From: Bacteroidota bacterium
Lineage (GTDB): Bacteria; Bacteroidota; Bacteroidia; Chitinophagales; LD1
DNA length: 44,441 bases
Reading direction: 5' to 3'
Assembly (NCBI GenBank): GCA_947476645.1
Contig: CANJRM010000019.1
Span: 1-44,441 of the forward strand
A program made the position numbers and the translations under genes. The notes beneath the pieces are model-generated. The model saw only the letters and a program-made list of their open reading frames with translations, was not told the origin of the DNA and did no database searches. This document shows, one piece after another, positions 1-44,441 of this stretch. Position 1 is the first letter of the stretch, and every line of letters begins with the position of its first letter.

Positions 1-98
1 AAAAATCGAAGGGTAAAAAAGTAATGAAGCTGGCTATTAAAGAAGAGAACCCTCTTCCGTTATTTAGCACCTTTTACAAAAATATTCTCTCGAACTAA
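1..98 (+). CDS. C-terminal end of a probable glycogen/starch synthase-like protein (5' cut off)
   Basis: An open frame enters from the left edge (codons from base 3) and stops at TAA 96-98. The visible tail is about 31 residues, lysine-rich, ending FSTFYKNILSN. In many Bacteroidota a truncated glycogen/starch synthase-like glycosyltransferase lies directly before the DUF4270 lipoprotein gene and ends in a similar 'FYK' tail. The identity is therefore an inference from gene order and a short resemblance; no catalytic residue is visible. The next gene starts 24 bp downstream, so the two may be co-transcribed. Confidence 0.4.
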   Translation, partial: KSKGKKVMKLAIKEENPLPLFSTFYKNILSN

Positions 99-122
99 GC
101 GTTAGTTTCCTTTATTTACCAC

Positions 123-1439
123 GTGTTAATACCGAAAACTAATTTGAAACATTACCTACGTTTTTTGATAGCACCGGCAATATTTTGCTGGTGCTTCTTT
201 TCTTTAGAGGGTTGTAAGAATCCCGCCATTGAAGATACCGACCTGCTCACCACCGATGACCAATTGAATCTTGCCAAAGATACATTGCATGTAAAAGTGT
301 TTTCTGAATTTGAGCAACCGTTGAATTCAAATGGAATTTCGGTTGGCGTTCTTGGAACTTTAACCGACCCTAATTTCGGAAGTACTTATGCGGGTTTTTA
401 CGCGCAGTGCCGCCTCACCAGTAACAATATTGATTTTGGTTCAGGCAAAGCATTGGATTCTGTTGTGCTTACTTTAAGATATGCAGGAACCTATGGCAAG
501 TTCGACCAGCCGCTTAATGTTTCAGTTTATGAATTGTCGCAGAGTTTAATTGATTCACTTACTTACAAAACCAACGATGCGTTTAGTGTAAACATTCCTC
601 CTGTAGGAACTTTAGCCGGTTGGAAACCCGATACGGGTAATGATTCTCTTCATGCTTTGAACGGAACTCTTCCTGCGCATTTGCGTGTTACACTTGATTA
701 TGCTTTTGGGCAAAAACTTTTGGCGGATACAAATGTGTTACACGATAACACCTCTTTCCTCAATCTCTTTAAAGGATTTTACATTACTACTTCTGCCTCT
801 ACTACTGGAAACGGATTGGCGTATTTAGATTTAGCTTCTGCGGTTTCGGGCATTACGTTGTTCTATCATAATGATGCTACTGATTCATTGTTTTATACCT
901 TGCCAATTGCAGGAGTTACCATTAATCACTTCGATAATATTTACACGGGAACTCCTGTTGCTAATTCAATAAACATGCCGCATGTAGATGGCGAGGTGAA
1001 ATTATATCTGCAAGCAGGAGCAGGAGTAAAAGGCAAAATTTTAATTACAGATTTAGACAGCTTGCCGAAGAACATTGCCATTAACAAAGCTGAAATTATA
1101 ATTACGCAAAGCACCGATACACTGTATGCAGCGCCTACGTTGCTTGATTTATATCGCATAGATGATGCAGGGCAAGCGAAAGTAATTGATGATGATGGTT
1201 TGCTTGGTTTTGGTGGTGTGCGCACCGCAGAAACATTGAGCGATGGCTCTGTTGTTTATCGCTATCGCTTCAACTTCAAAAAATATTTTCAGAAGTTGAT
1301 TCAGGGTGTGTATCACAACAACGGTTTCTATCTCGAAACGTATTCGGCTAATAACAATGCAGAGCGCGTGGTGCTTTCAAATTCTGCTACCGATAAAAAT
1401 TATCAGATAGCCATACAGGTTATTTATACAAAACTATAG
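123..1439 (+). CDS. DUF4270 family outer-membrane lipoprotein
   Basis: A 438-residue secreted lipoprotein of the DUF4270 family, whose function is not established. The N-terminus has basic residues, a hydrophobic segment (about 12-28) and a lipobox-like LEGC with the acylated cysteine at residue 31. The acidic residue just before the Gly-Cys is unusual for a lipobox. The start is GTG at 123; no ATG precedes the signal peptide, and TTG at 144 is the only alternative. The rest is beta-rich with repeated 'LDSVVLTL' and 'AEIIITQS' type strands, as usual for this family. It sits 111 bp before glmS, the common Bacteroidota arrangement, which suggests an envelope or cell-surface role but does not prove one. 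Confidence 0.85.
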   Translation: MLIPKTNLKHYLRFLIAPAIFCWCFFSLEGCKNPAIEDTDLLTTDDQLNLAKDTLHVKVFSEFEQPLNSNGISVGVLGTLTDPNFGSTYAGFYAQCRLTSNNIDFGSGKALDSVVLTLRYAGTYGKFDQPLNVSVYELSQSLIDSLTYKTNDAFSVNIPPVGTLAGWKPDTGNDSLHALNGTLPAHLRVTLDYAFGQKLLADTNVLHDNTSFLNLFKGFYITTSASTTGNGLAYLDLASAVSGITLFYHNDATDSLFYTLPIAGVTINHFDNIYTGTPVANSINMPHVDGEVKLYLQAGAGVKGKILITDLDSLPKNIAINKAEIIITQSTDTLYAAPTLLDLYRIDDAGQAKVIDDDGLLGFGGVRTAETLSDGSVVYRYRFNFKKYFQKLIQGVYHNNGFYLETYSANNNAERVVLSNSATDKNYQIAIQVIYTKL

Positions 1440-1464
1440 TTGGTTCCCTTAGTTCTCATACAAA

Positions 1465-1485
1465 ATTGAATGACGAATGATGAAG
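1465..1485. repeat. Weak 7-bp repeat, about 3 units, before glmS
   Basis: Three successive heptamers of the form ATTGAAT / GACGAAT lie in the DUF4270-glmS gap. Weakest member of the dispersed heptamer family described in the findings. Confidence 0.3.
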
Positions 1486-1550
1486 GCTTCAAATAATTTT
1501 CTTTTGCTTTGCGCGTTAATGGCATTATCGTTTAATCAAAAACAGAATTT

Positions 1551-3386
1551 ATGTGCGGAATAGTTGCTTACATAGGTCCACGCGAGGCGTATCCGATTTT
1601 AATTAAAGGGTTGAAAAGATTAGAGTACCGCGGTTACGACAGCGCAGGAGTTGCTCTTATGAATGGCACGCTCAACATTTATAAAAACAAAGGTAAAGTC
1701 AGCGACCTCGAAGCAAATGCTGCGGGTAAAAATGTTTCGGGACATTTAGGAATGGGGCATACGCGTTGGGCTACACACGGTGAACCTAACGACATCAACT
1801 CACATCCGCATCTTTCGCAAAGTGGCGATATTGCTATTATCCATAACGGCATTATTGAAAACTACGGCACACTGAAAGAAGAGTTGAGTAACCGCGGGCA
1901 TAAGTTTACGAGCGATACAGACACCGAAGTGCTCGCTCACCTAATTGAAGATGTAAAACAAAACACAGGTTGCGAATTAGATGAAGCGGTGCGTCTTGCA
2001 CTGCATGAAGTAGTTGGGGCGTATGCCATTGTAATTATTTCGAAGAACGACCCTACGAAATTAATTGGTGCGCGAAAAGGTTCGCCACTTGTAGTGGGTA
2101 TTGGTGATGACGAATATTTTATGGCGAGTGATGCCACTCCTATTATTGAATACACCAAGAATGTAACTTACCTTGAGGACGGTGAAATTGCTTTTATAAA
2201 AGACGGAAAGCTTTCGATTAAAACGATTGACAACGTTGAGCATATTCCTTATATCCAAACATTGGAAATGAATCTGGAGAACATTGAAAAAGGCGGTTAC
2301 ACGCATTTCATGCTCAAAGAAATTCACGAACAACCGCGCTCTATTTACGATTCGTTGCGCGGAAGATTTGACCCTATGACGGGAAGTTTTGCTATGCGAA
2401 GTTTAAAAGAACACGAAAGCAAAATCAAAAATCTTAAACGCATAATCATAGTTGGTTGCGGTACTTCATGGCACGCTGGTTTAGTTGGCGAATATTTGTT
2501 TGAAGACATTGCTCGCATTCCCGTTGAAGTAGAATATGCTTCTGAATTCCGTTACCGCAATCCGGTAATTGGAGAAGATGATTTGGTAATTGCCATTTCG
2601 CAAAGCGGAGAAACAGCCGATACATTAGCTGCTATTGAATTAGCGAAGGAAAAAGGTGCCACCATTTTTGGTTTGTGTAACGTAGTTGGCTCTTCCATTC
2701 CGCGCGCGTCACATGCGGGTGCATACACACACGCAGGTCCTGAAATTGGTGTGGCGAGTACGAAAGCATTTACTGCGCAAGTGGCAGTGCTCACACTATG
2801 GGCTTTTGGTTTTGCTGAAATAAGAGGTAAGGCAACCAAGTTAGATTTGAGAAATGCTTTTGCAGAACTCGAAACGATTCCGGCAAAAGTTCAAAAAACA
2901 TTACTGTGCGAAGACAAGGTGATTGAAATTGCTGAGTTGTTCAAAGACTCGCACAACTTCCTTTATCTCGGAAGAGGATATCAGTTTCCTGTAGCACTTG
3001 AAGGCGCATTGAAGCTGAAAGAAATTTCTTACATCCATGCTGAAGGTTATCCTGCAGCTGAAATGAAACACGGTCCAATCGCGTTGATTGATGCAAACAT
3101 GCCGGTGGTCGTAATCGCAACTAAAAACAGCATCTACGAAAAGGTAATCAGCACCATTCAGGAGATAAAAGCGCGCAAAGGACAAATCATTGCTATAGTA
3201 ACAGAAGGTGATGTGAAGGTGCGCGGAATGGCGGACTACGTAATTGAAATTCCCGAAACCGTAGAATATCTGGTGCCTCTGCTTTCTACTATTCCATTGC
3301 AATTGCTCTCTTATCACATTGCGGTTATGCGTGGTTGTAATGTTGACCAGCCGCGAAACTTAGCGAAGAGTGTGACCGTGGAATAA
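1551..3386 (+). CDS. glmS: Glutamine-fructose-6-phosphate aminotransferase (isomerizing)
   Basis: Makes glucosamine-6-phosphate from fructose-6-phosphate and glutamine, the first step to UDP-GlcNAc for peptidoglycan and lipid A. The protein is 611 residues, close to the E. coli enzyme (609). It starts MCGIVAYIG, so Cys2 becomes the N-terminal nucleophile of the class II glutaminase domain (about 1-220, with RWATHG and HNGIIEN). Two SIS sugar-isomerase domains follow (about 285-425 and 455-600, with GTSWHAG and SQSGETADT), and the protein ends in the family signature QPRNLAKSVTVE. Its TAA overlaps the queA ATG by one base (TAATG), so the two genes are probably translationally coupled. Confidence 0.98.
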   Translation: MCGIVAYIGPREAYPILIKGLKRLEYRGYDSAGVALMNGTLNIYKNKGKVSDLEANAAGKNVSGHLGMGHTRWATHGEPNDINSHPHLSQSGDIAIIHNGIIENYGTLKEELSNRGHKFTSDTDTEVLAHLIEDVKQNTGCELDEAVRLALHEVVGAYAIVIISKNDPTKLIGARKGSPLVVGIGDDEYFMASDATPIIEYTKNVTYLEDGEIAFIKDGKLSIKTIDNVEHIPYIQTLEMNLENIEKGGYTHFMLKEIHEQPRSIYDSLRGRFDPMTGSFAMRSLKEHESKIKNLKRIIIVGCGTSWHAGLVGEYLFEDIARIPVEVEYASEFRYRNPVIGEDDLVIAISQSGETADTLAAIELAKEKGATIFGLCNVVGSSIPRASHAGAYTHAGPEIGVASTKAFTAQVAVLTLWAFGFAEIRGKATKLDLRNAFAELETIPAKVQKTLLCEDKVIEIAELFKDSHNFLYLGRGYQFPVALEGALKLKEISYIHAEGYPAAEMKHGPIALIDANMPVVVIATKNSIYEKVISTIQEIKARKGQIIAIVTEGDVKVRGMADYVIEIPETVEYLVPLLSTIPLQLLSYHIAVMRGCNVDQPRNLAKSVTVE

Positions 3387-4597
3387 TGCATCCCCGCGAA
3401 CTTCAAATAAAAAATTTCACTTACGATTTACCTGAAAGCAAAATCGCGAAGTACCCTTTGGCGGAGCGGAATTTAAGTAAGCTATTGGTTTACCGCGATG
3501 GAAAAATCTCTGAAGATGTTTACAAAAACATAGCTGACCACATCCCCGAAAATTCATTGCTGGTTTTCAACAACACCAAAGTAATTCCTGCACGTTTGTT
3601 TTTTAAAAGTGCAACGGGAGCAAAAATTGAAATTTTTTGTTTGGAACCAGCAGAAGAAAACAAAGAGTTTGCTTCTGTTATGAGTAAACAAAAATCTGTT
3701 CGCTGGCAATGCATGGTTGGCAGAGCAAGTAAATGGAAAGAAAAAATTCTTGAACACCGCACTACTGACTTTACGCTCACCGCAGAAATTATTGAAAGAA
3801 CCAGCGATGCATTCATTATTGAATTTTCTTGGACACCCGGGGAACTTTCGTTTGCTGAAATTTTAGGCAAGAGCGGTATGATGCCGATTCCGCCTTACCT
3901 GAAACGCGATAGCGAGGAAATCGATTTGAAACGTTATCAAACAGTTTATGCGAAACACGAAGGCTCCGTAGCTGCACCTACAGCCGGATTACACTTTACC
4001 GAAGCAATCTTTGAAAAGCTGACAGCAAAAAATATTTCGAAAGAAGAAGTAACGCTTCATGTAGGTGCAGGAACTTTTAAGCCAGTGAAAAGCGAAACAA
4101 TGAACGAGCATGAGATGCATGCAGAAGTTATGGATGTAACCACTACAACCATTCAGCATCTATGTAATTCGTTACAACCAAAGATTATTGCGGTAGGAAC
4201 TACTTCTCTTCGTACAATAGAATCTCTTTATTGGATGGGCGCAAAAGCAAAATTGAATCCTGAAATTTCATTGCAGGATTTAGAAATAAAACAGTGGGAT
4301 GCTTATGAACAAACCAAAACCTACGAAGTTTCAGATGCGCTTGAAGCACTTATTTTCTGGATGAAAAAAAATGAAACGGAACGGCTGATTTGCAAGACGC
4401 AAATTATGATTGCGCCTTCTTACGAATTAAAAATTGCGAATGCGCTTGTCACTAATTTTCATCAGCCGAATTCTACGCTCCTGCTTTTAGTGGCTGCTGT
4501 GGTTGGTGAGGACTGGAAGAAAATTTACAACCACGCTCTCGAAAATGATTTTCGATTCTTGAGTTACGGAGATGGGAGTTTGCTTTTTGCGAAGTGA
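3386..4597 (+). CDS. queA: S-adenosylmethionine:tRNA ribosyltransferase-isomerase, long form
   Basis: QueA transfers and isomerises the ribosyl part of SAM onto preQ1-modified tRNA to give epoxyqueuosine. Family motifs are clear: PARLFF, SVAAPTAGLHFTE, LHVGAGTFKPVK, EMHAE, VGTTSLRTIESL and NALVTNFHQPNSTLLLLV. At 403 residues it is about 45 longer than E. coli QueA (356). The extra length appears spread over the middle (about 85-150) and the region before the final motif (about 290-330). Longer QueA-like proteins are common in Bacteroidota, and whether they have exactly the classic activity is not shown here. The ATG overlaps the glmS stop by one base. The gene converges with the small membrane-protein gene, leaving a 4-bp gap. 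Confidence 0.9.
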   Translation: MHPRELQIKNFTYDLPESKIAKYPLAERNLSKLLVYRDGKISEDVYKNIADHIPENSLLVFNNTKVIPARLFFKSATGAKIEIFCLEPAEENKEFASVMSKQKSVRWQCMVGRASKWKEKILEHRTTDFTLTAEIIERTSDAFIIEFSWTPGELSFAEILGKSGMMPIPPYLKRDSEEIDLKRYQTVYAKHEGSVAAPTAGLHFTEAIFEKLTAKNISKEEVTLHVGAGTFKPVKSETMNEHEMHAEVMDVTTTTIQHLCNSLQPKIIAVGTTSLRTIESLYWMGAKAKLNPEISLQDLEIKQWDAYEQTKTYEVSDALEALIFWMKKNETERLICKTQIMIAPSYELKIANALVTNFHQPNSTLLLLVAAVVGEDWKKIYNHALENDFRFLSYGDGSLLFAK

Positions 4598-4601
4598 AAT
4601 C

Positions 4602-4826
4602 TTATTCCGGCTTTTTGCTTTCCGGTTTTTCATCGAACATCTTCTCTCTGAACTTTCTTTGCCCGCGAATGTTGAACCAAATCAATACGCAGAACATAGC
4701 ACAGAAAACGGGGAAGTAAACGCGGTTGCTTATTTCGCGAAGCGCAATAAGATTATACACCGCCACTATAATAGAAGCAATAGCAGCACCAATCCACGCT
4801 TTTTCGAAATACTGTAAAATTTTCAT
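4602..4826 (-). CDS. Small two-helix membrane protein
   Basis: A 74-residue protein of unknown function with two hydrophobic segments (about 12-29 and 38-54) and a charged, lysine-rich C-terminal tail, so probably an inner-membrane hairpin with the tail in the cytoplasm. It is the last gene of the minus-strand chain containing lptC, 9 bp downstream of the lptC stop. That position is compatible with a role around LPS transport, but nothing in the sequence names one. A real gene is supported by the tight spacing and membrane-protein composition. Confidence 0.7.
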   Translation of the reverse strand: MKILQYFEKAWIGAAIASIIVAVYNLIALREISNRVYFPVFCAMFCVLIWFNIRGQRKFREKMFDEKPESKKPE

Positions 4827-4835
4827 GCTGTAAAT

Positions 4836-5426
4836 TTATTCAAGTTGACTTGTCTTTACTCTTATTGTTCCGGTGATGTGCTTAATCACATAATCAGTAA
4901 AGTTTTCGTTGGCTGTCATTCCGTTTCCATAAATAATTTCATCGGGCGTTGTAATCTTCACAAACGAGTTGGAGTAAATTATTTTTTTGTCTTCATCCCA
5001 AATCAATTCATCAGTATTTAAAATTTCTCCTTTTTGGTTGACCACCACCACGCTATCACGTGCTGTCATGGAGTGACTGTTCTCAATGGCGGTGGCATAC
5101 TTGGCGGTGAGTGTACTTTCTACTTTGTGATCAGTGTTGTAAAACAGAAGTTTCATGCCGTCAGAAAATTCGAGATAAGGTTTTGCGGTGTTGTAACGCG
5201 TAACAGTATGCCCGCTTGCCTGAATGCGCACTACTCCTTCATCGGAATAATTTATTTCAACGTCTTTCCCCTTTTCAATATTTACGTTGGCGCGGGTTCT
5301 AATCAACTTCGCAGTTTCGGAATTATTGCCGCAAGAAGAAAGCGAGATAGTAGACGATAGACAAAAGATAAGAGATAGAAAGTGAAACAGCGCGTTCAAC
5401 TGTAATTTGTTTATTGCGCAATTCAT
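4836..5426 (-). CDS. lptC: LPS export ABC transporter periplasmic protein LptC (lipoprotein form)
   Basis: LptC carries lipopolysaccharide from the LptBFG inner-membrane complex to the periplasmic bridge. The 196-residue product has a signal peptide ending in an LSSC lipobox (Cys32) followed by a LptC-like beta-jellyroll with typical elements such as 'GHTVTRYNTAKPYLEF', 'ATAIENSHSMTARDSVVV' and 'DELIWDEDKKIIYS'. The frame can extend to a TTG at 5435, but the ATG at 5426, one base after the stop of the upstream barrel gene, is preferred. The hydrophobic part of the signal peptide (about residues 16-27) is encoded by a 7-bp repeat array at 5346-5380. Confidence 0.88.
   Translation of the reverse strand: MNCAINKLQLNALFHFLSLIFCLSSTISLSSCGNNSETAKLIRTRANVNIEKGKDVEINYSDEGVVRIQASGHTVTRYNTAKPYLEFSDGMKLLFYNTDHKVESTLTAKYATAIENSHSMTARDSVVVVNQKGEILNTDELIWDEDKKIIYSNSFVKITTPDEIIYGNGMTANENFTDYVIKHITGTIRVKTSQLE
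5346..5380. repeat. 7-bp tandem repeat array (5 units) inside the lptC signal-peptide codons
   Basis: Five consecutive heptamers beginning with GA keep exact 7-base phase (for example GATAGTA, GACGATA, GATAAGA). On the minus strand they encode the hydrophobic core of the LptC signal peptide. Confidence 0.75.
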
Positions 5427-5427
5427 C

Positions 5428-6777
5428 TCAATCAAATTTACGCTTGATAAACCAGATATCGTTCAGCACAAAGCCGAACGTGAGTTTGTAATAGTTTTCG
5501 CGGAAAATACTTTTGTCGCTTCCGCCACGCGTGCCGAAATCGCCACTGATATTTAATCTGCCTACAGAACGGAATGGAAATCCAATTCCGATAGTTCCGC
5601 CTGCCTGTGTCAATGCTTTTCCGTTTACGTTGATTTCACTAACACCGTAGTAACCGCCAAAACGATATTGCACACGGCTCAAATATTTTTTCTTGTCAAG
5701 TTCATCATACTTCGGTGTAATCTGAAAACCCACAGAAATTCTCCAGCTATCATTCAATCTGGCATTGTTCAATGGTGAAGTGAAATTTTTCCAGTTCATA
5801 AATTTAAAATCAATGCCCGCCATCCAATAACGTTCGTTACCAAACATCACACCCGTTCCTATATTGAACGGCAAATTGATTTTTGATTTTTTGTTGAACG
5901 AAGCCGCAGCTGTATCTACTGCGATAAATCCGTAAGTAGAATTGTATTCAAATCGTTCCCAACGATTCGAAAGTTTTGCATCCATCTTCATTCCACTTGA
6001 GCCATATGCACCAAACGTAAAGAAGATATCGCTGCGCGCATCAGGGTCGTTATCGTTATGAAAAATTCTGCGCTGATATTGAATACCTATGTTGTAAATA
6101 AAACTTTTCACGTTCAAGTTGGTGATGTTGCGCGTGCTGTAAGCCTCCAAACTGTCAGGAAAAGTGATGGTCTTTTGATAATCTAATTTGCCGAATAGAA
6201 AACCAAAATTTGCTCCGATAGAAAAACCTTTCACTTTGTAAGCACCACCGGCATATACCTGATAAAGCGAACCTGTTCCGCTGAACACTTCGCGGTGAGC
6301 ACCAATAGCCGAATCATTAAAATTTTGAATGAAAGTGTAATTGATGTTTGTGTAAGGAAGCAAACCAAGGCTGATAGCGTAGCTGTTCTTCTTCGGATTG
6401 GGGACAAAAGCAATAGCAAAGTGACTGATGCCACCGCTCGTAGCTTTATAAGTAGAATCTTTCACAATGCTAAGTCCGTCAAAGTTAGCGCCTATCTCAA
6501 CCGTGGTGCGTGTGAGCGAAGCATACGATGCAGGGTTGGTGTAATTGATATTTACAGAACTAAAATAAGGAGCAGCCAATTCACCCATTCCTTTGTTTGC
6601 CGAAAAAACAGTTGAACGAACATAGCCCAACCCATAACGCGAGTATGGCGAAGAAGCCTGCGCAAAAACAGATTGAAAATTGAAAATTGAAAATTGAACA
6701 ACAAACAGCATCGCCAAAATTCGAAAATTCATGATGAACGTTCGGGTATTAAATAGAGATGCAAATATTTTTTTCAT
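5428..6777 (-). CDS. Outer-membrane beta-barrel protein of the coaX-lptC cluster
   Basis: A 449-residue exported protein ending a signal peptide at about residue 39 (VFAQ), followed by alternating strands rich in aromatic residues and glycine, as in FadL/OmpP1-like barrels. The mature start SSPYSRYGLGY and the motif INYTNPASYASL are typical of a conserved Bacteroidota protein found between coaX and lptC. ATG 6777 overlaps the coaX stop by 4 bases. A second ATG at codon 16 would give a more compact signal peptide and may be the true start. Part of the signal peptide (residues 27-36) is encoded by a 7-bp repeat. Function unknown; the cluster suggests outer-membrane or LPS biogenesis. Confidence 0.8.
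   Translation of the reverse strand: MKKIFASLFNTRTFIMNFRILAMLFVVQFSIFNFQSVFAQASSPYSRYGLGYVRSTVFSANKGMGELAAPYFSSVNINYTNPASYASLTRTTVEIGANFDGLSIVKDSTYKATSGGISHFAIAFVPNPKKNSYAISLGLLPYTNINYTFIQNFNDSAIGAHREVFSGTGSLYQVYAGGAYKVKGFSIGANFGFLFGKLDYQKTITFPDSLEAYSTRNITNLNVKSFIYNIGIQYQRRIFHNDNDPDARSDIFFTFGAYGSSGMKMDAKLSNRWERFEYNSTYGFIAVDTAAASFNKKSKINLPFNIGTGVMFGNERYWMAGIDFKFMNWKNFTSPLNNARLNDSWRISVGFQITPKYDELDKKKYLSRVQYRFGGYYGVSEINVNGKALTQAGGTIGIGFPFRSVGRLNISGDFGTRGGSDKSIFRENYYKLTFGFVLNDIWFIKRKFD
6671..6698. repeat. 7-bp tandem repeat array (4 units) in a signal peptide
   Basis: One GATTGAA followed by three exact AATTGAA units. It encodes the end of the hydrophobic core of the barrel protein's signal peptide on the minus strand. 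Confidence 0.85.
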
Positions 6778-7493
6778 GGAAGATTATAATTCAGAATGCG
6801 GTTCAACCCCTCGAGGACTAAATAAGGGCGGGCAAATATCTCACTTTTGAGCAGAGAAGCAAATAAACCCGCATCGCCTCCGGTAGCTACTACATTCAGG
6901 TCACCAAAACGCAATTTGTATTCATTTATTATGCCGTCAGCTTCTTCTTTTATGCCGTTCACCACGCCACTTAGAATAGAAGTGGAAGTATCTTTGCCCG
7001 TCAATTCAAACGAAGTAAACTGCATGGGGTCAATGAGCGGAAGTTTAGCGGTGTAATTGTGCAGCGCTTTAAAACGCATCATCATGCCTGGGGAAATAGC
7101 ACCACCGCAAAATTCGTTTTGTGCATTCACAAAATCGTAAGTTATGCAGGTGCCGAAATCAATTTTTAAAATATTTTTTTGAGGGAAGAGAGAGTTAGCT
7201 GCTGTGCTTCCCGCAATTCTATCGGCACCGAGTGTTTGTGGAGTTGCGTATAGAATTTTCAAAGGCAGTTTCAATTCGTGTGAAAGAAAAAGCGTTTTGA
7301 TTTTTTTCTTCTGCGATAATTTGAACTCTACCAATTCACTTGAACCCGTTTTTGAAAGAATAGCATTTTCTATTTTGAAGTTCTTCAAAATCTCATCTAT
7401 GCTGTGCTCATCATGAAAAACTTCTTTGAGTTCGTTCTGTTCAAACAGTCCGAGTTTTACCTGCGTGTTTCCTATGTCTACTGCCAGGTTCAT
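6774..7493 (-). CDS. coaX: Type III pantothenate kinase
   Basis: Phosphorylates pantothenate in the first step of coenzyme A synthesis. The 239-residue protein has the ASKHA-fold phosphate loop near the start (DIGNTQVKLGLF), GADRIAGSTAAN at about 100, the nucleotide-binding strand DFGTCITYD and GGAISPGMMMR. It overlaps the upstream CapA-like gene by 4 bases (ATGA) and the downstream barrel gene by 4 bases, so these genes are translationally coupled. The length matches the usual 240-260 residues. Confidence 0.95.
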   Translation of the reverse strand: MNLAVDIGNTQVKLGLFEQNELKEVFHDEHSIDEILKNFKIENAILSKTGSSELVEFKLSQKKKIKTLFLSHELKLPLKILYATPQTLGADRIAGSTAANSLFPQKNILKIDFGTCITYDFVNAQNEFCGGAISPGMMMRFKALHNYTAKLPLIDPMQFTSFELTGKDTSTSILSGVVNGIKEEADGIINEYKLRFGDLNVVATGGDAGLFASLLKSEIFARPYLVLEGLNRILNYNLP

Positions 7494-9829
7494 TGTAAAA
7501 TTCTTTTGCCTGATACATACTTACTGATGAAACTTTGCTTGTAGCGCGGTTGTATTTGCGTCTTCCAATATTGTTCGCACTCTTCGTTGGTTTTAAATTT
7601 ACCGAGCAAATATTTGAACAATCCATCCTCTTCTAAAACTTCATATCCCTTCAAGTGCGTGTAATAATTAGTGTCGAGCGGAATGAATTTTTTGAGCGCG
7701 TAAAACTGAATGCGATAAAACGTATCGAGAACAACTTTTGAATTTGCTCCGCTGATAGGTTTAATTTCCGAATTAATTCCTGAAATGTTTTTTGTATCAA
7801 TGCTCTCAGTTGCATTTGTAATTGTCTCGATAATCAGTTCTTTTTCTCTTTCCTTAGTTTCTGCTGCTCCCTTTTTCTGTTTAGCAGCTGCAGCTTCTTT
7901 TTCTTTCAGTTCATAATCGTTGCCAACGGTATGGTAATTCGTATTAGCAGGTTGATTTCTTGTTTTGTTTTTTCTGTTTGCAGAATCTTTTTCTGCCAAT
8001 AAATTCTCGTTGCTCTGTTTGTTGTTTTTCGCAATTGATGAACTATCGTTTGAAGCAACCTTGGTTTTCGCAACCGCAACAATCTTGGTTGAATCGTTGT
8101 TTGCAACAACTACATCTGCTTTCTTCGCGACTACATTTTTTTCTTTGGCGGAAGTTTTCTTGTTCTCCTTTTTGTTTTCTGCAACAGCCGGATTTGTAGC
8201 TGAAGTATCTGCGGTAGGAATTTTTAATGCCACACTTTCAGTATTCAAAACGGTCGTAATTGTTTTTCGGGTAATGCTGTCGGTTGCCTGCGGATAAAGA
8301 TTAGGCGCGTTTCCATTTATTGGTTTCGATGACAGCGCGCTTGCCTCGGTTGTATTGTCAAGAATGCTTTTTGCTTTAGGATATTGTTTTCCTAAAGACG
8401 TTTCCGGTTTAATCGGCTCTTCATATAACACAGCGATTGATGGAGGATTGTTTGAACCTAAAGTAGCCATCGGCAAAACGGGAGCATCACTCGGTTCAAT
8501 TTCACTCGCACGTTTCTGACTGAATTTATTGTTGAGTGATGCGCTGGTGATATCGATTGTTTCCTGAACATTGTTGACGATAAGCTCGTTGAGGTTGTAT
8601 TGAATTTCATCGGCAGTAGCACCTAAAAGTTTGCGCACATCATATGCGCAGTTTACGGCTCTTCGTTTTTCTATGTAAGGAATTTTCGGAAAAATATCTC
8701 CGCTCTCTATATTAGAACACGGCACCGAAAAAACTTTTGTTGAGCCATGCACAGAAGTAGTATCGTAATAAGTATAAACCGGAATGGCACCCCAGTCATT
8801 CACATCGGTTTCGCCTGTGAAATTATTTTTCTTCAACTCCAAATCAATCAAATAGCCCTTGCGGTTTTTTACATCATCGTTGCTCGCAATTAAATTTCCG
8901 AGCGAGTAAGCCACAATGCCTTCTTTCATTTGACCATTGCGATTGTAGCTATTGTAGTCAATGCGCATGGGCGCATTCGGATTAGTGCCCACCACCATAT
9001 TCGCACCCAACTGAAATGCATATTGCACAATATCCATTTGCATGTAGTTAGGCGTTTCCTGATTGTTCGCGCCCCAATCGAAATAAGCAATTATGAAATC
9101 GGGTTTCTGCGCAAGCGCCATTCGCATATCGCGCTCAATGGTAAACTTGTCAATTTCGTTAATGATAAAATCGCGGGAGATAGATGGACGATTCGTAACG
9201 CGAGTGTAATTCAACACAGCAATTCGAAAACCTTTTTTGTTGATGATGAGCGGATAATTTCCGTTGCGCTGCATATTATCGGTGAACGCACCCGTGTGAT
9301 ACATGTCGTAAGTGTTCAGCAAATCGCGCGTGCGCTTCAACATGGGTTTGCTGATATTAGCCGTGTGAATGTTGGCGTGCATAGCCACATTGATGCCCGC
9401 ATATTTTAAAGCCAAGGCAAATTCATCGGGAGCCGAAAACATATTTTTTACGTTGTTGCCAAACGATGTTTTCAAATTCACAATAGAAATATCGCCAAGA
9501 TTTAAAATCGGTTGAATGTACTTGAACTCATTTCTGAAATCATACTTCTTTGTTTTTTCATCGTAAGCATAATTCAAATGTTTTTCGGTTTGATAAACAT
9601 TGCCGCCAATCATTACATGCAGAATGCGAAACGAGTCAACAGTTTCTTTTCCCTCATCGTGTTTAATATGCACCAACCGCTGGCGAAGTTTAATAATTCC
9701 ACTCGTGCTATCGCCTTGCGAAAACGAAAACTGAAATGAACCGATAAGAACAAAAAATAGCAAGCCCAAAGAACATAAGGTCTTTAACTGCGGTCGATGG
9801 TCAATGGTCAATGGTCTGCTGTTTTTCAC
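7490..9829 (-). CDS. CapA-like protein with degenerate active site, low-complexity linker and C-terminal SPOR-like domain
   Basis: A 779-residue exported protein. Residues 1-38 form a signal peptide. Residues about 68-400 match the CapA (poly-gamma-glutamate synthesis) calcineurin-like fold in pattern, but the metal-binding motifs are changed: GGN (75-77), NLKTSFG (118-124), ANIH (152-155) for ANNH, DWG (251-253) for HWG and GTNPN (281-285) for GHHPH. YSLGN (308-312) is kept. A charged, Ala/Lys/Asn/Thr-rich linker spans about 430-690. The last 80 residues resemble a SPOR domain, which in other proteins binds septal peptidoglycan. I infer a non-catalytic envelope protein. The start is GTG 9829, directly abutting the previous stop; no ATG is available in the signal peptide. 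Confidence 0.7.
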   Translation of the reverse strand: MKNSRPLTIDHRPQLKTLCSLGLLFFVLIGSFQFSFSQGDSTSGIIKLRQRLVHIKHDEGKETVDSFRILHVMIGGNVYQTEKHLNYAYDEKTKKYDFRNEFKYIQPILNLGDISIVNLKTSFGNNVKNMFSAPDEFALALKYAGINVAMHANIHTANISKPMLKRTRDLLNTYDMYHTGAFTDNMQRNGNYPLIINKKGFRIAVLNYTRVTNRPSISRDFIINEIDKFTIERDMRMALAQKPDFIIAYFDWGANNQETPNYMQMDIVQYAFQLGANMVVGTNPNAPMRIDYNSYNRNGQMKEGIVAYSLGNLIASNDDVKNRKGYLIDLELKKNNFTGETDVNDWGAIPVYTYYDTTSVHGSTKVFSVPCSNIESGDIFPKIPYIEKRRAVNCAYDVRKLLGATADEIQYNLNELIVNNVQETIDITSASLNNKFSQKRASEIEPSDAPVLPMATLGSNNPPSIAVLYEEPIKPETSLGKQYPKAKSILDNTTEASALSSKPINGNAPNLYPQATDSITRKTITTVLNTESVALKIPTADTSATNPAVAENKKENKKTSAKEKNVVAKKADVVVANNDSTKIVAVAKTKVASNDSSSIAKNNKQSNENLLAEKDSANRKNKTRNQPANTNYHTVGNDYELKEKEAAAAKQKKGAAETKEREKELIIETITNATESIDTKNISGINSEIKPISGANSKVVLDTFYRIQFYALKKFIPLDTNYYTHLKGYEVLEEDGLFKYLLGKFKTNEECEQYWKTQIQPRYKQSFISKYVSGKRILQ
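9792..9819. repeat. 7-bp tandem repeat array (4 units) at the start of the CapA-like gene
   Basis: GGTCGAT, two exact GGTCAAT units and GGTCTGC. On the minus strand it encodes residues 4-13 (SRPLTIDHRP) of the signal-peptide n-region. Confidence 0.8.
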
Positions 9830-10480
9830 TTAACTCAAAATTTCTTCGTTCTCTAAAATTCTAACTCCTTTTATTTTTTGCTGCGCCATGCTTACCATCA
9901 ATTTGCCTAGCAAGTCAACAGGTGTGCCACGATATTTTTTCAAAGGTCCTGCAAAAAAAAACGAAAGTTTTTCAGCGGCAAATCTTCCGATTTCTTCTCC
10001 AACTCTTCTTTCCTTTCTATCTCCTAATAAAATTGAAGGGCGCAAAATAACCAGCGATTCAAACTTCAAGTCCATTAAAGCATTTTCGAGTTGACCTTTT
10101 GTTTTGCTGTAAAAAACAAGAGAAGCTGCATCGGCACCCAAAGACGAAACAAGGATGAATTTTTTAGCGCCATTCCATAAGCTGAGTTGAGCTACTTGCA
10201 AAGGAATTTCAAAATCTATTTTCCTAAACGCTTCTTTACTTCCTGCTTTGCCAATGGTAGTTCCCATAGCACAAAAAACATCATCGGCTTTCAGTTGGTC
10301 TTTGATACGCTCAAGATTTTCAAAATCGGTAACAATGTTTTGAAGTTTCGGATTTTGTAGCGCAAGTTTTTTCCTTGTTAGTGCAATCACTTTTTCATAA
10401 GCGACAGAAGCAAGCAACTCGTTTAAACATTGCTCACCCACCAAACCTGTTGCCCCGATTATTAAAGCTGTTTTTGCCAT
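9830..10480 (-). CDS. NAD(P)-binding SDR-like oxidoreductase (TIP30/HTATIP2-like)
   Basis: A 216-residue Rossmann-fold protein with the glycine-rich nucleotide motif GATGLVG at 9-15, the strand ending VSSLGADAAS (111-120) and a YxxxK dyad (Tyr124, Lys128). This pattern fits the atypical short-chain dehydrogenases related to TIP30/HTATIP2. The substrate is unknown. Its stop directly abuts the GTG of the CapA-like gene, so it leads the minus-strand chain that ends with lptC. It lies downstream of the purD terminator and probably has its own promoter. Confidence 0.85.
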   Translation of the reverse strand: MAKTALIIGATGLVGEQCLNELLASVAYEKVIALTRKKLALQNPKLQNIVTDFENLERIKDQLKADDVFCAMGTTIGKAGSKEAFRKIDFEIPLQVAQLSLWNGAKKFILVSSLGADAASLVFYSKTKGQLENALMDLKFESLVILRPSILLGDRKERRVGEEIGRFAAEKLSFFFAGPLKKYRGTPVDLLGKLMVSMAQQKIKGVRILENEEILS

Positions 10481-10520
10481 GCGCTAAAAATAGAAATTGA
10501 AGTGAGTTTGGTATGATTAA

Positions 10521-10563
10521 AAGATAGAAGTTCCACTTTTTTAAAAAGTGGAACTTCTATCTT
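10521..10563 (-). terminator. Perfect 21-bp inverted repeat, purD terminator
   Basis: Arms 10521-10541 and 10543-10563 are exact reverse complements around a single central base. On the minus strand the hairpin is followed by CTTTTAATC, a short T-tract, so it should terminate purD transcription before the oxidoreductase gene. The right arm encodes the last purD codons (KDRSSTF) and the stop codon lies in the loop. The outer end of the stem is A/T-rich on both sides, so it may also work on the plus strand. Confidence 0.8.
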
Positions 10564-11836
10564 TTCGAAACTCATAGCCGATATCTTTCCGATAATATTT
10601 TCCCTCAAAATTTATTTTCTCAATAGCAGCATTCGATTTGGCAACGGCTTCATGAATATCTTTGCCGTAAGAACTAACTGCTAGCACTCTTCCTCCATTC
10701 GTCAATATTTTTTCTCCGTCAGCTTTCGTTCCTGCATGAAAAACAATTGAATCTCCGGTATCATTCAAGCCCGAAATTTCTTTTCCCTTCTCATATTCTT
10801 CGGGATAACCACCCGATGCAACAATTACAGTTGCGCATGCACGCTCATCAAATTCAATTACTTCTTTTTCTAAGTTTCCCCTGCCAACTGCCACTAATAA
10901 TTCAACCAAATCATTTTTAATTCTCGGCAACACTATCTCCGTCTCCGGGTCACCCATGCGGCAATTGTATTCGATAACAAACGGCTCACCGTCTACGCAC
11001 ATAAAACCGATATAGATAAAACCTTTGTAAACGATATTGTCTTTTTTCAATCCTTCAATCGTGGGAATGATTATGCGCTCTTCCACTTTTTTCATCAGCA
11101 CATCATCCACAAACGGAACTGGAGAAATGCAGCCCATGCCGCCCGTGTTTAATCCGGTATCGCCTTCGCCAATGCGCTTGTAATCTTTTGCGTGAGGAAA
11201 AATTTTGTAGTTCACTCCATCGGTCAGCACAAAAACTGAAAACTCAATTCCTTTTAAAAACTCTTCAATCACCACCTTCGCACTTGCCTTGCCGAATTTA
11301 TTTTGCTCAATCATTTCGCGGAGATTGTCTTTTGCTTCTCCGTGTTCGTTAATAATCAAAACACCTTTTCCCGCAGCCAATCCATCGGCTTTTAAAACAA
11401 TAGGCGGAGTTTGCTCATCAATAAAATCAAAACCGTCTTCTAAGTTTTCAATGGTAAATTCTCCATAAGCAGCAGTAGGAATTCCGTGGCGAACCATGAA
11501 CTCCTTGGCGAACGCTTTGCTTCCTTCCAACTGTGCGCCCGCTTTTGAAGGTCCGATAATAGGAACGCTTTTCAATTCGTCTTTCGCTTGAAAATAATCG
11601 TAGATGCCATTCACCAATGGGTCTTCGGGACCAACTACAACCAGTTCAATTTTATTTTCGAGAACAAATTTTTCAATAGCATCAAAATCATTCACGCCCA
11701 TCGCTACATTTTCTCCGTGCTGAGAAGTTCCCGCATTTCCCGGAGCAATAAAAAGTTTTTCGCACAGCGGGCTTTGAGAAAGTTTCCAGGCAAAAGCATG
11801 TTCGCGACCACCGGCACCCAATAACAATATCTTCAT
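10541..11836 (-). CDS. purD: Phosphoribosylamine-glycine ligase (GARS)
   Basis: Joins phosphoribosylamine and glycine with ATP in purine synthesis. The 431-residue protein starts MKILLLGAGGREHA, has the ATP-grasp segments (LKADGLAAGKGV, EEFLKGIEFSVF), the GDTGLNTGGMG loop and YNCRMGDPETE near the end of the catalytic domain. The length is normal. The C-terminus ends inside the terminator hairpin. It stands divergent from secA across 209 bp, with a candidate promoter element at 11858-11865. Confidence 0.97.
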   Translation of the reverse strand: MKILLLGAGGREHAFAWKLSQSPLCEKLFIAPGNAGTSQHGENVAMGVNDFDAIEKFVLENKIELVVVGPEDPLVNGIYDYFQAKDELKSVPIIGPSKAGAQLEGSKAFAKEFMVRHGIPTAAYGEFTIENLEDGFDFIDEQTPPIVLKADGLAAGKGVLIINEHGEAKDNLREMIEQNKFGKASAKVVIEEFLKGIEFSVFVLTDGVNYKIFPHAKDYKRIGEGDTGLNTGGMGCISPVPFVDDVLMKKVEERIIIPTIEGLKKDNIVYKGFIYIGFMCVDGEPFVIEYNCRMGDPETEIVLPRIKNDLVELLVAVGRGNLEKEVIEFDERACATVIVASGGYPEEYEKGKEISGLNDTGDSIVFHAGTKADGEKILTNGGRVLAVSSYGKDIHEAVAKSNAAIEKINFEGKYYRKDIGYEFRKDRSSTF

Positions 11837-11857
11837 CTTGATTCAGAATTTATGGCG

Positions 11858-11865
11858 CGAATCTA
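11858..11865 (-). promoter_or_regulatory. Candidate -7 element for purD
   Basis: On the minus strand TAGATTCG resembles the Bacteroidota -7 consensus TAnnTTTG (one mismatch, same TTCG variant as at 34812). It lies 29 bases from its first base to the purD ATG. No convincing -33 TTG is present. The rest of the 209-bp purD-secA gap holds a TAGTTTAG element at 11971 pointing to secA and a heptamer array next to secA. Confidence 0.3.
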
Positions 11866-12010
11866 AAATCGCAGCGGACACATTCGCGCATTTATTCTCC
11901 ACACTCTGCCAATAATTCTATAAAAAATCCTTTGCCTGATTATTGAATTCAACCGCTTCGGCAAAACTTTTAGTTTAGCACCCCTTTACAATAAAGAAGG
12001 CAGTCAAAAC

Positions 12011-12045
12011 GATTAACCAATAACAATTAACTTTTAACTTTTCCC
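12011..12045. repeat. 7-bp tandem repeat array (4-5 units) directly before secA
   Basis: GATTAAC, CAATAAC, AATTAAC and TTTTAAC keep exact 7-base phase, followed by TTTTCCC and then the secA ATG. This is the untranslated leader of secA, so the array is not limited to coding sequence. Confidence 0.65.
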
Positions 12046-15000
12046 ATGGGCTTTTTCGATAACATAGTGAAATCAATTTTCGGTAACAAAAGTGACCGTG
12101 AGTATAAAGAAATGCAACCTGTGGTTGCAGAAATAAATGCAGAATACGAGAAGCTGAAAGGTTTGAGCAACGATGAGTTGCGCAACAAAACCACCGAGTT
12201 TCGTGCGCGTATTGCAGAGCATCTTTCAATCATTGACAAAGAAATTGCAGAACTGAAGGAACTGGCAGAAGCCGAAGAAGATTTGCAGGCGAAGGATGGT
12301 CACTACAAAAGAATTGATGAACTGCGTAAAGACCGCGACAAACAAATTGAAGAAGTGCTCAAAGAACTTTTGCCGCAAGCATTTGCTGTGGTGAAAGAAA
12401 CGGCTTTCCGCTTTAGCAATAACGAAGCACTCGAAGCAACTGCTACTGATTTGGATAGAGAACTCGCAGTTAAGTTTCAGAATATAAAAATTGATGGCGA
12501 CAAAGTTACCTACTCAAGCACATGGTTGGCTGCGGGCAGCGAAGTGAAATGGGAAATGGTGCATTACGATGTGCAGTTGATTGGGGGAATGGTGTTGCAT
12601 CAGGGAAAGATTGCCGAAATGGGAACGGGTGAAGGAAAAACTTTGGTAGCTACGCTTCCTGCATATACGAATGCACTCGCGGGAGAAGGCGTTCATATTG
12701 TAACGGTGAACGATTATCTGGCGCGAAGGGACAGCGAATGGAACGGACCTATTTTTCAATTCCTCGGTTTGCGTGTGGATTGCATTGACAAATATCAACC
12801 GCATTCAGAACAAAGACGGAACGCATATTTAGCTGACATTACTTACGGAACAAATAATGAATTCGGTTTCGATTACCTGCGCGATAACATGGTGAACGAC
12901 CCGAATGAAATGGTTCAGCGCAAGCATCATTTTGGAATGGTGGATGAAGTGGATTCCGTTTTGATTGATGATGCGCGAACTCCGCTCATCATTTCGGGTC
13001 AGGTTGATTCTGATGATGAAAAACAATTTCAGGAATTGAAACCGCGCATTCAAAAACTGTTTGATGTTCAGAAAAAAATTACCAATCAGTTTTTGACAGA
13101 TGCTAAGCGTTTAATCAAAGAAGGAAAAACAGGAGAGAAGGAAGGCGAAGGCGGTTTGGCTTTGTTCCGCGCGCATAGAGGTTTGCCGAATAATTCTGCA
13201 TTGATAAAATTTTTGAGCGAAGGCGGCATGAAGCAAATTATGCAGGCATCGGAGAATTTTTATCTCGGTGAGCAGCAAAAAAATATGCCGTTGGTGGATA
13301 AGGAACTTTACTTCCACATTGACGAAAAAAACAACAGTGTTGAATTAACCGATAAAGGAATTGAACTCATCACCGGCTCAGGTGAAGACCCGAATTTCTT
13401 CGTGATTCCTGATATGGGAAGTGTGATTGCAGAAATTGAAACGCAGAATCTTACGGCTGAAGAAAAAATAAATCGCAAAGATGCGCTCATGCGCGACTAT
13501 AGTGAGAAGAGCGAACGCATTCACTCGGTTAGTCAGTTGTTGAAAGCATACACGCTTTTTGAAAAAGATGTGGACTATGTGGTGATGGACGGCAAAGTGA
13601 AAATTGTAGATGAAAACACAGGTCGTATTTTAGATGGAAGAAGATACAGCGATGGTTTGCACCAGGCAATTGAAGCGAAAGAAAATGTGAAAGTTGAATC
13701 AGCTTCGCAAACGCTTGCTACAATCACTTTGCAAAATTATTTCCGCATGTTTCACAAGTTGTGTGGTATGACGGGAACTGCCGAAACCGAAGCGCAGGAG
13801 TTGTGGGATATTTACAAATTGGAAGTTTCCTCTATTCCAACTAACCGCCCCGTTATTCGCGATGACCGAGAAGATTTGATTTACAAAACGCGCAAAGAAA
13901 AATTCAATGCCATCATTGATGAAATTGTGAAACTGACTGGCGAAGGAAGACCCGTTCTTGTGGGAACAACTTCGGTGGAAATTTCAGAATTACTTGCTCG
14001 TATGTTGACGATGCGAAAGATTAAACACAATGTGTTGAACGCAAAACAACATCAGCGCGAAGCAGAGATTGTAGCCGAAGCAGGAAATGCAGGAACGGTG
14101 ACGATAGCTACGAACATGGCTGGTCGCGGAACGGATATCAAGATTAAAGATGATGTAAAAAAAGCAGGCGGTCTCGCCATCATTGGTTCAGAACGTCACG
14201 ATTCACGAAGAGTCGACAGACAGTTGCGCGGTCGTGCAGGTCGTCAGGGCGACCCGGGTAGTTCACAGTTTTTTGTTTCGATGGAAGATGAATTGATGCG
14301 CTTGTTCGGTAGTGATAGAATTGTGAAAGTGATGGACAGAATGGGTTACGAAGAAGGCGAAGTGATTCAGCACTCTATGATTTCAAAATCAATTGAGCGT
14401 GCGCAGAAGAAGGTGGAAGAAAACAACTTTGGTATTCGTAAACGTTTGTTGGAGTATGATGATGTAATGAATCGTCAGCGCGAAGTGATTTACTCGAAAC
14501 GTAAGCACGCTTTGTTTGGAGAACAACTTTCACTTGATATTGACAACAGCTTCTATGATTTGTGCGAAGAGCTTGTTGCTACTGCACATGATGGCGGTGG
14601 TTATGATAACTTCAAGTTGGATGTGATTCGTTATTTCTCGTTGGACACTACTATTACCCAGCAGGAATTGGGAAGTTCAAACGTTGAAACAGTTACTGGA
14701 AAACTATTTACAGAAGTAAAAGAACTTTACAAACGCAAAGCTGAGAACACCATCAAAACAATTTTGCCGGTGCTCAAAAATATTCATCAAACGCGTGGCG
14801 ATTCTGTTCACCGCGTGGCGGTTCCTTTTACCGATGGTAAAAAAGGCTTGAATATTTTGATTGACCTGCAGGATGCCATGACTACTGAAGGCAAAAATCT
14901 TGTTTCGTATTTCGAAAAAGCGGTTACGCTTTCGTTAATTGATGAAGCATGGAAACATCATTTGCGTGCAGTAGATGATTTAAAACAGGAAGTTCAACTT

Positions 15001-15366
15001 GCATCTTACGAGCAGAAAGACCCGATTGTGATTTATAAGAAGGAGGCATTCAATCTTTTCTCTTTAATGATTGGCGGTGTGAATCGTGAAATTGCTTCGT
15101 TCCTTTTCAAAGGACAAGTGCCGCAGTCAAATCCCGATGCAGTTCGCAATGCGGAGAATGAAAAGCAGAAACAGTTCGCGAAAAAAATTCAGGAAGGCAG
15201 AGGCGAAATAATGAGCGGGCCAAATCCTGATGGCGGTCAACAAGAGCAACAGGAAGTAGAAAAGAAACTTGAACCGATTCGCGTAGGCGATAAAACGGGT
15301 CGCAACGACCCTTGTCCTTGCGGAAGCGGGAAGAAGTTTAAAAACTGCCACGGCAAGGAAGCGTAG
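12046..15366 (+). CDS. secA: Preprotein translocase ATPase SecA
   Basis: Motor ATPase of the Sec pathway, driving signal-peptide proteins through SecYEG. The product is 1106 residues, about 200 longer than E. coli SecA (901). The extra length includes an insertion around residues 330-450 (with LFRAHRGLPNNSALIKFLSEGG), as usual in Bacteroidota. Walker A is GTGEGKT, the DEAD-like box is DEVDSVLIDDARTPL, and helicase motifs NMAGRGTDIKI and QLRGRAGRQGDPG are intact. The tail DPCPCGSGKKFKNCHG is the zinc-binding SecB/ribosome contact motif. It begins directly after a heptamer array and ends before a strong terminator at 15376. Confidence 0.98.
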   Translation: MGFFDNIVKSIFGNKSDREYKEMQPVVAEINAEYEKLKGLSNDELRNKTTEFRARIAEHLSIIDKEIAELKELAEAEEDLQAKDGHYKRIDELRKDRDKQIEEVLKELLPQAFAVVKETAFRFSNNEALEATATDLDRELAVKFQNIKIDGDKVTYSSTWLAAGSEVKWEMVHYDVQLIGGMVLHQGKIAEMGTGEGKTLVATLPAYTNALAGEGVHIVTVNDYLARRDSEWNGPIFQFLGLRVDCIDKYQPHSEQRRNAYLADITYGTNNEFGFDYLRDNMVNDPNEMVQRKHHFGMVDEVDSVLIDDARTPLIISGQVDSDDEKQFQELKPRIQKLFDVQKKITNQFLTDAKRLIKEGKTGEKEGEGGLALFRAHRGLPNNSALIKFLSEGGMKQIMQASENFYLGEQQKNMPLVDKELYFHIDEKNNSVELTDKGIELITGSGEDPNFFVIPDMGSVIAEIETQNLTAEEKINRKDALMRDYSEKSERIHSVSQLLKAYTLFEKDVDYVVMDGKVKIVDENTGRILDGRRYSDGLHQAIEAKENVKVESASQTLATITLQNYFRMFHKLCGMTGTAETEAQELWDIYKLEVSSIPTNRPVIRDDREDLIYKTRKEKFNAIIDEIVKLTGEGRPVLVGTTSVEISELLARMLTMRKIKHNVLNAKQHQREAEIVAEAGNAGTVTIATNMAGRGTDIKIKDDVKKAGGLAIIGSERHDSRRVDRQLRGRAGRQGDPGSSQFFVSMEDELMRLFGSDRIVKVMDRMGYEEGEVIQHSMISKSIERAQKKVEENNFGIRKRLLEYDDVMNRQREVIYSKRKHALFGEQLSLDIDNSFYDLCEELVATAHDGGGYDNFKLDVIRYFSLDTTITQQELGSSNVETVTGKLFTEVKELYKRKAENTIKTILPVLKNIHQTRGDSVHRVAVPFTDGKKGLNILIDLQDAMTTEGKNLVSYFEKAVTLSLIDEAWKHHLRAVDDLKQEVQLASYEQKDPIVIYKKEAFNLFSLMIGGVNREIASFLFKGQVPQSNPDAVRNAENEKQKQFAKKIQEGRGEIMSGPNPDGGQQEQQEVEKKLEPIRVGDKTGRNDPCPCGSGKKFKNCHGKEA

Positions 15367-15375
15367 AAATAATAC

Positions 15376-15407
15376 AGGGACAACACAGAGTTGTCCCTAT
15401 TTTTTTA
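15376..15407 (+). terminator. Rho-independent terminator of secA
   Basis: A 9-bp stem (15376-15384 AGGGACAAC with 15390-15398) with a 5-base loop is followed by ATTTTTTTA. It sits 10 bp after the secA stop and just before the deoC start at 15418. Confidence 0.88.
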
Positions 15408-15417
15408 TTTTCAATCA

Positions 15418-16061
15418 ATGAATCTCGCGTCTAAGATTGACCACACACTTTTAAAAGCAGATGCTTCTGAAAAAGAGGTGAAAAAAATTTGTGCCGAAGC
15501 AATGGAGTTTGGTTTTGCTGCGGTTTGCATTCCCCCGTATTTTGTTCGTAAAAGTAAATTGTGGTTAAGTGATTCCAAAGTTAAAGTAGCAACGGTAGTT
15601 GGGTTTCCGTTGGGTTATTCGCACACACCTGCCAAGGTAGAAGAAGCACGAAGAGCTATTGATGAAGGCGCTGATGAAATTGATATGGTGATTAACTTGA
15701 TTGCGCTCAAAGCAGGCGATTGGAACTATTTGAAAAATGAATTGACAAGTGCGGCAACCATTGTTCAGTTGCGCGGAGGAAAACTGAAAGTAATTTTAGA
15801 AACAGGATTACTCAACGAAACCGAAATAATTAAAGCCTGTGAATTGTGTAAAGAGATGACCGTTGATTTTGTAAAAACATCTACCGGATTTATTCAGCCC
15901 GGAGCAACTGTAGAAGCAGTGAAATTATTAAGAGCCAACCTTCCGAAATCAATTAAAATAAAAGCCAGCGGAGGAATCAGAACAAAAGAATTTGCTTTAG
16001 AATTAATTGAAGCAGGAGCTGACCGTTTGGGTTGTTCGGCAAGTGTAAGTATTGTTGCAGA

Positions 16062-16065
<4 letters not shown>
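15418..16065 (+). CDS. deoC: Deoxyribose-phosphate aldolase
   Basis: Cleaves 2-deoxyribose-5-phosphate to glyceraldehyde-3-phosphate and acetaldehyde in deoxynucleoside breakdown. The 215-residue TIM barrel has the Schiff-base lysine in VKTSTGF (Lys153), the second active lysine in KASGGIR (Lys182) and the aspartate in EIDMVIN (Asp89). The frame extends upstream to a TTG at 15391, but that lies in the secA terminator hairpin, so ATG 15418 is chosen. The stop overlaps the start of the next gene by 4 bases (ATGA). Confidence 0.96.
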
Positions 16066-16511
<446 letters not shown>

Positions 16512-16522
16512 ATAGTTTGAAA

Positions 16523-17584
16523 ATGACAGAGCGAAAAAAAATACTCCTGTTTCAATTTTCGTTTTTGCTCACCGCTCTTCTCGCCATAGAATTTTGTTTG
16601 CGGTTGATAGGCTATGAACCAGGAGATTTAAAACCCAACTGGCTCAATTTTCAACCTGTCGATTCGCTCTATACCACTTCGCATTTTGTGACGAACACTG
16701 AAGGGATTTTAGTGGCGGATACTACTACAATGAAGCTTCAGCACATTCCTGTAAACAACGAAGGATTTAGGACGAAATTTTTTTTGAGTATAGATACCAC
16801 AAAGAAGAAACTGCTTTTTATTGGCGATAGTTTTACATGGGGTTTGAGCGCACATCCTTTCGACAGTTGCTTTGCCGATATTCTTCAGCGGGAAACAAAT
16901 TTCGAAATCATCAACCTCGGAATTCCGGTTACAGACCCTGCACAATATTTTGAGTTGGCGAGAAAATATATTCCAACACTGAAACCTGATTTTGTTTTTG
17001 TTGTGTTTTTTATGGGCAATGATTTAATGCAACACGACAGAAAAATTTCAGCCAACGAGCCGATTTATTTTCTGACCAACGCAGGAGCTATTCTTGCTGA
17101 TATTGATGGCAAACATTTTCATACAGCACAGGAAGCTTACAACTACTGTGTGAACGAAAAATACTTTTTGCGGCAGCCACAAAATTTATTGGAACGATTT
17201 GTTTCGAAGAGCGCCTTACTCTCCCGCTTGTATTCTTTTCATTTCAGGTTAAATGAAAAACTGAGTTACGAAAGAACTGTAAACGATTCGCACATCACCA
17301 AAAAATATTTGCGTGGCATAAAAAGGATTGCAGATGAAAACAATGTTCCTGTTCAGTTTGTTTTGATTCCTTCCAGAAACGAAGCGGACTTTGGTTTGAA
17401 AAAATACAGAGAGCGATACGCTGATTTGTTTAATGATGAAAACTTAAAAAACAATTGGCTGCTGTTTGGAAATCAATCGACCAACTTTACCGAATATCCC
17501 GATGCGCATTTGAATAATCAGGGACACCGTGTGTACGCAGATTCTATAAAATTGTTTTTGAAAACACAGTTTGAAAAGCAATAG
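16523..17584 (+). CDS. Membrane-anchored SGNH/GDSL hydrolase
   Basis: A 354-residue protein with one N-terminal membrane helix (about 8-29) and an SGNH hydrolase domain: the block I motif GDSFTWG (Ser103), GIPVTDPAQYFELA, the oxyanion block FFMGNDLM and the C-terminal catalytic pair in DAHLNNQGH. Such anchored enzymes remove ester-linked groups, often from cell-wall or surface glycans, but the substrate is unknown here. The frame has a TTG at 16517; ATG 16523 is preferred. It follows the SPOR-like gene by 11 bp and precedes the M20 gene by 13 bp, so the genes from deoC to the amidohydrolase look like one operon. Confidence 0.83.
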   Translation: MTERKKILLFQFSFLLTALLAIEFCLRLIGYEPGDLKPNWLNFQPVDSLYTTSHFVTNTEGILVADTTTMKLQHIPVNNEGFRTKFFLSIDTTKKKLLFIGDSFTWGLSAHPFDSCFADILQRETNFEIINLGIPVTDPAQYFELARKYIPTLKPDFVFVVFFMGNDLMQHDRKISANEPIYFLTNAGAILADIDGKHFHTAQEAYNYCVNEKYFLRQPQNLLERFVSKSALLSRLYSFHFRLNEKLSYERTVNDSHITKKYLRGIKRIADENNVPVQFVLIPSRNEADFGLKKYRERYADLFNDENLKNNWLLFGNQSTNFTEYPDAHLNNQGHRVYADSIKLFLKTQFEKQ

Positions 17585-17597
17585 CTTTATTTGAACC

Positions 17598-18761
17598 ATG
17601 CAAAACAAAATCAAATCACTTTCCGAAAAATATTTTCCACGTGTAGTGGAACTGCGCAGGCAGATTCATGCCAATCCAGAATTGAGTTGGGAAGAAACAG
17701 AAACCTCGAAATTGGTAGCGGAAGAGTTGATGCGTTGCGGAATTGAAGTACAAACCAAGGTGGCAAAGAACGGAGTGGTTGGAATTTTGAAAGGAAAGAA
17801 TCCGGAGTCGAAATGTATAGCACTGCGAGCAGACATGGATGCACTTCCCATTCAGGAAGAAAATAAAATTGATTACTGCTCGAAGAATGCAGGGGTGATG
17901 CACGCTTGCGGTCACGATGTGCACACAAGCAATTTGCTTGGTGTGGCAATGATTCTATCTGAATTGAAAAATGAAATCGAAGGCATCATCAAATTTATTT
18001 TTCAGCCGAGTGAAGAAAAAATTCCAAGTGGAGCTGAAGCAATGATTAAAGCTGGCGTTCTTGAAAATCCGAAGCCGAATAAAATTTTCGGTTTACATGT
18101 TTCGCCTGAATTAGAAGCAGGCACTTTTGGATTTTGTGGCGGCAGATTTATGGCAAGCAGCGATGAAGTTTATTTAAAAGTGATAGGCAAAGGAGGACAT
18201 GCCGCTCGAATTGAAGAGTTGAAAAATCCGCTGTTGATTGCCGCAGAAATTTTATTGGAATTAAAATCGCTTACTAACCCTCAAATTCCTGTGGTGCTTT
18301 CTTTTGGAAAAATTGAAGGCAAAGGCGCAACTAATGTGGTTCCCGATGTGGTTGATATTGCAGGCACACTTCGCTGCTTTGATGAAAATTTGCGAACGCA
18401 ATTGCATAAGCAGATAGAATTTATTTGTCATCGCATTACCGAAAAATATTTGACACACTGTGAGGTTACTATTCTTAGAGGTTATCCTGTCCTTGTCAAC
18501 AACGTAGAAGTAACAGCAAAAGCAAAAGCACTTTCGCAGGAATTTATCGGAAAGAAAAATGTAACGGATTTACCTGTGCGCATGGGTAGTGAAGACTTTG
18601 CTTATTACACGCATCATGTTCCTGCATGTTTTTACCGCTTCGGTGTAGGCAACAAAAAACTTGGAATTACCTCGGGCATTCATACGCCCACATTTAACAT
18701 TGATGAAAATGCTTTGAAAGAAAGCATTGGGTTGATGAGCTACATCGCCATCAACTCGTAA
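17598..18761 (+). CDS. M20 family amidohydrolase (hippurate/N-acyl-amino-acid hydrolase type)
   Basis: A 387-residue cytoplasmic metallohydrolase of the M20D group that cleaves N-acyl amino acids or related amides. The metal-binding motif HACGHD lies at 102-107, preceded by LRADMDALP (76-84). QPSEE, the catalytic glutamate region, lies near 135, and the dimerisation-domain motif GKGGHAA near 197. The late histidine in SGIHTPTFN is also present. No signal peptide. The stop codon is immediately followed by the stop of the convergent T9SS hydrolase gene (no spacer). Confidence 0.92.
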   Translation: MQNKIKSLSEKYFPRVVELRRQIHANPELSWEETETSKLVAEELMRCGIEVQTKVAKNGVVGILKGKNPESKCIALRADMDALPIQEENKIDYCSKNAGVMHACGHDVHTSNLLGVAMILSELKNEIEGIIKFIFQPSEEKIPSGAEAMIKAGVLENPKPNKIFGLHVSPELEAGTFGFCGGRFMASSDEVYLKVIGKGGHAARIEELKNPLLIAAEILLELKSLTNPQIPVVLSFGKIEGKGATNVVPDVVDIAGTLRCFDENLRTQLHKQIEFICHRITEKYLTHCEVTILRGYPVLVNNVEVTAKAKALSQEFIGKKNVTDLPVRMGSEDFAYYTHHVPACFYRFGVGNKKLGITSGIHTPTFNIDENALKESIGLMSYIAINS

Positions 18762-20027
18762 TTACTCTACTACGAATTTTCCGCTCTTCAAAATTTCGTT
18801 TGAAGAACTTTTCATTTGATAAAAATAAATACCTGAAGAGAATTGGTGATTGACGATTGATGATTGACTGTCGAGCGTTCGCGCCAAAATTTTTCTTCCT
18901 GTAGCGTCATACAACTCCAAATTTAGCGGTTGCTTAAACTCGAAACTTGATACCCGAAATTCGAAACTGCTTCTCGATGGATTAGGGAAAACAGAAACTG
19001 AAATTTGGTTTTCTGTTTCGCTAATTCCCAAAACTACATGAGGAGTAATTTCCAAAATTCGCAGAGGTGTTCCATCACTCCAATTGCCCATGCCGTGTTG
19101 TTCAGGTGTGTCGCCAAAAGCGTATTCGCAATTTTGATTGTGCAACGCGCAATCCATCAATGCATCCTGCAACTTCCAAGTGCAGTAATATTCAAAAGCA
19201 TCCACCGGCCCACTACCTGATGCCGCTATAAAAAGATTTGTTTCTCCGTTATCGAAAGCAGCATCACCGGCAAGCGGGTCGAAATGTGTTGCGGTAATTC
19301 CCGGTGAACCGTGGCTATCGCTATAGGTGTGAACTAAATTCTTGTGCGAAGTAGGTGCATTAACCGATTGATTAAAAATTGTAGTGCCAGGTGCTGTACC
19401 TACCACAATATCATCTTGGCTTACCAAAATCAAATACGGAATGTCGGAGGGGAACGAAGAATAATCGCTCATTAAATAATTAGCAGCCCCGGGCTGCATA
19501 GAAAATGCACTGAGCGGTTTTGGCAAACCATACTGCGCGTAAAGCATGGCCAGATCTGCGGTAAGCACACCTCCCACAGAGTGACCGAGCAGGAAAAAAT
19601 TATCTCTTCTGCCTTTCACATGACCTGCTTGCTGAATAGTATCCAATGCGCGTTGAATTCCCTTGGCGCAACTGTCGTTATAGCTTGCAATTTGTGCGGC
19701 AAAATCTAAAGTTCGCTGGTAGCGTGGATAAATCACAATATTTCCTTTGCGTACCAAATGCTTAATGAACGCTCCGTAAAGTTTCGGATTGGTTTCGCCA
19801 AGACCGTGAATGAACACTACCACGTTGGCCGAATCAGGAGTTGGCGTGTTGGGTTCATACAACCAAAAATCTTCTCCGTTTCCGTTTGTTGCATAGTCGA
19901 ATTGTGTAACACCACCATTGGTATAGCTGTTTCCACCAGGGCCAAAATCGGGTTGTAACGGTTGAGTAATTTGCGCATTGAGAAATAAAGAGAGAAGAAC
20001 TGCGATAGGGAGTAGAAGTTGCTTCAT
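18762..20027 (-). CDS. Secreted alpha/beta hydrolase with T9SS sorting domain
   Basis: A 421-residue protein with a signal peptide (1-18, ends LNAQ) and an alpha/beta-hydrolase fold. It has an oxyanion HGLGE (74-78) and the nucleophile motif GHSVGG (Ser150); the later histidine is probably in SDSHGSPG. Residues about 338-421 form a type A T9SS C-terminal domain (VFPNPS, ATGRKIL, SSGIYFYQ), so it is exported across the outer membrane and probably surface-attached. The CTD contains two heptamer arrays. The substrate is unknown; lipase or esterase activity is plausible. Confidence 0.87.
   Translation of the reverse strand: MKQLLLPIAVLLSLFLNAQITQPLQPDFGPGGNSYTNGGVTQFDYATNGNGEDFWLYEPNTPTPDSANVVVFIHGLGETNPKLYGAFIKHLVRKGNIVIYPRYQRTLDFAAQIASYNDSCAKGIQRALDTIQQAGHVKGRRDNFFLLGHSVGGVLTADLAMLYAQYGLPKPLSAFSMQPGAANYLMSDYSSFPSDIPYLILVSQDDIVVGTAPGTTIFNQSVNAPTSHKNLVHTYSDSHGSPGITATHFDPLAGDAAFDNGETNLFIAASGSGPVDAFEYYCTWKLQDALMDCALHNQNCEYAFGDTPEQHGMGNWSDGTPLRILEITPHVVLGISETENQISVSVFPNPSRSSFEFRVSSFEFKQPLNLELYDATGRKILARTLDSQSSIVNHQFSSGIYFYQMKSSSNEILKSGKFVVE
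18848..18882. repeat. 7-bp repeat array (about 5 units) in a T9SS sorting domain
   Basis: GATTGAC, GATTGAT, GATTGAC and two diverged heptamers, encoding about residues 382-393 (DSQSSIVNHQ) of the hydrolase CTD. Confidence 0.8.
18940..18974. repeat. 7-bp repeat array (5 units) at the start of a T9SS sorting domain
   Basis: TCGAAAC, TTGATAC, CCGAAAT, TCGAAAC and a diverged unit, encoding the 'SSFEFRVSSFEF' loop (about 352-363) just after the PNPS strand. Confidence 0.75.
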
Positions 20028-20089
20028 GGCGTAATATTTTTGTGGATGAAAAGTAAAACTTCTTCTTCAACATTCACAAAATAAAAAAA

Positions 20090-20113
20090 CGGAAGTGGCT
20101 TTCGCCAACTTCC
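20090..20113 (-). terminator. Hairpin terminator of the ELWKSDGT-repeat gene
   Basis: GGAAGTGGC (20091-20099) pairs with 20104-20113 through a TTTC loop and one bulged base. On the minus strand the stem is followed by GTTTTTTTAT. It lies about 45 bp past the stop of the upstream minus-strand gene and 63 bp before the T9SS hydrolase start, so the two are separate transcription units. Confidence 0.75.
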
Positions 20114-20155
20114 GCTTTAGCAATAGAAAACAAATTCATATTGCTTCATGAAGAA

Positions 20156-21532
20156 TTAGTGTTGCACAATAAATTTCTGCTGTTGAGTTTTGCCATTGAT
20201 GTTTAGGGACAAAACATAAAGTCCGTTTGCTAGTTCAGAAACATCTATGCGATTGGAAGAAATTGTTTCTGAGCGAATTAACTTTCCTGTCAAATCAAAA
20301 ATTTGCACCTCGGACTTGGTATTTAATTCTGAATTCAGAGTTCTGAACTCTAAATTTTCCGAACTAGGATTTGGATAAAGAGAAAAGCTAACTACTGCTT
20401 TTTCTTCTTCAATGGCTGAAGGCAAACCGCTGATGCTCCAAAGTCCTTTGCCGTGTGTGCCATCGTTAGCTACAAAAAACAGATTGCTGCTAACTACAGT
20501 AAGTGATGCGGGTAGCGAAGATTGAACTCCTGCCACAATATCTACGACTATAGTTGTACCGGCATCAGTTCCATCGCTCTTCCAAAGTTCTGTACTGTTT
20601 GTTCCATCATCTGCCGTAAAGAAAAGCGTGCCGTTTACATTGGTCAGGTTGCCGTGATTCGATGAAGTTATTCCGGGATTAATGTCTTTAACCATCGAAG
20701 TACCTAGACTTGTTCCATCGCATTTCCAAAGTTCAACACCATTTGTGAAGGGGTCGTTTATGGTAAAGAAGATAGTACCGTTTGCATCCACCAATTTGGC
20801 AGGAACATAAAACCCCGGGGTAAAGGTATATACCGAAACCGTTCCAACATCGGTGCCATCTGTTTTCCAAATAGCTTTACGACTCGCATCCTGACCATAA
20901 AAGTAAACTGTGTTATTGGCCACTACAAAGTACTGTGGGTCTGCACTGTTATTACCCGAAGCAATATCTTTTATCAAAACGGTTCCGGCTGTAGTGCCAT
21001 CCGTTTTCCAAAGCTCTGTGCCATTGGTAGGCTCTTCTGCTTGAAAATACAAAACTCCATTTGACACAACAAAGTCAGAGCGCAAATTCCATCCGATACC
21101 ATCATTGTTTCCAGGGTTAATATCCTTTAACAGAAAAGTTCCGGCATCAGTACCATCGCTCCGCCACAATTCTGTTCCGTTCGTATTATCATTTACCGTA
21201 AAAACTAAAATACCATTCACGTTTACAAAAAAATCTAAATCGGTGTCTGCCGAACCGGCAGTAATGTCTTTAACTAATACAGTTCCGGCATCAGTTCCAT
21301 CGCTTTTCCAAAGTTCTTTACCATGGGTTCCATCGTTGGCGTGAAAAAACAAAGTGCCGTTTACGTTGGTGCCATCACTGGCTCTTAAAAAAAGTGTTCC
21401 GTTTACATCAACTAAATCGCTCGTGTTTAAACCGCCTGAGCCATTGTTGATGTCTTTCACCATTGTAGGTGTTTGTGCTTGTGTGAAGAATGCTGCTATG
21501 AGCATTGTCACGAGTGTAAATTTTGTTTTCAT
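20156..21532 (-). CDS. Secreted ELWKSDGT-repeat (hyalin-like) beta-propeller protein with T9SS sorting domain
   Basis: A 458-residue exported protein with a signal peptide ending about residue 19 (TQAQ). About seven repeats of some 46 residues follow, each with a core like ELWKSDGTDAGT and a strand pair like VNGTLFF; the seventh is shortened to GLWSISG. The number and length fit a seven-bladed beta-propeller. A T9SS sorting domain (about 375-458, YPNPSSENLEF, GKLIRSE, LANGLYVLSL) ends the protein. Near residues 43-70 a blade strand is duplicated (VNGTLFLRASDGT next to VNGTLFFHANDGT), a sign of repeat recombination. Likely a surface protein; the ligand is unknown. Confidence 0.85.
   Translation of the reverse strand: MKTKFTLVTMLIAAFFTQAQTPTMVKDINNGSGGLNTSDLVDVNGTLFLRASDGTNVNGTLFFHANDGTHGKELWKSDGTDAGTVLVKDITAGSADTDLDFFVNVNGILVFTVNDNTNGTELWRSDGTDAGTFLLKDINPGNNDGIGWNLRSDFVVSNGVLYFQAEEPTNGTELWKTDGTTAGTVLIKDIASGNNSADPQYFVVANNTVYFYGQDASRKAIWKTDGTDVGTVSVYTFTPGFYVPAKLVDANGTIFFTINDPFTNGVELWKCDGTSLGTSMVKDINPGITSSNHGNLTNVNGTLFFTADDGTNSTELWKSDGTDAGTTIVVDIVAGVQSSLPASLTVVSSNLFFVANDGTHGKGLWSISGLPSAIEEEKAVVSFSLYPNPSSENLEFRTLNSELNTKSEVQIFDLTGKLIRSETISSNRIDVSELANGLYVLSLNINGKTQQQKFIVQH
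20324..20365. repeat. Degenerate 7-bp repeat array (about 6 units) in a T9SS sorting domain
   Basis: TAATTCT, GAATTCA, GAGTTCT, GAACTCT and two weaker units, encoding about residues 390-403 (EFRTLNSELNT), the same CTD loop as in the other three T9SS proteins. Confidence 0.65.
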
Positions 21533-21650
21533 TTTGCTAAATGTTTTTTGGTTAATAAAGATTTACAGTGCAAATGTGCGCGCAGGGCATGTGTATTGAA
21601 ACCCGAAAAGTGCCGGTTTCTTACTTATGCCAATGAAAACGCAGTGTAAA

Positions 21651-22691
21651 TTATTGCTGAAGAGGTAGCTTTATCAGGTCCTGATAAAGACGAGCGCGGC
21701 CTTCGCCAACATCTATTTTATCAACGGAAGAAGATTGTCTACCCAAACCATTTCTGCTTTTAAAGCGGATAACTTTACCTAAATCGAGAAACATTTTCTT
21801 ATAAGCATCCATGCCTTGTATGCTCAATTTAGAATCCATGTACTTCACATTCTTTTTCAGCACATCGGCAGCTAGAGCATAGTCACCGGTTTGAACACAA
21901 TACACGTTATGCACCAAACGGAAAAGCACATCGCCTAGTGGTGTAAACTCTTCTTTGTCGAACTGCAGAAGTTGCAGTAGATACGTACCTGCTTTTTCTG
22001 TTTCCCTATTTAATAAATGAAAGATGGCATACATGCGCAGTATATCGAAATGGTAGTTGCGTGCATTTTCGTTTTTCAAAAATGGCAGCAGATACTTTTC
22101 CATAACAGTAGCAGTGGCTTTAAAATCTTTTTCAATCAAGAGCACAAAGGCGCACGAAAAAGGATGAAAGATGCGCACACCTGCTAAATGAGAGAACGCA
22201 GAAAAGAGTTCTTGGTATTTTAATACGCTCTCTTTGTACCTGTTCAGGTCAATCAAGTGGCTCGCCATCATAGCCAGCAAAAACGCTTTGTCGCGTTCGT
22301 TTATTTTATCGTAAACTTTTCGGGCTGCTGTGTCAGACAACTGCAAATAATACAATCCCTTTTCGGGATCAAATGTTTCGTAATAAGAACTAATTCCAAG
22401 GTTAATTCCTGCCTCTGCCTCAAACAGTTTTTGGGTTTTTATTTCTGCTTGCCACTTCAAAAGTTTTTTGAGCGATACCGCTCTTTTTGCTGCTCCGTCT
22501 TTACGCGGATAATAATAGCGCATCAAAACTTCTTCCTGCTTTGCCTCTATTCGATGCCGTTCTCCCGGTTCTGACTTACTTAATAGCTGTACATAACACT
22601 GGCAGTAGTAATCTATTTCGCGAACAGGAAATTTATTGTAGTTGAACAGAGTACAGGCACGGAATGCAGTAGCATAAAATTCTTTCAGCAC
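21651..22691 (-). CDS. Helical repeat protein of unknown function (3' part of a probable frame-split gene)
   Basis: I do not recognise a named family. The 346-residue frame is helix-rich with TPR-like 30-40 residue periodicity (for example the stretch around DLNRYKESVLKYQELFSAF and DYALAADVLKKNVKYM), no signal peptide and no membrane segment. The only start is GTG 22691. The frame is open back to a TGA at 22724, overlapping the end of the next gene upstream. Reading through by a -1 shift at the A8 tract (22715-22722) joins both frames into one protein of about 460 residues. I think this is the C-terminal part of a single gene. Confidence 0.6.
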   Translation of the reverse strand: MLKEFYATAFRACTLFNYNKFPVREIDYYCQCYVQLLSKSEPGERHRIEAKQEEVLMRYYYPRKDGAAKRAVSLKKLLKWQAEIKTQKLFEAEAGINLGISSYYETFDPEKGLYYLQLSDTAARKVYDKINERDKAFLLAMMASHLIDLNRYKESVLKYQELFSAFSHLAGVRIFHPFSCAFVLLIEKDFKATATVMEKYLLPFLKNENARNYHFDILRMYAIFHLLNRETEKAGTYLLQLLQFDKEEFTPLGDVLFRLVHNVYCVQTGDYALAADVLKKNVKYMDSKLSIQGMDAYKKMFLDLGKVIRFKSRNGLGRQSSSVDKIDVGEGRARLYQDLIKLPLQQ

Positions 22692-22711
22692 AACCTTGCT
22701 CTTCTGCTTTC

Positions 22712-23032
22712 TTATTTTTTTTCAGTCAGCTTTAATTCATGCAGTACCAAATCGGTTAGTTGCTTACCGGTTAAAAATTCTAATTTTTCTTTCAATTCAT
22801 TACCTGCAAAATAAGTCAATGCTTTGTCGAGCAGCATTGAGTTTATCTTATCGAAATGCGATTTGGTGAGCCGTAGCTTTGTATGTAGGAGCGATTCATT
22901 GATGCCCTTATCGTGCGCATGATTTGCATACTCATTTCGCACCGATTCTTCCTTTCGAATCAAATCCAATTGACGGAATTTCTTCAGTTCGTTTTCGTCA
23001 AAAGACTTTACAAAGTAGAGCAGGTAACTCAT
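22712..23032 (-). CDS. Unknown protein, 5' part of a probable frame-split gene
   Basis: A 106-residue helical, charged frame with ATG at 23032. It begins MSYLLYFVKSFDENELKKF, a pattern seen in N-terminal parts of longer Bacteroidota helical-repeat proteins, and ends abruptly ELKLTEKK. The stop TAA directly follows eight A residues on the coding strand, read in frame as A AAA AAA, a -1 slippery heptamer. A -1 shift continues as IRKQKSKVVLKEFY into the next frame. It may be a disrupted gene, a sequencing or assembly indel, or a programmed slippage site. Confidence 0.6.
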   Translation of the reverse strand: MSYLLYFVKSFDENELKKFRQLDLIRKEESVRNEYANHAHDKGINESLLHTKLRLTKSHFDKINSMLLDKALTYFAGNELKEKLEFLTGKQLTDLVLHELKLTEKK

Positions 23033-23045
23033 GGTATGTGCAATA

Positions 23046-23053
23046 AAAAACTA
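23046..23053 (-). promoter_or_regulatory. Candidate -7 element for the frame-split gene
   Basis: On the minus strand TAGTTTTT matches TAnnTTTG except for the last base, and begins 21 bases before the ATG at 23032, nearly the same spacing as the cysC element on the other strand of this 101-bp divergent gap. Confidence 0.3.
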
Positions 23054-23113
23054 CTTATGAAGCTGTCACAATTTCTATTCCCTACATACCTTATAGATTA
23101 AGAGAGAAACTGT

Positions 23114-23121
23114 TATATTTG
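23114..23121 (+). promoter_or_regulatory. Candidate -7 promoter element for cysC
   Basis: TATATTTG is an exact match to the Bacteroidota -7 consensus TAnnTTTG. It starts 20 bases before the cysC ATG, so the leader would be only a few bases long. No TTG is found at the usual -33 distance. Confidence 0.45.
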
Positions 23122-23133
23122 CCCTCCGTTTCT

Positions 23134-23742
23134 ATGAATACGAAATCAGAAAATATTCATCCGTTCAACCAGTTGCTGCCACGTGAAAGCAAGGAGCGAT
23201 TGTTGAACCAGCGTGCCAAAGTTTTATGGTTCACAGGTTTGAGTGGTTCGGGCAAAAGCACCATTGCAAAAGGCTTGGAAGAAGAACTACATGCCAAAGG
23301 ATTTTTTTCGGTGGTGTTAGATGGTGATAATGTTCGTACGGGTATCAACAACAATCTTGGATTTAGTGATGAAGACCGAAAAGAAAATATTCGCAGAATT
23401 GCCGAGGTTGCAAAGTTGTTTTTACAAAACGGAGTGATTGTGATTTGCTGCTTTGTTTCGCCTACCGAAGAAATCAGAAACCTTGCGCGAACAATTATTG
23501 GCGAAAAAGATTTTGTAGAAATATTCGTGAACACTCCGATTGAAGAATGCGAGAAACGCGATGTGAAAGGACTTTATGCCAAAGCACGCAAAGGCGAAAT
23601 AAAAGATTTCACAGGAGTAAATGCGCCATTTGAAATTCCTACAAACCCCAACTTAGAAATTCAAACAAAAAATAAATTGGTAGAGCAAAGTGTAAACAAA
23701 GTATTGGAGTTCTGTATTCCAATTTTAAATTTCCAATTTTAA
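23134..23742 (+). CDS. cysC: Adenylylsulfate (APS) kinase
   Basis: Phosphorylates APS to PAPS. The 202-residue protein has a P-loop GLSGSGKS at 35-42, the substrate motif DGDNVRTGINNNLGFSDEDRKENIRR, and the FVSP segment that carries the conserved serine. It also has GLYAKARKGEIKDFTGVNAPFE, diagnostic for APS kinase. A TTG start at 23119 is possible, but it overlaps the -7 element, so ATG 23134 is chosen. The last residues (IPILNFQF) and the stop codon are made from a heptamer array that continues into the 21-bp gap before cysD. Confidence 0.95.
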   Translation: MNTKSENIHPFNQLLPRESKERLLNQRAKVLWFTGLSGSGKSTIAKGLEEELHAKGFFSVVLDGDNVRTGINNNLGFSDEDRKENIRRIAEVAKLFLQNGVIVICCFVSPTEEIRNLARTIIGEKDFVEIFVNTPIEECEKRDVKGLYAKARKGEIKDFTGVNAPFEIPTNPNLEIQTKNKLVEQSVNKVLEFCIPILNFQF

Positions 23743-23758
23743 ATTTCCAATTTTCAAT
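23717..23758. repeat. 7-bp repeat array (6 units) across the cysC stop codon
   Basis: Alternating TTCCAAT and TTTAAAT heptamers, three TTCCAAT and two TTTAAAT plus TTTCAAT, form a near-perfect 14-bp higher-order repeat. It encodes the cysC C-terminus and fills the cysC-cysD gap. Confidence 0.9.
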
Positions 23759-23763
23759 CATTC

Positions 23764-24666
23764 ATGTCTTATACTCTCAATCATCTCAAAACGCTCGAAG
23801 CAGAATCTATTTTTATTCTGCGTGAAGTAGCTGCACAGTTTCAAAATCCTGCCATACTTTTTAGCGGAGGAAAGGATTCAATTCTCGTAACCTATCTTGC
23901 TAAGAAAGCTTTCTATCCTGCTGCCATTCCTTTTCCGTTAGTGCATGTTGACACGGGACATAATTTTCAGGAGACAATTGATTATAGAGATTCACTCGTA
24001 AAAAAACTTGGAGTGAAATTGCTTGTTGGTTCTGTGCAGGAATCAATTGACAATAACAGGGTAGCTGAAGAAAAAGGATACAACGCTTCGCGCATTCGTT
24101 TACAAACAACTACGCTGCTCGACACGATTGAGAAATACAAATTTGATTGCTGCATGGGCGGTGCCAGACGCGATGAAGAAAAAGCACGCGCTAAGGAGCG
24201 TTTCTTTTCTCACCGTGATGAGTTCGGACAGTGGGATCCTAAAAATCAACGACCGGAGCTTTGGAATTTATTTAACGGAAGAATGCATGTAGGTGAAAAC
24301 TTTCGCGTGTTTCCGATTTCGAATTGGACGGAATTAGATGTGTGGCAATATTTGGCAATGGAGGGAATTGAAATGCCTTCACTTTATTTTTCGCATAAGC
24401 GGAAAGTGTTTAATCGCGATGGAACATGGCTGGCAGAGTCGCCATTTATTCCAATGAAGCCAAATGAAAAAGCAGAGGAGCAGGTGGTGCGTTTCAGAAC
24501 GATTGGTGATATCACTTCTACTGGTGCTACATTTTCTACTGCTGCTACTCTCGATGATATTATTCAGGAAGTGGCAAGTTCAAGAACAACAGAGCGCGGA
24601 GGAAGAGCCGATGATAAGCGAAGTGAAAGTTCGATGGAAGACAGAAAGAAGGAAGGATATTTTTAA
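23764..24666 (+). CDS. cysD: Sulfate adenylyltransferase subunit 2 (ATP sulfurylase small subunit)
   Basis: Forms APS from ATP and sulfate together with CysN. The 300-residue PP-loop protein has SGGKDS at 34-39, the typical GGARRDEEKARAKERFFSHRDEFGQWDP block, and the C-terminal RTTERGGRADD segment of this family. The length is as expected. It lies 21 bp after cysC and 42 bp before cysN. Confidence 0.97.
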   Translation: MSYTLNHLKTLEAESIFILREVAAQFQNPAILFSGGKDSILVTYLAKKAFYPAAIPFPLVHVDTGHNFQETIDYRDSLVKKLGVKLLVGSVQESIDNNRVAEEKGYNASRIRLQTTTLLDTIEKYKFDCCMGGARRDEEKARAKERFFSHRDEFGQWDPKNQRPELWNLFNGRMHVGENFRVFPISNWTELDVWQYLAMEGIEMPSLYFSHKRKVFNRDGTWLAESPFIPMKPNEKAEEQVVRFRTIGDITSTGATFSTAATLDDIIQEVASSRTTERGGRADDKRSESSMEDRKKEGYF

Positions 24667-24671
24667 AACAA

Positions 24672-24706
24672 TTTGAGAATTCGAGAATGTGATAATTTGA
24701 AAATTG
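24672..24706. repeat. Degenerate 7-bp repeat array (about 5 units) in the cysN leader
   Basis: TTTGAGA, ATTCGAG, AATGTGA, TAATTTG and AAAATTG in 7-base phase fill the cysD-cysN gap and end just before the cysN ATG. Confidence 0.6.
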
Positions 24707-24708
24707 AA

Positions 24709-26010
24709 ATGCAAAATACAATGACAGATACGGTAGACAAATTTGACTCGAAAAGTTATTTGAATATGGAGTTGTTGCGTTTCACAACAGCTGGAAGCGT
24801 AGATGACGGCAAATCAACTTTGATTGGACGATTGCTTTACGATAGCAAATCAATTTTCGAAGACCAGTACGAAAACATACGAGCAACTTCTGAACGCAGA
24901 GGAGAAACCACAGTGAATCTTGCGCTTTTTACCGATGGATTAAAAGCAGAACGCGAACAGGGAATTACTATAGATGTGGCTTACAGATATTTTTCTACAC
25001 CAAAGAGGAAATTCATTATTGCCGATACCCCCGGGCATATTCAGTATACGCGCAACATGGTTACCGGTGCAAGCACCGCAAACCTCGCTATTATTCTGGT
25101 AGACGCGCGCCAGGGTATTGTGGAGCAAACAAAACGACATTCAATCATCGCATCGCTGTTGGGCATTCCGCACATTGCGCTTTGCGTAAACAAAATGGAT
25201 TTGGTGAATTACGATGAAGCCGTTTACAACAAAATTGTTGCGGAGTTTCGCGAGTTCGCTACGCGATTGAAAACAAGAGACATTCACTTCATTCCCATTT
25301 CCGCCTTGAATGGCGATAACGTGGTGAATCGTTCTGATAAAATGAAATGGTATGAAGGTGTTACACTGATGTATCTGCTCGAAAATATTCACATCGCAAG
25401 CGACATCAACCATATTGATATGCGCTTTCCGGTGCAGTATGTAGTGCGTCCATACAGCGATGAGTTTCATGATTATCGCGGATACGCGGGAAGAATTGCC
25501 AGCGGAGTAATTCGAAAAGGTGATAAGGTGACGGTGATGCCTTCTGGTTTTTCCTCGAAAGTAAAATCGGTTGAACTGGATGGAAAAGAATTGGAGGAAG
25601 CATTTGCTCCGCTATCTGTAACTATTCAACTCGAAGATGATATTGATATTTCGCGTGGTGATATGTTGGTGCGCGAGGGAAATTTGCCTAAACAAGGTCA
25701 GGATATTGAAGCGATGGTTTGCTGGATGAGCGACAGGCCGATTCAACTCAACGGAAAATATTTTTTGAAACACACCACTAAAGATGCACGCGCTGTGGTG
25801 AAAGAAATAAAATACAAACTCGACATCAACACACAACATCGCATTACCGAAAATCCGAGCATTGGAATGAATGATGTGGGTAGAATTTCATTGCGCACAA
25901 CAGCGCCTTTGATTTATGATGCGTACACAAAAAATCGCGATACGGGAAGTTTTATTCTGATTGATGAAGGAACGAATGTGACAGTAGGCGCATGTATGAT
26001 TATTGATTAA
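24709..26010 (+). CDS. cysN: Sulfate adenylyltransferase subunit 1 (GTPase)
   Basis: The GTPase partner of CysD; GTP hydrolysis drives APS formation. The 433-residue protein has the elongation-factor-type GTPase motifs GSVDDGKST (29-37), DTPGHIQY, NKMDLV and a SAL motif, then EF-Tu-like beta-barrel domains. There is no fused APS kinase; cysC is separate. The frame extends to TTG 24673 through a heptamer array, but ATG 24709 (or 24721) is more likely. The rhodanese gene follows after 9 bp. Confidence 0.96.
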   Translation: MQNTMTDTVDKFDSKSYLNMELLRFTTAGSVDDGKSTLIGRLLYDSKSIFEDQYENIRATSERRGETTVNLALFTDGLKAEREQGITIDVAYRYFSTPKRKFIIADTPGHIQYTRNMVTGASTANLAIILVDARQGIVEQTKRHSIIASLLGIPHIALCVNKMDLVNYDEAVYNKIVAEFREFATRLKTRDIHFIPISALNGDNVVNRSDKMKWYEGVTLMYLLENIHIASDINHIDMRFPVQYVVRPYSDEFHDYRGYAGRIASGVIRKGDKVTVMPSGFSSKVKSVELDGKELEEAFAPLSVTIQLEDDIDISRGDMLVREGNLPKQGQDIEAMVCWMSDRPIQLNGKYFLKHTTKDARAVVKEIKYKLDINTQHRITENPSIGMNDVGRISLRTTAPLIYDAYTKNRDTGSFILIDEGTNVTVGACMIID

Positions 26011-26019
26011 AATTGAGCC

Positions 26020-26337
26020 ATGAAAGAAAAGACAGTGCAAGAGCTAAAGCAAATGCTGGACAACAAGGAAGATTTTCAATTGATTGATGTTCGTGAAGAG
26101 CATGAATTTGAAATCTGCAATTTGAAAGGCGAATTGATTCCTATGGGAGAAGTTCCGGATAACGTTGGCAAAATTTCAAAAGACAAACCGGTGATTATTC
26201 ATTGCCGTAGCGGAGCACGTAGCGGAAACGTTTGCAATTACCTCGAACAGAACTTCGGCTATACTAATCTTTACAATTTGAAAGGCGGCATTCTTGCCTG
26301 GGCTGATCAGATTGACAATTCCATGCCAAAGTATTAA
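26020..26337 (+). CDS. Single-domain rhodanese
   Basis: A 105-residue cytoplasmic sulfurtransferase-type protein with DVREEHEFE (23-31) and the active-site loop HCRSGARS, in which Cys62 is the catalytic cysteine that carries persulfide sulfur. It follows cysN by 9 bp and is probably part of the cysCDN operon, which suggests a role in sulfur handling; the true donor and acceptor are unknown. Confidence 0.9.
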   Translation: MKEKTVQELKQMLDNKEDFQLIDVREEHEFEICNLKGELIPMGEVPDNVGKISKDKPVIIHCRSGARSGNVCNYLEQNFGYTNLYNLKGGILAWADQIDNSMPKY

Positions 26338-26379
26338 TGCAGGTTTTGTAACAACCGCACTATTTCAGCGTTCATACAA

Positions 26380-28020
26380 ATGATTAAATTCGGTTTTAAT
26401 CAAATGCTGAAACGCCTCAACCAAACCTTATCGAAACTCATTGACCATGAATTGCGTACTGCGCAATTGCTGTTCTTGTTTTTGGCTGTCGGGTTCACTG
26501 CGTTTACTTTTTTTGGTGACAATCTCCCTGTAAAAGGCCCACTCAAACATGAGTGGTTGAATGGGATTGATGCCCTAACGGCTTTTGTCATTTTTGTTGG
26601 GCTTCTTTTTTACAAGCCTTTGCAAAAACGTTACCAGCAATGTGCGTACGTGTTTATGTATACCATGAACGTGGTCAACATTTTTTTGCTCTACGGTACT
26701 TCATTTAATATTCAATATGCATATCAGTTCATAGTTGCCTACACTATATCAGGTTGGTTTTTTCGCGATAAGAAAAACTGGTTGATTCACATGGTGGTGA
26801 TGAATGTGCTTTTGATAATTGTGACGCTTGTATCGGAAAAAAGCACAGCCACCACTTTTGATTTCTATGCAACTTACATTGTTGCATCTTTTGCTCAGGC
26901 AGTGCTGATTCATTTTCGATTTTCTATAGAAGAGAAATTGACGGTGAGTGAAAAAATGTATCGCTTGCTTGCCGAAAACTCTTTTGACCTCATCTGTATT
27001 CATAATGCCGATGGTTCGTTGGAGTTTATCAGTCCTTCTATAAAACGATTGTTGGGTTACGACCCCGCGGAATTGGTTGGAAGAAAGCCGTATGAAATTA
27101 TTCACACTGACGATAGAGAAATTGTTCGCGCGCTAAATTTGAGTGTGCCTAATCATCCATCTATTCAGCATCCGAGTCAATATCGTTTGCAGCACAAAAA
27201 CGGAACCTATGTTTGGGTGGAAACAATTTTTATTGCGTTGGAGGGTTCTGATGGAATAAAAAATACCGTGCTAAGTCAATCGCGCGATATACGCAGAAGC
27301 AAAGGAATTCAATTGCAGTTGGAAGAGCGGACGAAAGAACTGGAGCGTAGCAATGCTGACCTTGAAACGTTTGCGTTTGTTTCTTCGCACGATATGCAAG
27401 AGCCGCTGCGCATGATTTCAAACTACATGCAGCTTTTGAAAAAACGCTATGGCGGAAAATTAGATAAAGATGCCGATGAGTATATCGAATTCGCCAACAA
27501 AGGTGCTATTCACTTGCAACAACTCATTCGCGATTTGCTTTCGTATTCGCGCATTACACGCACTGAGTTGAAACGTGTTTCAGTAAATATGAATGAAGCA
27601 ATTGATGAAGTACTGAGAAATATTCAGGTAGAAATAAGAGAGAAAAATGCGAAAGTTAATCGTGAACAATTATGCGCGGTTGAAGTGGACAGAAATTTGC
27701 TGATGCTTGTTATTCAGAATTTAATTCTCAACGGAATCAAGTACAATCATTCTGCAAATCCTGAAATAAAAATCAGCTGTGCAAAACACGATAGGGAAAC
27801 TATTTTCTGTTTTGCAGATAACGGCATTGGTATAAAACCCGAATATCAGCAACGAATTTTTGAACCGTTTCATCGCCTGCATACAAAGGCAGAAATTGGC
27901 GGCACGGGTTTGGGGCTTTCTATTTCCAAAAAAATTATTGAACGACTAGGCGGAAGAATTTGGCTGGAAAGTGAATTCGAGAAAGGATCTAAATTTTTCT
28001 TCTCGCTGCCGAACAGTTAA
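26380..28020 (+). CDS. Membrane PAS-domain sensor histidine kinase
   Basis: A 546-residue kinase. About six membrane helices lie in residues 30-180. A PAS domain (about 192-305, FDLICIHNADGSLEFISPS) is followed by a coiled linker (308-330) and a HisKA domain with the phospho-acceptor His337 in SSHDMQEPLR. The HATPase_c domain (about 430-546) has NLILNGIKYN, DNGIGI and GGTGLGLSISKKI. All catalytic boxes are intact. No response regulator is nearby, so its partner is encoded elsewhere. The input signal is unknown. The stop shares a TTAA with the stop of the convergent GMC gene (4-base overlap). Confidence 0.92.
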   Translation: MIKFGFNQMLKRLNQTLSKLIDHELRTAQLLFLFLAVGFTAFTFFGDNLPVKGPLKHEWLNGIDALTAFVIFVGLLFYKPLQKRYQQCAYVFMYTMNVVNIFLLYGTSFNIQYAYQFIVAYTISGWFFRDKKNWLIHMVVMNVLLIIVTLVSEKSTATTFDFYATYIVASFAQAVLIHFRFSIEEKLTVSEKMYRLLAENSFDLICIHNADGSLEFISPSIKRLLGYDPAELVGRKPYEIIHTDDREIVRALNLSVPNHPSIQHPSQYRLQHKNGTYVWVETIFIALEGSDGIKNTVLSQSRDIRRSKGIQLQLEERTKELERSNADLETFAFVSSHDMQEPLRMISNYMQLLKKRYGGKLDKDADEYIEFANKGAIHLQQLIRDLLSYSRITRTELKRVSVNMNEAIDEVLRNIQVEIREKNAKVNREQLCAVEVDRNLLMLVIQNLILNGIKYNHSANPEIKISCAKHDRETIFCFADNGIGIKPEYQQRIFEPFHRLHTKAEIGGTGLGLSISKKIIERLGGRIWLESEFEKGSKFFFSLPNS

Positions 28021-29639
28021 GCAACTTCTTCCATTCGCTGCACCAGCGTTTTTACTTTTGAATTTTCTTTTGCAGGAATTTGCGCCATCGCATATTCACT
28101 CAAAGCAGTAATCGTAAGCGAAGGATTTACTCCGAGATTGCAAGGCATAATGGAACCATCTAGCACCAAAAAGTTTTTGTAGCCGTGCACCCGAAAAAAT
28201 TCATCTACCACGCCTTCCTCTTTTGTTTTTCCCATTGGGCAGCCACCGAGAATGTGCGCGGTTGATGCAAGACCAAGTGTAACTTCTGTGAGCGCATTCA
28301 TAGGAATGCCGTTTACTTTTTTAGCGTAACGATACAATGCCTCCTGACCAACAGGAATAAAAGTTGGCACTTTTTGATTGCTATCGTTAGCCATCGTAAT
28401 ACTCGTTCCGAAAATTCCTCGCTTCAATTTTAAGCGCATAGAATTTTCAAGCGTTTGCATGATTAGAAAAATAATTCCTTTCTCAGCTGGAGCTATGGTG
28501 AAAAACAATTTGAGAAACGAAATTGGTTTCATCATCATTTGTCCCATCAGTTTTGCCGTGCGCACTGCGGGCGTTCCATCGCCTACCGCAAGCGTTGCTA
28601 AGTGCATCATAGAGCCACTGCCGTTCGGGAATTTACAAACTTCAATGTTGGTGTTTTCATCGGGCGAAAAAATGCGGGAGATAGCAAGACCGTTATTCAG
28701 TTTTCTATCTGCACCACCCACTCCGCTTAGCATTTCGCTATTGGTCAAAATATTCTCTCCAAGCTTAGCGGAAAGATTGCTGAGTGTTTTTGTTACGTGT
28801 TTTTGCTTGAGTAATAAATCAAGTGTACCTAAAACTCCCCCACTCACTACTAATCCTTTTGAGCGAAATATTTTTTTGTTCTTCGAAAAAAAAGAGGTTG
28901 AACTTTCTGTATGGATGAGATACTCGTCATTTACATTTTCGATTTTTGTAACGATAGTTTCCGGCAATACTTCTGCACCAAACATATTTTCAGCCATCCA
29001 CAAATAATTTTTGTCGAGCGTGTTCTTTGCTCCGTGTCTGCAACCAACCATGCAAGCTGCGCATTCTGTGCATCCTTTTCGCAAGGGACCAAGACCTTTA
29101 AAATACGGGTCAACTTCTTTTTCGGTATCACCAAGATAAACGCCTACACCATCAACTGATGTAAAAGAATTTCCGTAGCCCATATCTTCGGCAACTTCTT
29201 TCAAAACCAAATCTTCAGGATTGTCTTTCAAATATTTTTCAGAACCAAGCATGAATTGCGCTTGCTTGAAATAAGGAGTAAGAACATTTTTCCAATCTTT
29301 AATTCCGCTCCAAATTTTATTTGTGTAGAAATTTTCTTTGGGTAGCATGTGCGTGTTAGCATACACCAACGAACCACCACCAACACCAACTCCGCTTATC
29401 ACAAATACTTCTTTGAAAAAAGTAAGTTTCTGAAAGCCGAACCACTTGAGCATCGGCACCCACAAATATTTCGGCAGGTTCCAGTCACTCTTTGGAAAAT
29501 CATCCAACTTCCAACGCTTGCCCTTTTCAATAACAAGAACTGAATATCCTTTTTCCGCTAAACGCATAGCGCTTACGCTTCCGCCAAAGCCGGAACCGAT
29601 AACGATGTAATCGTAATTTTCTTGGTTGCTATTCTTCAT
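28017..29639 (-). CDS. FAD-dependent GMC-type oxidoreductase (cholesterol oxidase-like)
   Basis: A 540-residue flavoprotein with the FAD-binding Rossmann motif IGSGFGGSVSAMRLAEKG near the start, GVGVGGGSLVYANTH (the GMC flavin loop) and a C-terminal GMC domain with HILGGCPMG and NPSLTITALSEYA. A cysteine cluster CTECAACMVGC near residue 200 is typical of this bacterial subgroup. It is expected to oxidise an alcohol or sterol-like substrate. No signal peptide is present. The chosen ATG 29639 gives the usual short N-terminus; it overlaps the end of the upstream secreted-protein gene by 11 bases, so the two are probably coupled. Confidence 0.88.
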   Translation of the reverse strand: MKNSNQENYDYIVIGSGFGGSVSAMRLAEKGYSVLVIEKGKRWKLDDFPKSDWNLPKYLWVPMLKWFGFQKLTFFKEVFVISGVGVGGGSLVYANTHMLPKENFYTNKIWSGIKDWKNVLTPYFKQAQFMLGSEKYLKDNPEDLVLKEVAEDMGYGNSFTSVDGVGVYLGDTEKEVDPYFKGLGPLRKGCTECAACMVGCRHGAKNTLDKNYLWMAENMFGAEVLPETIVTKIENVNDEYLIHTESSTSFFSKNKKIFRSKGLVVSGGVLGTLDLLLKQKHVTKTLSNLSAKLGENILTNSEMLSGVGGADRKLNNGLAISRIFSPDENTNIEVCKFPNGSGSMMHLATLAVGDGTPAVRTAKLMGQMMMKPISFLKLFFTIAPAEKGIIFLIMQTLENSMRLKLKRGIFGTSITMANDSNQKVPTFIPVGQEALYRYAKKVNGIPMNALTEVTLGLASTAHILGGCPMGKTKEEGVVDEFFRVHGYKNFLVLDGSIMPCNLGVNPSLTITALSEYAMAQIPAKENSKVKTLVQRMEEVA

Positions 29640-30840
29640 AAAATGAACTGAATTTAATTTTTGTAGTGTATAGATCCTGGACAGAAACCGCAAAATGCAT
29701 ATAACCGGTCAATAGACTATTCGCCATATCAAAATTTAAATCGGTAAACCAATATTTCAGCGCATCTGTTTCGATAATATGATTAAAACGCAATAGACCC
29801 GAAAATTTGATGCTGTCATTAACAACAAAAGCGAGTACATCATCCAACATCTTAGTTCCAAACATTTCTTTTGGCGCGTTTAATTTTTTTGATTCTTCAT
29901 TTTCAAATTTGCTGAACACCAAGTGGTCAATATTTATGTGTAATGAGTTCGCTAAAAGTTCATCGTAATGAAACGCAAACGGAATTTTTATTTCACCGCT
30001 CATTGGGTTTCTACTCCATTTAGGAAACCGATTACTGCCTTCGTGGAATAAACCGATGAGCCAAGTTTTATCAGTTAATGTTTCATTCTGCAAATTCAAC
30101 CACCAGGTCCATTCATATGGATGCATTTCGGGATGGCAATTGTGGTTGCAGTCCAAACAATAGCTTCCGTAAAATCCCATCGAGGGATTTTTACATTCGA
30201 AATTCGGATGTTCTTTACAACTACCACCACCAGGCAGTGTTGGAAAAAATAAATAGTTGAGTTGCGGAATAAACGGAAGAGGCGGGGTCAATTCACAACC
30301 AAGTTCATATTGGCTCGCGTCAATATTGTTTGTATCACGTACATAGGGAGCCACTTTATAATCGGTATGATGCGAAGGACGAATATCCTGTCGATGATAT
30401 TTTCGCTCTAAATCATAGGCTGCAAAATCTTTGAACAAATATTTTTTCAAATGAAAATTGAGATGATACTTAATATCATACTCTGTGTATTCTGCTGCCC
30501 CGCTTCGTCCCTCGTTTATTACAGTACCCACAAATTTTTGTTTATGCATATCAACTGCGCGCCAGTTATAACCGCCAAAAGCGTGAATTAACCAGCCCAC
30601 TAAAAAGAGACGATGATGTTGTTTCTTCCTTAATAAAACAGAATCGAGCAACATAGGCTCAACGAGGTCAACAATTTTTTCATTGGTAGTATCGTTGTCT
30701 GCAATTTCTTTATTGGTGAGTAGAAGATACTTGAAATCAGCAGCTGTGGGCTGAAAAGAAGAAATCCGAAAACTTGTTTGTGTGAAACTTGTTTGATGTA
30801 ATATTGCTGTCAGAAAAACAAGCAGTAGATTTTTTTTCAT
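29629..30840 (-). CDS. Secreted protein of unknown function, Cys/His-rich centre
   Basis: I do not recognise this 403-residue protein. It has a signal peptide (about 1-20, ends SFTQ), then a globular domain rich in His, Tyr and Trp. Six cysteines are clustered in the middle (about 180-245), in motifs such as GGGSC, FECKN and CLDCNHNC followed by HPEMHPYEWTWW. The even number suggests disulfides in the periplasm, though metal binding is also possible. It overlaps the GMC oxidoreductase gene downstream by 11 bases, which suggests that the two act in one process. The gene is divergent from the DAHP synthase gene across 43 bp. Confidence 0.75.
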   Translation of the reverse strand: MKKNLLLVFLTAILHQTSFTQTSFRISSFQPTAADFKYLLLTNKEIADNDTTNEKIVDLVEPMLLDSVLLRKKQHHRLFLVGWLIHAFGGYNWRAVDMHKQKFVGTVINEGRSGAAEYTEYDIKYHLNFHLKKYLFKDFAAYDLERKYHRQDIRPSHHTDYKVAPYVRDTNNIDASQYELGCELTPPLPFIPQLNYLFFPTLPGGGSCKEHPNFECKNPSMGFYGSYCLDCNHNCHPEMHPYEWTWWLNLQNETLTDKTWLIGLFHEGSNRFPKWSRNPMSGEIKIPFAFHYDELLANSLHINIDHLVFSKFENEESKKLNAPKEMFGTKMLDDVLAFVVNDSIKFSGLLRFNHIIETDALKYWFTDLNFDMANSLLTGYMHFAVSVQDLYTTKIKFSSFYEE

Positions 30841-30883
30841 TCTACCGAAAATAAATTTTCATTTTAATAATCAATTCAGAAAC

Positions 30884-31975
30884 GTGGCAAATAAATTTGA
30901 AATAACTTCTTTACAGGACTGGACGAAAGTAAACGCGCACCCTTTTGTGATTTCAGGTCCTTGCAGTGCCGAGGGTGAAGAGCAGGTGATGAATACGGTG
31001 AAAGAAATTGTGCAACATGCCAACGGCAAAGTGCACATGATACGCGCAGGAATCTGGAAACCGCGCACACGACCAAATAGTTTTGAAGGTGTAGGCGAAA
31101 TTGGTTTGCCGTGGGTAAAAAATGCAGGGCGTGCTGTTGGTTTGCCTGTTACGGTTGAAGTAGCAAATCCCGAGCATGTGGAAGCTGCTCTCAAAAACGA
31201 TATTGATGTTTTGTGGATTGGTGCGCGCACAACGGTTTCGCCTTTTGCTATTCAGGAAATTGCGGACAGTTTAAAAGGAGTCGATATTCCTGTGCTGATT
31301 AAAAATCCAATCAATCCAGATTTGGAATTGTGGATTGGAGCGGTGGAACGTTTTTATCAAAGCGGAATTAAAAAACTCGGAGTGATTCACCGCGGCTTTT
31401 CCAGTTACGAAAAAACAATTTATCGCAATCCGCCTATGTGGGAAATTCCGATTGAGTTGCGCAGGCGTTATCCTGAAATTCCCATCATTGTTGACCCAAG
31501 CCACATGGCAGGCACGCGCGATTTGATTTATATGCTTTCGCAACAGGGAATGGACATGGGCTTTGAAGGACTGATGATTGAATCGCACATCAACCCTGAC
31601 AAAGCATGGAGCGATGCCAAGCAACAAGTTACTCCGGAACGCCTCGGAGAAATTCTAAATTCTCTCATTGTTCGTCAGCCAAAAGTTTCGGAAGATGGCT
31701 TGCATTCGTTACACGATATGCGTGCGCGCATTGATAGGATTGACGATTATATTATTGAGTTGCTTGCCGAGCGAATGGGAATTTCAGAAGATATAGGTGC
31801 ATTGAAAAAGGAAAATCAACTCGCTATTCACCAAAGCGACCGTTGGGCACAAATAGTAAAACGCGCGCTTGAAAAAGGAAAAACAGGTGGACTGACCGAA
31901 GAGTTTATTCTGAAATTATTTCAGCAGGTGCACAACGAAAGTATACGACATCAGGTGAGTGTGATGGAAGAATAA
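30884..31975 (+). CDS. Bifunctional DAHP synthase / chorismate mutase
   Basis: A 363-residue fusion. Residues 1-265 form a type I beta DAHP synthase (SGPCSAEGEEQ, RAGIWKPRTRPNSFEG, HRGFS, VDPSHMAGTRDL), which condenses PEP and erythrose-4-phosphate at the start of aromatic synthesis. Residues about 280-363 form an AroQ chorismate mutase helix bundle (MRARIDRIDDYIIELLAERM), leading to prephenate. This C-terminal order is known in Bacteroidota such as Porphyromonas, where the mutase domain gives feedback control. The start is GTG 30884; no ATG precedes the conserved SGPCSAE block. It converges with the permease gene over 4 bp. Confidence 0.95.
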   Translation: MANKFEITSLQDWTKVNAHPFVISGPCSAEGEEQVMNTVKEIVQHANGKVHMIRAGIWKPRTRPNSFEGVGEIGLPWVKNAGRAVGLPVTVEVANPEHVEAALKNDIDVLWIGARTTVSPFAIQEIADSLKGVDIPVLIKNPINPDLELWIGAVERFYQSGIKKLGVIHRGFSSYEKTIYRNPPMWEIPIELRRRYPEIPIIVDPSHMAGTRDLIYMLSQQGMDMGFEGLMIESHINPDKAWSDAKQQVTPERLGEILNSLIVRQPKVSEDGLHSLHDMRARIDRIDDYIIELLAERMGISEDIGALKKENQLAIHQSDRWAQIVKRALEKGKTGGLTEEFILKLFQQVHNESIRHQVSVMEE

Positions 31976-31979
31976 TTTT

Positions 31980-33128
31980 TTAATCGAGTTGTCCTTTCAC
32001 ATCAAGCGCATCGCGCAAACCGTTACCAACTAAATTAAAAGCAAGCACGAGCAGCATAATTGCTAAGCCTGGAAACAAAGCGAGATAAGCTTTATTCGTA
32101 TCAATGAAATCTTTGTATTCATTCAACATACTTCCCCAACTTGGCGCGGGTGGTTGAATGCCTAAGCCGATATAACTAAGGCCGCTTTCAACCAGAATAG
32201 CACTCGCAAAATTTGAACAAGCCACCACGATAATAGGTCCCATGATATTCGGGAGTATGTGTTTGAAAATAATGCGCACATCACCAAAGCCCAAACTTCT
32301 TGCAGCACTCACAAAATCCATTTCGCGAATAGAAAGAAACTGTCCGCGCACGATACGTGCCGTTTCCACCCACATGGTTAAACCCACTGCAATAAAAATC
32401 ATCACGAGTTTGTTTTCAATCAAACTTCCTGCGCTGATATATAATCCCATAGCTAAAAGCAACGTGGGAATGCTCCAGAAAACATTTATCACCCACATGA
32501 TTCCTTCATCAATCCAACCTTTGAAATAGCCCGCCAACGCACCCAGCACAATACCGATGATGAGCGAAATGAAAACAGAAATGAGACCCACAGAAAGCGA
32601 AACGCGCACACCTATCAGCAAGCGCGAAAGAATATCTCTTCCAAATTTATCGGTACCGAGTAAAAATATTTTGTGCGCTATAAATTCATTTTCAAAATCT
32701 TTTTCAGTAATCGAATTCAAGTTTCTTCCTGCTAAATGCGTCAATGAAATTTTATTTGCCTCTGCATTAAAACCTCTTCCCTTGTATTCGGTGTAAGCAA
32801 TGCTGTCGCCAGTAATTTTATAATCAAGAACCGGAATAGGTTCATAGTTTTTTACAAAGCCATTCGACATGCCATCTAAAATTCCTGATGCAGTTGCGCC
32901 TTCCCTTTTCTTCTTTAAAATTTTTATGGCAAAGCCGGGTGGATGAGTTTCGAGTTGAAGAATTTGTTCGTTGCCCGATGGAGAATTATCAGGAGCAGCC
33001 ACATAAGCAAAAACAGAAAGCAGCACCGCCAAAACAATAATGGTGAGACCAACCATAGCACTTCGGTTGCGCTTTAATCTGCGCCATGCTTTTTGATTGA
33101 GTGAAGTGGATTTTATTTCTGCGGCCAT
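31980..33128 (-). CDS. OppC/DppC-like ABC transporter permease
   Basis: A 382-residue inner-membrane permease of a peptide/nickel-type ABC importer. It has a cytoplasmic basic N-terminus (KAWRRLKRNRSAM), a first helix (about 25-45), a long periplasmic segment (about 46-165), then the BPD_transp_1 domain with LLIGVRVSLSVGLISV and the EAA-like loop SAARSLGFGDVRIIFKHILPN that binds the ATPase. No OppA, OppB or ATPase genes are nearby, as often in Bacteroidota. The glycosyltransferase gene upstream ends 4 bp before its ATG. Confidence 0.9.
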   Translation of the reverse strand: MAAEIKSTSLNQKAWRRLKRNRSAMVGLTIIVLAVLLSVFAYVAAPDNSPSGNEQILQLETHPPGFAIKILKKKREGATASGILDGMSNGFVKNYEPIPVLDYKITGDSIAYTEYKGRGFNAEANKISLTHLAGRNLNSITEKDFENEFIAHKIFLLGTDKFGRDILSRLLIGVRVSLSVGLISVFISLIIGIVLGALAGYFKGWIDEGIMWVINVFWSIPTLLLAMGLYISAGSLIENKLVMIFIAVGLTMWVETARIVRGQFLSIREMDFVSAARSLGFGDVRIIFKHILPNIMGPIIVVACSNFASAILVESGLSYIGLGIQPPAPSWGSMLNEYKDFIDTNKAYLALFPGLAIMLLVLAFNLVGNGLRDALDVKGQLD

Positions 33129-33132
33129 TGCA

Positions 33133-34290
33133 TTACTTAATTAATCGGTCTTTCCATCTATATCTTCCCATTAAACTCAACGGGCCAATCAACACCACAT
33201 ACAGCACATAAAAAATTTCGATGATTGGTAAAAGTAAAAGCATATACCATTTGCGAAAGAAAACCGTAACGGGAATATTGAAAATAAAATCTGAGAAGAG
33301 TTTTGTTCCGCCTGCAATAGCAACGGGCAACCAACTAAACTCCTCCATTTGCAGGGCAAACAATGCGGTGAGAATAATCAGCAGATTGAAAAAATATGCG
33401 AAGTAGAGAATGCTCGTAATTTTAAAATTGCTGTATCGAGCCGATTTTGAAATCCAGCGAACGCGCTGCGAAATAAAATTGCCCAATCCTTTCTCTGGTT
33501 TTGTAAAAACGCAAGCATCGAAATTTTTCACAAAGCCAATACTTCCCGGAAATTTCTCGTTTACTTTTTGCATCAAAAAAATATCGTCACCTGTTGGCAC
33601 ATCGTGGTTGCCTTTGAACCCTTCCACTTCATGAAAAGTTTGTTTCGCATATATCAGATTAGCACCATTGCACATGGTAGGCATATTGTTGCGAATGGTT
33701 GCGCCAGTAATTCCCATCAGGTTCATCACATCCAATTGCTGAAAAACCTGCAATGGAAAATAAGCCGGCTTCATCATTACGGGAGCTGTAACTAATTTGA
33801 AATCGTTGTTGGTGAAATAATCCACCATTGTGGTTAACCAATTTTCTCCTGCGGTACAATCGCCATCGGTAGTGATAATCAAATCGCCTTTTGCGTTTTT
33901 AATACCGAGTGCAATTGCTTTTTTCTTGTTCGGTGAATATTCGCCCGCATTGCCAATGTATTGCATCAAGTCAAGCACCAGTAAATTCGGTTGATTGATT
34001 TCGCGGGCAAAGCGCAAAGTAGGGTCGGTAGAAAAATCATCTACAAGCACCACTTCAAACAAATGCTGCGGATAATTTTGTTTGAAAATGCTTTCCAAAC
34101 AGGCTTTGATGTTTTCGCTTTCATTGCGCGTAGGAATAACAATTGAAACAAACGGCTGTTTTAATTCCGCATTCCGCATTCCCAATTCTGCATTCTTCAA
34201 TCTTATCCATCCCACAAAAAAATAAAGCACCAGCAGGAAGTAAAGAGCCGAAAAGAAAATGGAAGCACTGAGGAGAGGCGAAAAAATCAT
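33133..34290 (-). CDS. Membrane-bound family 2 glycosyltransferase
   Basis: A 385-residue processive-type glycosyltransferase. It has one N-terminal membrane helix (about 8-28), a GT-A domain starting VSIVIPTRNESENI (about 48), a VLVDDFSTD strand, the metal-binding TTDGDC and an acceptor-site QRVRW motif (about 280). Two or three C-terminal helices (about 295-370) follow. Such enzymes add sugars to lipid or polysaccharide carriers. The linker between helix and catalytic domain (residues 29-43, with the repeated NAEL) comes from a 7-bp array. Confidence 0.88.
   Translation of the reverse strand: MIFSPLLSASIFFSALYFLLVLYFFVGWIRLKNAELGMRNAELKQPFVSIVIPTRNESENIKACLESIFKQNYPQHLFEVVLVDDFSTDPTLRFAREINQPNLLVLDLMQYIGNAGEYSPNKKKAIALGIKNAKGDLIITTDGDCTAGENWLTTMVDYFTNNDFKLVTAPVMMKPAYFPLQVFQQLDVMNLMGITGATIRNNMPTMCNGANLIYAKQTFHEVEGFKGNHDVPTGDDIFLMQKVNEKFPGSIGFVKNFDACVFTKPEKGLGNFISQRVRWISKSARYSNFKITSILYFAYFFNLLIILTALFALQMEEFSWLPVAIAGGTKLFSDFIFNIPVTVFFRKWYMLLLLPIIEIFYVLYVVLIGPLSLMGRYRWKDRLIK
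34163..34204. repeat. 7-bp repeat array (6 units) in a glycosyltransferase linker
   Basis: AATTCCG, two CATTCCG/CATTCCC, AATTCTG, CATTCTT and CAATCTT in exact 7-base phase. Encodes the segment between the membrane helix and the GT-A domain. Confidence 0.85.
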
Positions 34291-34367
34291 TGCGCTAATT
34301 TGACAAATAGCTGAAAAGCAAAAAGGGAAAGTACTAACACCGAGAAAGTTCTACGAAACAGAATTCG

Positions 34368-34745
34368 CTAATTCAAATTGGCTTTGTTGCGTTCATAAGG
34401 CATAAACACAAAACTCATCGCCTCTTCTTCGGCTACAAATACGCACATATACTCCTGAGGATTTTTATACGCTTTAATAAAATCATTCGCTTTGTCGCGC
34501 ACTACCACTCCTTTGCTTACAAACTCTTCGAGGTGCGATGCGTTGAAATTCCAACTGATATCAAAATCGGCACGGTTCACAATCGGCAAACCAATATCTA
34601 CATCGTTCTCTCCGCGTGTGGCAACAAAAATTGGATACTTCGTCACTTCACCTTTAATCATGCCCAAGGAAATTTGCCGGATATAATCGCGGCATATTTC
34701 CAAATCATCGTGGAGCGACTTATATATTTCTTCGTCAAGATTCAT
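34368..34745 (-). CDS. Small conserved-looking acidic protein of unknown function
   Basis: A 125-residue soluble protein without signal peptide or membrane segment. It has an acidic N-terminal helix (LDEEIYKSLHDDLEICRDYI), a beta-rich middle (KYPIFVATRGENDVDIGLP, FDISWNFNASHLEEFV) and a C-terminal strand YMCVFVAEEEAMSFVFMPY. I do not know the family. It lies 77 bp upstream of the glycosyltransferase on the same strand and is divergent from the membrane glycosyltransferase gene across 86 bp. Confidence 0.72.
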   Translation of the reverse strand: MNLDEEIYKSLHDDLEICRDYIRQISLGMIKGEVTKYPIFVATRGENDVDIGLPIVNRADFDISWNFNASHLEEFVSKGVVVRDKANDFIKAYKNPQEYMCVFVAEEEAMSFVFMPYERNKANLN

Positions 34746-34811
34746 AGATGTGATTAGCTGTCACAAGAGTAGAAAAGAAATTGAAGAGAAAAAATTCGCA
34801 TTATTATCCGA

Positions 34812-34819
34812 TATATTCG
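34812..34819 (+). promoter_or_regulatory. Candidate -7 element for the membrane glycosyltransferase gene
   Basis: TATATTCG (one mismatch to TAnnTTTG) starts exactly 20 bases before the ATG at 34832, the same spacing as the cysC element. Confidence 0.4.
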
Positions 34820-34831
34820 CCATCAGCTATT

Positions 34832-36385
34832 ATGGATTTCATCAAACGAACATTCCCTTTACTCTTCGGAATTTTTCTGCTTTCGGTAGCTGTTCGGTTG
34901 CCTCAACTGAACCGACCGCTTAGCAGACATCACGAATTCTGTACAGCTATTTCGTTACGCATCATGCAAATTTGGTACGACAACGGAATTGAAAAATACG
35001 GTTGCAATCCTGTAATGACTTTCAATAATCCCGCTGATAAATTCATTAACAACAGTGCGAACCAAAGCGGCAAGATGCTTGATAAAGAAGGAAACTACTA
35101 CTACGTTTCTCATCCGCCTTTTGCATACTACTTTCCATTTTTCATTTTCAAGTTGCTGCATATTCGGCCAGATGTTTTGCCTATTCAGATTTTTAATCTT
35201 GTTCTTCATTTTATCAGTGCGCTCTTTGTTTACTTCACGGTTTGTCTTTTAAGTTTCAGTTGCGCGCGCTCTTTGCCCTACCGAAGCGCAGTAGTGGCGT
35301 TTACCATTTATCTCTTTCTTCCTATCACGCTCTGGTTTCAGGGAAATGTTTACATGAGCGATATGGCGGTGCAAACGCTTTTTATTATTGGTGTTTATAC
35401 CGCGCTCAAAATGATTATCCGCCAAAAATTTTATTCGACTAAATACATTTTCTTTTACTCGCTCGTACTCGCGCTTATGATTTACACTTCGTGGCTCGGA
35501 GTGTTTTTTGCTTTTGGCGTTTTGGTTTATTCGCTGTTACACGTCCGCGACATCAGAGGTTTCCGCGTTTTAATCTGGAGCACTATTGCAGTTACACTGA
35601 TTATGCTTCGCATCATCGTTTATCAGTATTCGCAAATAAACGGAGCAGGTGCTTACATCGAAGAAATGCTAAACCGCTATATCGTACGCGGAAGCCTCGA
35701 AGAAACCAACCAGGGGTTATGGCATTTTATGTTTTCGTATTTGTGGTTGATTAAAACGCTCCTCTATAATTATGTAATTCACTACATCCTTATTTATGTT
35801 TTGGTGGGAGCGTTTCTTTGGCTTACCGTTAGTAGAAAAAAATTAAAAATTGTTTTCAGTGAAAACGGATATCGTTTTATCTGGCTCAGTGTAACTCCTG
35901 TGGTGCTGATGCACGTTTTCTTTTTGAATTATTCGGTGCAGGATTTTTCGGCTCTGTATGCTTCACTTTTTTTCAGTGTTTTGCTCGGTATATTTTACGA
36001 CAAAGTAAAAAAGAGCGGAGCCATTCCACTTCGCAGAATGCAAATTGGTTTGGTGATAACGTTGGTGTTGATGGTGGTACAGTTTCAGGTGATGAATTTG
36101 AACTTCCTTGTATTCAGCGATTTGGGTTTTGATAAAAAATTGGGAGAACAAATTCGCATCATGGATAAAGATGTGATGTTGTTTTGCAAGTGCGAAACCA
36201 GCCCGCAAAGTATTTTTTATGCGGGTAGAAATGTGCAATTAGCGAGAGATGAAAACGAAGCGCAAAGTTTTTTGAAGAAGAAAAATTTTAAGAACGGCTA
36301 TATTTTTACTTTCATTGATGACTGGGGATTGCCCAAAGTAAGCGGCTATCCGATTACTAATATTGATTCGATCAAAGCAAATTGA
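34832..36385 (+). CDS. Polytopic ArnT/PMT-like (GT39/GT83 type) glycosyltransferase
   Basis: A 517-residue integral membrane protein with about 10 helices. The first extracytoplasmic loop has LNRPLSRHHEFCTA, the position where this clan carries its catalytic acidic residue (here Glu in HHE), and YYYVSHPPFAYYF follows. The C-terminal part is soluble (about 440-517). Such enzymes transfer a sugar from a polyprenyl phosphate to lipid A, protein or a surface glycan; the acceptor cannot be told. A TTG start at 34781 would add 17 residues, but it lies before the promoter-like element, so ATG 34832 is used. Confidence 0.8.
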   Translation: MDFIKRTFPLLFGIFLLSVAVRLPQLNRPLSRHHEFCTAISLRIMQIWYDNGIEKYGCNPVMTFNNPADKFINNSANQSGKMLDKEGNYYYVSHPPFAYYFPFFIFKLLHIRPDVLPIQIFNLVLHFISALFVYFTVCLLSFSCARSLPYRSAVVAFTIYLFLPITLWFQGNVYMSDMAVQTLFIIGVYTALKMIIRQKFYSTKYIFFYSLVLALMIYTSWLGVFFAFGVLVYSLLHVRDIRGFRVLIWSTIAVTLIMLRIIVYQYSQINGAGAYIEEMLNRYIVRGSLEETNQGLWHFMFSYLWLIKTLLYNYVIHYILIYVLVGAFLWLTVSRKKLKIVFSENGYRFIWLSVTPVVLMHVFFLNYSVQDFSALYASLFFSVLLGIFYDKVKKSGAIPLRRMQIGLVITLVLMVVQFQVMNLNFLVFSDLGFDKKLGEQIRIMDKDVMLFCKCETSPQSIFYAGRNVQLARDENEAQSFLKKKNFKNGYIFTFIDDWGLPKVSGYPITNIDSIKAN

Positions 36386-36409
36386 TTTCCAAAATTTAAT
36401 TCAACCCTT

Positions 36410-37366
36410 ATGTCGTTAAATACTATTCCTGTTGTTGACCTGTCTGAATTTACTTCGGGCAATAATGAATCGAAACAAAAATTTGTGTATGAGCTTGGTC
36501 GTGCATTTGAAGAAGTTGGTTTTGTTTCTGTAAAAAATCATGGAGTGCCACCGCAACTGATTGATGAATATTATGATGCTGTAAAAAAGTTCTTCGCCAT
36601 GAGCCGCGAGGAAAAGAAAAAATATGAAAAGGTAGAACTTGCAGGGCAACGTGGTTACACATCATTCGGAAAAGAAACTGCCAAGGGTTACGATGCGCCA
36701 GACCTCAAAGAGTTTTGGCAAATGGGACAAATTGTAGAAGGCGAAGTAATGCCTGCAGCAGATTACCCAGATAATATTGCGGTAGATGAAGTGCCGGAGT
36801 TTTATGAACTGGGGCAAAAACTTTTCAAATCATTTGAAGGCAGCGCACGCGAATTACTGCGTGCTATTGCTATTCATTTAGGCATTGGAGAATTTTATTT
36901 CGATAAGCACATTAACAACGGCAATTCCATTTTGCGCGCCATTCATTATCCGCCAATCATCAGCGAACCTAAAAGTGCCGTGCGTGCCGAGCAGCATGAG
37001 GACATTAACCTTATCACTCTTCTTGTTGGTGCAAGTGCCGAAGGTTTGCAATTACTCAACCGGCAAAAGGAATGGCTCGACATTACCGCACCCGAAGGTT
37101 GCCTTGTGGTAAACGTAGGTGATATGCTGCAACGCCTCACTAACAACAAACTGAAATCAACTACACACCGCGTAGTAAATCCTCCGCGCGAAAAATGGCA
37201 TACCTCCCGTTTCTCTATTCCTTTCTTCACGCACCCGCGGAGCGAAATGCGTTTAGATTGTTTACCAAGTTGCGTGAGTGCAAATCATCCTATTGCTTAC
37301 ACGCCAATTTCTGCAGGAGAATATCTGAATGAAAGATTAGTGGAGATTGGGTTGAAGAAGAAGTAG
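36410..37366 (+). CDS. 2-oxoglutarate/Fe(II)-dependent oxygenase, isopenicillin N synthase family
   Basis: A 318-residue non-haem iron enzyme. The N-terminal DIOX_N domain (IPVVDLSEF, VGFVSVKNHGV) is followed by the jelly roll with iron ligands His196 and Asp198 (QHEDINLITLL) and His253 (TTHRV). Arg267 and Ser269 (RFSIPFF) bind 2-oxoglutarate. All key residues are present. The substrate is unknown; bacterial members hydroxylate small molecules or antibiotics. It follows the membrane glycosyltransferase by 24 bp and converges with the giant T9SS gene with a 3-bp gap. Confidence 0.9.
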   Translation: MSLNTIPVVDLSEFTSGNNESKQKFVYELGRAFEEVGFVSVKNHGVPPQLIDEYYDAVKKFFAMSREEKKKYEKVELAGQRGYTSFGKETAKGYDAPDLKEFWQMGQIVEGEVMPAADYPDNIAVDEVPEFYELGQKLFKSFEGSARELLRAIAIHLGIGEFYFDKHINNGNSILRAIHYPPIISEPKSAVRAEQHEDINLITLLVGASAEGLQLLNRQKEWLDITAPEGCLVVNVGDMLQRLTNNKLKSTTHRVVNPPREKWHTSRFSIPFFTHPRSEMRLDCLPSCVSANHPIAYTPISAGEYLNERLVEIGLKKK

Positions 37367-37369
37367 CAC

Positions 37370-40300
37370 TTAATCTTTGATTATCTTTTTTGTAACCGTG
37401 AAGTTGTTTCCATTCACTTTCAAAAAATAAACTCCGCTCTCTAGCATCAGCAAATTAATTTTGGTTGTAGCTGTAAATATCTTCTGCTCAAAAACTTTTC
37501 TTCCCTCTACATCAAAAACAAAAAGCTGCATTGGCTGTTCAAAGTCGCGGTTCGCAAATCGCAGTTCGTATTTTCCATCGCTTGGATTTGGATAAAGTTC
37601 GACACGACCATCATCATTTAAATTTTCAATTCCTGTTCCGCCTACAAACACATTATTTGAAACTACACGGCAACCGTTCGTATCGGTAATCGCTACTGAG
37701 TAATAGCCCGCTTGCTGCGCCACATAAATGTGCGAAGTAGCGTTTGCAATTTCTGCATCGTTCAAATACCATTGATAAGTAACTGCCGAGTATGCAGTCA
37801 TGGTATCTCCGTTCACACTGATAGAAACAGGAGGGAGCGGATAAATGTTTACCGCAAGGTGATTGGAAGTAGCCGTGCAGTTTCCATCGGTTACGGTTAC
37901 ATAATAATTGCCCGCTTGCTTGGTGTAAATGCACTGTGTGGTTTGCCCGAGGTTCCATAAATAGGAACCGTGTGTTGTGGTTACACATACATGCGCGCTG
38001 TCGCCAATGCACATAATCGGTTTGTCACTCGCAATAGTCACTGAAATATTATTGCTCGTATCTACCTGCACACTTGCCGTGGCACTGCAATTGTTTGCAT
38101 CGTTCACCATCACCGTGTAATTTCCTGAGGGAAGGTTATTAAGCGAAGAAACTATAGCACCATTGCTCCACACATAACTGAATGGCGTTGCTCCGGTTGT
38201 TGCAGTCACAGTCGCGCTTCCGTTATTATTTCCGCAACTTGTGTTGGTAGAATTTGTAGAGAGCGTAACTCCGTTTGAAGAAACAACAGTAGCACTTGCA
38301 GTAGCCGTGCAGTTGCCGCTGGCGGCCACTGTCACTGTATAATTTCCTGAAGGCAGATTAGAAATGGAAGCGCTCGTTCCTCCGTTGCTCCATGTATAAG
38401 TATAAGGTCCCGTGCCGCTCGTGATAGTTACACTTGCGTTTCCTGTTGTGCTGTTGCATGCGGTGTTGGTAGCAGAAGCGCTCACCGCCACCGAGCCGGT
38501 ACTCACCGTCACAAACGCAGTATCTTTTTTATTGCAACTCGAAGAATCCATCGCTACGAGCATCACTAAATGCGAGCCTGTGCTGCTGAAAGTATAAGCG
38601 GGTTGCGCAACCGTAGAAGAGTCTACATTGCCGAAATACCAAACGTATTGAACCGCATTGATGGAATGATTGATGAACTGCACCGTGTTCGAATTGCAAC
38701 TCTGCACATTGGCAGAAGTATCATTGCTGCCTGCAATCGTTGCCAAAGCATCGGCATAAACACGCGCTGCCTGAAAATCTATTTTGAAAACCGTGGCATC
38801 AAAATCGTTCGAAAGTTTTGTGGTGTGAAACGCATTTGCCGTAGTGTATAAAGTTGTTTTGTCGGTGCAAAGCGCGTGATAAATTATTCCGCGTTTATCA
38901 AAGCGGCAAGTTCCTCCGTCCACATGCGAATCGGTAGGACCATAGTAAGAACCGAACTTCAATGCAATGGCATCGGGCTCCAAAGTCAACATATAAAAAC
39001 CTCCGCTGCCCGTTTGAAAAGCATCGGGTGTCAGTTGAAATCCGGTGCATGTTCCAATGCTCGTGTTCAAACCTCCGTGACCAACCGCGTAGATATAACC
39101 ACACTCATCTACCATCAAAGCTGTCGGAGCAATTTCGTTAAACGTGGTTACGAAAAGCACAGAGTCCAAGGTCGGTTTTAGTTTCGCAATGAACGCACCA
39201 ACACCAACCGCCTGATAAGCATTTGCTGTTGCCTGAATAGCATTGTTCGGGCTCGAACCAAAAATGTAAACGTTTCCGCTTTTGTCTAAGTCGAGCAAAT
39301 ACGCCTGCTCTTCACCTGCCGAACCAAAATAAGTTGATTTCAAAACTGCTTGCCCATCGGCACGCACATGCATCACAAACGCATCAAACAATCCGCCCTG
39401 ATAACTTGTATGAATTGTGCCGGCTGTATTCGTCATCGCGTTACTCGACACCGCACCCGTAACAAATAAATCTCCGTTGGCATCTAATCGCAAACCATAG
39501 CAGGCATCTTCTTTATTGCCGCCAATAAACGTGCTCCACACCAGAGAAGACAAATCGCTGTTCAGTTTAAACAAAACTCCATCCTGATATCCTCCGCCAT
39601 ACGTTGCCTGAAACGCACCCGCAGTAATTGGAAAATCTGTAGCGCGCGTGTAACTCGCCACATAAGCATTACCAAGCGAGTCAACTACAATCTCTCCTTT
39701 AAAACGGTCACCATAATATCTTTCAACTGTCGACCAGTTCGTGCCATCTTCTTCACTTCTTCCGCCTACATACGTTGAGCCAAGCAAAGCAGAACCCGAT
39801 GAATTTAATTTGGTCACTACAATATCATCTAAATGATTTCCGAAATTATCAGGAAGATTCACGGGTTGATATGCATTCGCACTCACCGGATAATTGGTAG
39901 AGTTCGAAGTGCCGTAGATATACAACTGGTCGTTGGCATCTACAAACAAACTGTGCGGTTGCTCCTGTCCGCTACCGCCAATATATGTTGACCATAACAG
40001 CGATGAACCATCGGGGTTATACTTGCTCACGCATATATCCTGATAGCCGCCATGATGCGTAGTTTGAAACGCACCCGCTGTAGCCGGATACCCGGCACCG
40101 GTACCGTTGGCATTTACTGAAAACGCTCTGCCTGCCGAATAAATATTTCCGTGTTGGTCATACGATGCGCTGTGTGCATACGCGCGATACGTAGTACCGG
40201 AATAAGTTGCCGCTACAATCACAGGGTCAATTACTAATTCATAACTGTAATTATATCCTTCAGGAAAGCGAAATGATACCGTTTCATTCTGCAACGCATA

Positions 40301-40954
40301 CTCACAACGCACTTCTTTTTTCCTGCCATCAATTAGTTGAAAAGCAAAAGGCTTTTGCTCCACAATCGTAGTCACCGAAGTTTTAATTTTCAAAACGCCA
40401 TCCTCCAATTCCAATCCATCTGTTCCTTCAAACAGCAAAGCAATTTTCGAAACATCAGCACCTGCTGCGGCAATAAAATCATACTTCGCATTCATGCCTT
40501 CACTATAAACTTTCAAATCAACTTGCGGATACACTTCATGATAATTAACCGCACCATACAACGGCACCTTCCCCGCCCATTTCGATTTATCGTTTCCCAA
40601 AAAATAATTGTATTGCTCACGGCACTTCTCTTCACCGATAACTGTTGCAGCTTCATTCGCATTTTGCAAATGCATTTTGTAGGCGTGTCCGCGCAAAGGC
40701 AATTCATCAACACGGGCATAATTTCCATCGTGCATTTCTTCTTCAATTGCATTCAAATCATTGGCGTTATAAAAAACATAAGTAAAACACTCATGCTCTA
40801 AAAAAACTCCTCCGCCCGGCACCTCTGCCATATACAAGGCACGCGCATCAAACTGATTTTTGTTTTGAATAAACTTCAAGGCGGGCTCAGCTGAATAACT
40901 ATAGAAGAATGCCACGCAAAAAAAACTCAGTAGAATTGTTTTGAACGCTTTCAT
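37370..40954 (-). CDS. Giant secreted SBBP/PKD/SprB-repeat protein with T9SS sorting domain
   Basis: A 1194-residue surface protein. Signal peptide 1-22. Residues about 25-250 form the N-terminal domain that usually precedes SBBP repeats (FIQNKNQFDARALY, YNYFLGNDKSKW). About eight SBBP beta-propeller repeats follow (250-730, e.g. WSTYIGGSGQEQ, AYQAVGVGAFIAKL). A PKD domain lies at about 745-825 (YVWYFGNVDSSTVAQPAYTF) and two SprB-type repeats at about 830-990 (YTWSNGGTSASISNLPSGNYTVTV). An Ig-like region and a T9SS sorting domain (about 1110-1194) end it. SprB repeats occur in the gliding adhesin of Flavobacterium; adhesion is a reasonable but unproven role. Confidence 0.9.
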   Translation of the reverse strand: MKAFKTILLSFFCVAFFYSYSAEPALKFIQNKNQFDARALYMAEVPGGGVFLEHECFTYVFYNANDLNAIEEEMHDGNYARVDELPLRGHAYKMHLQNANEAATVIGEEKCREQYNYFLGNDKSKWAGKVPLYGAVNYHEVYPQVDLKVYSEGMNAKYDFIAAAGADVSKIALLFEGTDGLELEDGVLKIKTSVTTIVEQKPFAFQLIDGRKKEVRCEYALQNETVSFRFPEGYNYSYELVIDPVIVAATYSGTTYRAYAHSASYDQHGNIYSAGRAFSVNANGTGAGYPATAGAFQTTHHGGYQDICVSKYNPDGSSLLWSTYIGGSGQEQPHSLFVDANDQLYIYGTSNSTNYPVSANAYQPVNLPDNFGNHLDDIVVTKLNSSGSALLGSTYVGGRSEEDGTNWSTVERYYGDRFKGEIVVDSLGNAYVASYTRATDFPITAGAFQATYGGGYQDGVLFKLNSDLSSLVWSTFIGGNKEDACYGLRLDANGDLFVTGAVSSNAMTNTAGTIHTSYQGGLFDAFVMHVRADGQAVLKSTYFGSAGEEQAYLLDLDKSGNVYIFGSSPNNAIQATANAYQAVGVGAFIAKLKPTLDSVLFVTTFNEIAPTALMVDECGYIYAVGHGGLNTSIGTCTGFQLTPDAFQTGSGGFYMLTLEPDAIALKFGSYYGPTDSHVDGGTCRFDKRGIIYHALCTDKTTLYTTANAFHTTKLSNDFDATVFKIDFQAARVYADALATIAGSNDTSANVQSCNSNTVQFINHSINAVQYVWYFGNVDSSTVAQPAYTFSSTGSHLVMLVAMDSSSCNKKDTAFVTVSTGSVAVSASATNTACNSTTGNASVTITSGTGPYTYTWSNGGTSASISNLPSGNYTVTVAASGNCTATASATVVSSNGVTLSTNSTNTSCGNNNGSATVTATTGATPFSYVWSNGAIVSSLNNLPSGNYTVMVNDANNCSATASVQVDTSNNISVTIASDKPIMCIGDSAHVCVTTTHGSYLWNLGQTTQCIYTKQAGNYYVTVTDGNCTATSNHLAVNIYPLPPVSISVNGDTMTAYSAVTYQWYLNDAEIANATSHIYVAQQAGYYSVAITDTNGCRVVSNNVFVGGTGIENLNDDGRVELYPNPSDGKYELRFANRDFEQPMQLFVFDVEGRKVFEQKIFTATTKINLLMLESGVYFLKVNGNNFTVTKKIIKD
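37541..37568. repeat. 7-bp repeat array (4 units) in a T9SS sorting domain
   Basis: AAAGTCG, CGGTTCG, CAAATCG and CAGTTCG in 7-base phase, encoding about residues 1129-1138 (ELRFANRDFE). Nearly identical to the array at 41154. Confidence 0.8.
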
Positions 40955-40982
40955 TGTTTTTGGAATTAGAAGTGAAATGTAA

Positions 40983-42131
40983 TTATTGCTTTACCAATTT
41001 CTTTGTCCAACTAATGCCACTCCCTTCCAACCTCAGGAAGTACATTCCATTCTCAACACCACTCAAATTTATTTCGGTAGAAGATGAAACAATCTTCCGC
41101 TCCAAAATTTTTCTTCCACTCAAATCAAAAACCGAAAGCTGTATTTGCTTTTCAATGTCGCGGTTCGCAAATCGTAGTTCGCAAGTCGTTTCCATCGGAT
41201 TCGGATATACACTAACCACATCTTCCTCTTTTACTTCCTCTATGCGGTTTGGTCCATTCAACGTAAAGAGATTGAAAAAATTCCAAATCTCTTGGCTTGC
41301 ATCAAGGTCTCTGTTGGTTGGTCCGTAGATATAATCAAAAGTGGCATTGGGCCAGGTATGTCCTCCACCGGTAATTTTATAAAACCAGACTTCTGTTCCG
41401 TCACCGCAACTTTGGTAACGTATCCGCTCCACAGTTGAACTGTCAAGCAAATTAATATTCGGCAAAGCAATCGTATCACTTGTTGCACTGCATTGGTCTT
41501 GTCCCAGCCAAAAACTAAGCGTCTCTTCCACACTTTTAAAGCCCACATCGCCTCCATAAGGCACAAGCGGGTCTGCCGTTCCGTGAATATGCAGCACTGG
41601 AATTTTACGCGATTGACTCGTACAATTAAAAGCAGTAAGTGTAGAAATTGTTCCCGCCACAGGAGCAATGGCGGCTATTCTGTTTTCTAAATCACAAGCT
41701 AAACGGTAACTCTGAAAACCACCGTTGCTCATGCCGGTTGCATACACGCGATTCAAATCAATATTGTAAAGCAGCGCAAGCGTGTCAATAATTTTCGAAA
41801 GAAAACCAACATCATCTGGCGAACTATTGTAAGGCGCACTAAATCCCGAGTTCCATGAGTTTCCAATACCATTCGGATAAACTACCACGAAATTATTGGC
41901 ATCCGAAGTTTCGCTCATTCGCGAATAAAATTCCTGCTGCCCGCCATTAGAACCAAGTCCATGCATGTTGAGCACAATCGGAAGATGCTGTGCAGTGGTA
42001 AACCCAGTAGGCAGATGCACTAAAAAATCTCTTGCCGTATTTTCATAATTCATGTTGAGTGTAAAAGAAGTAATCGAGAACGCAGGCCCTGAGAGAATGA
42101 GTACGATTAAGGCGAGTAAATATTTTTTCAT
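40983..42131 (-). CDS. Secreted PHB depolymerase/feruloyl-esterase-like hydrolase with T9SS sorting domain
   Basis: A 382-residue exported esterase. The signal peptide ends near residue 20 (PAFS). The esterase domain has an oxyanion MHGLGSNGG (56-64), the nucleophile GMSNGG (Ser135), the acid in HIHGTADPLVPY and the histidine in GGGHTWP, the set seen in the LpqC/PHB-depolymerase family. Residues about 300-382 form the T9SS sorting domain (VYPNPMETT, DLSGRKIL, ENGMYFLRL). It may cleave ester links in polyesters or plant hydroxycinnamates; the substrate cannot be told. The giant T9SS gene follows after 28 bp. Confidence 0.88.
   Translation of the reverse strand: MKKYLLALIVLILSGPAFSITSFTLNMNYENTARDFLVHLPTGFTTAQHLPIVLNMHGLGSNGGQQEFYSRMSETSDANNFVVVYPNGIGNSWNSGFSAPYNSSPDDVGFLSKIIDTLALLYNIDLNRVYATGMSNGGFQSYRLACDLENRIAAIAPVAGTISTLTAFNCTSQSRKIPVLHIHGTADPLVPYGGDVGFKSVEETLSFWLGQDQCSATSDTIALPNINLLDSSTVERIRYQSCGDGTEVWFYKITGGGHTWPNATFDYIYGPTNRDLDASQEIWNFFNLFTLNGPNRIEEVKEEDVVSVYPNPMETTCELRFANRDIEKQIQLSVFDLSGRKILERKIVSSSTEINLSGVENGMYFLRLEGSGISWTKKLVKQ
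41154..41188. repeat. 7-bp repeat array (5 units) in a T9SS sorting domain
   Basis: AATGTCG, CGGTTCG, CAAATCG, TAGTTCG and CAAGTCG in exact phase, encoding about residues 315-326 (ELRFANRDIE). Confidence 0.85.
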
Positions 42132-42149
42132 GGTTTGAATTTTGGTTCA

Positions 42150-42190
42150 AGGTAAAAATAAAACAAGCGCAGAAATAATTTCTGCGCTTG
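42150..42190 (-). terminator. Rho-independent terminator of recA
   Basis: CAAGCGCAGAAA (from 42164) pairs with 42179-42190 through a short loop, a stem of about 12 bp. On the minus strand it is followed by TTTTATTTTTA. It lies about 33 bp past the recA stop and before the esterase start. Confidence 0.9.
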
Positions 42191-42222
42191 CTATTTTGTC
42201 AATTAAAAAACCGATGATGGAA

Positions 42223-43272
42223 TTATGCCGCTTCTTCTCCTTCTGCTTCTACTTTTACTATTTCAATTCCTGCCATCACTTTCGCTTTAATCTTGGCTTC
42301 AATTTCTGCAGAAAGTCCCGGGTTGTCGTCCAGCATTTGCTTTACTCCATCGCGACCTTGTCCAAGTTTCGTTCCTTCGTAACTATACCATGAGCCGCTC
42401 TTCTGCATAACACCCATTTCGCTTCCCATGTCAACAATTTCGCCATTTTTAGAAACCCCCAATCCATACATAATATCAAACTCACAGGTTCTGAAAGGCG
42501 GAGCCATTTTATTCTTCACCACCTTCACACGGGTTCTGTTGCCAATTAAATTATCGCCATCTTTCAACTGACCAATTCTGCGAATATCTAAACGCACCGA
42601 AGCATAAAACTTCAAAGCATTACCACCGGTTGTCGTTTCCGGATTACCGAACATCACTCCGATTTTCTCGCGTAACTGATTGATAAAAATACAGCAGCAA
42701 CCCGTTTTAGAAATTGTTCCAGTCAACTTTCTCAATGCCTGACTCATCAAACGCGCGTGCAATCCCATTTTGCTTTCGCCCATTTCACCTTCTAATTCAC
42801 TACGCGGAACAAGTGCCGCTACCGAGTCAATAACAATAATGTCAATTGCTCCTGAACGAATCAAATGCTCGGTAATATCCAATGCTTGCTCGCCATCATC
42901 GGGTTGAGAGATGAGAAGATTATTTACGTCCACACCCAATTTCTCCGCATACGTTTTATCGAAAGCATGTTCCGCATCTATAAATGCAGCAATGCCTCCT
43001 GCTCTTTGGCAATTTGCAATCGCCTGAATAGCGAGTGTTGTTTTACCCGAAGATTCAGGTCCGTAAATTTCTATTACTCTTCCTTTTGGCAAACCACCTA
43101 TACCAAGCGCAATATCCAATCCGAGTGAACCGGTAGGAATAGATTCCACACCCATCACTTTCGAATCGCCCAGTTTCATAATGGTTCCTTTGCCATACGC
43201 CTTGTCCAACTTATCTACTGTAAGCTGGAGTGCTTTCATTTTTTCTTTTCTTTCGTCAGAAGCTTTGTTCAT
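42223..43272 (-). CDS. recA: Recombinase RecA
   Basis: Strand-exchange and SOS coprotease ATPase. The product is 349 residues with Walker [10 protein letters not shown] (71-79), VDSVAALVP (Walker B), the L2-like loop [19 protein letters not shown] and [14 protein letters not shown]. The acidic tail EAEGEEAA is typical. The open frame extends 26 codons upstream to 43350, but the conserved protein begins at ATG 43272 ([15 protein letters not shown]). The 219 bp upstream (43273-43491) is AT-rich; I saw no clear promoter match or SOS-type operator there. A strong terminator follows. Confidence 0.98.
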
Positions 43273-43491
43273 AGTTTTTGTTTTTAATTGAATGTAAAAG
43301 TAAACGTTCTTTTGATTTAAACTAAAATAATTAGTTTGTTTTTTAGTCACCTTGCCAGAAACTAAAGCAATCGTGCTAATTGCCTTTCGTTTCCGGTTTG
43401 GTAAAACAAATATGCAGCAGCAGAACGCAACCTATATGCGTAGGTAAAGAAAAATTTCAAAAAATAAAATGAAGATGAAGCAGCGAAGAAA

Positions 43492-43728
43492 TTAAATCTC
43501 TTGCAGTTGCTCCGTCTTATAGCTATGCTCCATAATAATACGCACCGAGGTTTCGCTCGGGCTCTTTATCATAGAATTAAGCTGGTACTGTGTATCTACC
43601 AGTCCCATTAATTCTTCCTGAAGATTTTCGTTCTCGCTCAGTTCGTTGGCTAGGAATTCTCTTTGCTCCAGATTGGTTTCGCCATAAGCGTGTAATACTA
43701 AAAGGTCGAGTGTAGAAGTTTGTTCCAT
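43492..43728 (-). CDS. Small helical protein downstream of an ECF sigma factor (anti-sigma-like N-domain?)
   Basis: A 78-residue soluble helical protein with the pattern LHAYGETNLEQREFLANELSENENLQEEL, which resembles the 'YGEL..EE...L...P.L..E' segment of bacterial anti-sigma and sigma-associated small proteins. There is no zinc-binding His-Cys motif and no membrane helix. ATG 43728 is preferred over the frame's distal start at 43806, which lies upstream of the candidate promoter. It follows the sigma factor gene but a terminator hairpin lies between them. A regulatory role with the sigma factor is an inference. Confidence 0.65.
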   Translation of the reverse strand: MEQTSTLDLLVLHAYGETNLEQREFLANELSENENLQEELMGLVDTQYQLNSMIKSPSETSVRIIMEHSYKTEQLQEI

Positions 43729-43749
43729 ATTGGTTTTATTTTGTTTTTG

Positions 43750-43757
43750 CAGATATA
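43750..43757 (-). promoter_or_regulatory. Candidate -7 element for the 78-residue protein gene
   Basis: On the minus strand TATATCTG differs from TAnnTTTG at one base. It lies between the sigma-factor terminator and the gene, beginning 29 bases before its ATG. This supports separate transcription from the sigma factor gene. Confidence 0.3.
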
Positions 43758-43814
43758 AAACGCAGTGCCAAAATATTATTGTGTGGATGCGGAAATATTT
43801 TTTCAATCCTTAAG

Positions 43815-43848
43815 AAATAAAAAATCCGCCCCAACGTGGAGCGGATTT
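43815..43848 (-). terminator. Terminator between the sigma factor and the 78-residue protein gene
   Basis: AAATCCGC (43822-43829) pairs with GCGGATTT (43841-43848), with three further pairs inside. On the minus strand the stem runs into TTTTTTATTTC. It begins about 32 bp after the sigma factor stop. Confidence 0.82.
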
Positions 43849-43880
43849 AAACGACAAACAACAAGTTTGACAATCGTATT

Positions 43881-44441
43881 TTATAGCTGGCGCAGAACCA
43901 CATTCTGTTCCTCCATCATTCTGCGGATGTTAGTGAGCGCGTAGCGCATTCTTCCTAGACAGGTATTTAAAGGAGATTTCGTGTATTCCGAAACTTCCTT
44001 GAAACTGAAGTTAAAGAAGTGACGAAGTATCACCACCTCTTTTTGCTCTTCAGGCAATTGTTCAATCAAATCTTTCAATTTGGTTTCGAATTTTTCCAAA
44101 TGAACATGCTCCTCATGCGAAGTTTCTTCAAACTTCATGTATCTGAAAATATCATCGCCTTCGCTGGTAACAATTCCCGGTGTGCGTTTCAGCTTACGGA
44201 AATGGTCAATGCACAAGTTATAGGCAATACGCGCTACCCAAGGGGCAAATTTTCCCTCTTCGGTATATTTTCCTCTCCGCAAATAATCAATAGCTTTGAT
44301 AAACGTCTCCTGAAAGAGGTCTTCAGCGAGGTAGTTATCCTTTACCATTAAGTAAATGGATGTGTAAATTTTGTCCTTGTGACGAATAATTAATCGTTCA
44401 AGGGCAAGCTCGTTGCCTGCAAGGTACTGGTCAACCAGTTC
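43881..44441 (-). CDS. ECF-type RNA polymerase sigma factor (N-terminus beyond window)
   Basis: A sigma-70 family ECF factor. The frame is open to the right edge, so the start lies outside; 186 residues are visible. Region 2 is clear: the edge reads ELVDQYLAGNELALERLI, then YLAEDLFQETFIKAI (2.1-2.2) and FAPWVARIAYNLCIDHFRK (2.3-2.4). Region 4 follows with LPEEQKEVVILRHFFNFSFKEVSEYTKSPLNTCLGRMRYAL, the -35 recognition helix-turn-helix. An ATG at 44348 exists in frame but would remove half of region 2, so it is not the start. No transmembrane anti-sigma gene follows. Confidence 0.93.
   Translation of the reverse strand, partial: ELVDQYLAGNELALERLIIRHKDKIYTSIYLMVKDNYLAEDLFQETFIKAIDYLRRGKYTEEGKFAPWVARIAYNLCIDHFRKLKRTPGIVTSEGDDIFRYMKFEETSHEEHVHLEKFETKLKDLIEQLPEEQKEVVILRHFFNFSFKEVSEYTKSPLNTCLGRMRYALTNIRRMMEEQNVVLRQL

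What the first reader, a model, noticed from the sequence alone, without database searches (positions are those of the whole stretch)
1465..41188. A dispersed family of about fifteen 7-bp tandem repeat arrays, each with its own unit
Arrays of 3-6 heptamers in strict 7-base phase occur at 1465 (weak), 5346, 6671, 9792, 12011, 16071, 16122, 18848, 18940, 20324, 23717, 24672, 34163, 37541 and 41154. Units differ between loci (GTTTCCA, TTGTCTA, AATTGAA, GGTCAAT, TTCCAAT, CATTCCG) but the period never changes. Short tandem heptanucleotide repeats (STRR) are known from filamentous cyanobacteria; I know of no description of an equivalent in Bacteroidota. A constant period with a changing unit suggests a copying process that generates 7-bp repeats rather than the spread of one element.
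Basis: partly seen in the sequence, partly recalled or inferred. Interest (0 to 1): 0.8.

Follow-up and report, generated by a model that had tools for sequence, protein, structure and literature searches.

The report
Seven-base repeats rewritten in place
A group of freshwater bacteria carries many short DNA stretches built from seven-base repeats whose sequence is swapped, all copies together and often without changing length, between close relatives, which points to a local DNA copying process with a fixed seven-base step.

Summary
Of the 15 listed arrays, 11 reach a lag-7 score of 9 (10 reach 11); four are weak. In the window plus 400 kb of the same genome, lag 7 gives 55 arrays against 5.3 in a protein- and codon-preserving shuffle; lags 5, 6, 8 and 9 stay near their shuffles. 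Arrays are dense in the nearest sampled relatives and sparse in the (small) samples elsewhere. They favour free DNA: spacers before start codons, signal-peptide-like N termini, type IX secretion tails. 'Unknown in Bacteroidota' is wrong: heptamer repeats are in print for five Bacteroidetes.

New here, from five related genomes: (1) orthologous arrays often keep place, length and heptad phase while the unit changes in all copies together; (2) neighbouring arrays are often inverted complements forming hairpins, with co-changing arms at two orthologous sites; (3) at a fifth of sites the edge abuts an outward AACAGCC or AATACA(A/G)A, six times expectation; (4) aligned sequence shows no excess of 7-bp indels.

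Best explanation: a lineage-specific copying or template-switching process with a seven-base register, mostly keeping length. Simple slippage is the main rival. A new variant of a known kind (heptanucleotide repeats).

The parts
5351..5377 (.). heptad array, unit TAGACAA, in the LptC-like ORF 4836-5435 (-); AACAGC lies 8 bp beyond the right edge
   Evidence: lag-7 score 12; Pfam LptC; edge
6672..6710 (.). heptad array, unit ATTGAAA, in the signal-peptide-like N terminus of ORF 5428-6777 (-)
   Evidence: score 22; translation, judged by eye; same unit in G015 and G014
9792..9816 (.). heptad array, unit GGTCAAT, near the start of ORF 7490-9829 (-); TTGTCTC in G015 and TTGTCTG in G014 at the same place and length
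   Evidence: score 16
12008..12042 (.). degenerate heptad array (AATTAAC-like) just before the secA start codon (12046)
   Evidence: score 16; Pfam SecA
16070..16102 (.). heptad array, unit AGTTTCC, first part of a signal-peptide-like N terminus (+); right edge is AACAGCC
   Evidence: score 26; translation, judged by eye; edge
16122..16155 (.). heptad array, unit TTGTCTA, hydrophobic part of the same N terminus
   Evidence: score 19; translation
18842..18867 (.). heptad array, unit ATTGATG, in a type IX secretion tail coding region (-); different unit in G015 and G014
   Evidence: score 13; Por_Secre_tail
18936..18966 (.). degenerate heptad array in the same tail; TTCGTAA repeated in G015 at the same place
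   Evidence: score 10
20325..20354 (.). degenerate heptad array in a type IX secretion tail; three species have three units in one phase and one length
   Evidence: score 11; Por_Secre_tail
23717..23758 (.). heptad/14-bp array over the end of the APS kinase ORF (23119-23742) and the spacer; one heptad fewer in G014, two fewer in G001
   Evidence: score 17, lag-14 score 26; lengths; Pfam
34164..34204 (.). heptad array, unit ATTCCGC, near the start of a glycosyltransferase ORF (-); left edge outward AACAGCCG; unit CTTCGGA in G015 with equal length
   Evidence: score 20; Pfam
37541..37573 (.). weak heptad array in a type IX secretion tail, left edge outward AACAGCC
   Evidence: lag-7 score 8, not above chance alone; Por_Secre_tail; sequence
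41158..41189 (.). weak 14-bp array (two heptads) in a type IX secretion tail
   Evidence: lag-7 score 6, lag-14 score 12; Por_Secre_tail
24670..24709 (.). doubtful array at the listed start of the GTPase ORF 24673-26010 (+)
   Evidence: lag-7 score 7, within chance; TRF period 8
1465..1484 (.). doubtful array between ORFs
   Evidence: lag-7 score 8, within chance

Best explanation
The arrays are the trace of a lineage-specific local copying process that works in steps of seven bases. During replication or repair the growing strand pairs with the neighbouring heptad, or with the inverted partner arm, in a register shifted by a multiple of seven, copies a few bases and mostly returns to its own template. 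This overwrites one unit with another and makes all copies change together without changing array length. It survives where sequence is free: spacers, signal peptides, secretion tails. Shown: the period, the bias to low-constraint places, in-place and in-phase concerted unit change, the excess of inverted pairs, the edge motif with polarity. Inferred: strand misalignment or template switching as the physical step, an initiating or stopping role for the AACAGCC / AATACARA edge, and the enzyme. Why seven is not explained.
For: Lag 7 stands alone against a codon-preserving shuffle. 104 orthologous comparisons at 52 sites: both sides are arrays in 62; 46 of these 62 have equal length; the unit differs by two or more bases (best rotation) in 21 of 62. 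Equal-length pairs with >=27% differences keep phase: best shift 0 in 18 of 20 (12 of 14 sites), identity 0.57 against 0.24-0.32 at shifts 1-6. Differences fall in the same column with the same change 145 times against 44.5 (max 65 of 1000 permutations; one pair per site, 41 sites), outside genes too (56 against 16.9, max 30; 12 sites). Neighbouring arrays are inverted complements in 13 of 54 pairs (null mean 1.95, max 7 of 2000), direct copies in 2. Arms co-change at two orthologous hairpins. Edge motif; 41 of 197 independent sites against 6.7 expected, 9 inward; AACAGCC ranks first and second in the two halves of the data and is confirmed in the other half (3 vs 0.27 and 6 vs 0.18). No excess of 7-bp indels in aligned sequence.
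Against: Outside arrays, new substitutions do not match the base 7 positions away more often (18,416 coding + 854 intergenic counts, overlapping trios and one trio counted twice), so the process is not seen at work on ordinary DNA. Arrays are more length-variable than matched controls (equal length 0.67 vs 0.80 between genes, 0.78 vs 0.95 in N termini), as slippage would have it, and two sites differ by whole heptads. Phase and length may be held by selection on the protein: 15 of the 20 phase pairs are coding; the 5 intergenic ones come from 3 sites, of which 2 keep phase. Arrays were picked because one genome is periodic, which raises the column statistic. Most arrays have no strong inverted partner (18% do) and about 80% of sites lack the edge motif. 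The excess at +-7 inside arrays is biased by how arrays were chosen. No enzyme was found.
Confidence: 0.45

Rival explanations
1. Ordinary replication slippage with a preferred 7-nt step (polymerase footprint, as Mrazek et al. proposed): arrays expand and contract by heptads, which homogenises units; selection on frame and length hides most length changes.
For: Whole-heptad differences at the 23717 site (-7, -14) and at the L192:6630 site (-7). Arrays are more length-variable than controls. Prior proposal as cited in PMC4679880 and PMC4692102.
Against: No excess of 7-bp indels (14 non-coding, against 17 of 6 bp and 14 of 8 bp) and no tandem-like 7-bp indel in 458,522 aligned columns (alignments may break at the most variable arrays). 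11 of 18 intergenic array pairs have exactly equal length though no reading frame binds them. Does not predict inverted pairs or an edge motif.
Confidence: 0.3
2. The arrays are selected structures, for instance RNA hairpins or 7-nt-spaced protein sites beside translation starts, and units change together because selection keeps them regular or paired.
For: Among 60 intergenic arrays there are 47 positions within 60 bp upstream of an ORF start (an array between divergent genes can count twice), and 67 of 134 coding arrays lie in the first 45 codons. Eight chosen array pairs fold with z from -3.9 to -12.7. Both-sided pair changes (6 of 23-24) at one intergenic hairpin.
Against: Many arrays lie in C-terminal regions or mid-gene (67 of 134 coding arrays). 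Arrays and hairpins are often absent in close relatives. Most arrays are single. Free spacers and signal peptides explain the positions without function.
Confidence: 0.13
3. Arrays are copied from locus to locus, by gene conversion or as a small element family carrying the edge motif.
For: Fewer distinct units than expected (37 vs 53.0, min 48 of 500). Shared edge motif. Palindromes sit inside some arrays.
Against: Phase is kept when the unit changes, which wholesale replacement would do only by chance. No conserved body besides the edge was seen. 87 units among 167 arrays.
Confidence: 0.1
4. Composition, coding bias or chance.
For: Lags 6, 9, 15, 21 are raised as coding repeats would be.
Against: Codon-preserving shuffle gives 5.3 against 55 at lag 7; arrays are fourfold enriched between genes (60 against 15).
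Confidence: 0.02

Closest known systems
Heptanucleotide tandem repeats of cyanobacteria (STRR; the name is from the finding and recalled)
   Same: Period 7, short arrays, several units per genome. Three different repetitive heptanucleotides in Calothrix PCC 7601 as cited in PMC4692102 (passage). My detector finds five lag-7 arrays in 150 kb of Trichormus variabilis plasmid A, including degenerate mixed-unit ones; one shuffle gave 2 and lag 9 gave 6, so this is likeness of look, not a strong count.
   Different: Here many arrays lie inside genes, some come as inverted pairs, some have an edge motif, and orthologous unit change has been followed. None of these was tested in cyanobacteria here.
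TAACTGA heptamer repeats of Beggiatoaceae, cyanobacteria and five Bacteroidetes (MacGregor 2015, PMC4679880)
   Same: Heptamer arrays just upstream of start codons; five Bacteroidetes among the hosts; other heptamers in some of the same spacers.
   Different: In the genome studied there one unit dominates (169 TAACTGA sets; related heptamers rarely or never repeated); here 87 units in 167 arrays and no dominant one.
Long simple sequence repeats with 7-nt units (Mrazek et al. 2007, paper not seen, only as cited)
   Same: Heptanucleotides are the most abundant class among longer units in most genomes; polymerase footprint offered as cause.
   Different: A statistical class of repeats; the citing passages that I saw mention no comparison of relatives for in-place unit change.
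GGGNATC heptads of Xanthomonas and Nostoc (Rehm 2015, PMC4692102, passages)
   Same: Heptads between the same genes in related strains with length and sequence variation.
   Different: One G-rich, quadruplex-forming unit type; here AT-rich, many units.
Template-switch mutations that create and maintain hairpins (Monttinen and Loytynoja 2022, PMC8794818, abstract and start of introduction)
   Same: One event can change both arms of a stem and keep pairing.
   Different: No tandem period in what I read; described for RNA genes, no seven-base register.
Borg tandem repeats (PMC9879509, passages)
   Same: Rapidly evolving arrays in genes and spacers, with units that are virtually all unique within a genome.
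   Different: Borg units in genes are divisible by three, perfect or nearly so, and vary in copy number; here the unit is 7 in genes as well, and copies are imperfect.

Membership tests
Heptanucleotide STRR / simple sequence repeats | Tandem arrays with unit length 7 above chance | tested here: met
   55 vs 5.3; 238 vs 8 in one shuffle over 1.88 Mb of five genomes
Heptanucleotide STRR / simple sequence repeats | Mainly intergenic | tested here: inconclusive
   Fourfold enriched between genes (60 of 194 against 15 expected) but 134 of 194 lie in ORFs
Heptanucleotide STRR / simple sequence repeats | A few units repeated at many loci | tested here: not met
   37 units in 55 arrays of this genome; commonest unit 4 times; fewer units than random all the same
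Slippage-driven contingency (phase-variable) repeats | Orthologous arrays differ mainly by whole units | tested here: not met
   46 of 62 array pairs equal in length; of 16 unequal, 3 differ by a multiple of 7, two of them at one site that holds a 21-bp palindrome in one genome. Species-level comparison, not strains
REP / MITE-like dispersed elements | A conserved body sequence in many copies | tested here: not met
   Units differ; the shared part seen is the edge 7-mer, at a fifth of sites
Template-switch hairpins | Inverted arms that change together | tested here: inconclusive
   13 of 54 neighbour pairs inverted; 6 both-sided changes of 23-24 pairs at one site; 7-8 of 31-44 at another, where 12-18 are broken; at three further sites relatives lack the hairpin and at one it is unchanged. 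A minority of arrays
Reverse-transcriptase-based diversification | A reverse transcriptase in every genome with arrays | tested here: not met
   RVT_1 in 11 of 30 genomes; in G015 and G017, not in own, G014 or G001 (drafts; own 90% complete)
Mismatch-repair loss | MutS absent in array-rich genomes | tested here: not met
   MutS_I domain in 29 of 30 genomes, own included (there in a 406-residue frame); missing only in G013, which is array-poor

The most novel reading that the evidence does not exclude
A dedicated DNA-writing activity: an enzyme that starts at a marked 3' end (on the complementary strand ...GGCTGTT or ...TTTGTATT) and copies heptad by heptad from the neighbouring or opposite arm, so that marked low-constraint sites, including signal peptides, are continually rewritten with new sequence while length and frame are preserved: a sequence-diversifying system with a seven-base ruler.
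Probability: 0.12. Interest if true: 0.9.

Novelty: new variant of a known kind. Interest (0 to 1): 0.66.

Why it matters
Why seven is the favoured length of longer simple repeats in bacteria has, in what I found, been left at a guess about polymerase footprints. These relatives, at 79-87% DNA identity in aligned parts, show arrays caught in change: place, phase and often length held, unit replaced. That narrows the mechanism (not chiefly whole-unit slippage), adds an edge motif and inverted arms that any mechanism must explain, and gives concrete sites for strain-level sequencing. It also shows a source of fast sequence change inside signal peptides and secretion tails that keeps the reading frame.

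Tried and rejected
Rejected: chance and codon bias. Loss of MutS and a reverse transcriptase as causes; two DinB/UmuC-type polymerase genes are present in own but also in array-poor relatives such as G004 and G013. Seven-base templated substitution outside arrays: absent. Excess of 7-bp indels: absent. A hidden common unit: mixed. An unweighted fit beat column-permuted arrays (1419 vs 955-986); weighted arrays did not beat stop-free tiled genomic 7-mers (46.3 against 33.7-54.2), while 81 distinct consensus units did (0.61 against 0.28-0.39 per unit). Intergenic arrays as former coding DNA: not supported, 24 of 37 units are stop-free on a strand against 87% of random 7-mers. A G-rich heptad query against plasmids found nothing (low-complexity filter on).

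Limits: ORFs were called by a simple longest-ORF rule in my scripts; signal peptides were judged by eye from two translations. About 14% of the own genome was sampled (504 of 3559 kb), larger contigs first. Relatives are drafts. Samples of the other relatives are small (10-64 kb each), and the G004 sample holds a 3.5-kb overlap counted twice. Only arrays with conserved flanks could be compared (141 comparison rows from 238 arrays; 104 after removing mirror pairs), which favours stable sites. The edge motif was found and first tested on the same data; the split test (183 sites) is internal. There AATACAA held only weakly (3 vs 0.7), and AAATGCA, first in one half, failed in the other (1 vs 0.42).
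Full report
WHAT WAS CHECKED. The window is G000:C19:1-44441 of a 3.56-Mb draft genome, 41% G+C. By its SecA it is nearest to Bacteroidetes drafts, one of them from Lac Pavin by its title (98% identity to L022 = G015 and L023 = G014). I scored runs of equality at lag p with +1/-1. In the window, lag 7 gives 10 arrays of score 11 or more (100 dinucleotide shuffles: mean 0.29, max 2), while lags 5, 6, 8, 9, 10 and 11 give 0, 3, 1, 0, 0 and 0. Of the 15 listed places, 11 reach score 9; 1465, 24672, 37541 and 41154 do not, the last being a 14-bp array. In the window plus 400 kb of the same genome lag 7 gives 55 arrays; a shuffle that keeps every ORF's protein and codon usage gives 5.3 (mean of 3). 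For lags 5, 6, 8, 9 the figures are 2, 22, 4, 21 observed and 4.7, 17.3, 2.7, 18.3 shuffled.

WHERE IT OCCURS. Arrays of score 11 or more per sampled sequence: own 45 in 400 kb, G015 27 in 123 kb, G014 24 in 178 kb, G017 12 in 103 kb, G001 8 in 63 kb; then G008 4 in 63 kb, G006 2 in 63 kb, G011 2 in 18 kb, G005 1 in 25 kb, G009 1 in 48 kb, G012 1 in 23 kb, G016 1 in 14 kb, and none in G002, G004, G010, G013 (20-52 kb each). Eight other genomes of the family gave 1 in 257 kb together, ten loci from the rest of the order 1 in 96 kb. Among the SecA loci of 6 kb or more, only L022 had more than two exact lag-7 runs of 10 or longer (it had 6; L023 had none). The feature thus looks confined to the nearest relatives in the genus; G011 and G016 are too small to tell. 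E. coli gave 0 in 50 kb. A Trichormus plasmid gave 5 in 150 kb, with units of the same look, but one shuffle gave 2 and lag 9 gave 6.

WHERE ARRAYS SIT. In five genomes of the clade, before the last additions, 194 arrays: 134 in ORFs and 60 between them, where 15 would be expected from the 92% coding share. Among the 60 there are 47 positions within 60 bp upstream of an ORF start (an array between divergent genes can count twice). Of the 134, 67 lie in the first 45 codons (12% of codons), 34 in the last 90 (23%), 33 in the middle (65%). In the window, arrays lie in signal-peptide-like N termini (translations), just before the secA start, and in type IX secretion tails (Por_Secre_tail). Seven is not a multiple of three, so units in genes are read in all three frames; the units of all 105 coding arrays tested are free of stops on at least one strand, as being in an ORF demands. 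Between genes 24 of 37 are, below the 87% of random 7-mers, so intergenic arrays do not look like former coding DNA. This reads as a DNA-level process filtered by selection on proteins.

HOW ARRAYS DIFFER BETWEEN RELATIVES. With flanks as anchors I compared arrays in five genomes (1.88 Mb in all): 104 comparisons at 52 sites. Both sides are arrays in 62: 36 coding, 8 at ORF edges, 18 intergenic. Length is equal in 46 of the 62 (28, 7, 11). The unit is the same in 24, differs by one base in 17 and by two or more in 21. Example: at window 9792 the unit is GGTCAAT here, TTGTCTC in G015 and TTGTCTG in G014, with the same length and GTC in the same phase. At 20325 three species have AATTCTG, AACTCGT/AACCCGT and AACTGTC units in one phase (read). 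For the 20 equal-length pairs with 27% or more differences (14 sites), the best register is zero in 18 (12 sites), with identity 0.57 against 0.24-0.32 at shifts of 1 to 6. Independent new arrays would share phase only by chance. Fifteen of the 20 are coding; the five intergenic pairs come from three sites, two in phase and one not. Differences concentrate in the same heptad column with the same change: 145 pairs against 44.5 in permutations (max 65 of 1000; one pair per site, 41 sites); coding 89 against 27.9 (max 45), non-coding 56 against 16.9 (max 30). Caution: arrays were chosen because one sequence is periodic, and permutation treats positions as exchangeable.

AGAINST MY READING. Arrays are more length-variable than matched controls: equal length in 32 of 48 rows between genes (control 185 of 230), 38 of 49 in N termini (409 of 432), 24 of 30 in C termini (306 of 313), 9 of 14 mid-gene (219 of 225). 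Whole-heptad differences exist at the 23717 site (one heptad fewer in G014, two fewer in G001) and at L192:6630. But across 458,522 aligned columns (ten genome pairs, not independent) there is no excess of 7-bp indels (14 non-coding, against 17 of 6 bp and 14 of 8 bp; 10 coding) and none is tandem-like. Outside arrays, derived bases do not match the base at +-7 more than at other offsets (18,416 coding and 854 intergenic counts from overlapping trios, one counted twice); inside arrays they do, but that test is biased by how arrays were chosen.

INVERTED PAIRS. Of 54 neighbouring array pairs within 150 bp, 13 have units that are reverse complements within one mismatch (null mean 1.95, max 7 of 2000); 2 are direct. 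Of 236 arrays, 17.8% have a strong inverted partner (score 12 or more) within 100 bp against 4.2% with the flanks of other arrays and 3.8% for direct matches; of the 48 with score 11 or more, 37 lie 9-32 bp from the array edge. Eight chosen regions fold with z between -3.9 and -12.7. At the intergenic site L002:19036-19136, 6 of 23-24 pairs of own's fold differ on both sides in G014 while 3-4 are broken; between own and G015 none differs on both sides. At a coding site, G017 L196:14391-14469 against G001 L025, 7-8 of 31-44 pairs differ on both sides and 12-18 are broken, depending on the segment and fold used, yet each sequence folds well on its own (-25 to -34 and -38 to -42 kcal/mol). At L007:15735, L022:9916 and L241:8729 relatives lack the hairpin; at L214:5808 it is unchanged in G014 and partly broken in own.

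EDGE MOTIF. Among 7-mers read outward from the edges of 238 arrays and seen at least six times, AACAGCC is the most enriched (17 against 0.77); AATACAA (20 against 2.8) and ATACAGA (12 against 0.8) are among the next. Against position-matched controls, 41 of 197 independent sites carry AACAGC, ATACA[AG]A or ATGCAAA outward (6.7 expected) and 9 inward. Of 234 AACAGCC occurrences, 24 have an array (score 9 or more) within 55 bp on the 5' side and 6 on the 3' side; AACAGCA has 7 and 2 of 552. In split halves AACAGCC ranks first and second and holds up in the other half (3 against 0.27; 6 against 0.18); AATACAA is weaker (3 against 0.7), and AAATGCA, first in one half, fails (1 against 0.42). In the orientation array-then-motif, 42 of 53 arrays are purine-rich. 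The motif gives the arrays a polarity.

LITERATURE. Searches for heptanucleotide, heptameric or heptamer repeats, short tandemly repeated sequences and 7-bp repeats with cyanobacteria, Bacteroidetes, Bacteroidota or bacteria and for concerted evolution with template switching showed no report of in-place unit change, inverted heptad pairs or an edge motif in their listings; the library lacks most subscription papers. MacGregor 2015 (PMC4679880; abstract, passages, section 12) shows heptamer arrays in Bacteroidetes and cites Mrazek 2007 for the dominance of 7-nt units and the polymerase idea. Rehm 2015 (PMC4692102, passages) describes one G-rich heptad type. Monttinen and Loytynoja 2022 (PMC8794818; abstract and start of introduction) show template switching that changes both arms of a stem. 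The Borg paper (PMC9879509, passages) describes arrays with units divisible by three in genes. PMC12699852 and PMC4060949 (passages) are general surveys of simple repeats.

VERDICT. A real, heptad-specific feature of one group of relatives; a new variant of a known kind of repeat. The fixed period with changing unit is explained best by local copying in a seven-base register that mostly keeps length, with slippage as the strongest rival. The cause of the number seven and the enzyme remain open.

Noticed in passing
L007:2238-2299 (G000:C2:22238-22299): A roughly 62-bp element matching on both strands (palindromic), with dozens of related places in G014 and G015; REP- or MITE-like.
   Followed up: no
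L007:18375-18424; L003:472-507 and 555-590: Other short dispersed repeats with several matches in G014 and G015.
   Followed up: no
L154 about 3865-3935; L211:4169-4233; L015:15571-15702: Short palindromes (CCTGCCTGTCCTTCAGGCAGG; CCCGTTCCTATCAACGGG; a longer CTTCGACAAGCTCAG type) inside or beside heptad arrays.
   Followed up: partly
L206 about 6835-6865; L135 about 16044: AACAGCCG also occurs as the 5' arm of hairpins that look like intrinsic terminators (AACAGCCG...CGGCTGTTT); its link to the array edge motif is unclear.
   Followed up: no
own 400-kb sample, L002-L021: Lag-21 and lag-42 exact runs are also raised; probably coding repeats, possibly three or six heptads.
   Followed up: no
window about 15365-15371; L023:13327-21068: About 7.7 kb more sequence in G014 at this point than in the window, an insertion or rearrangement.
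   Followed up: no
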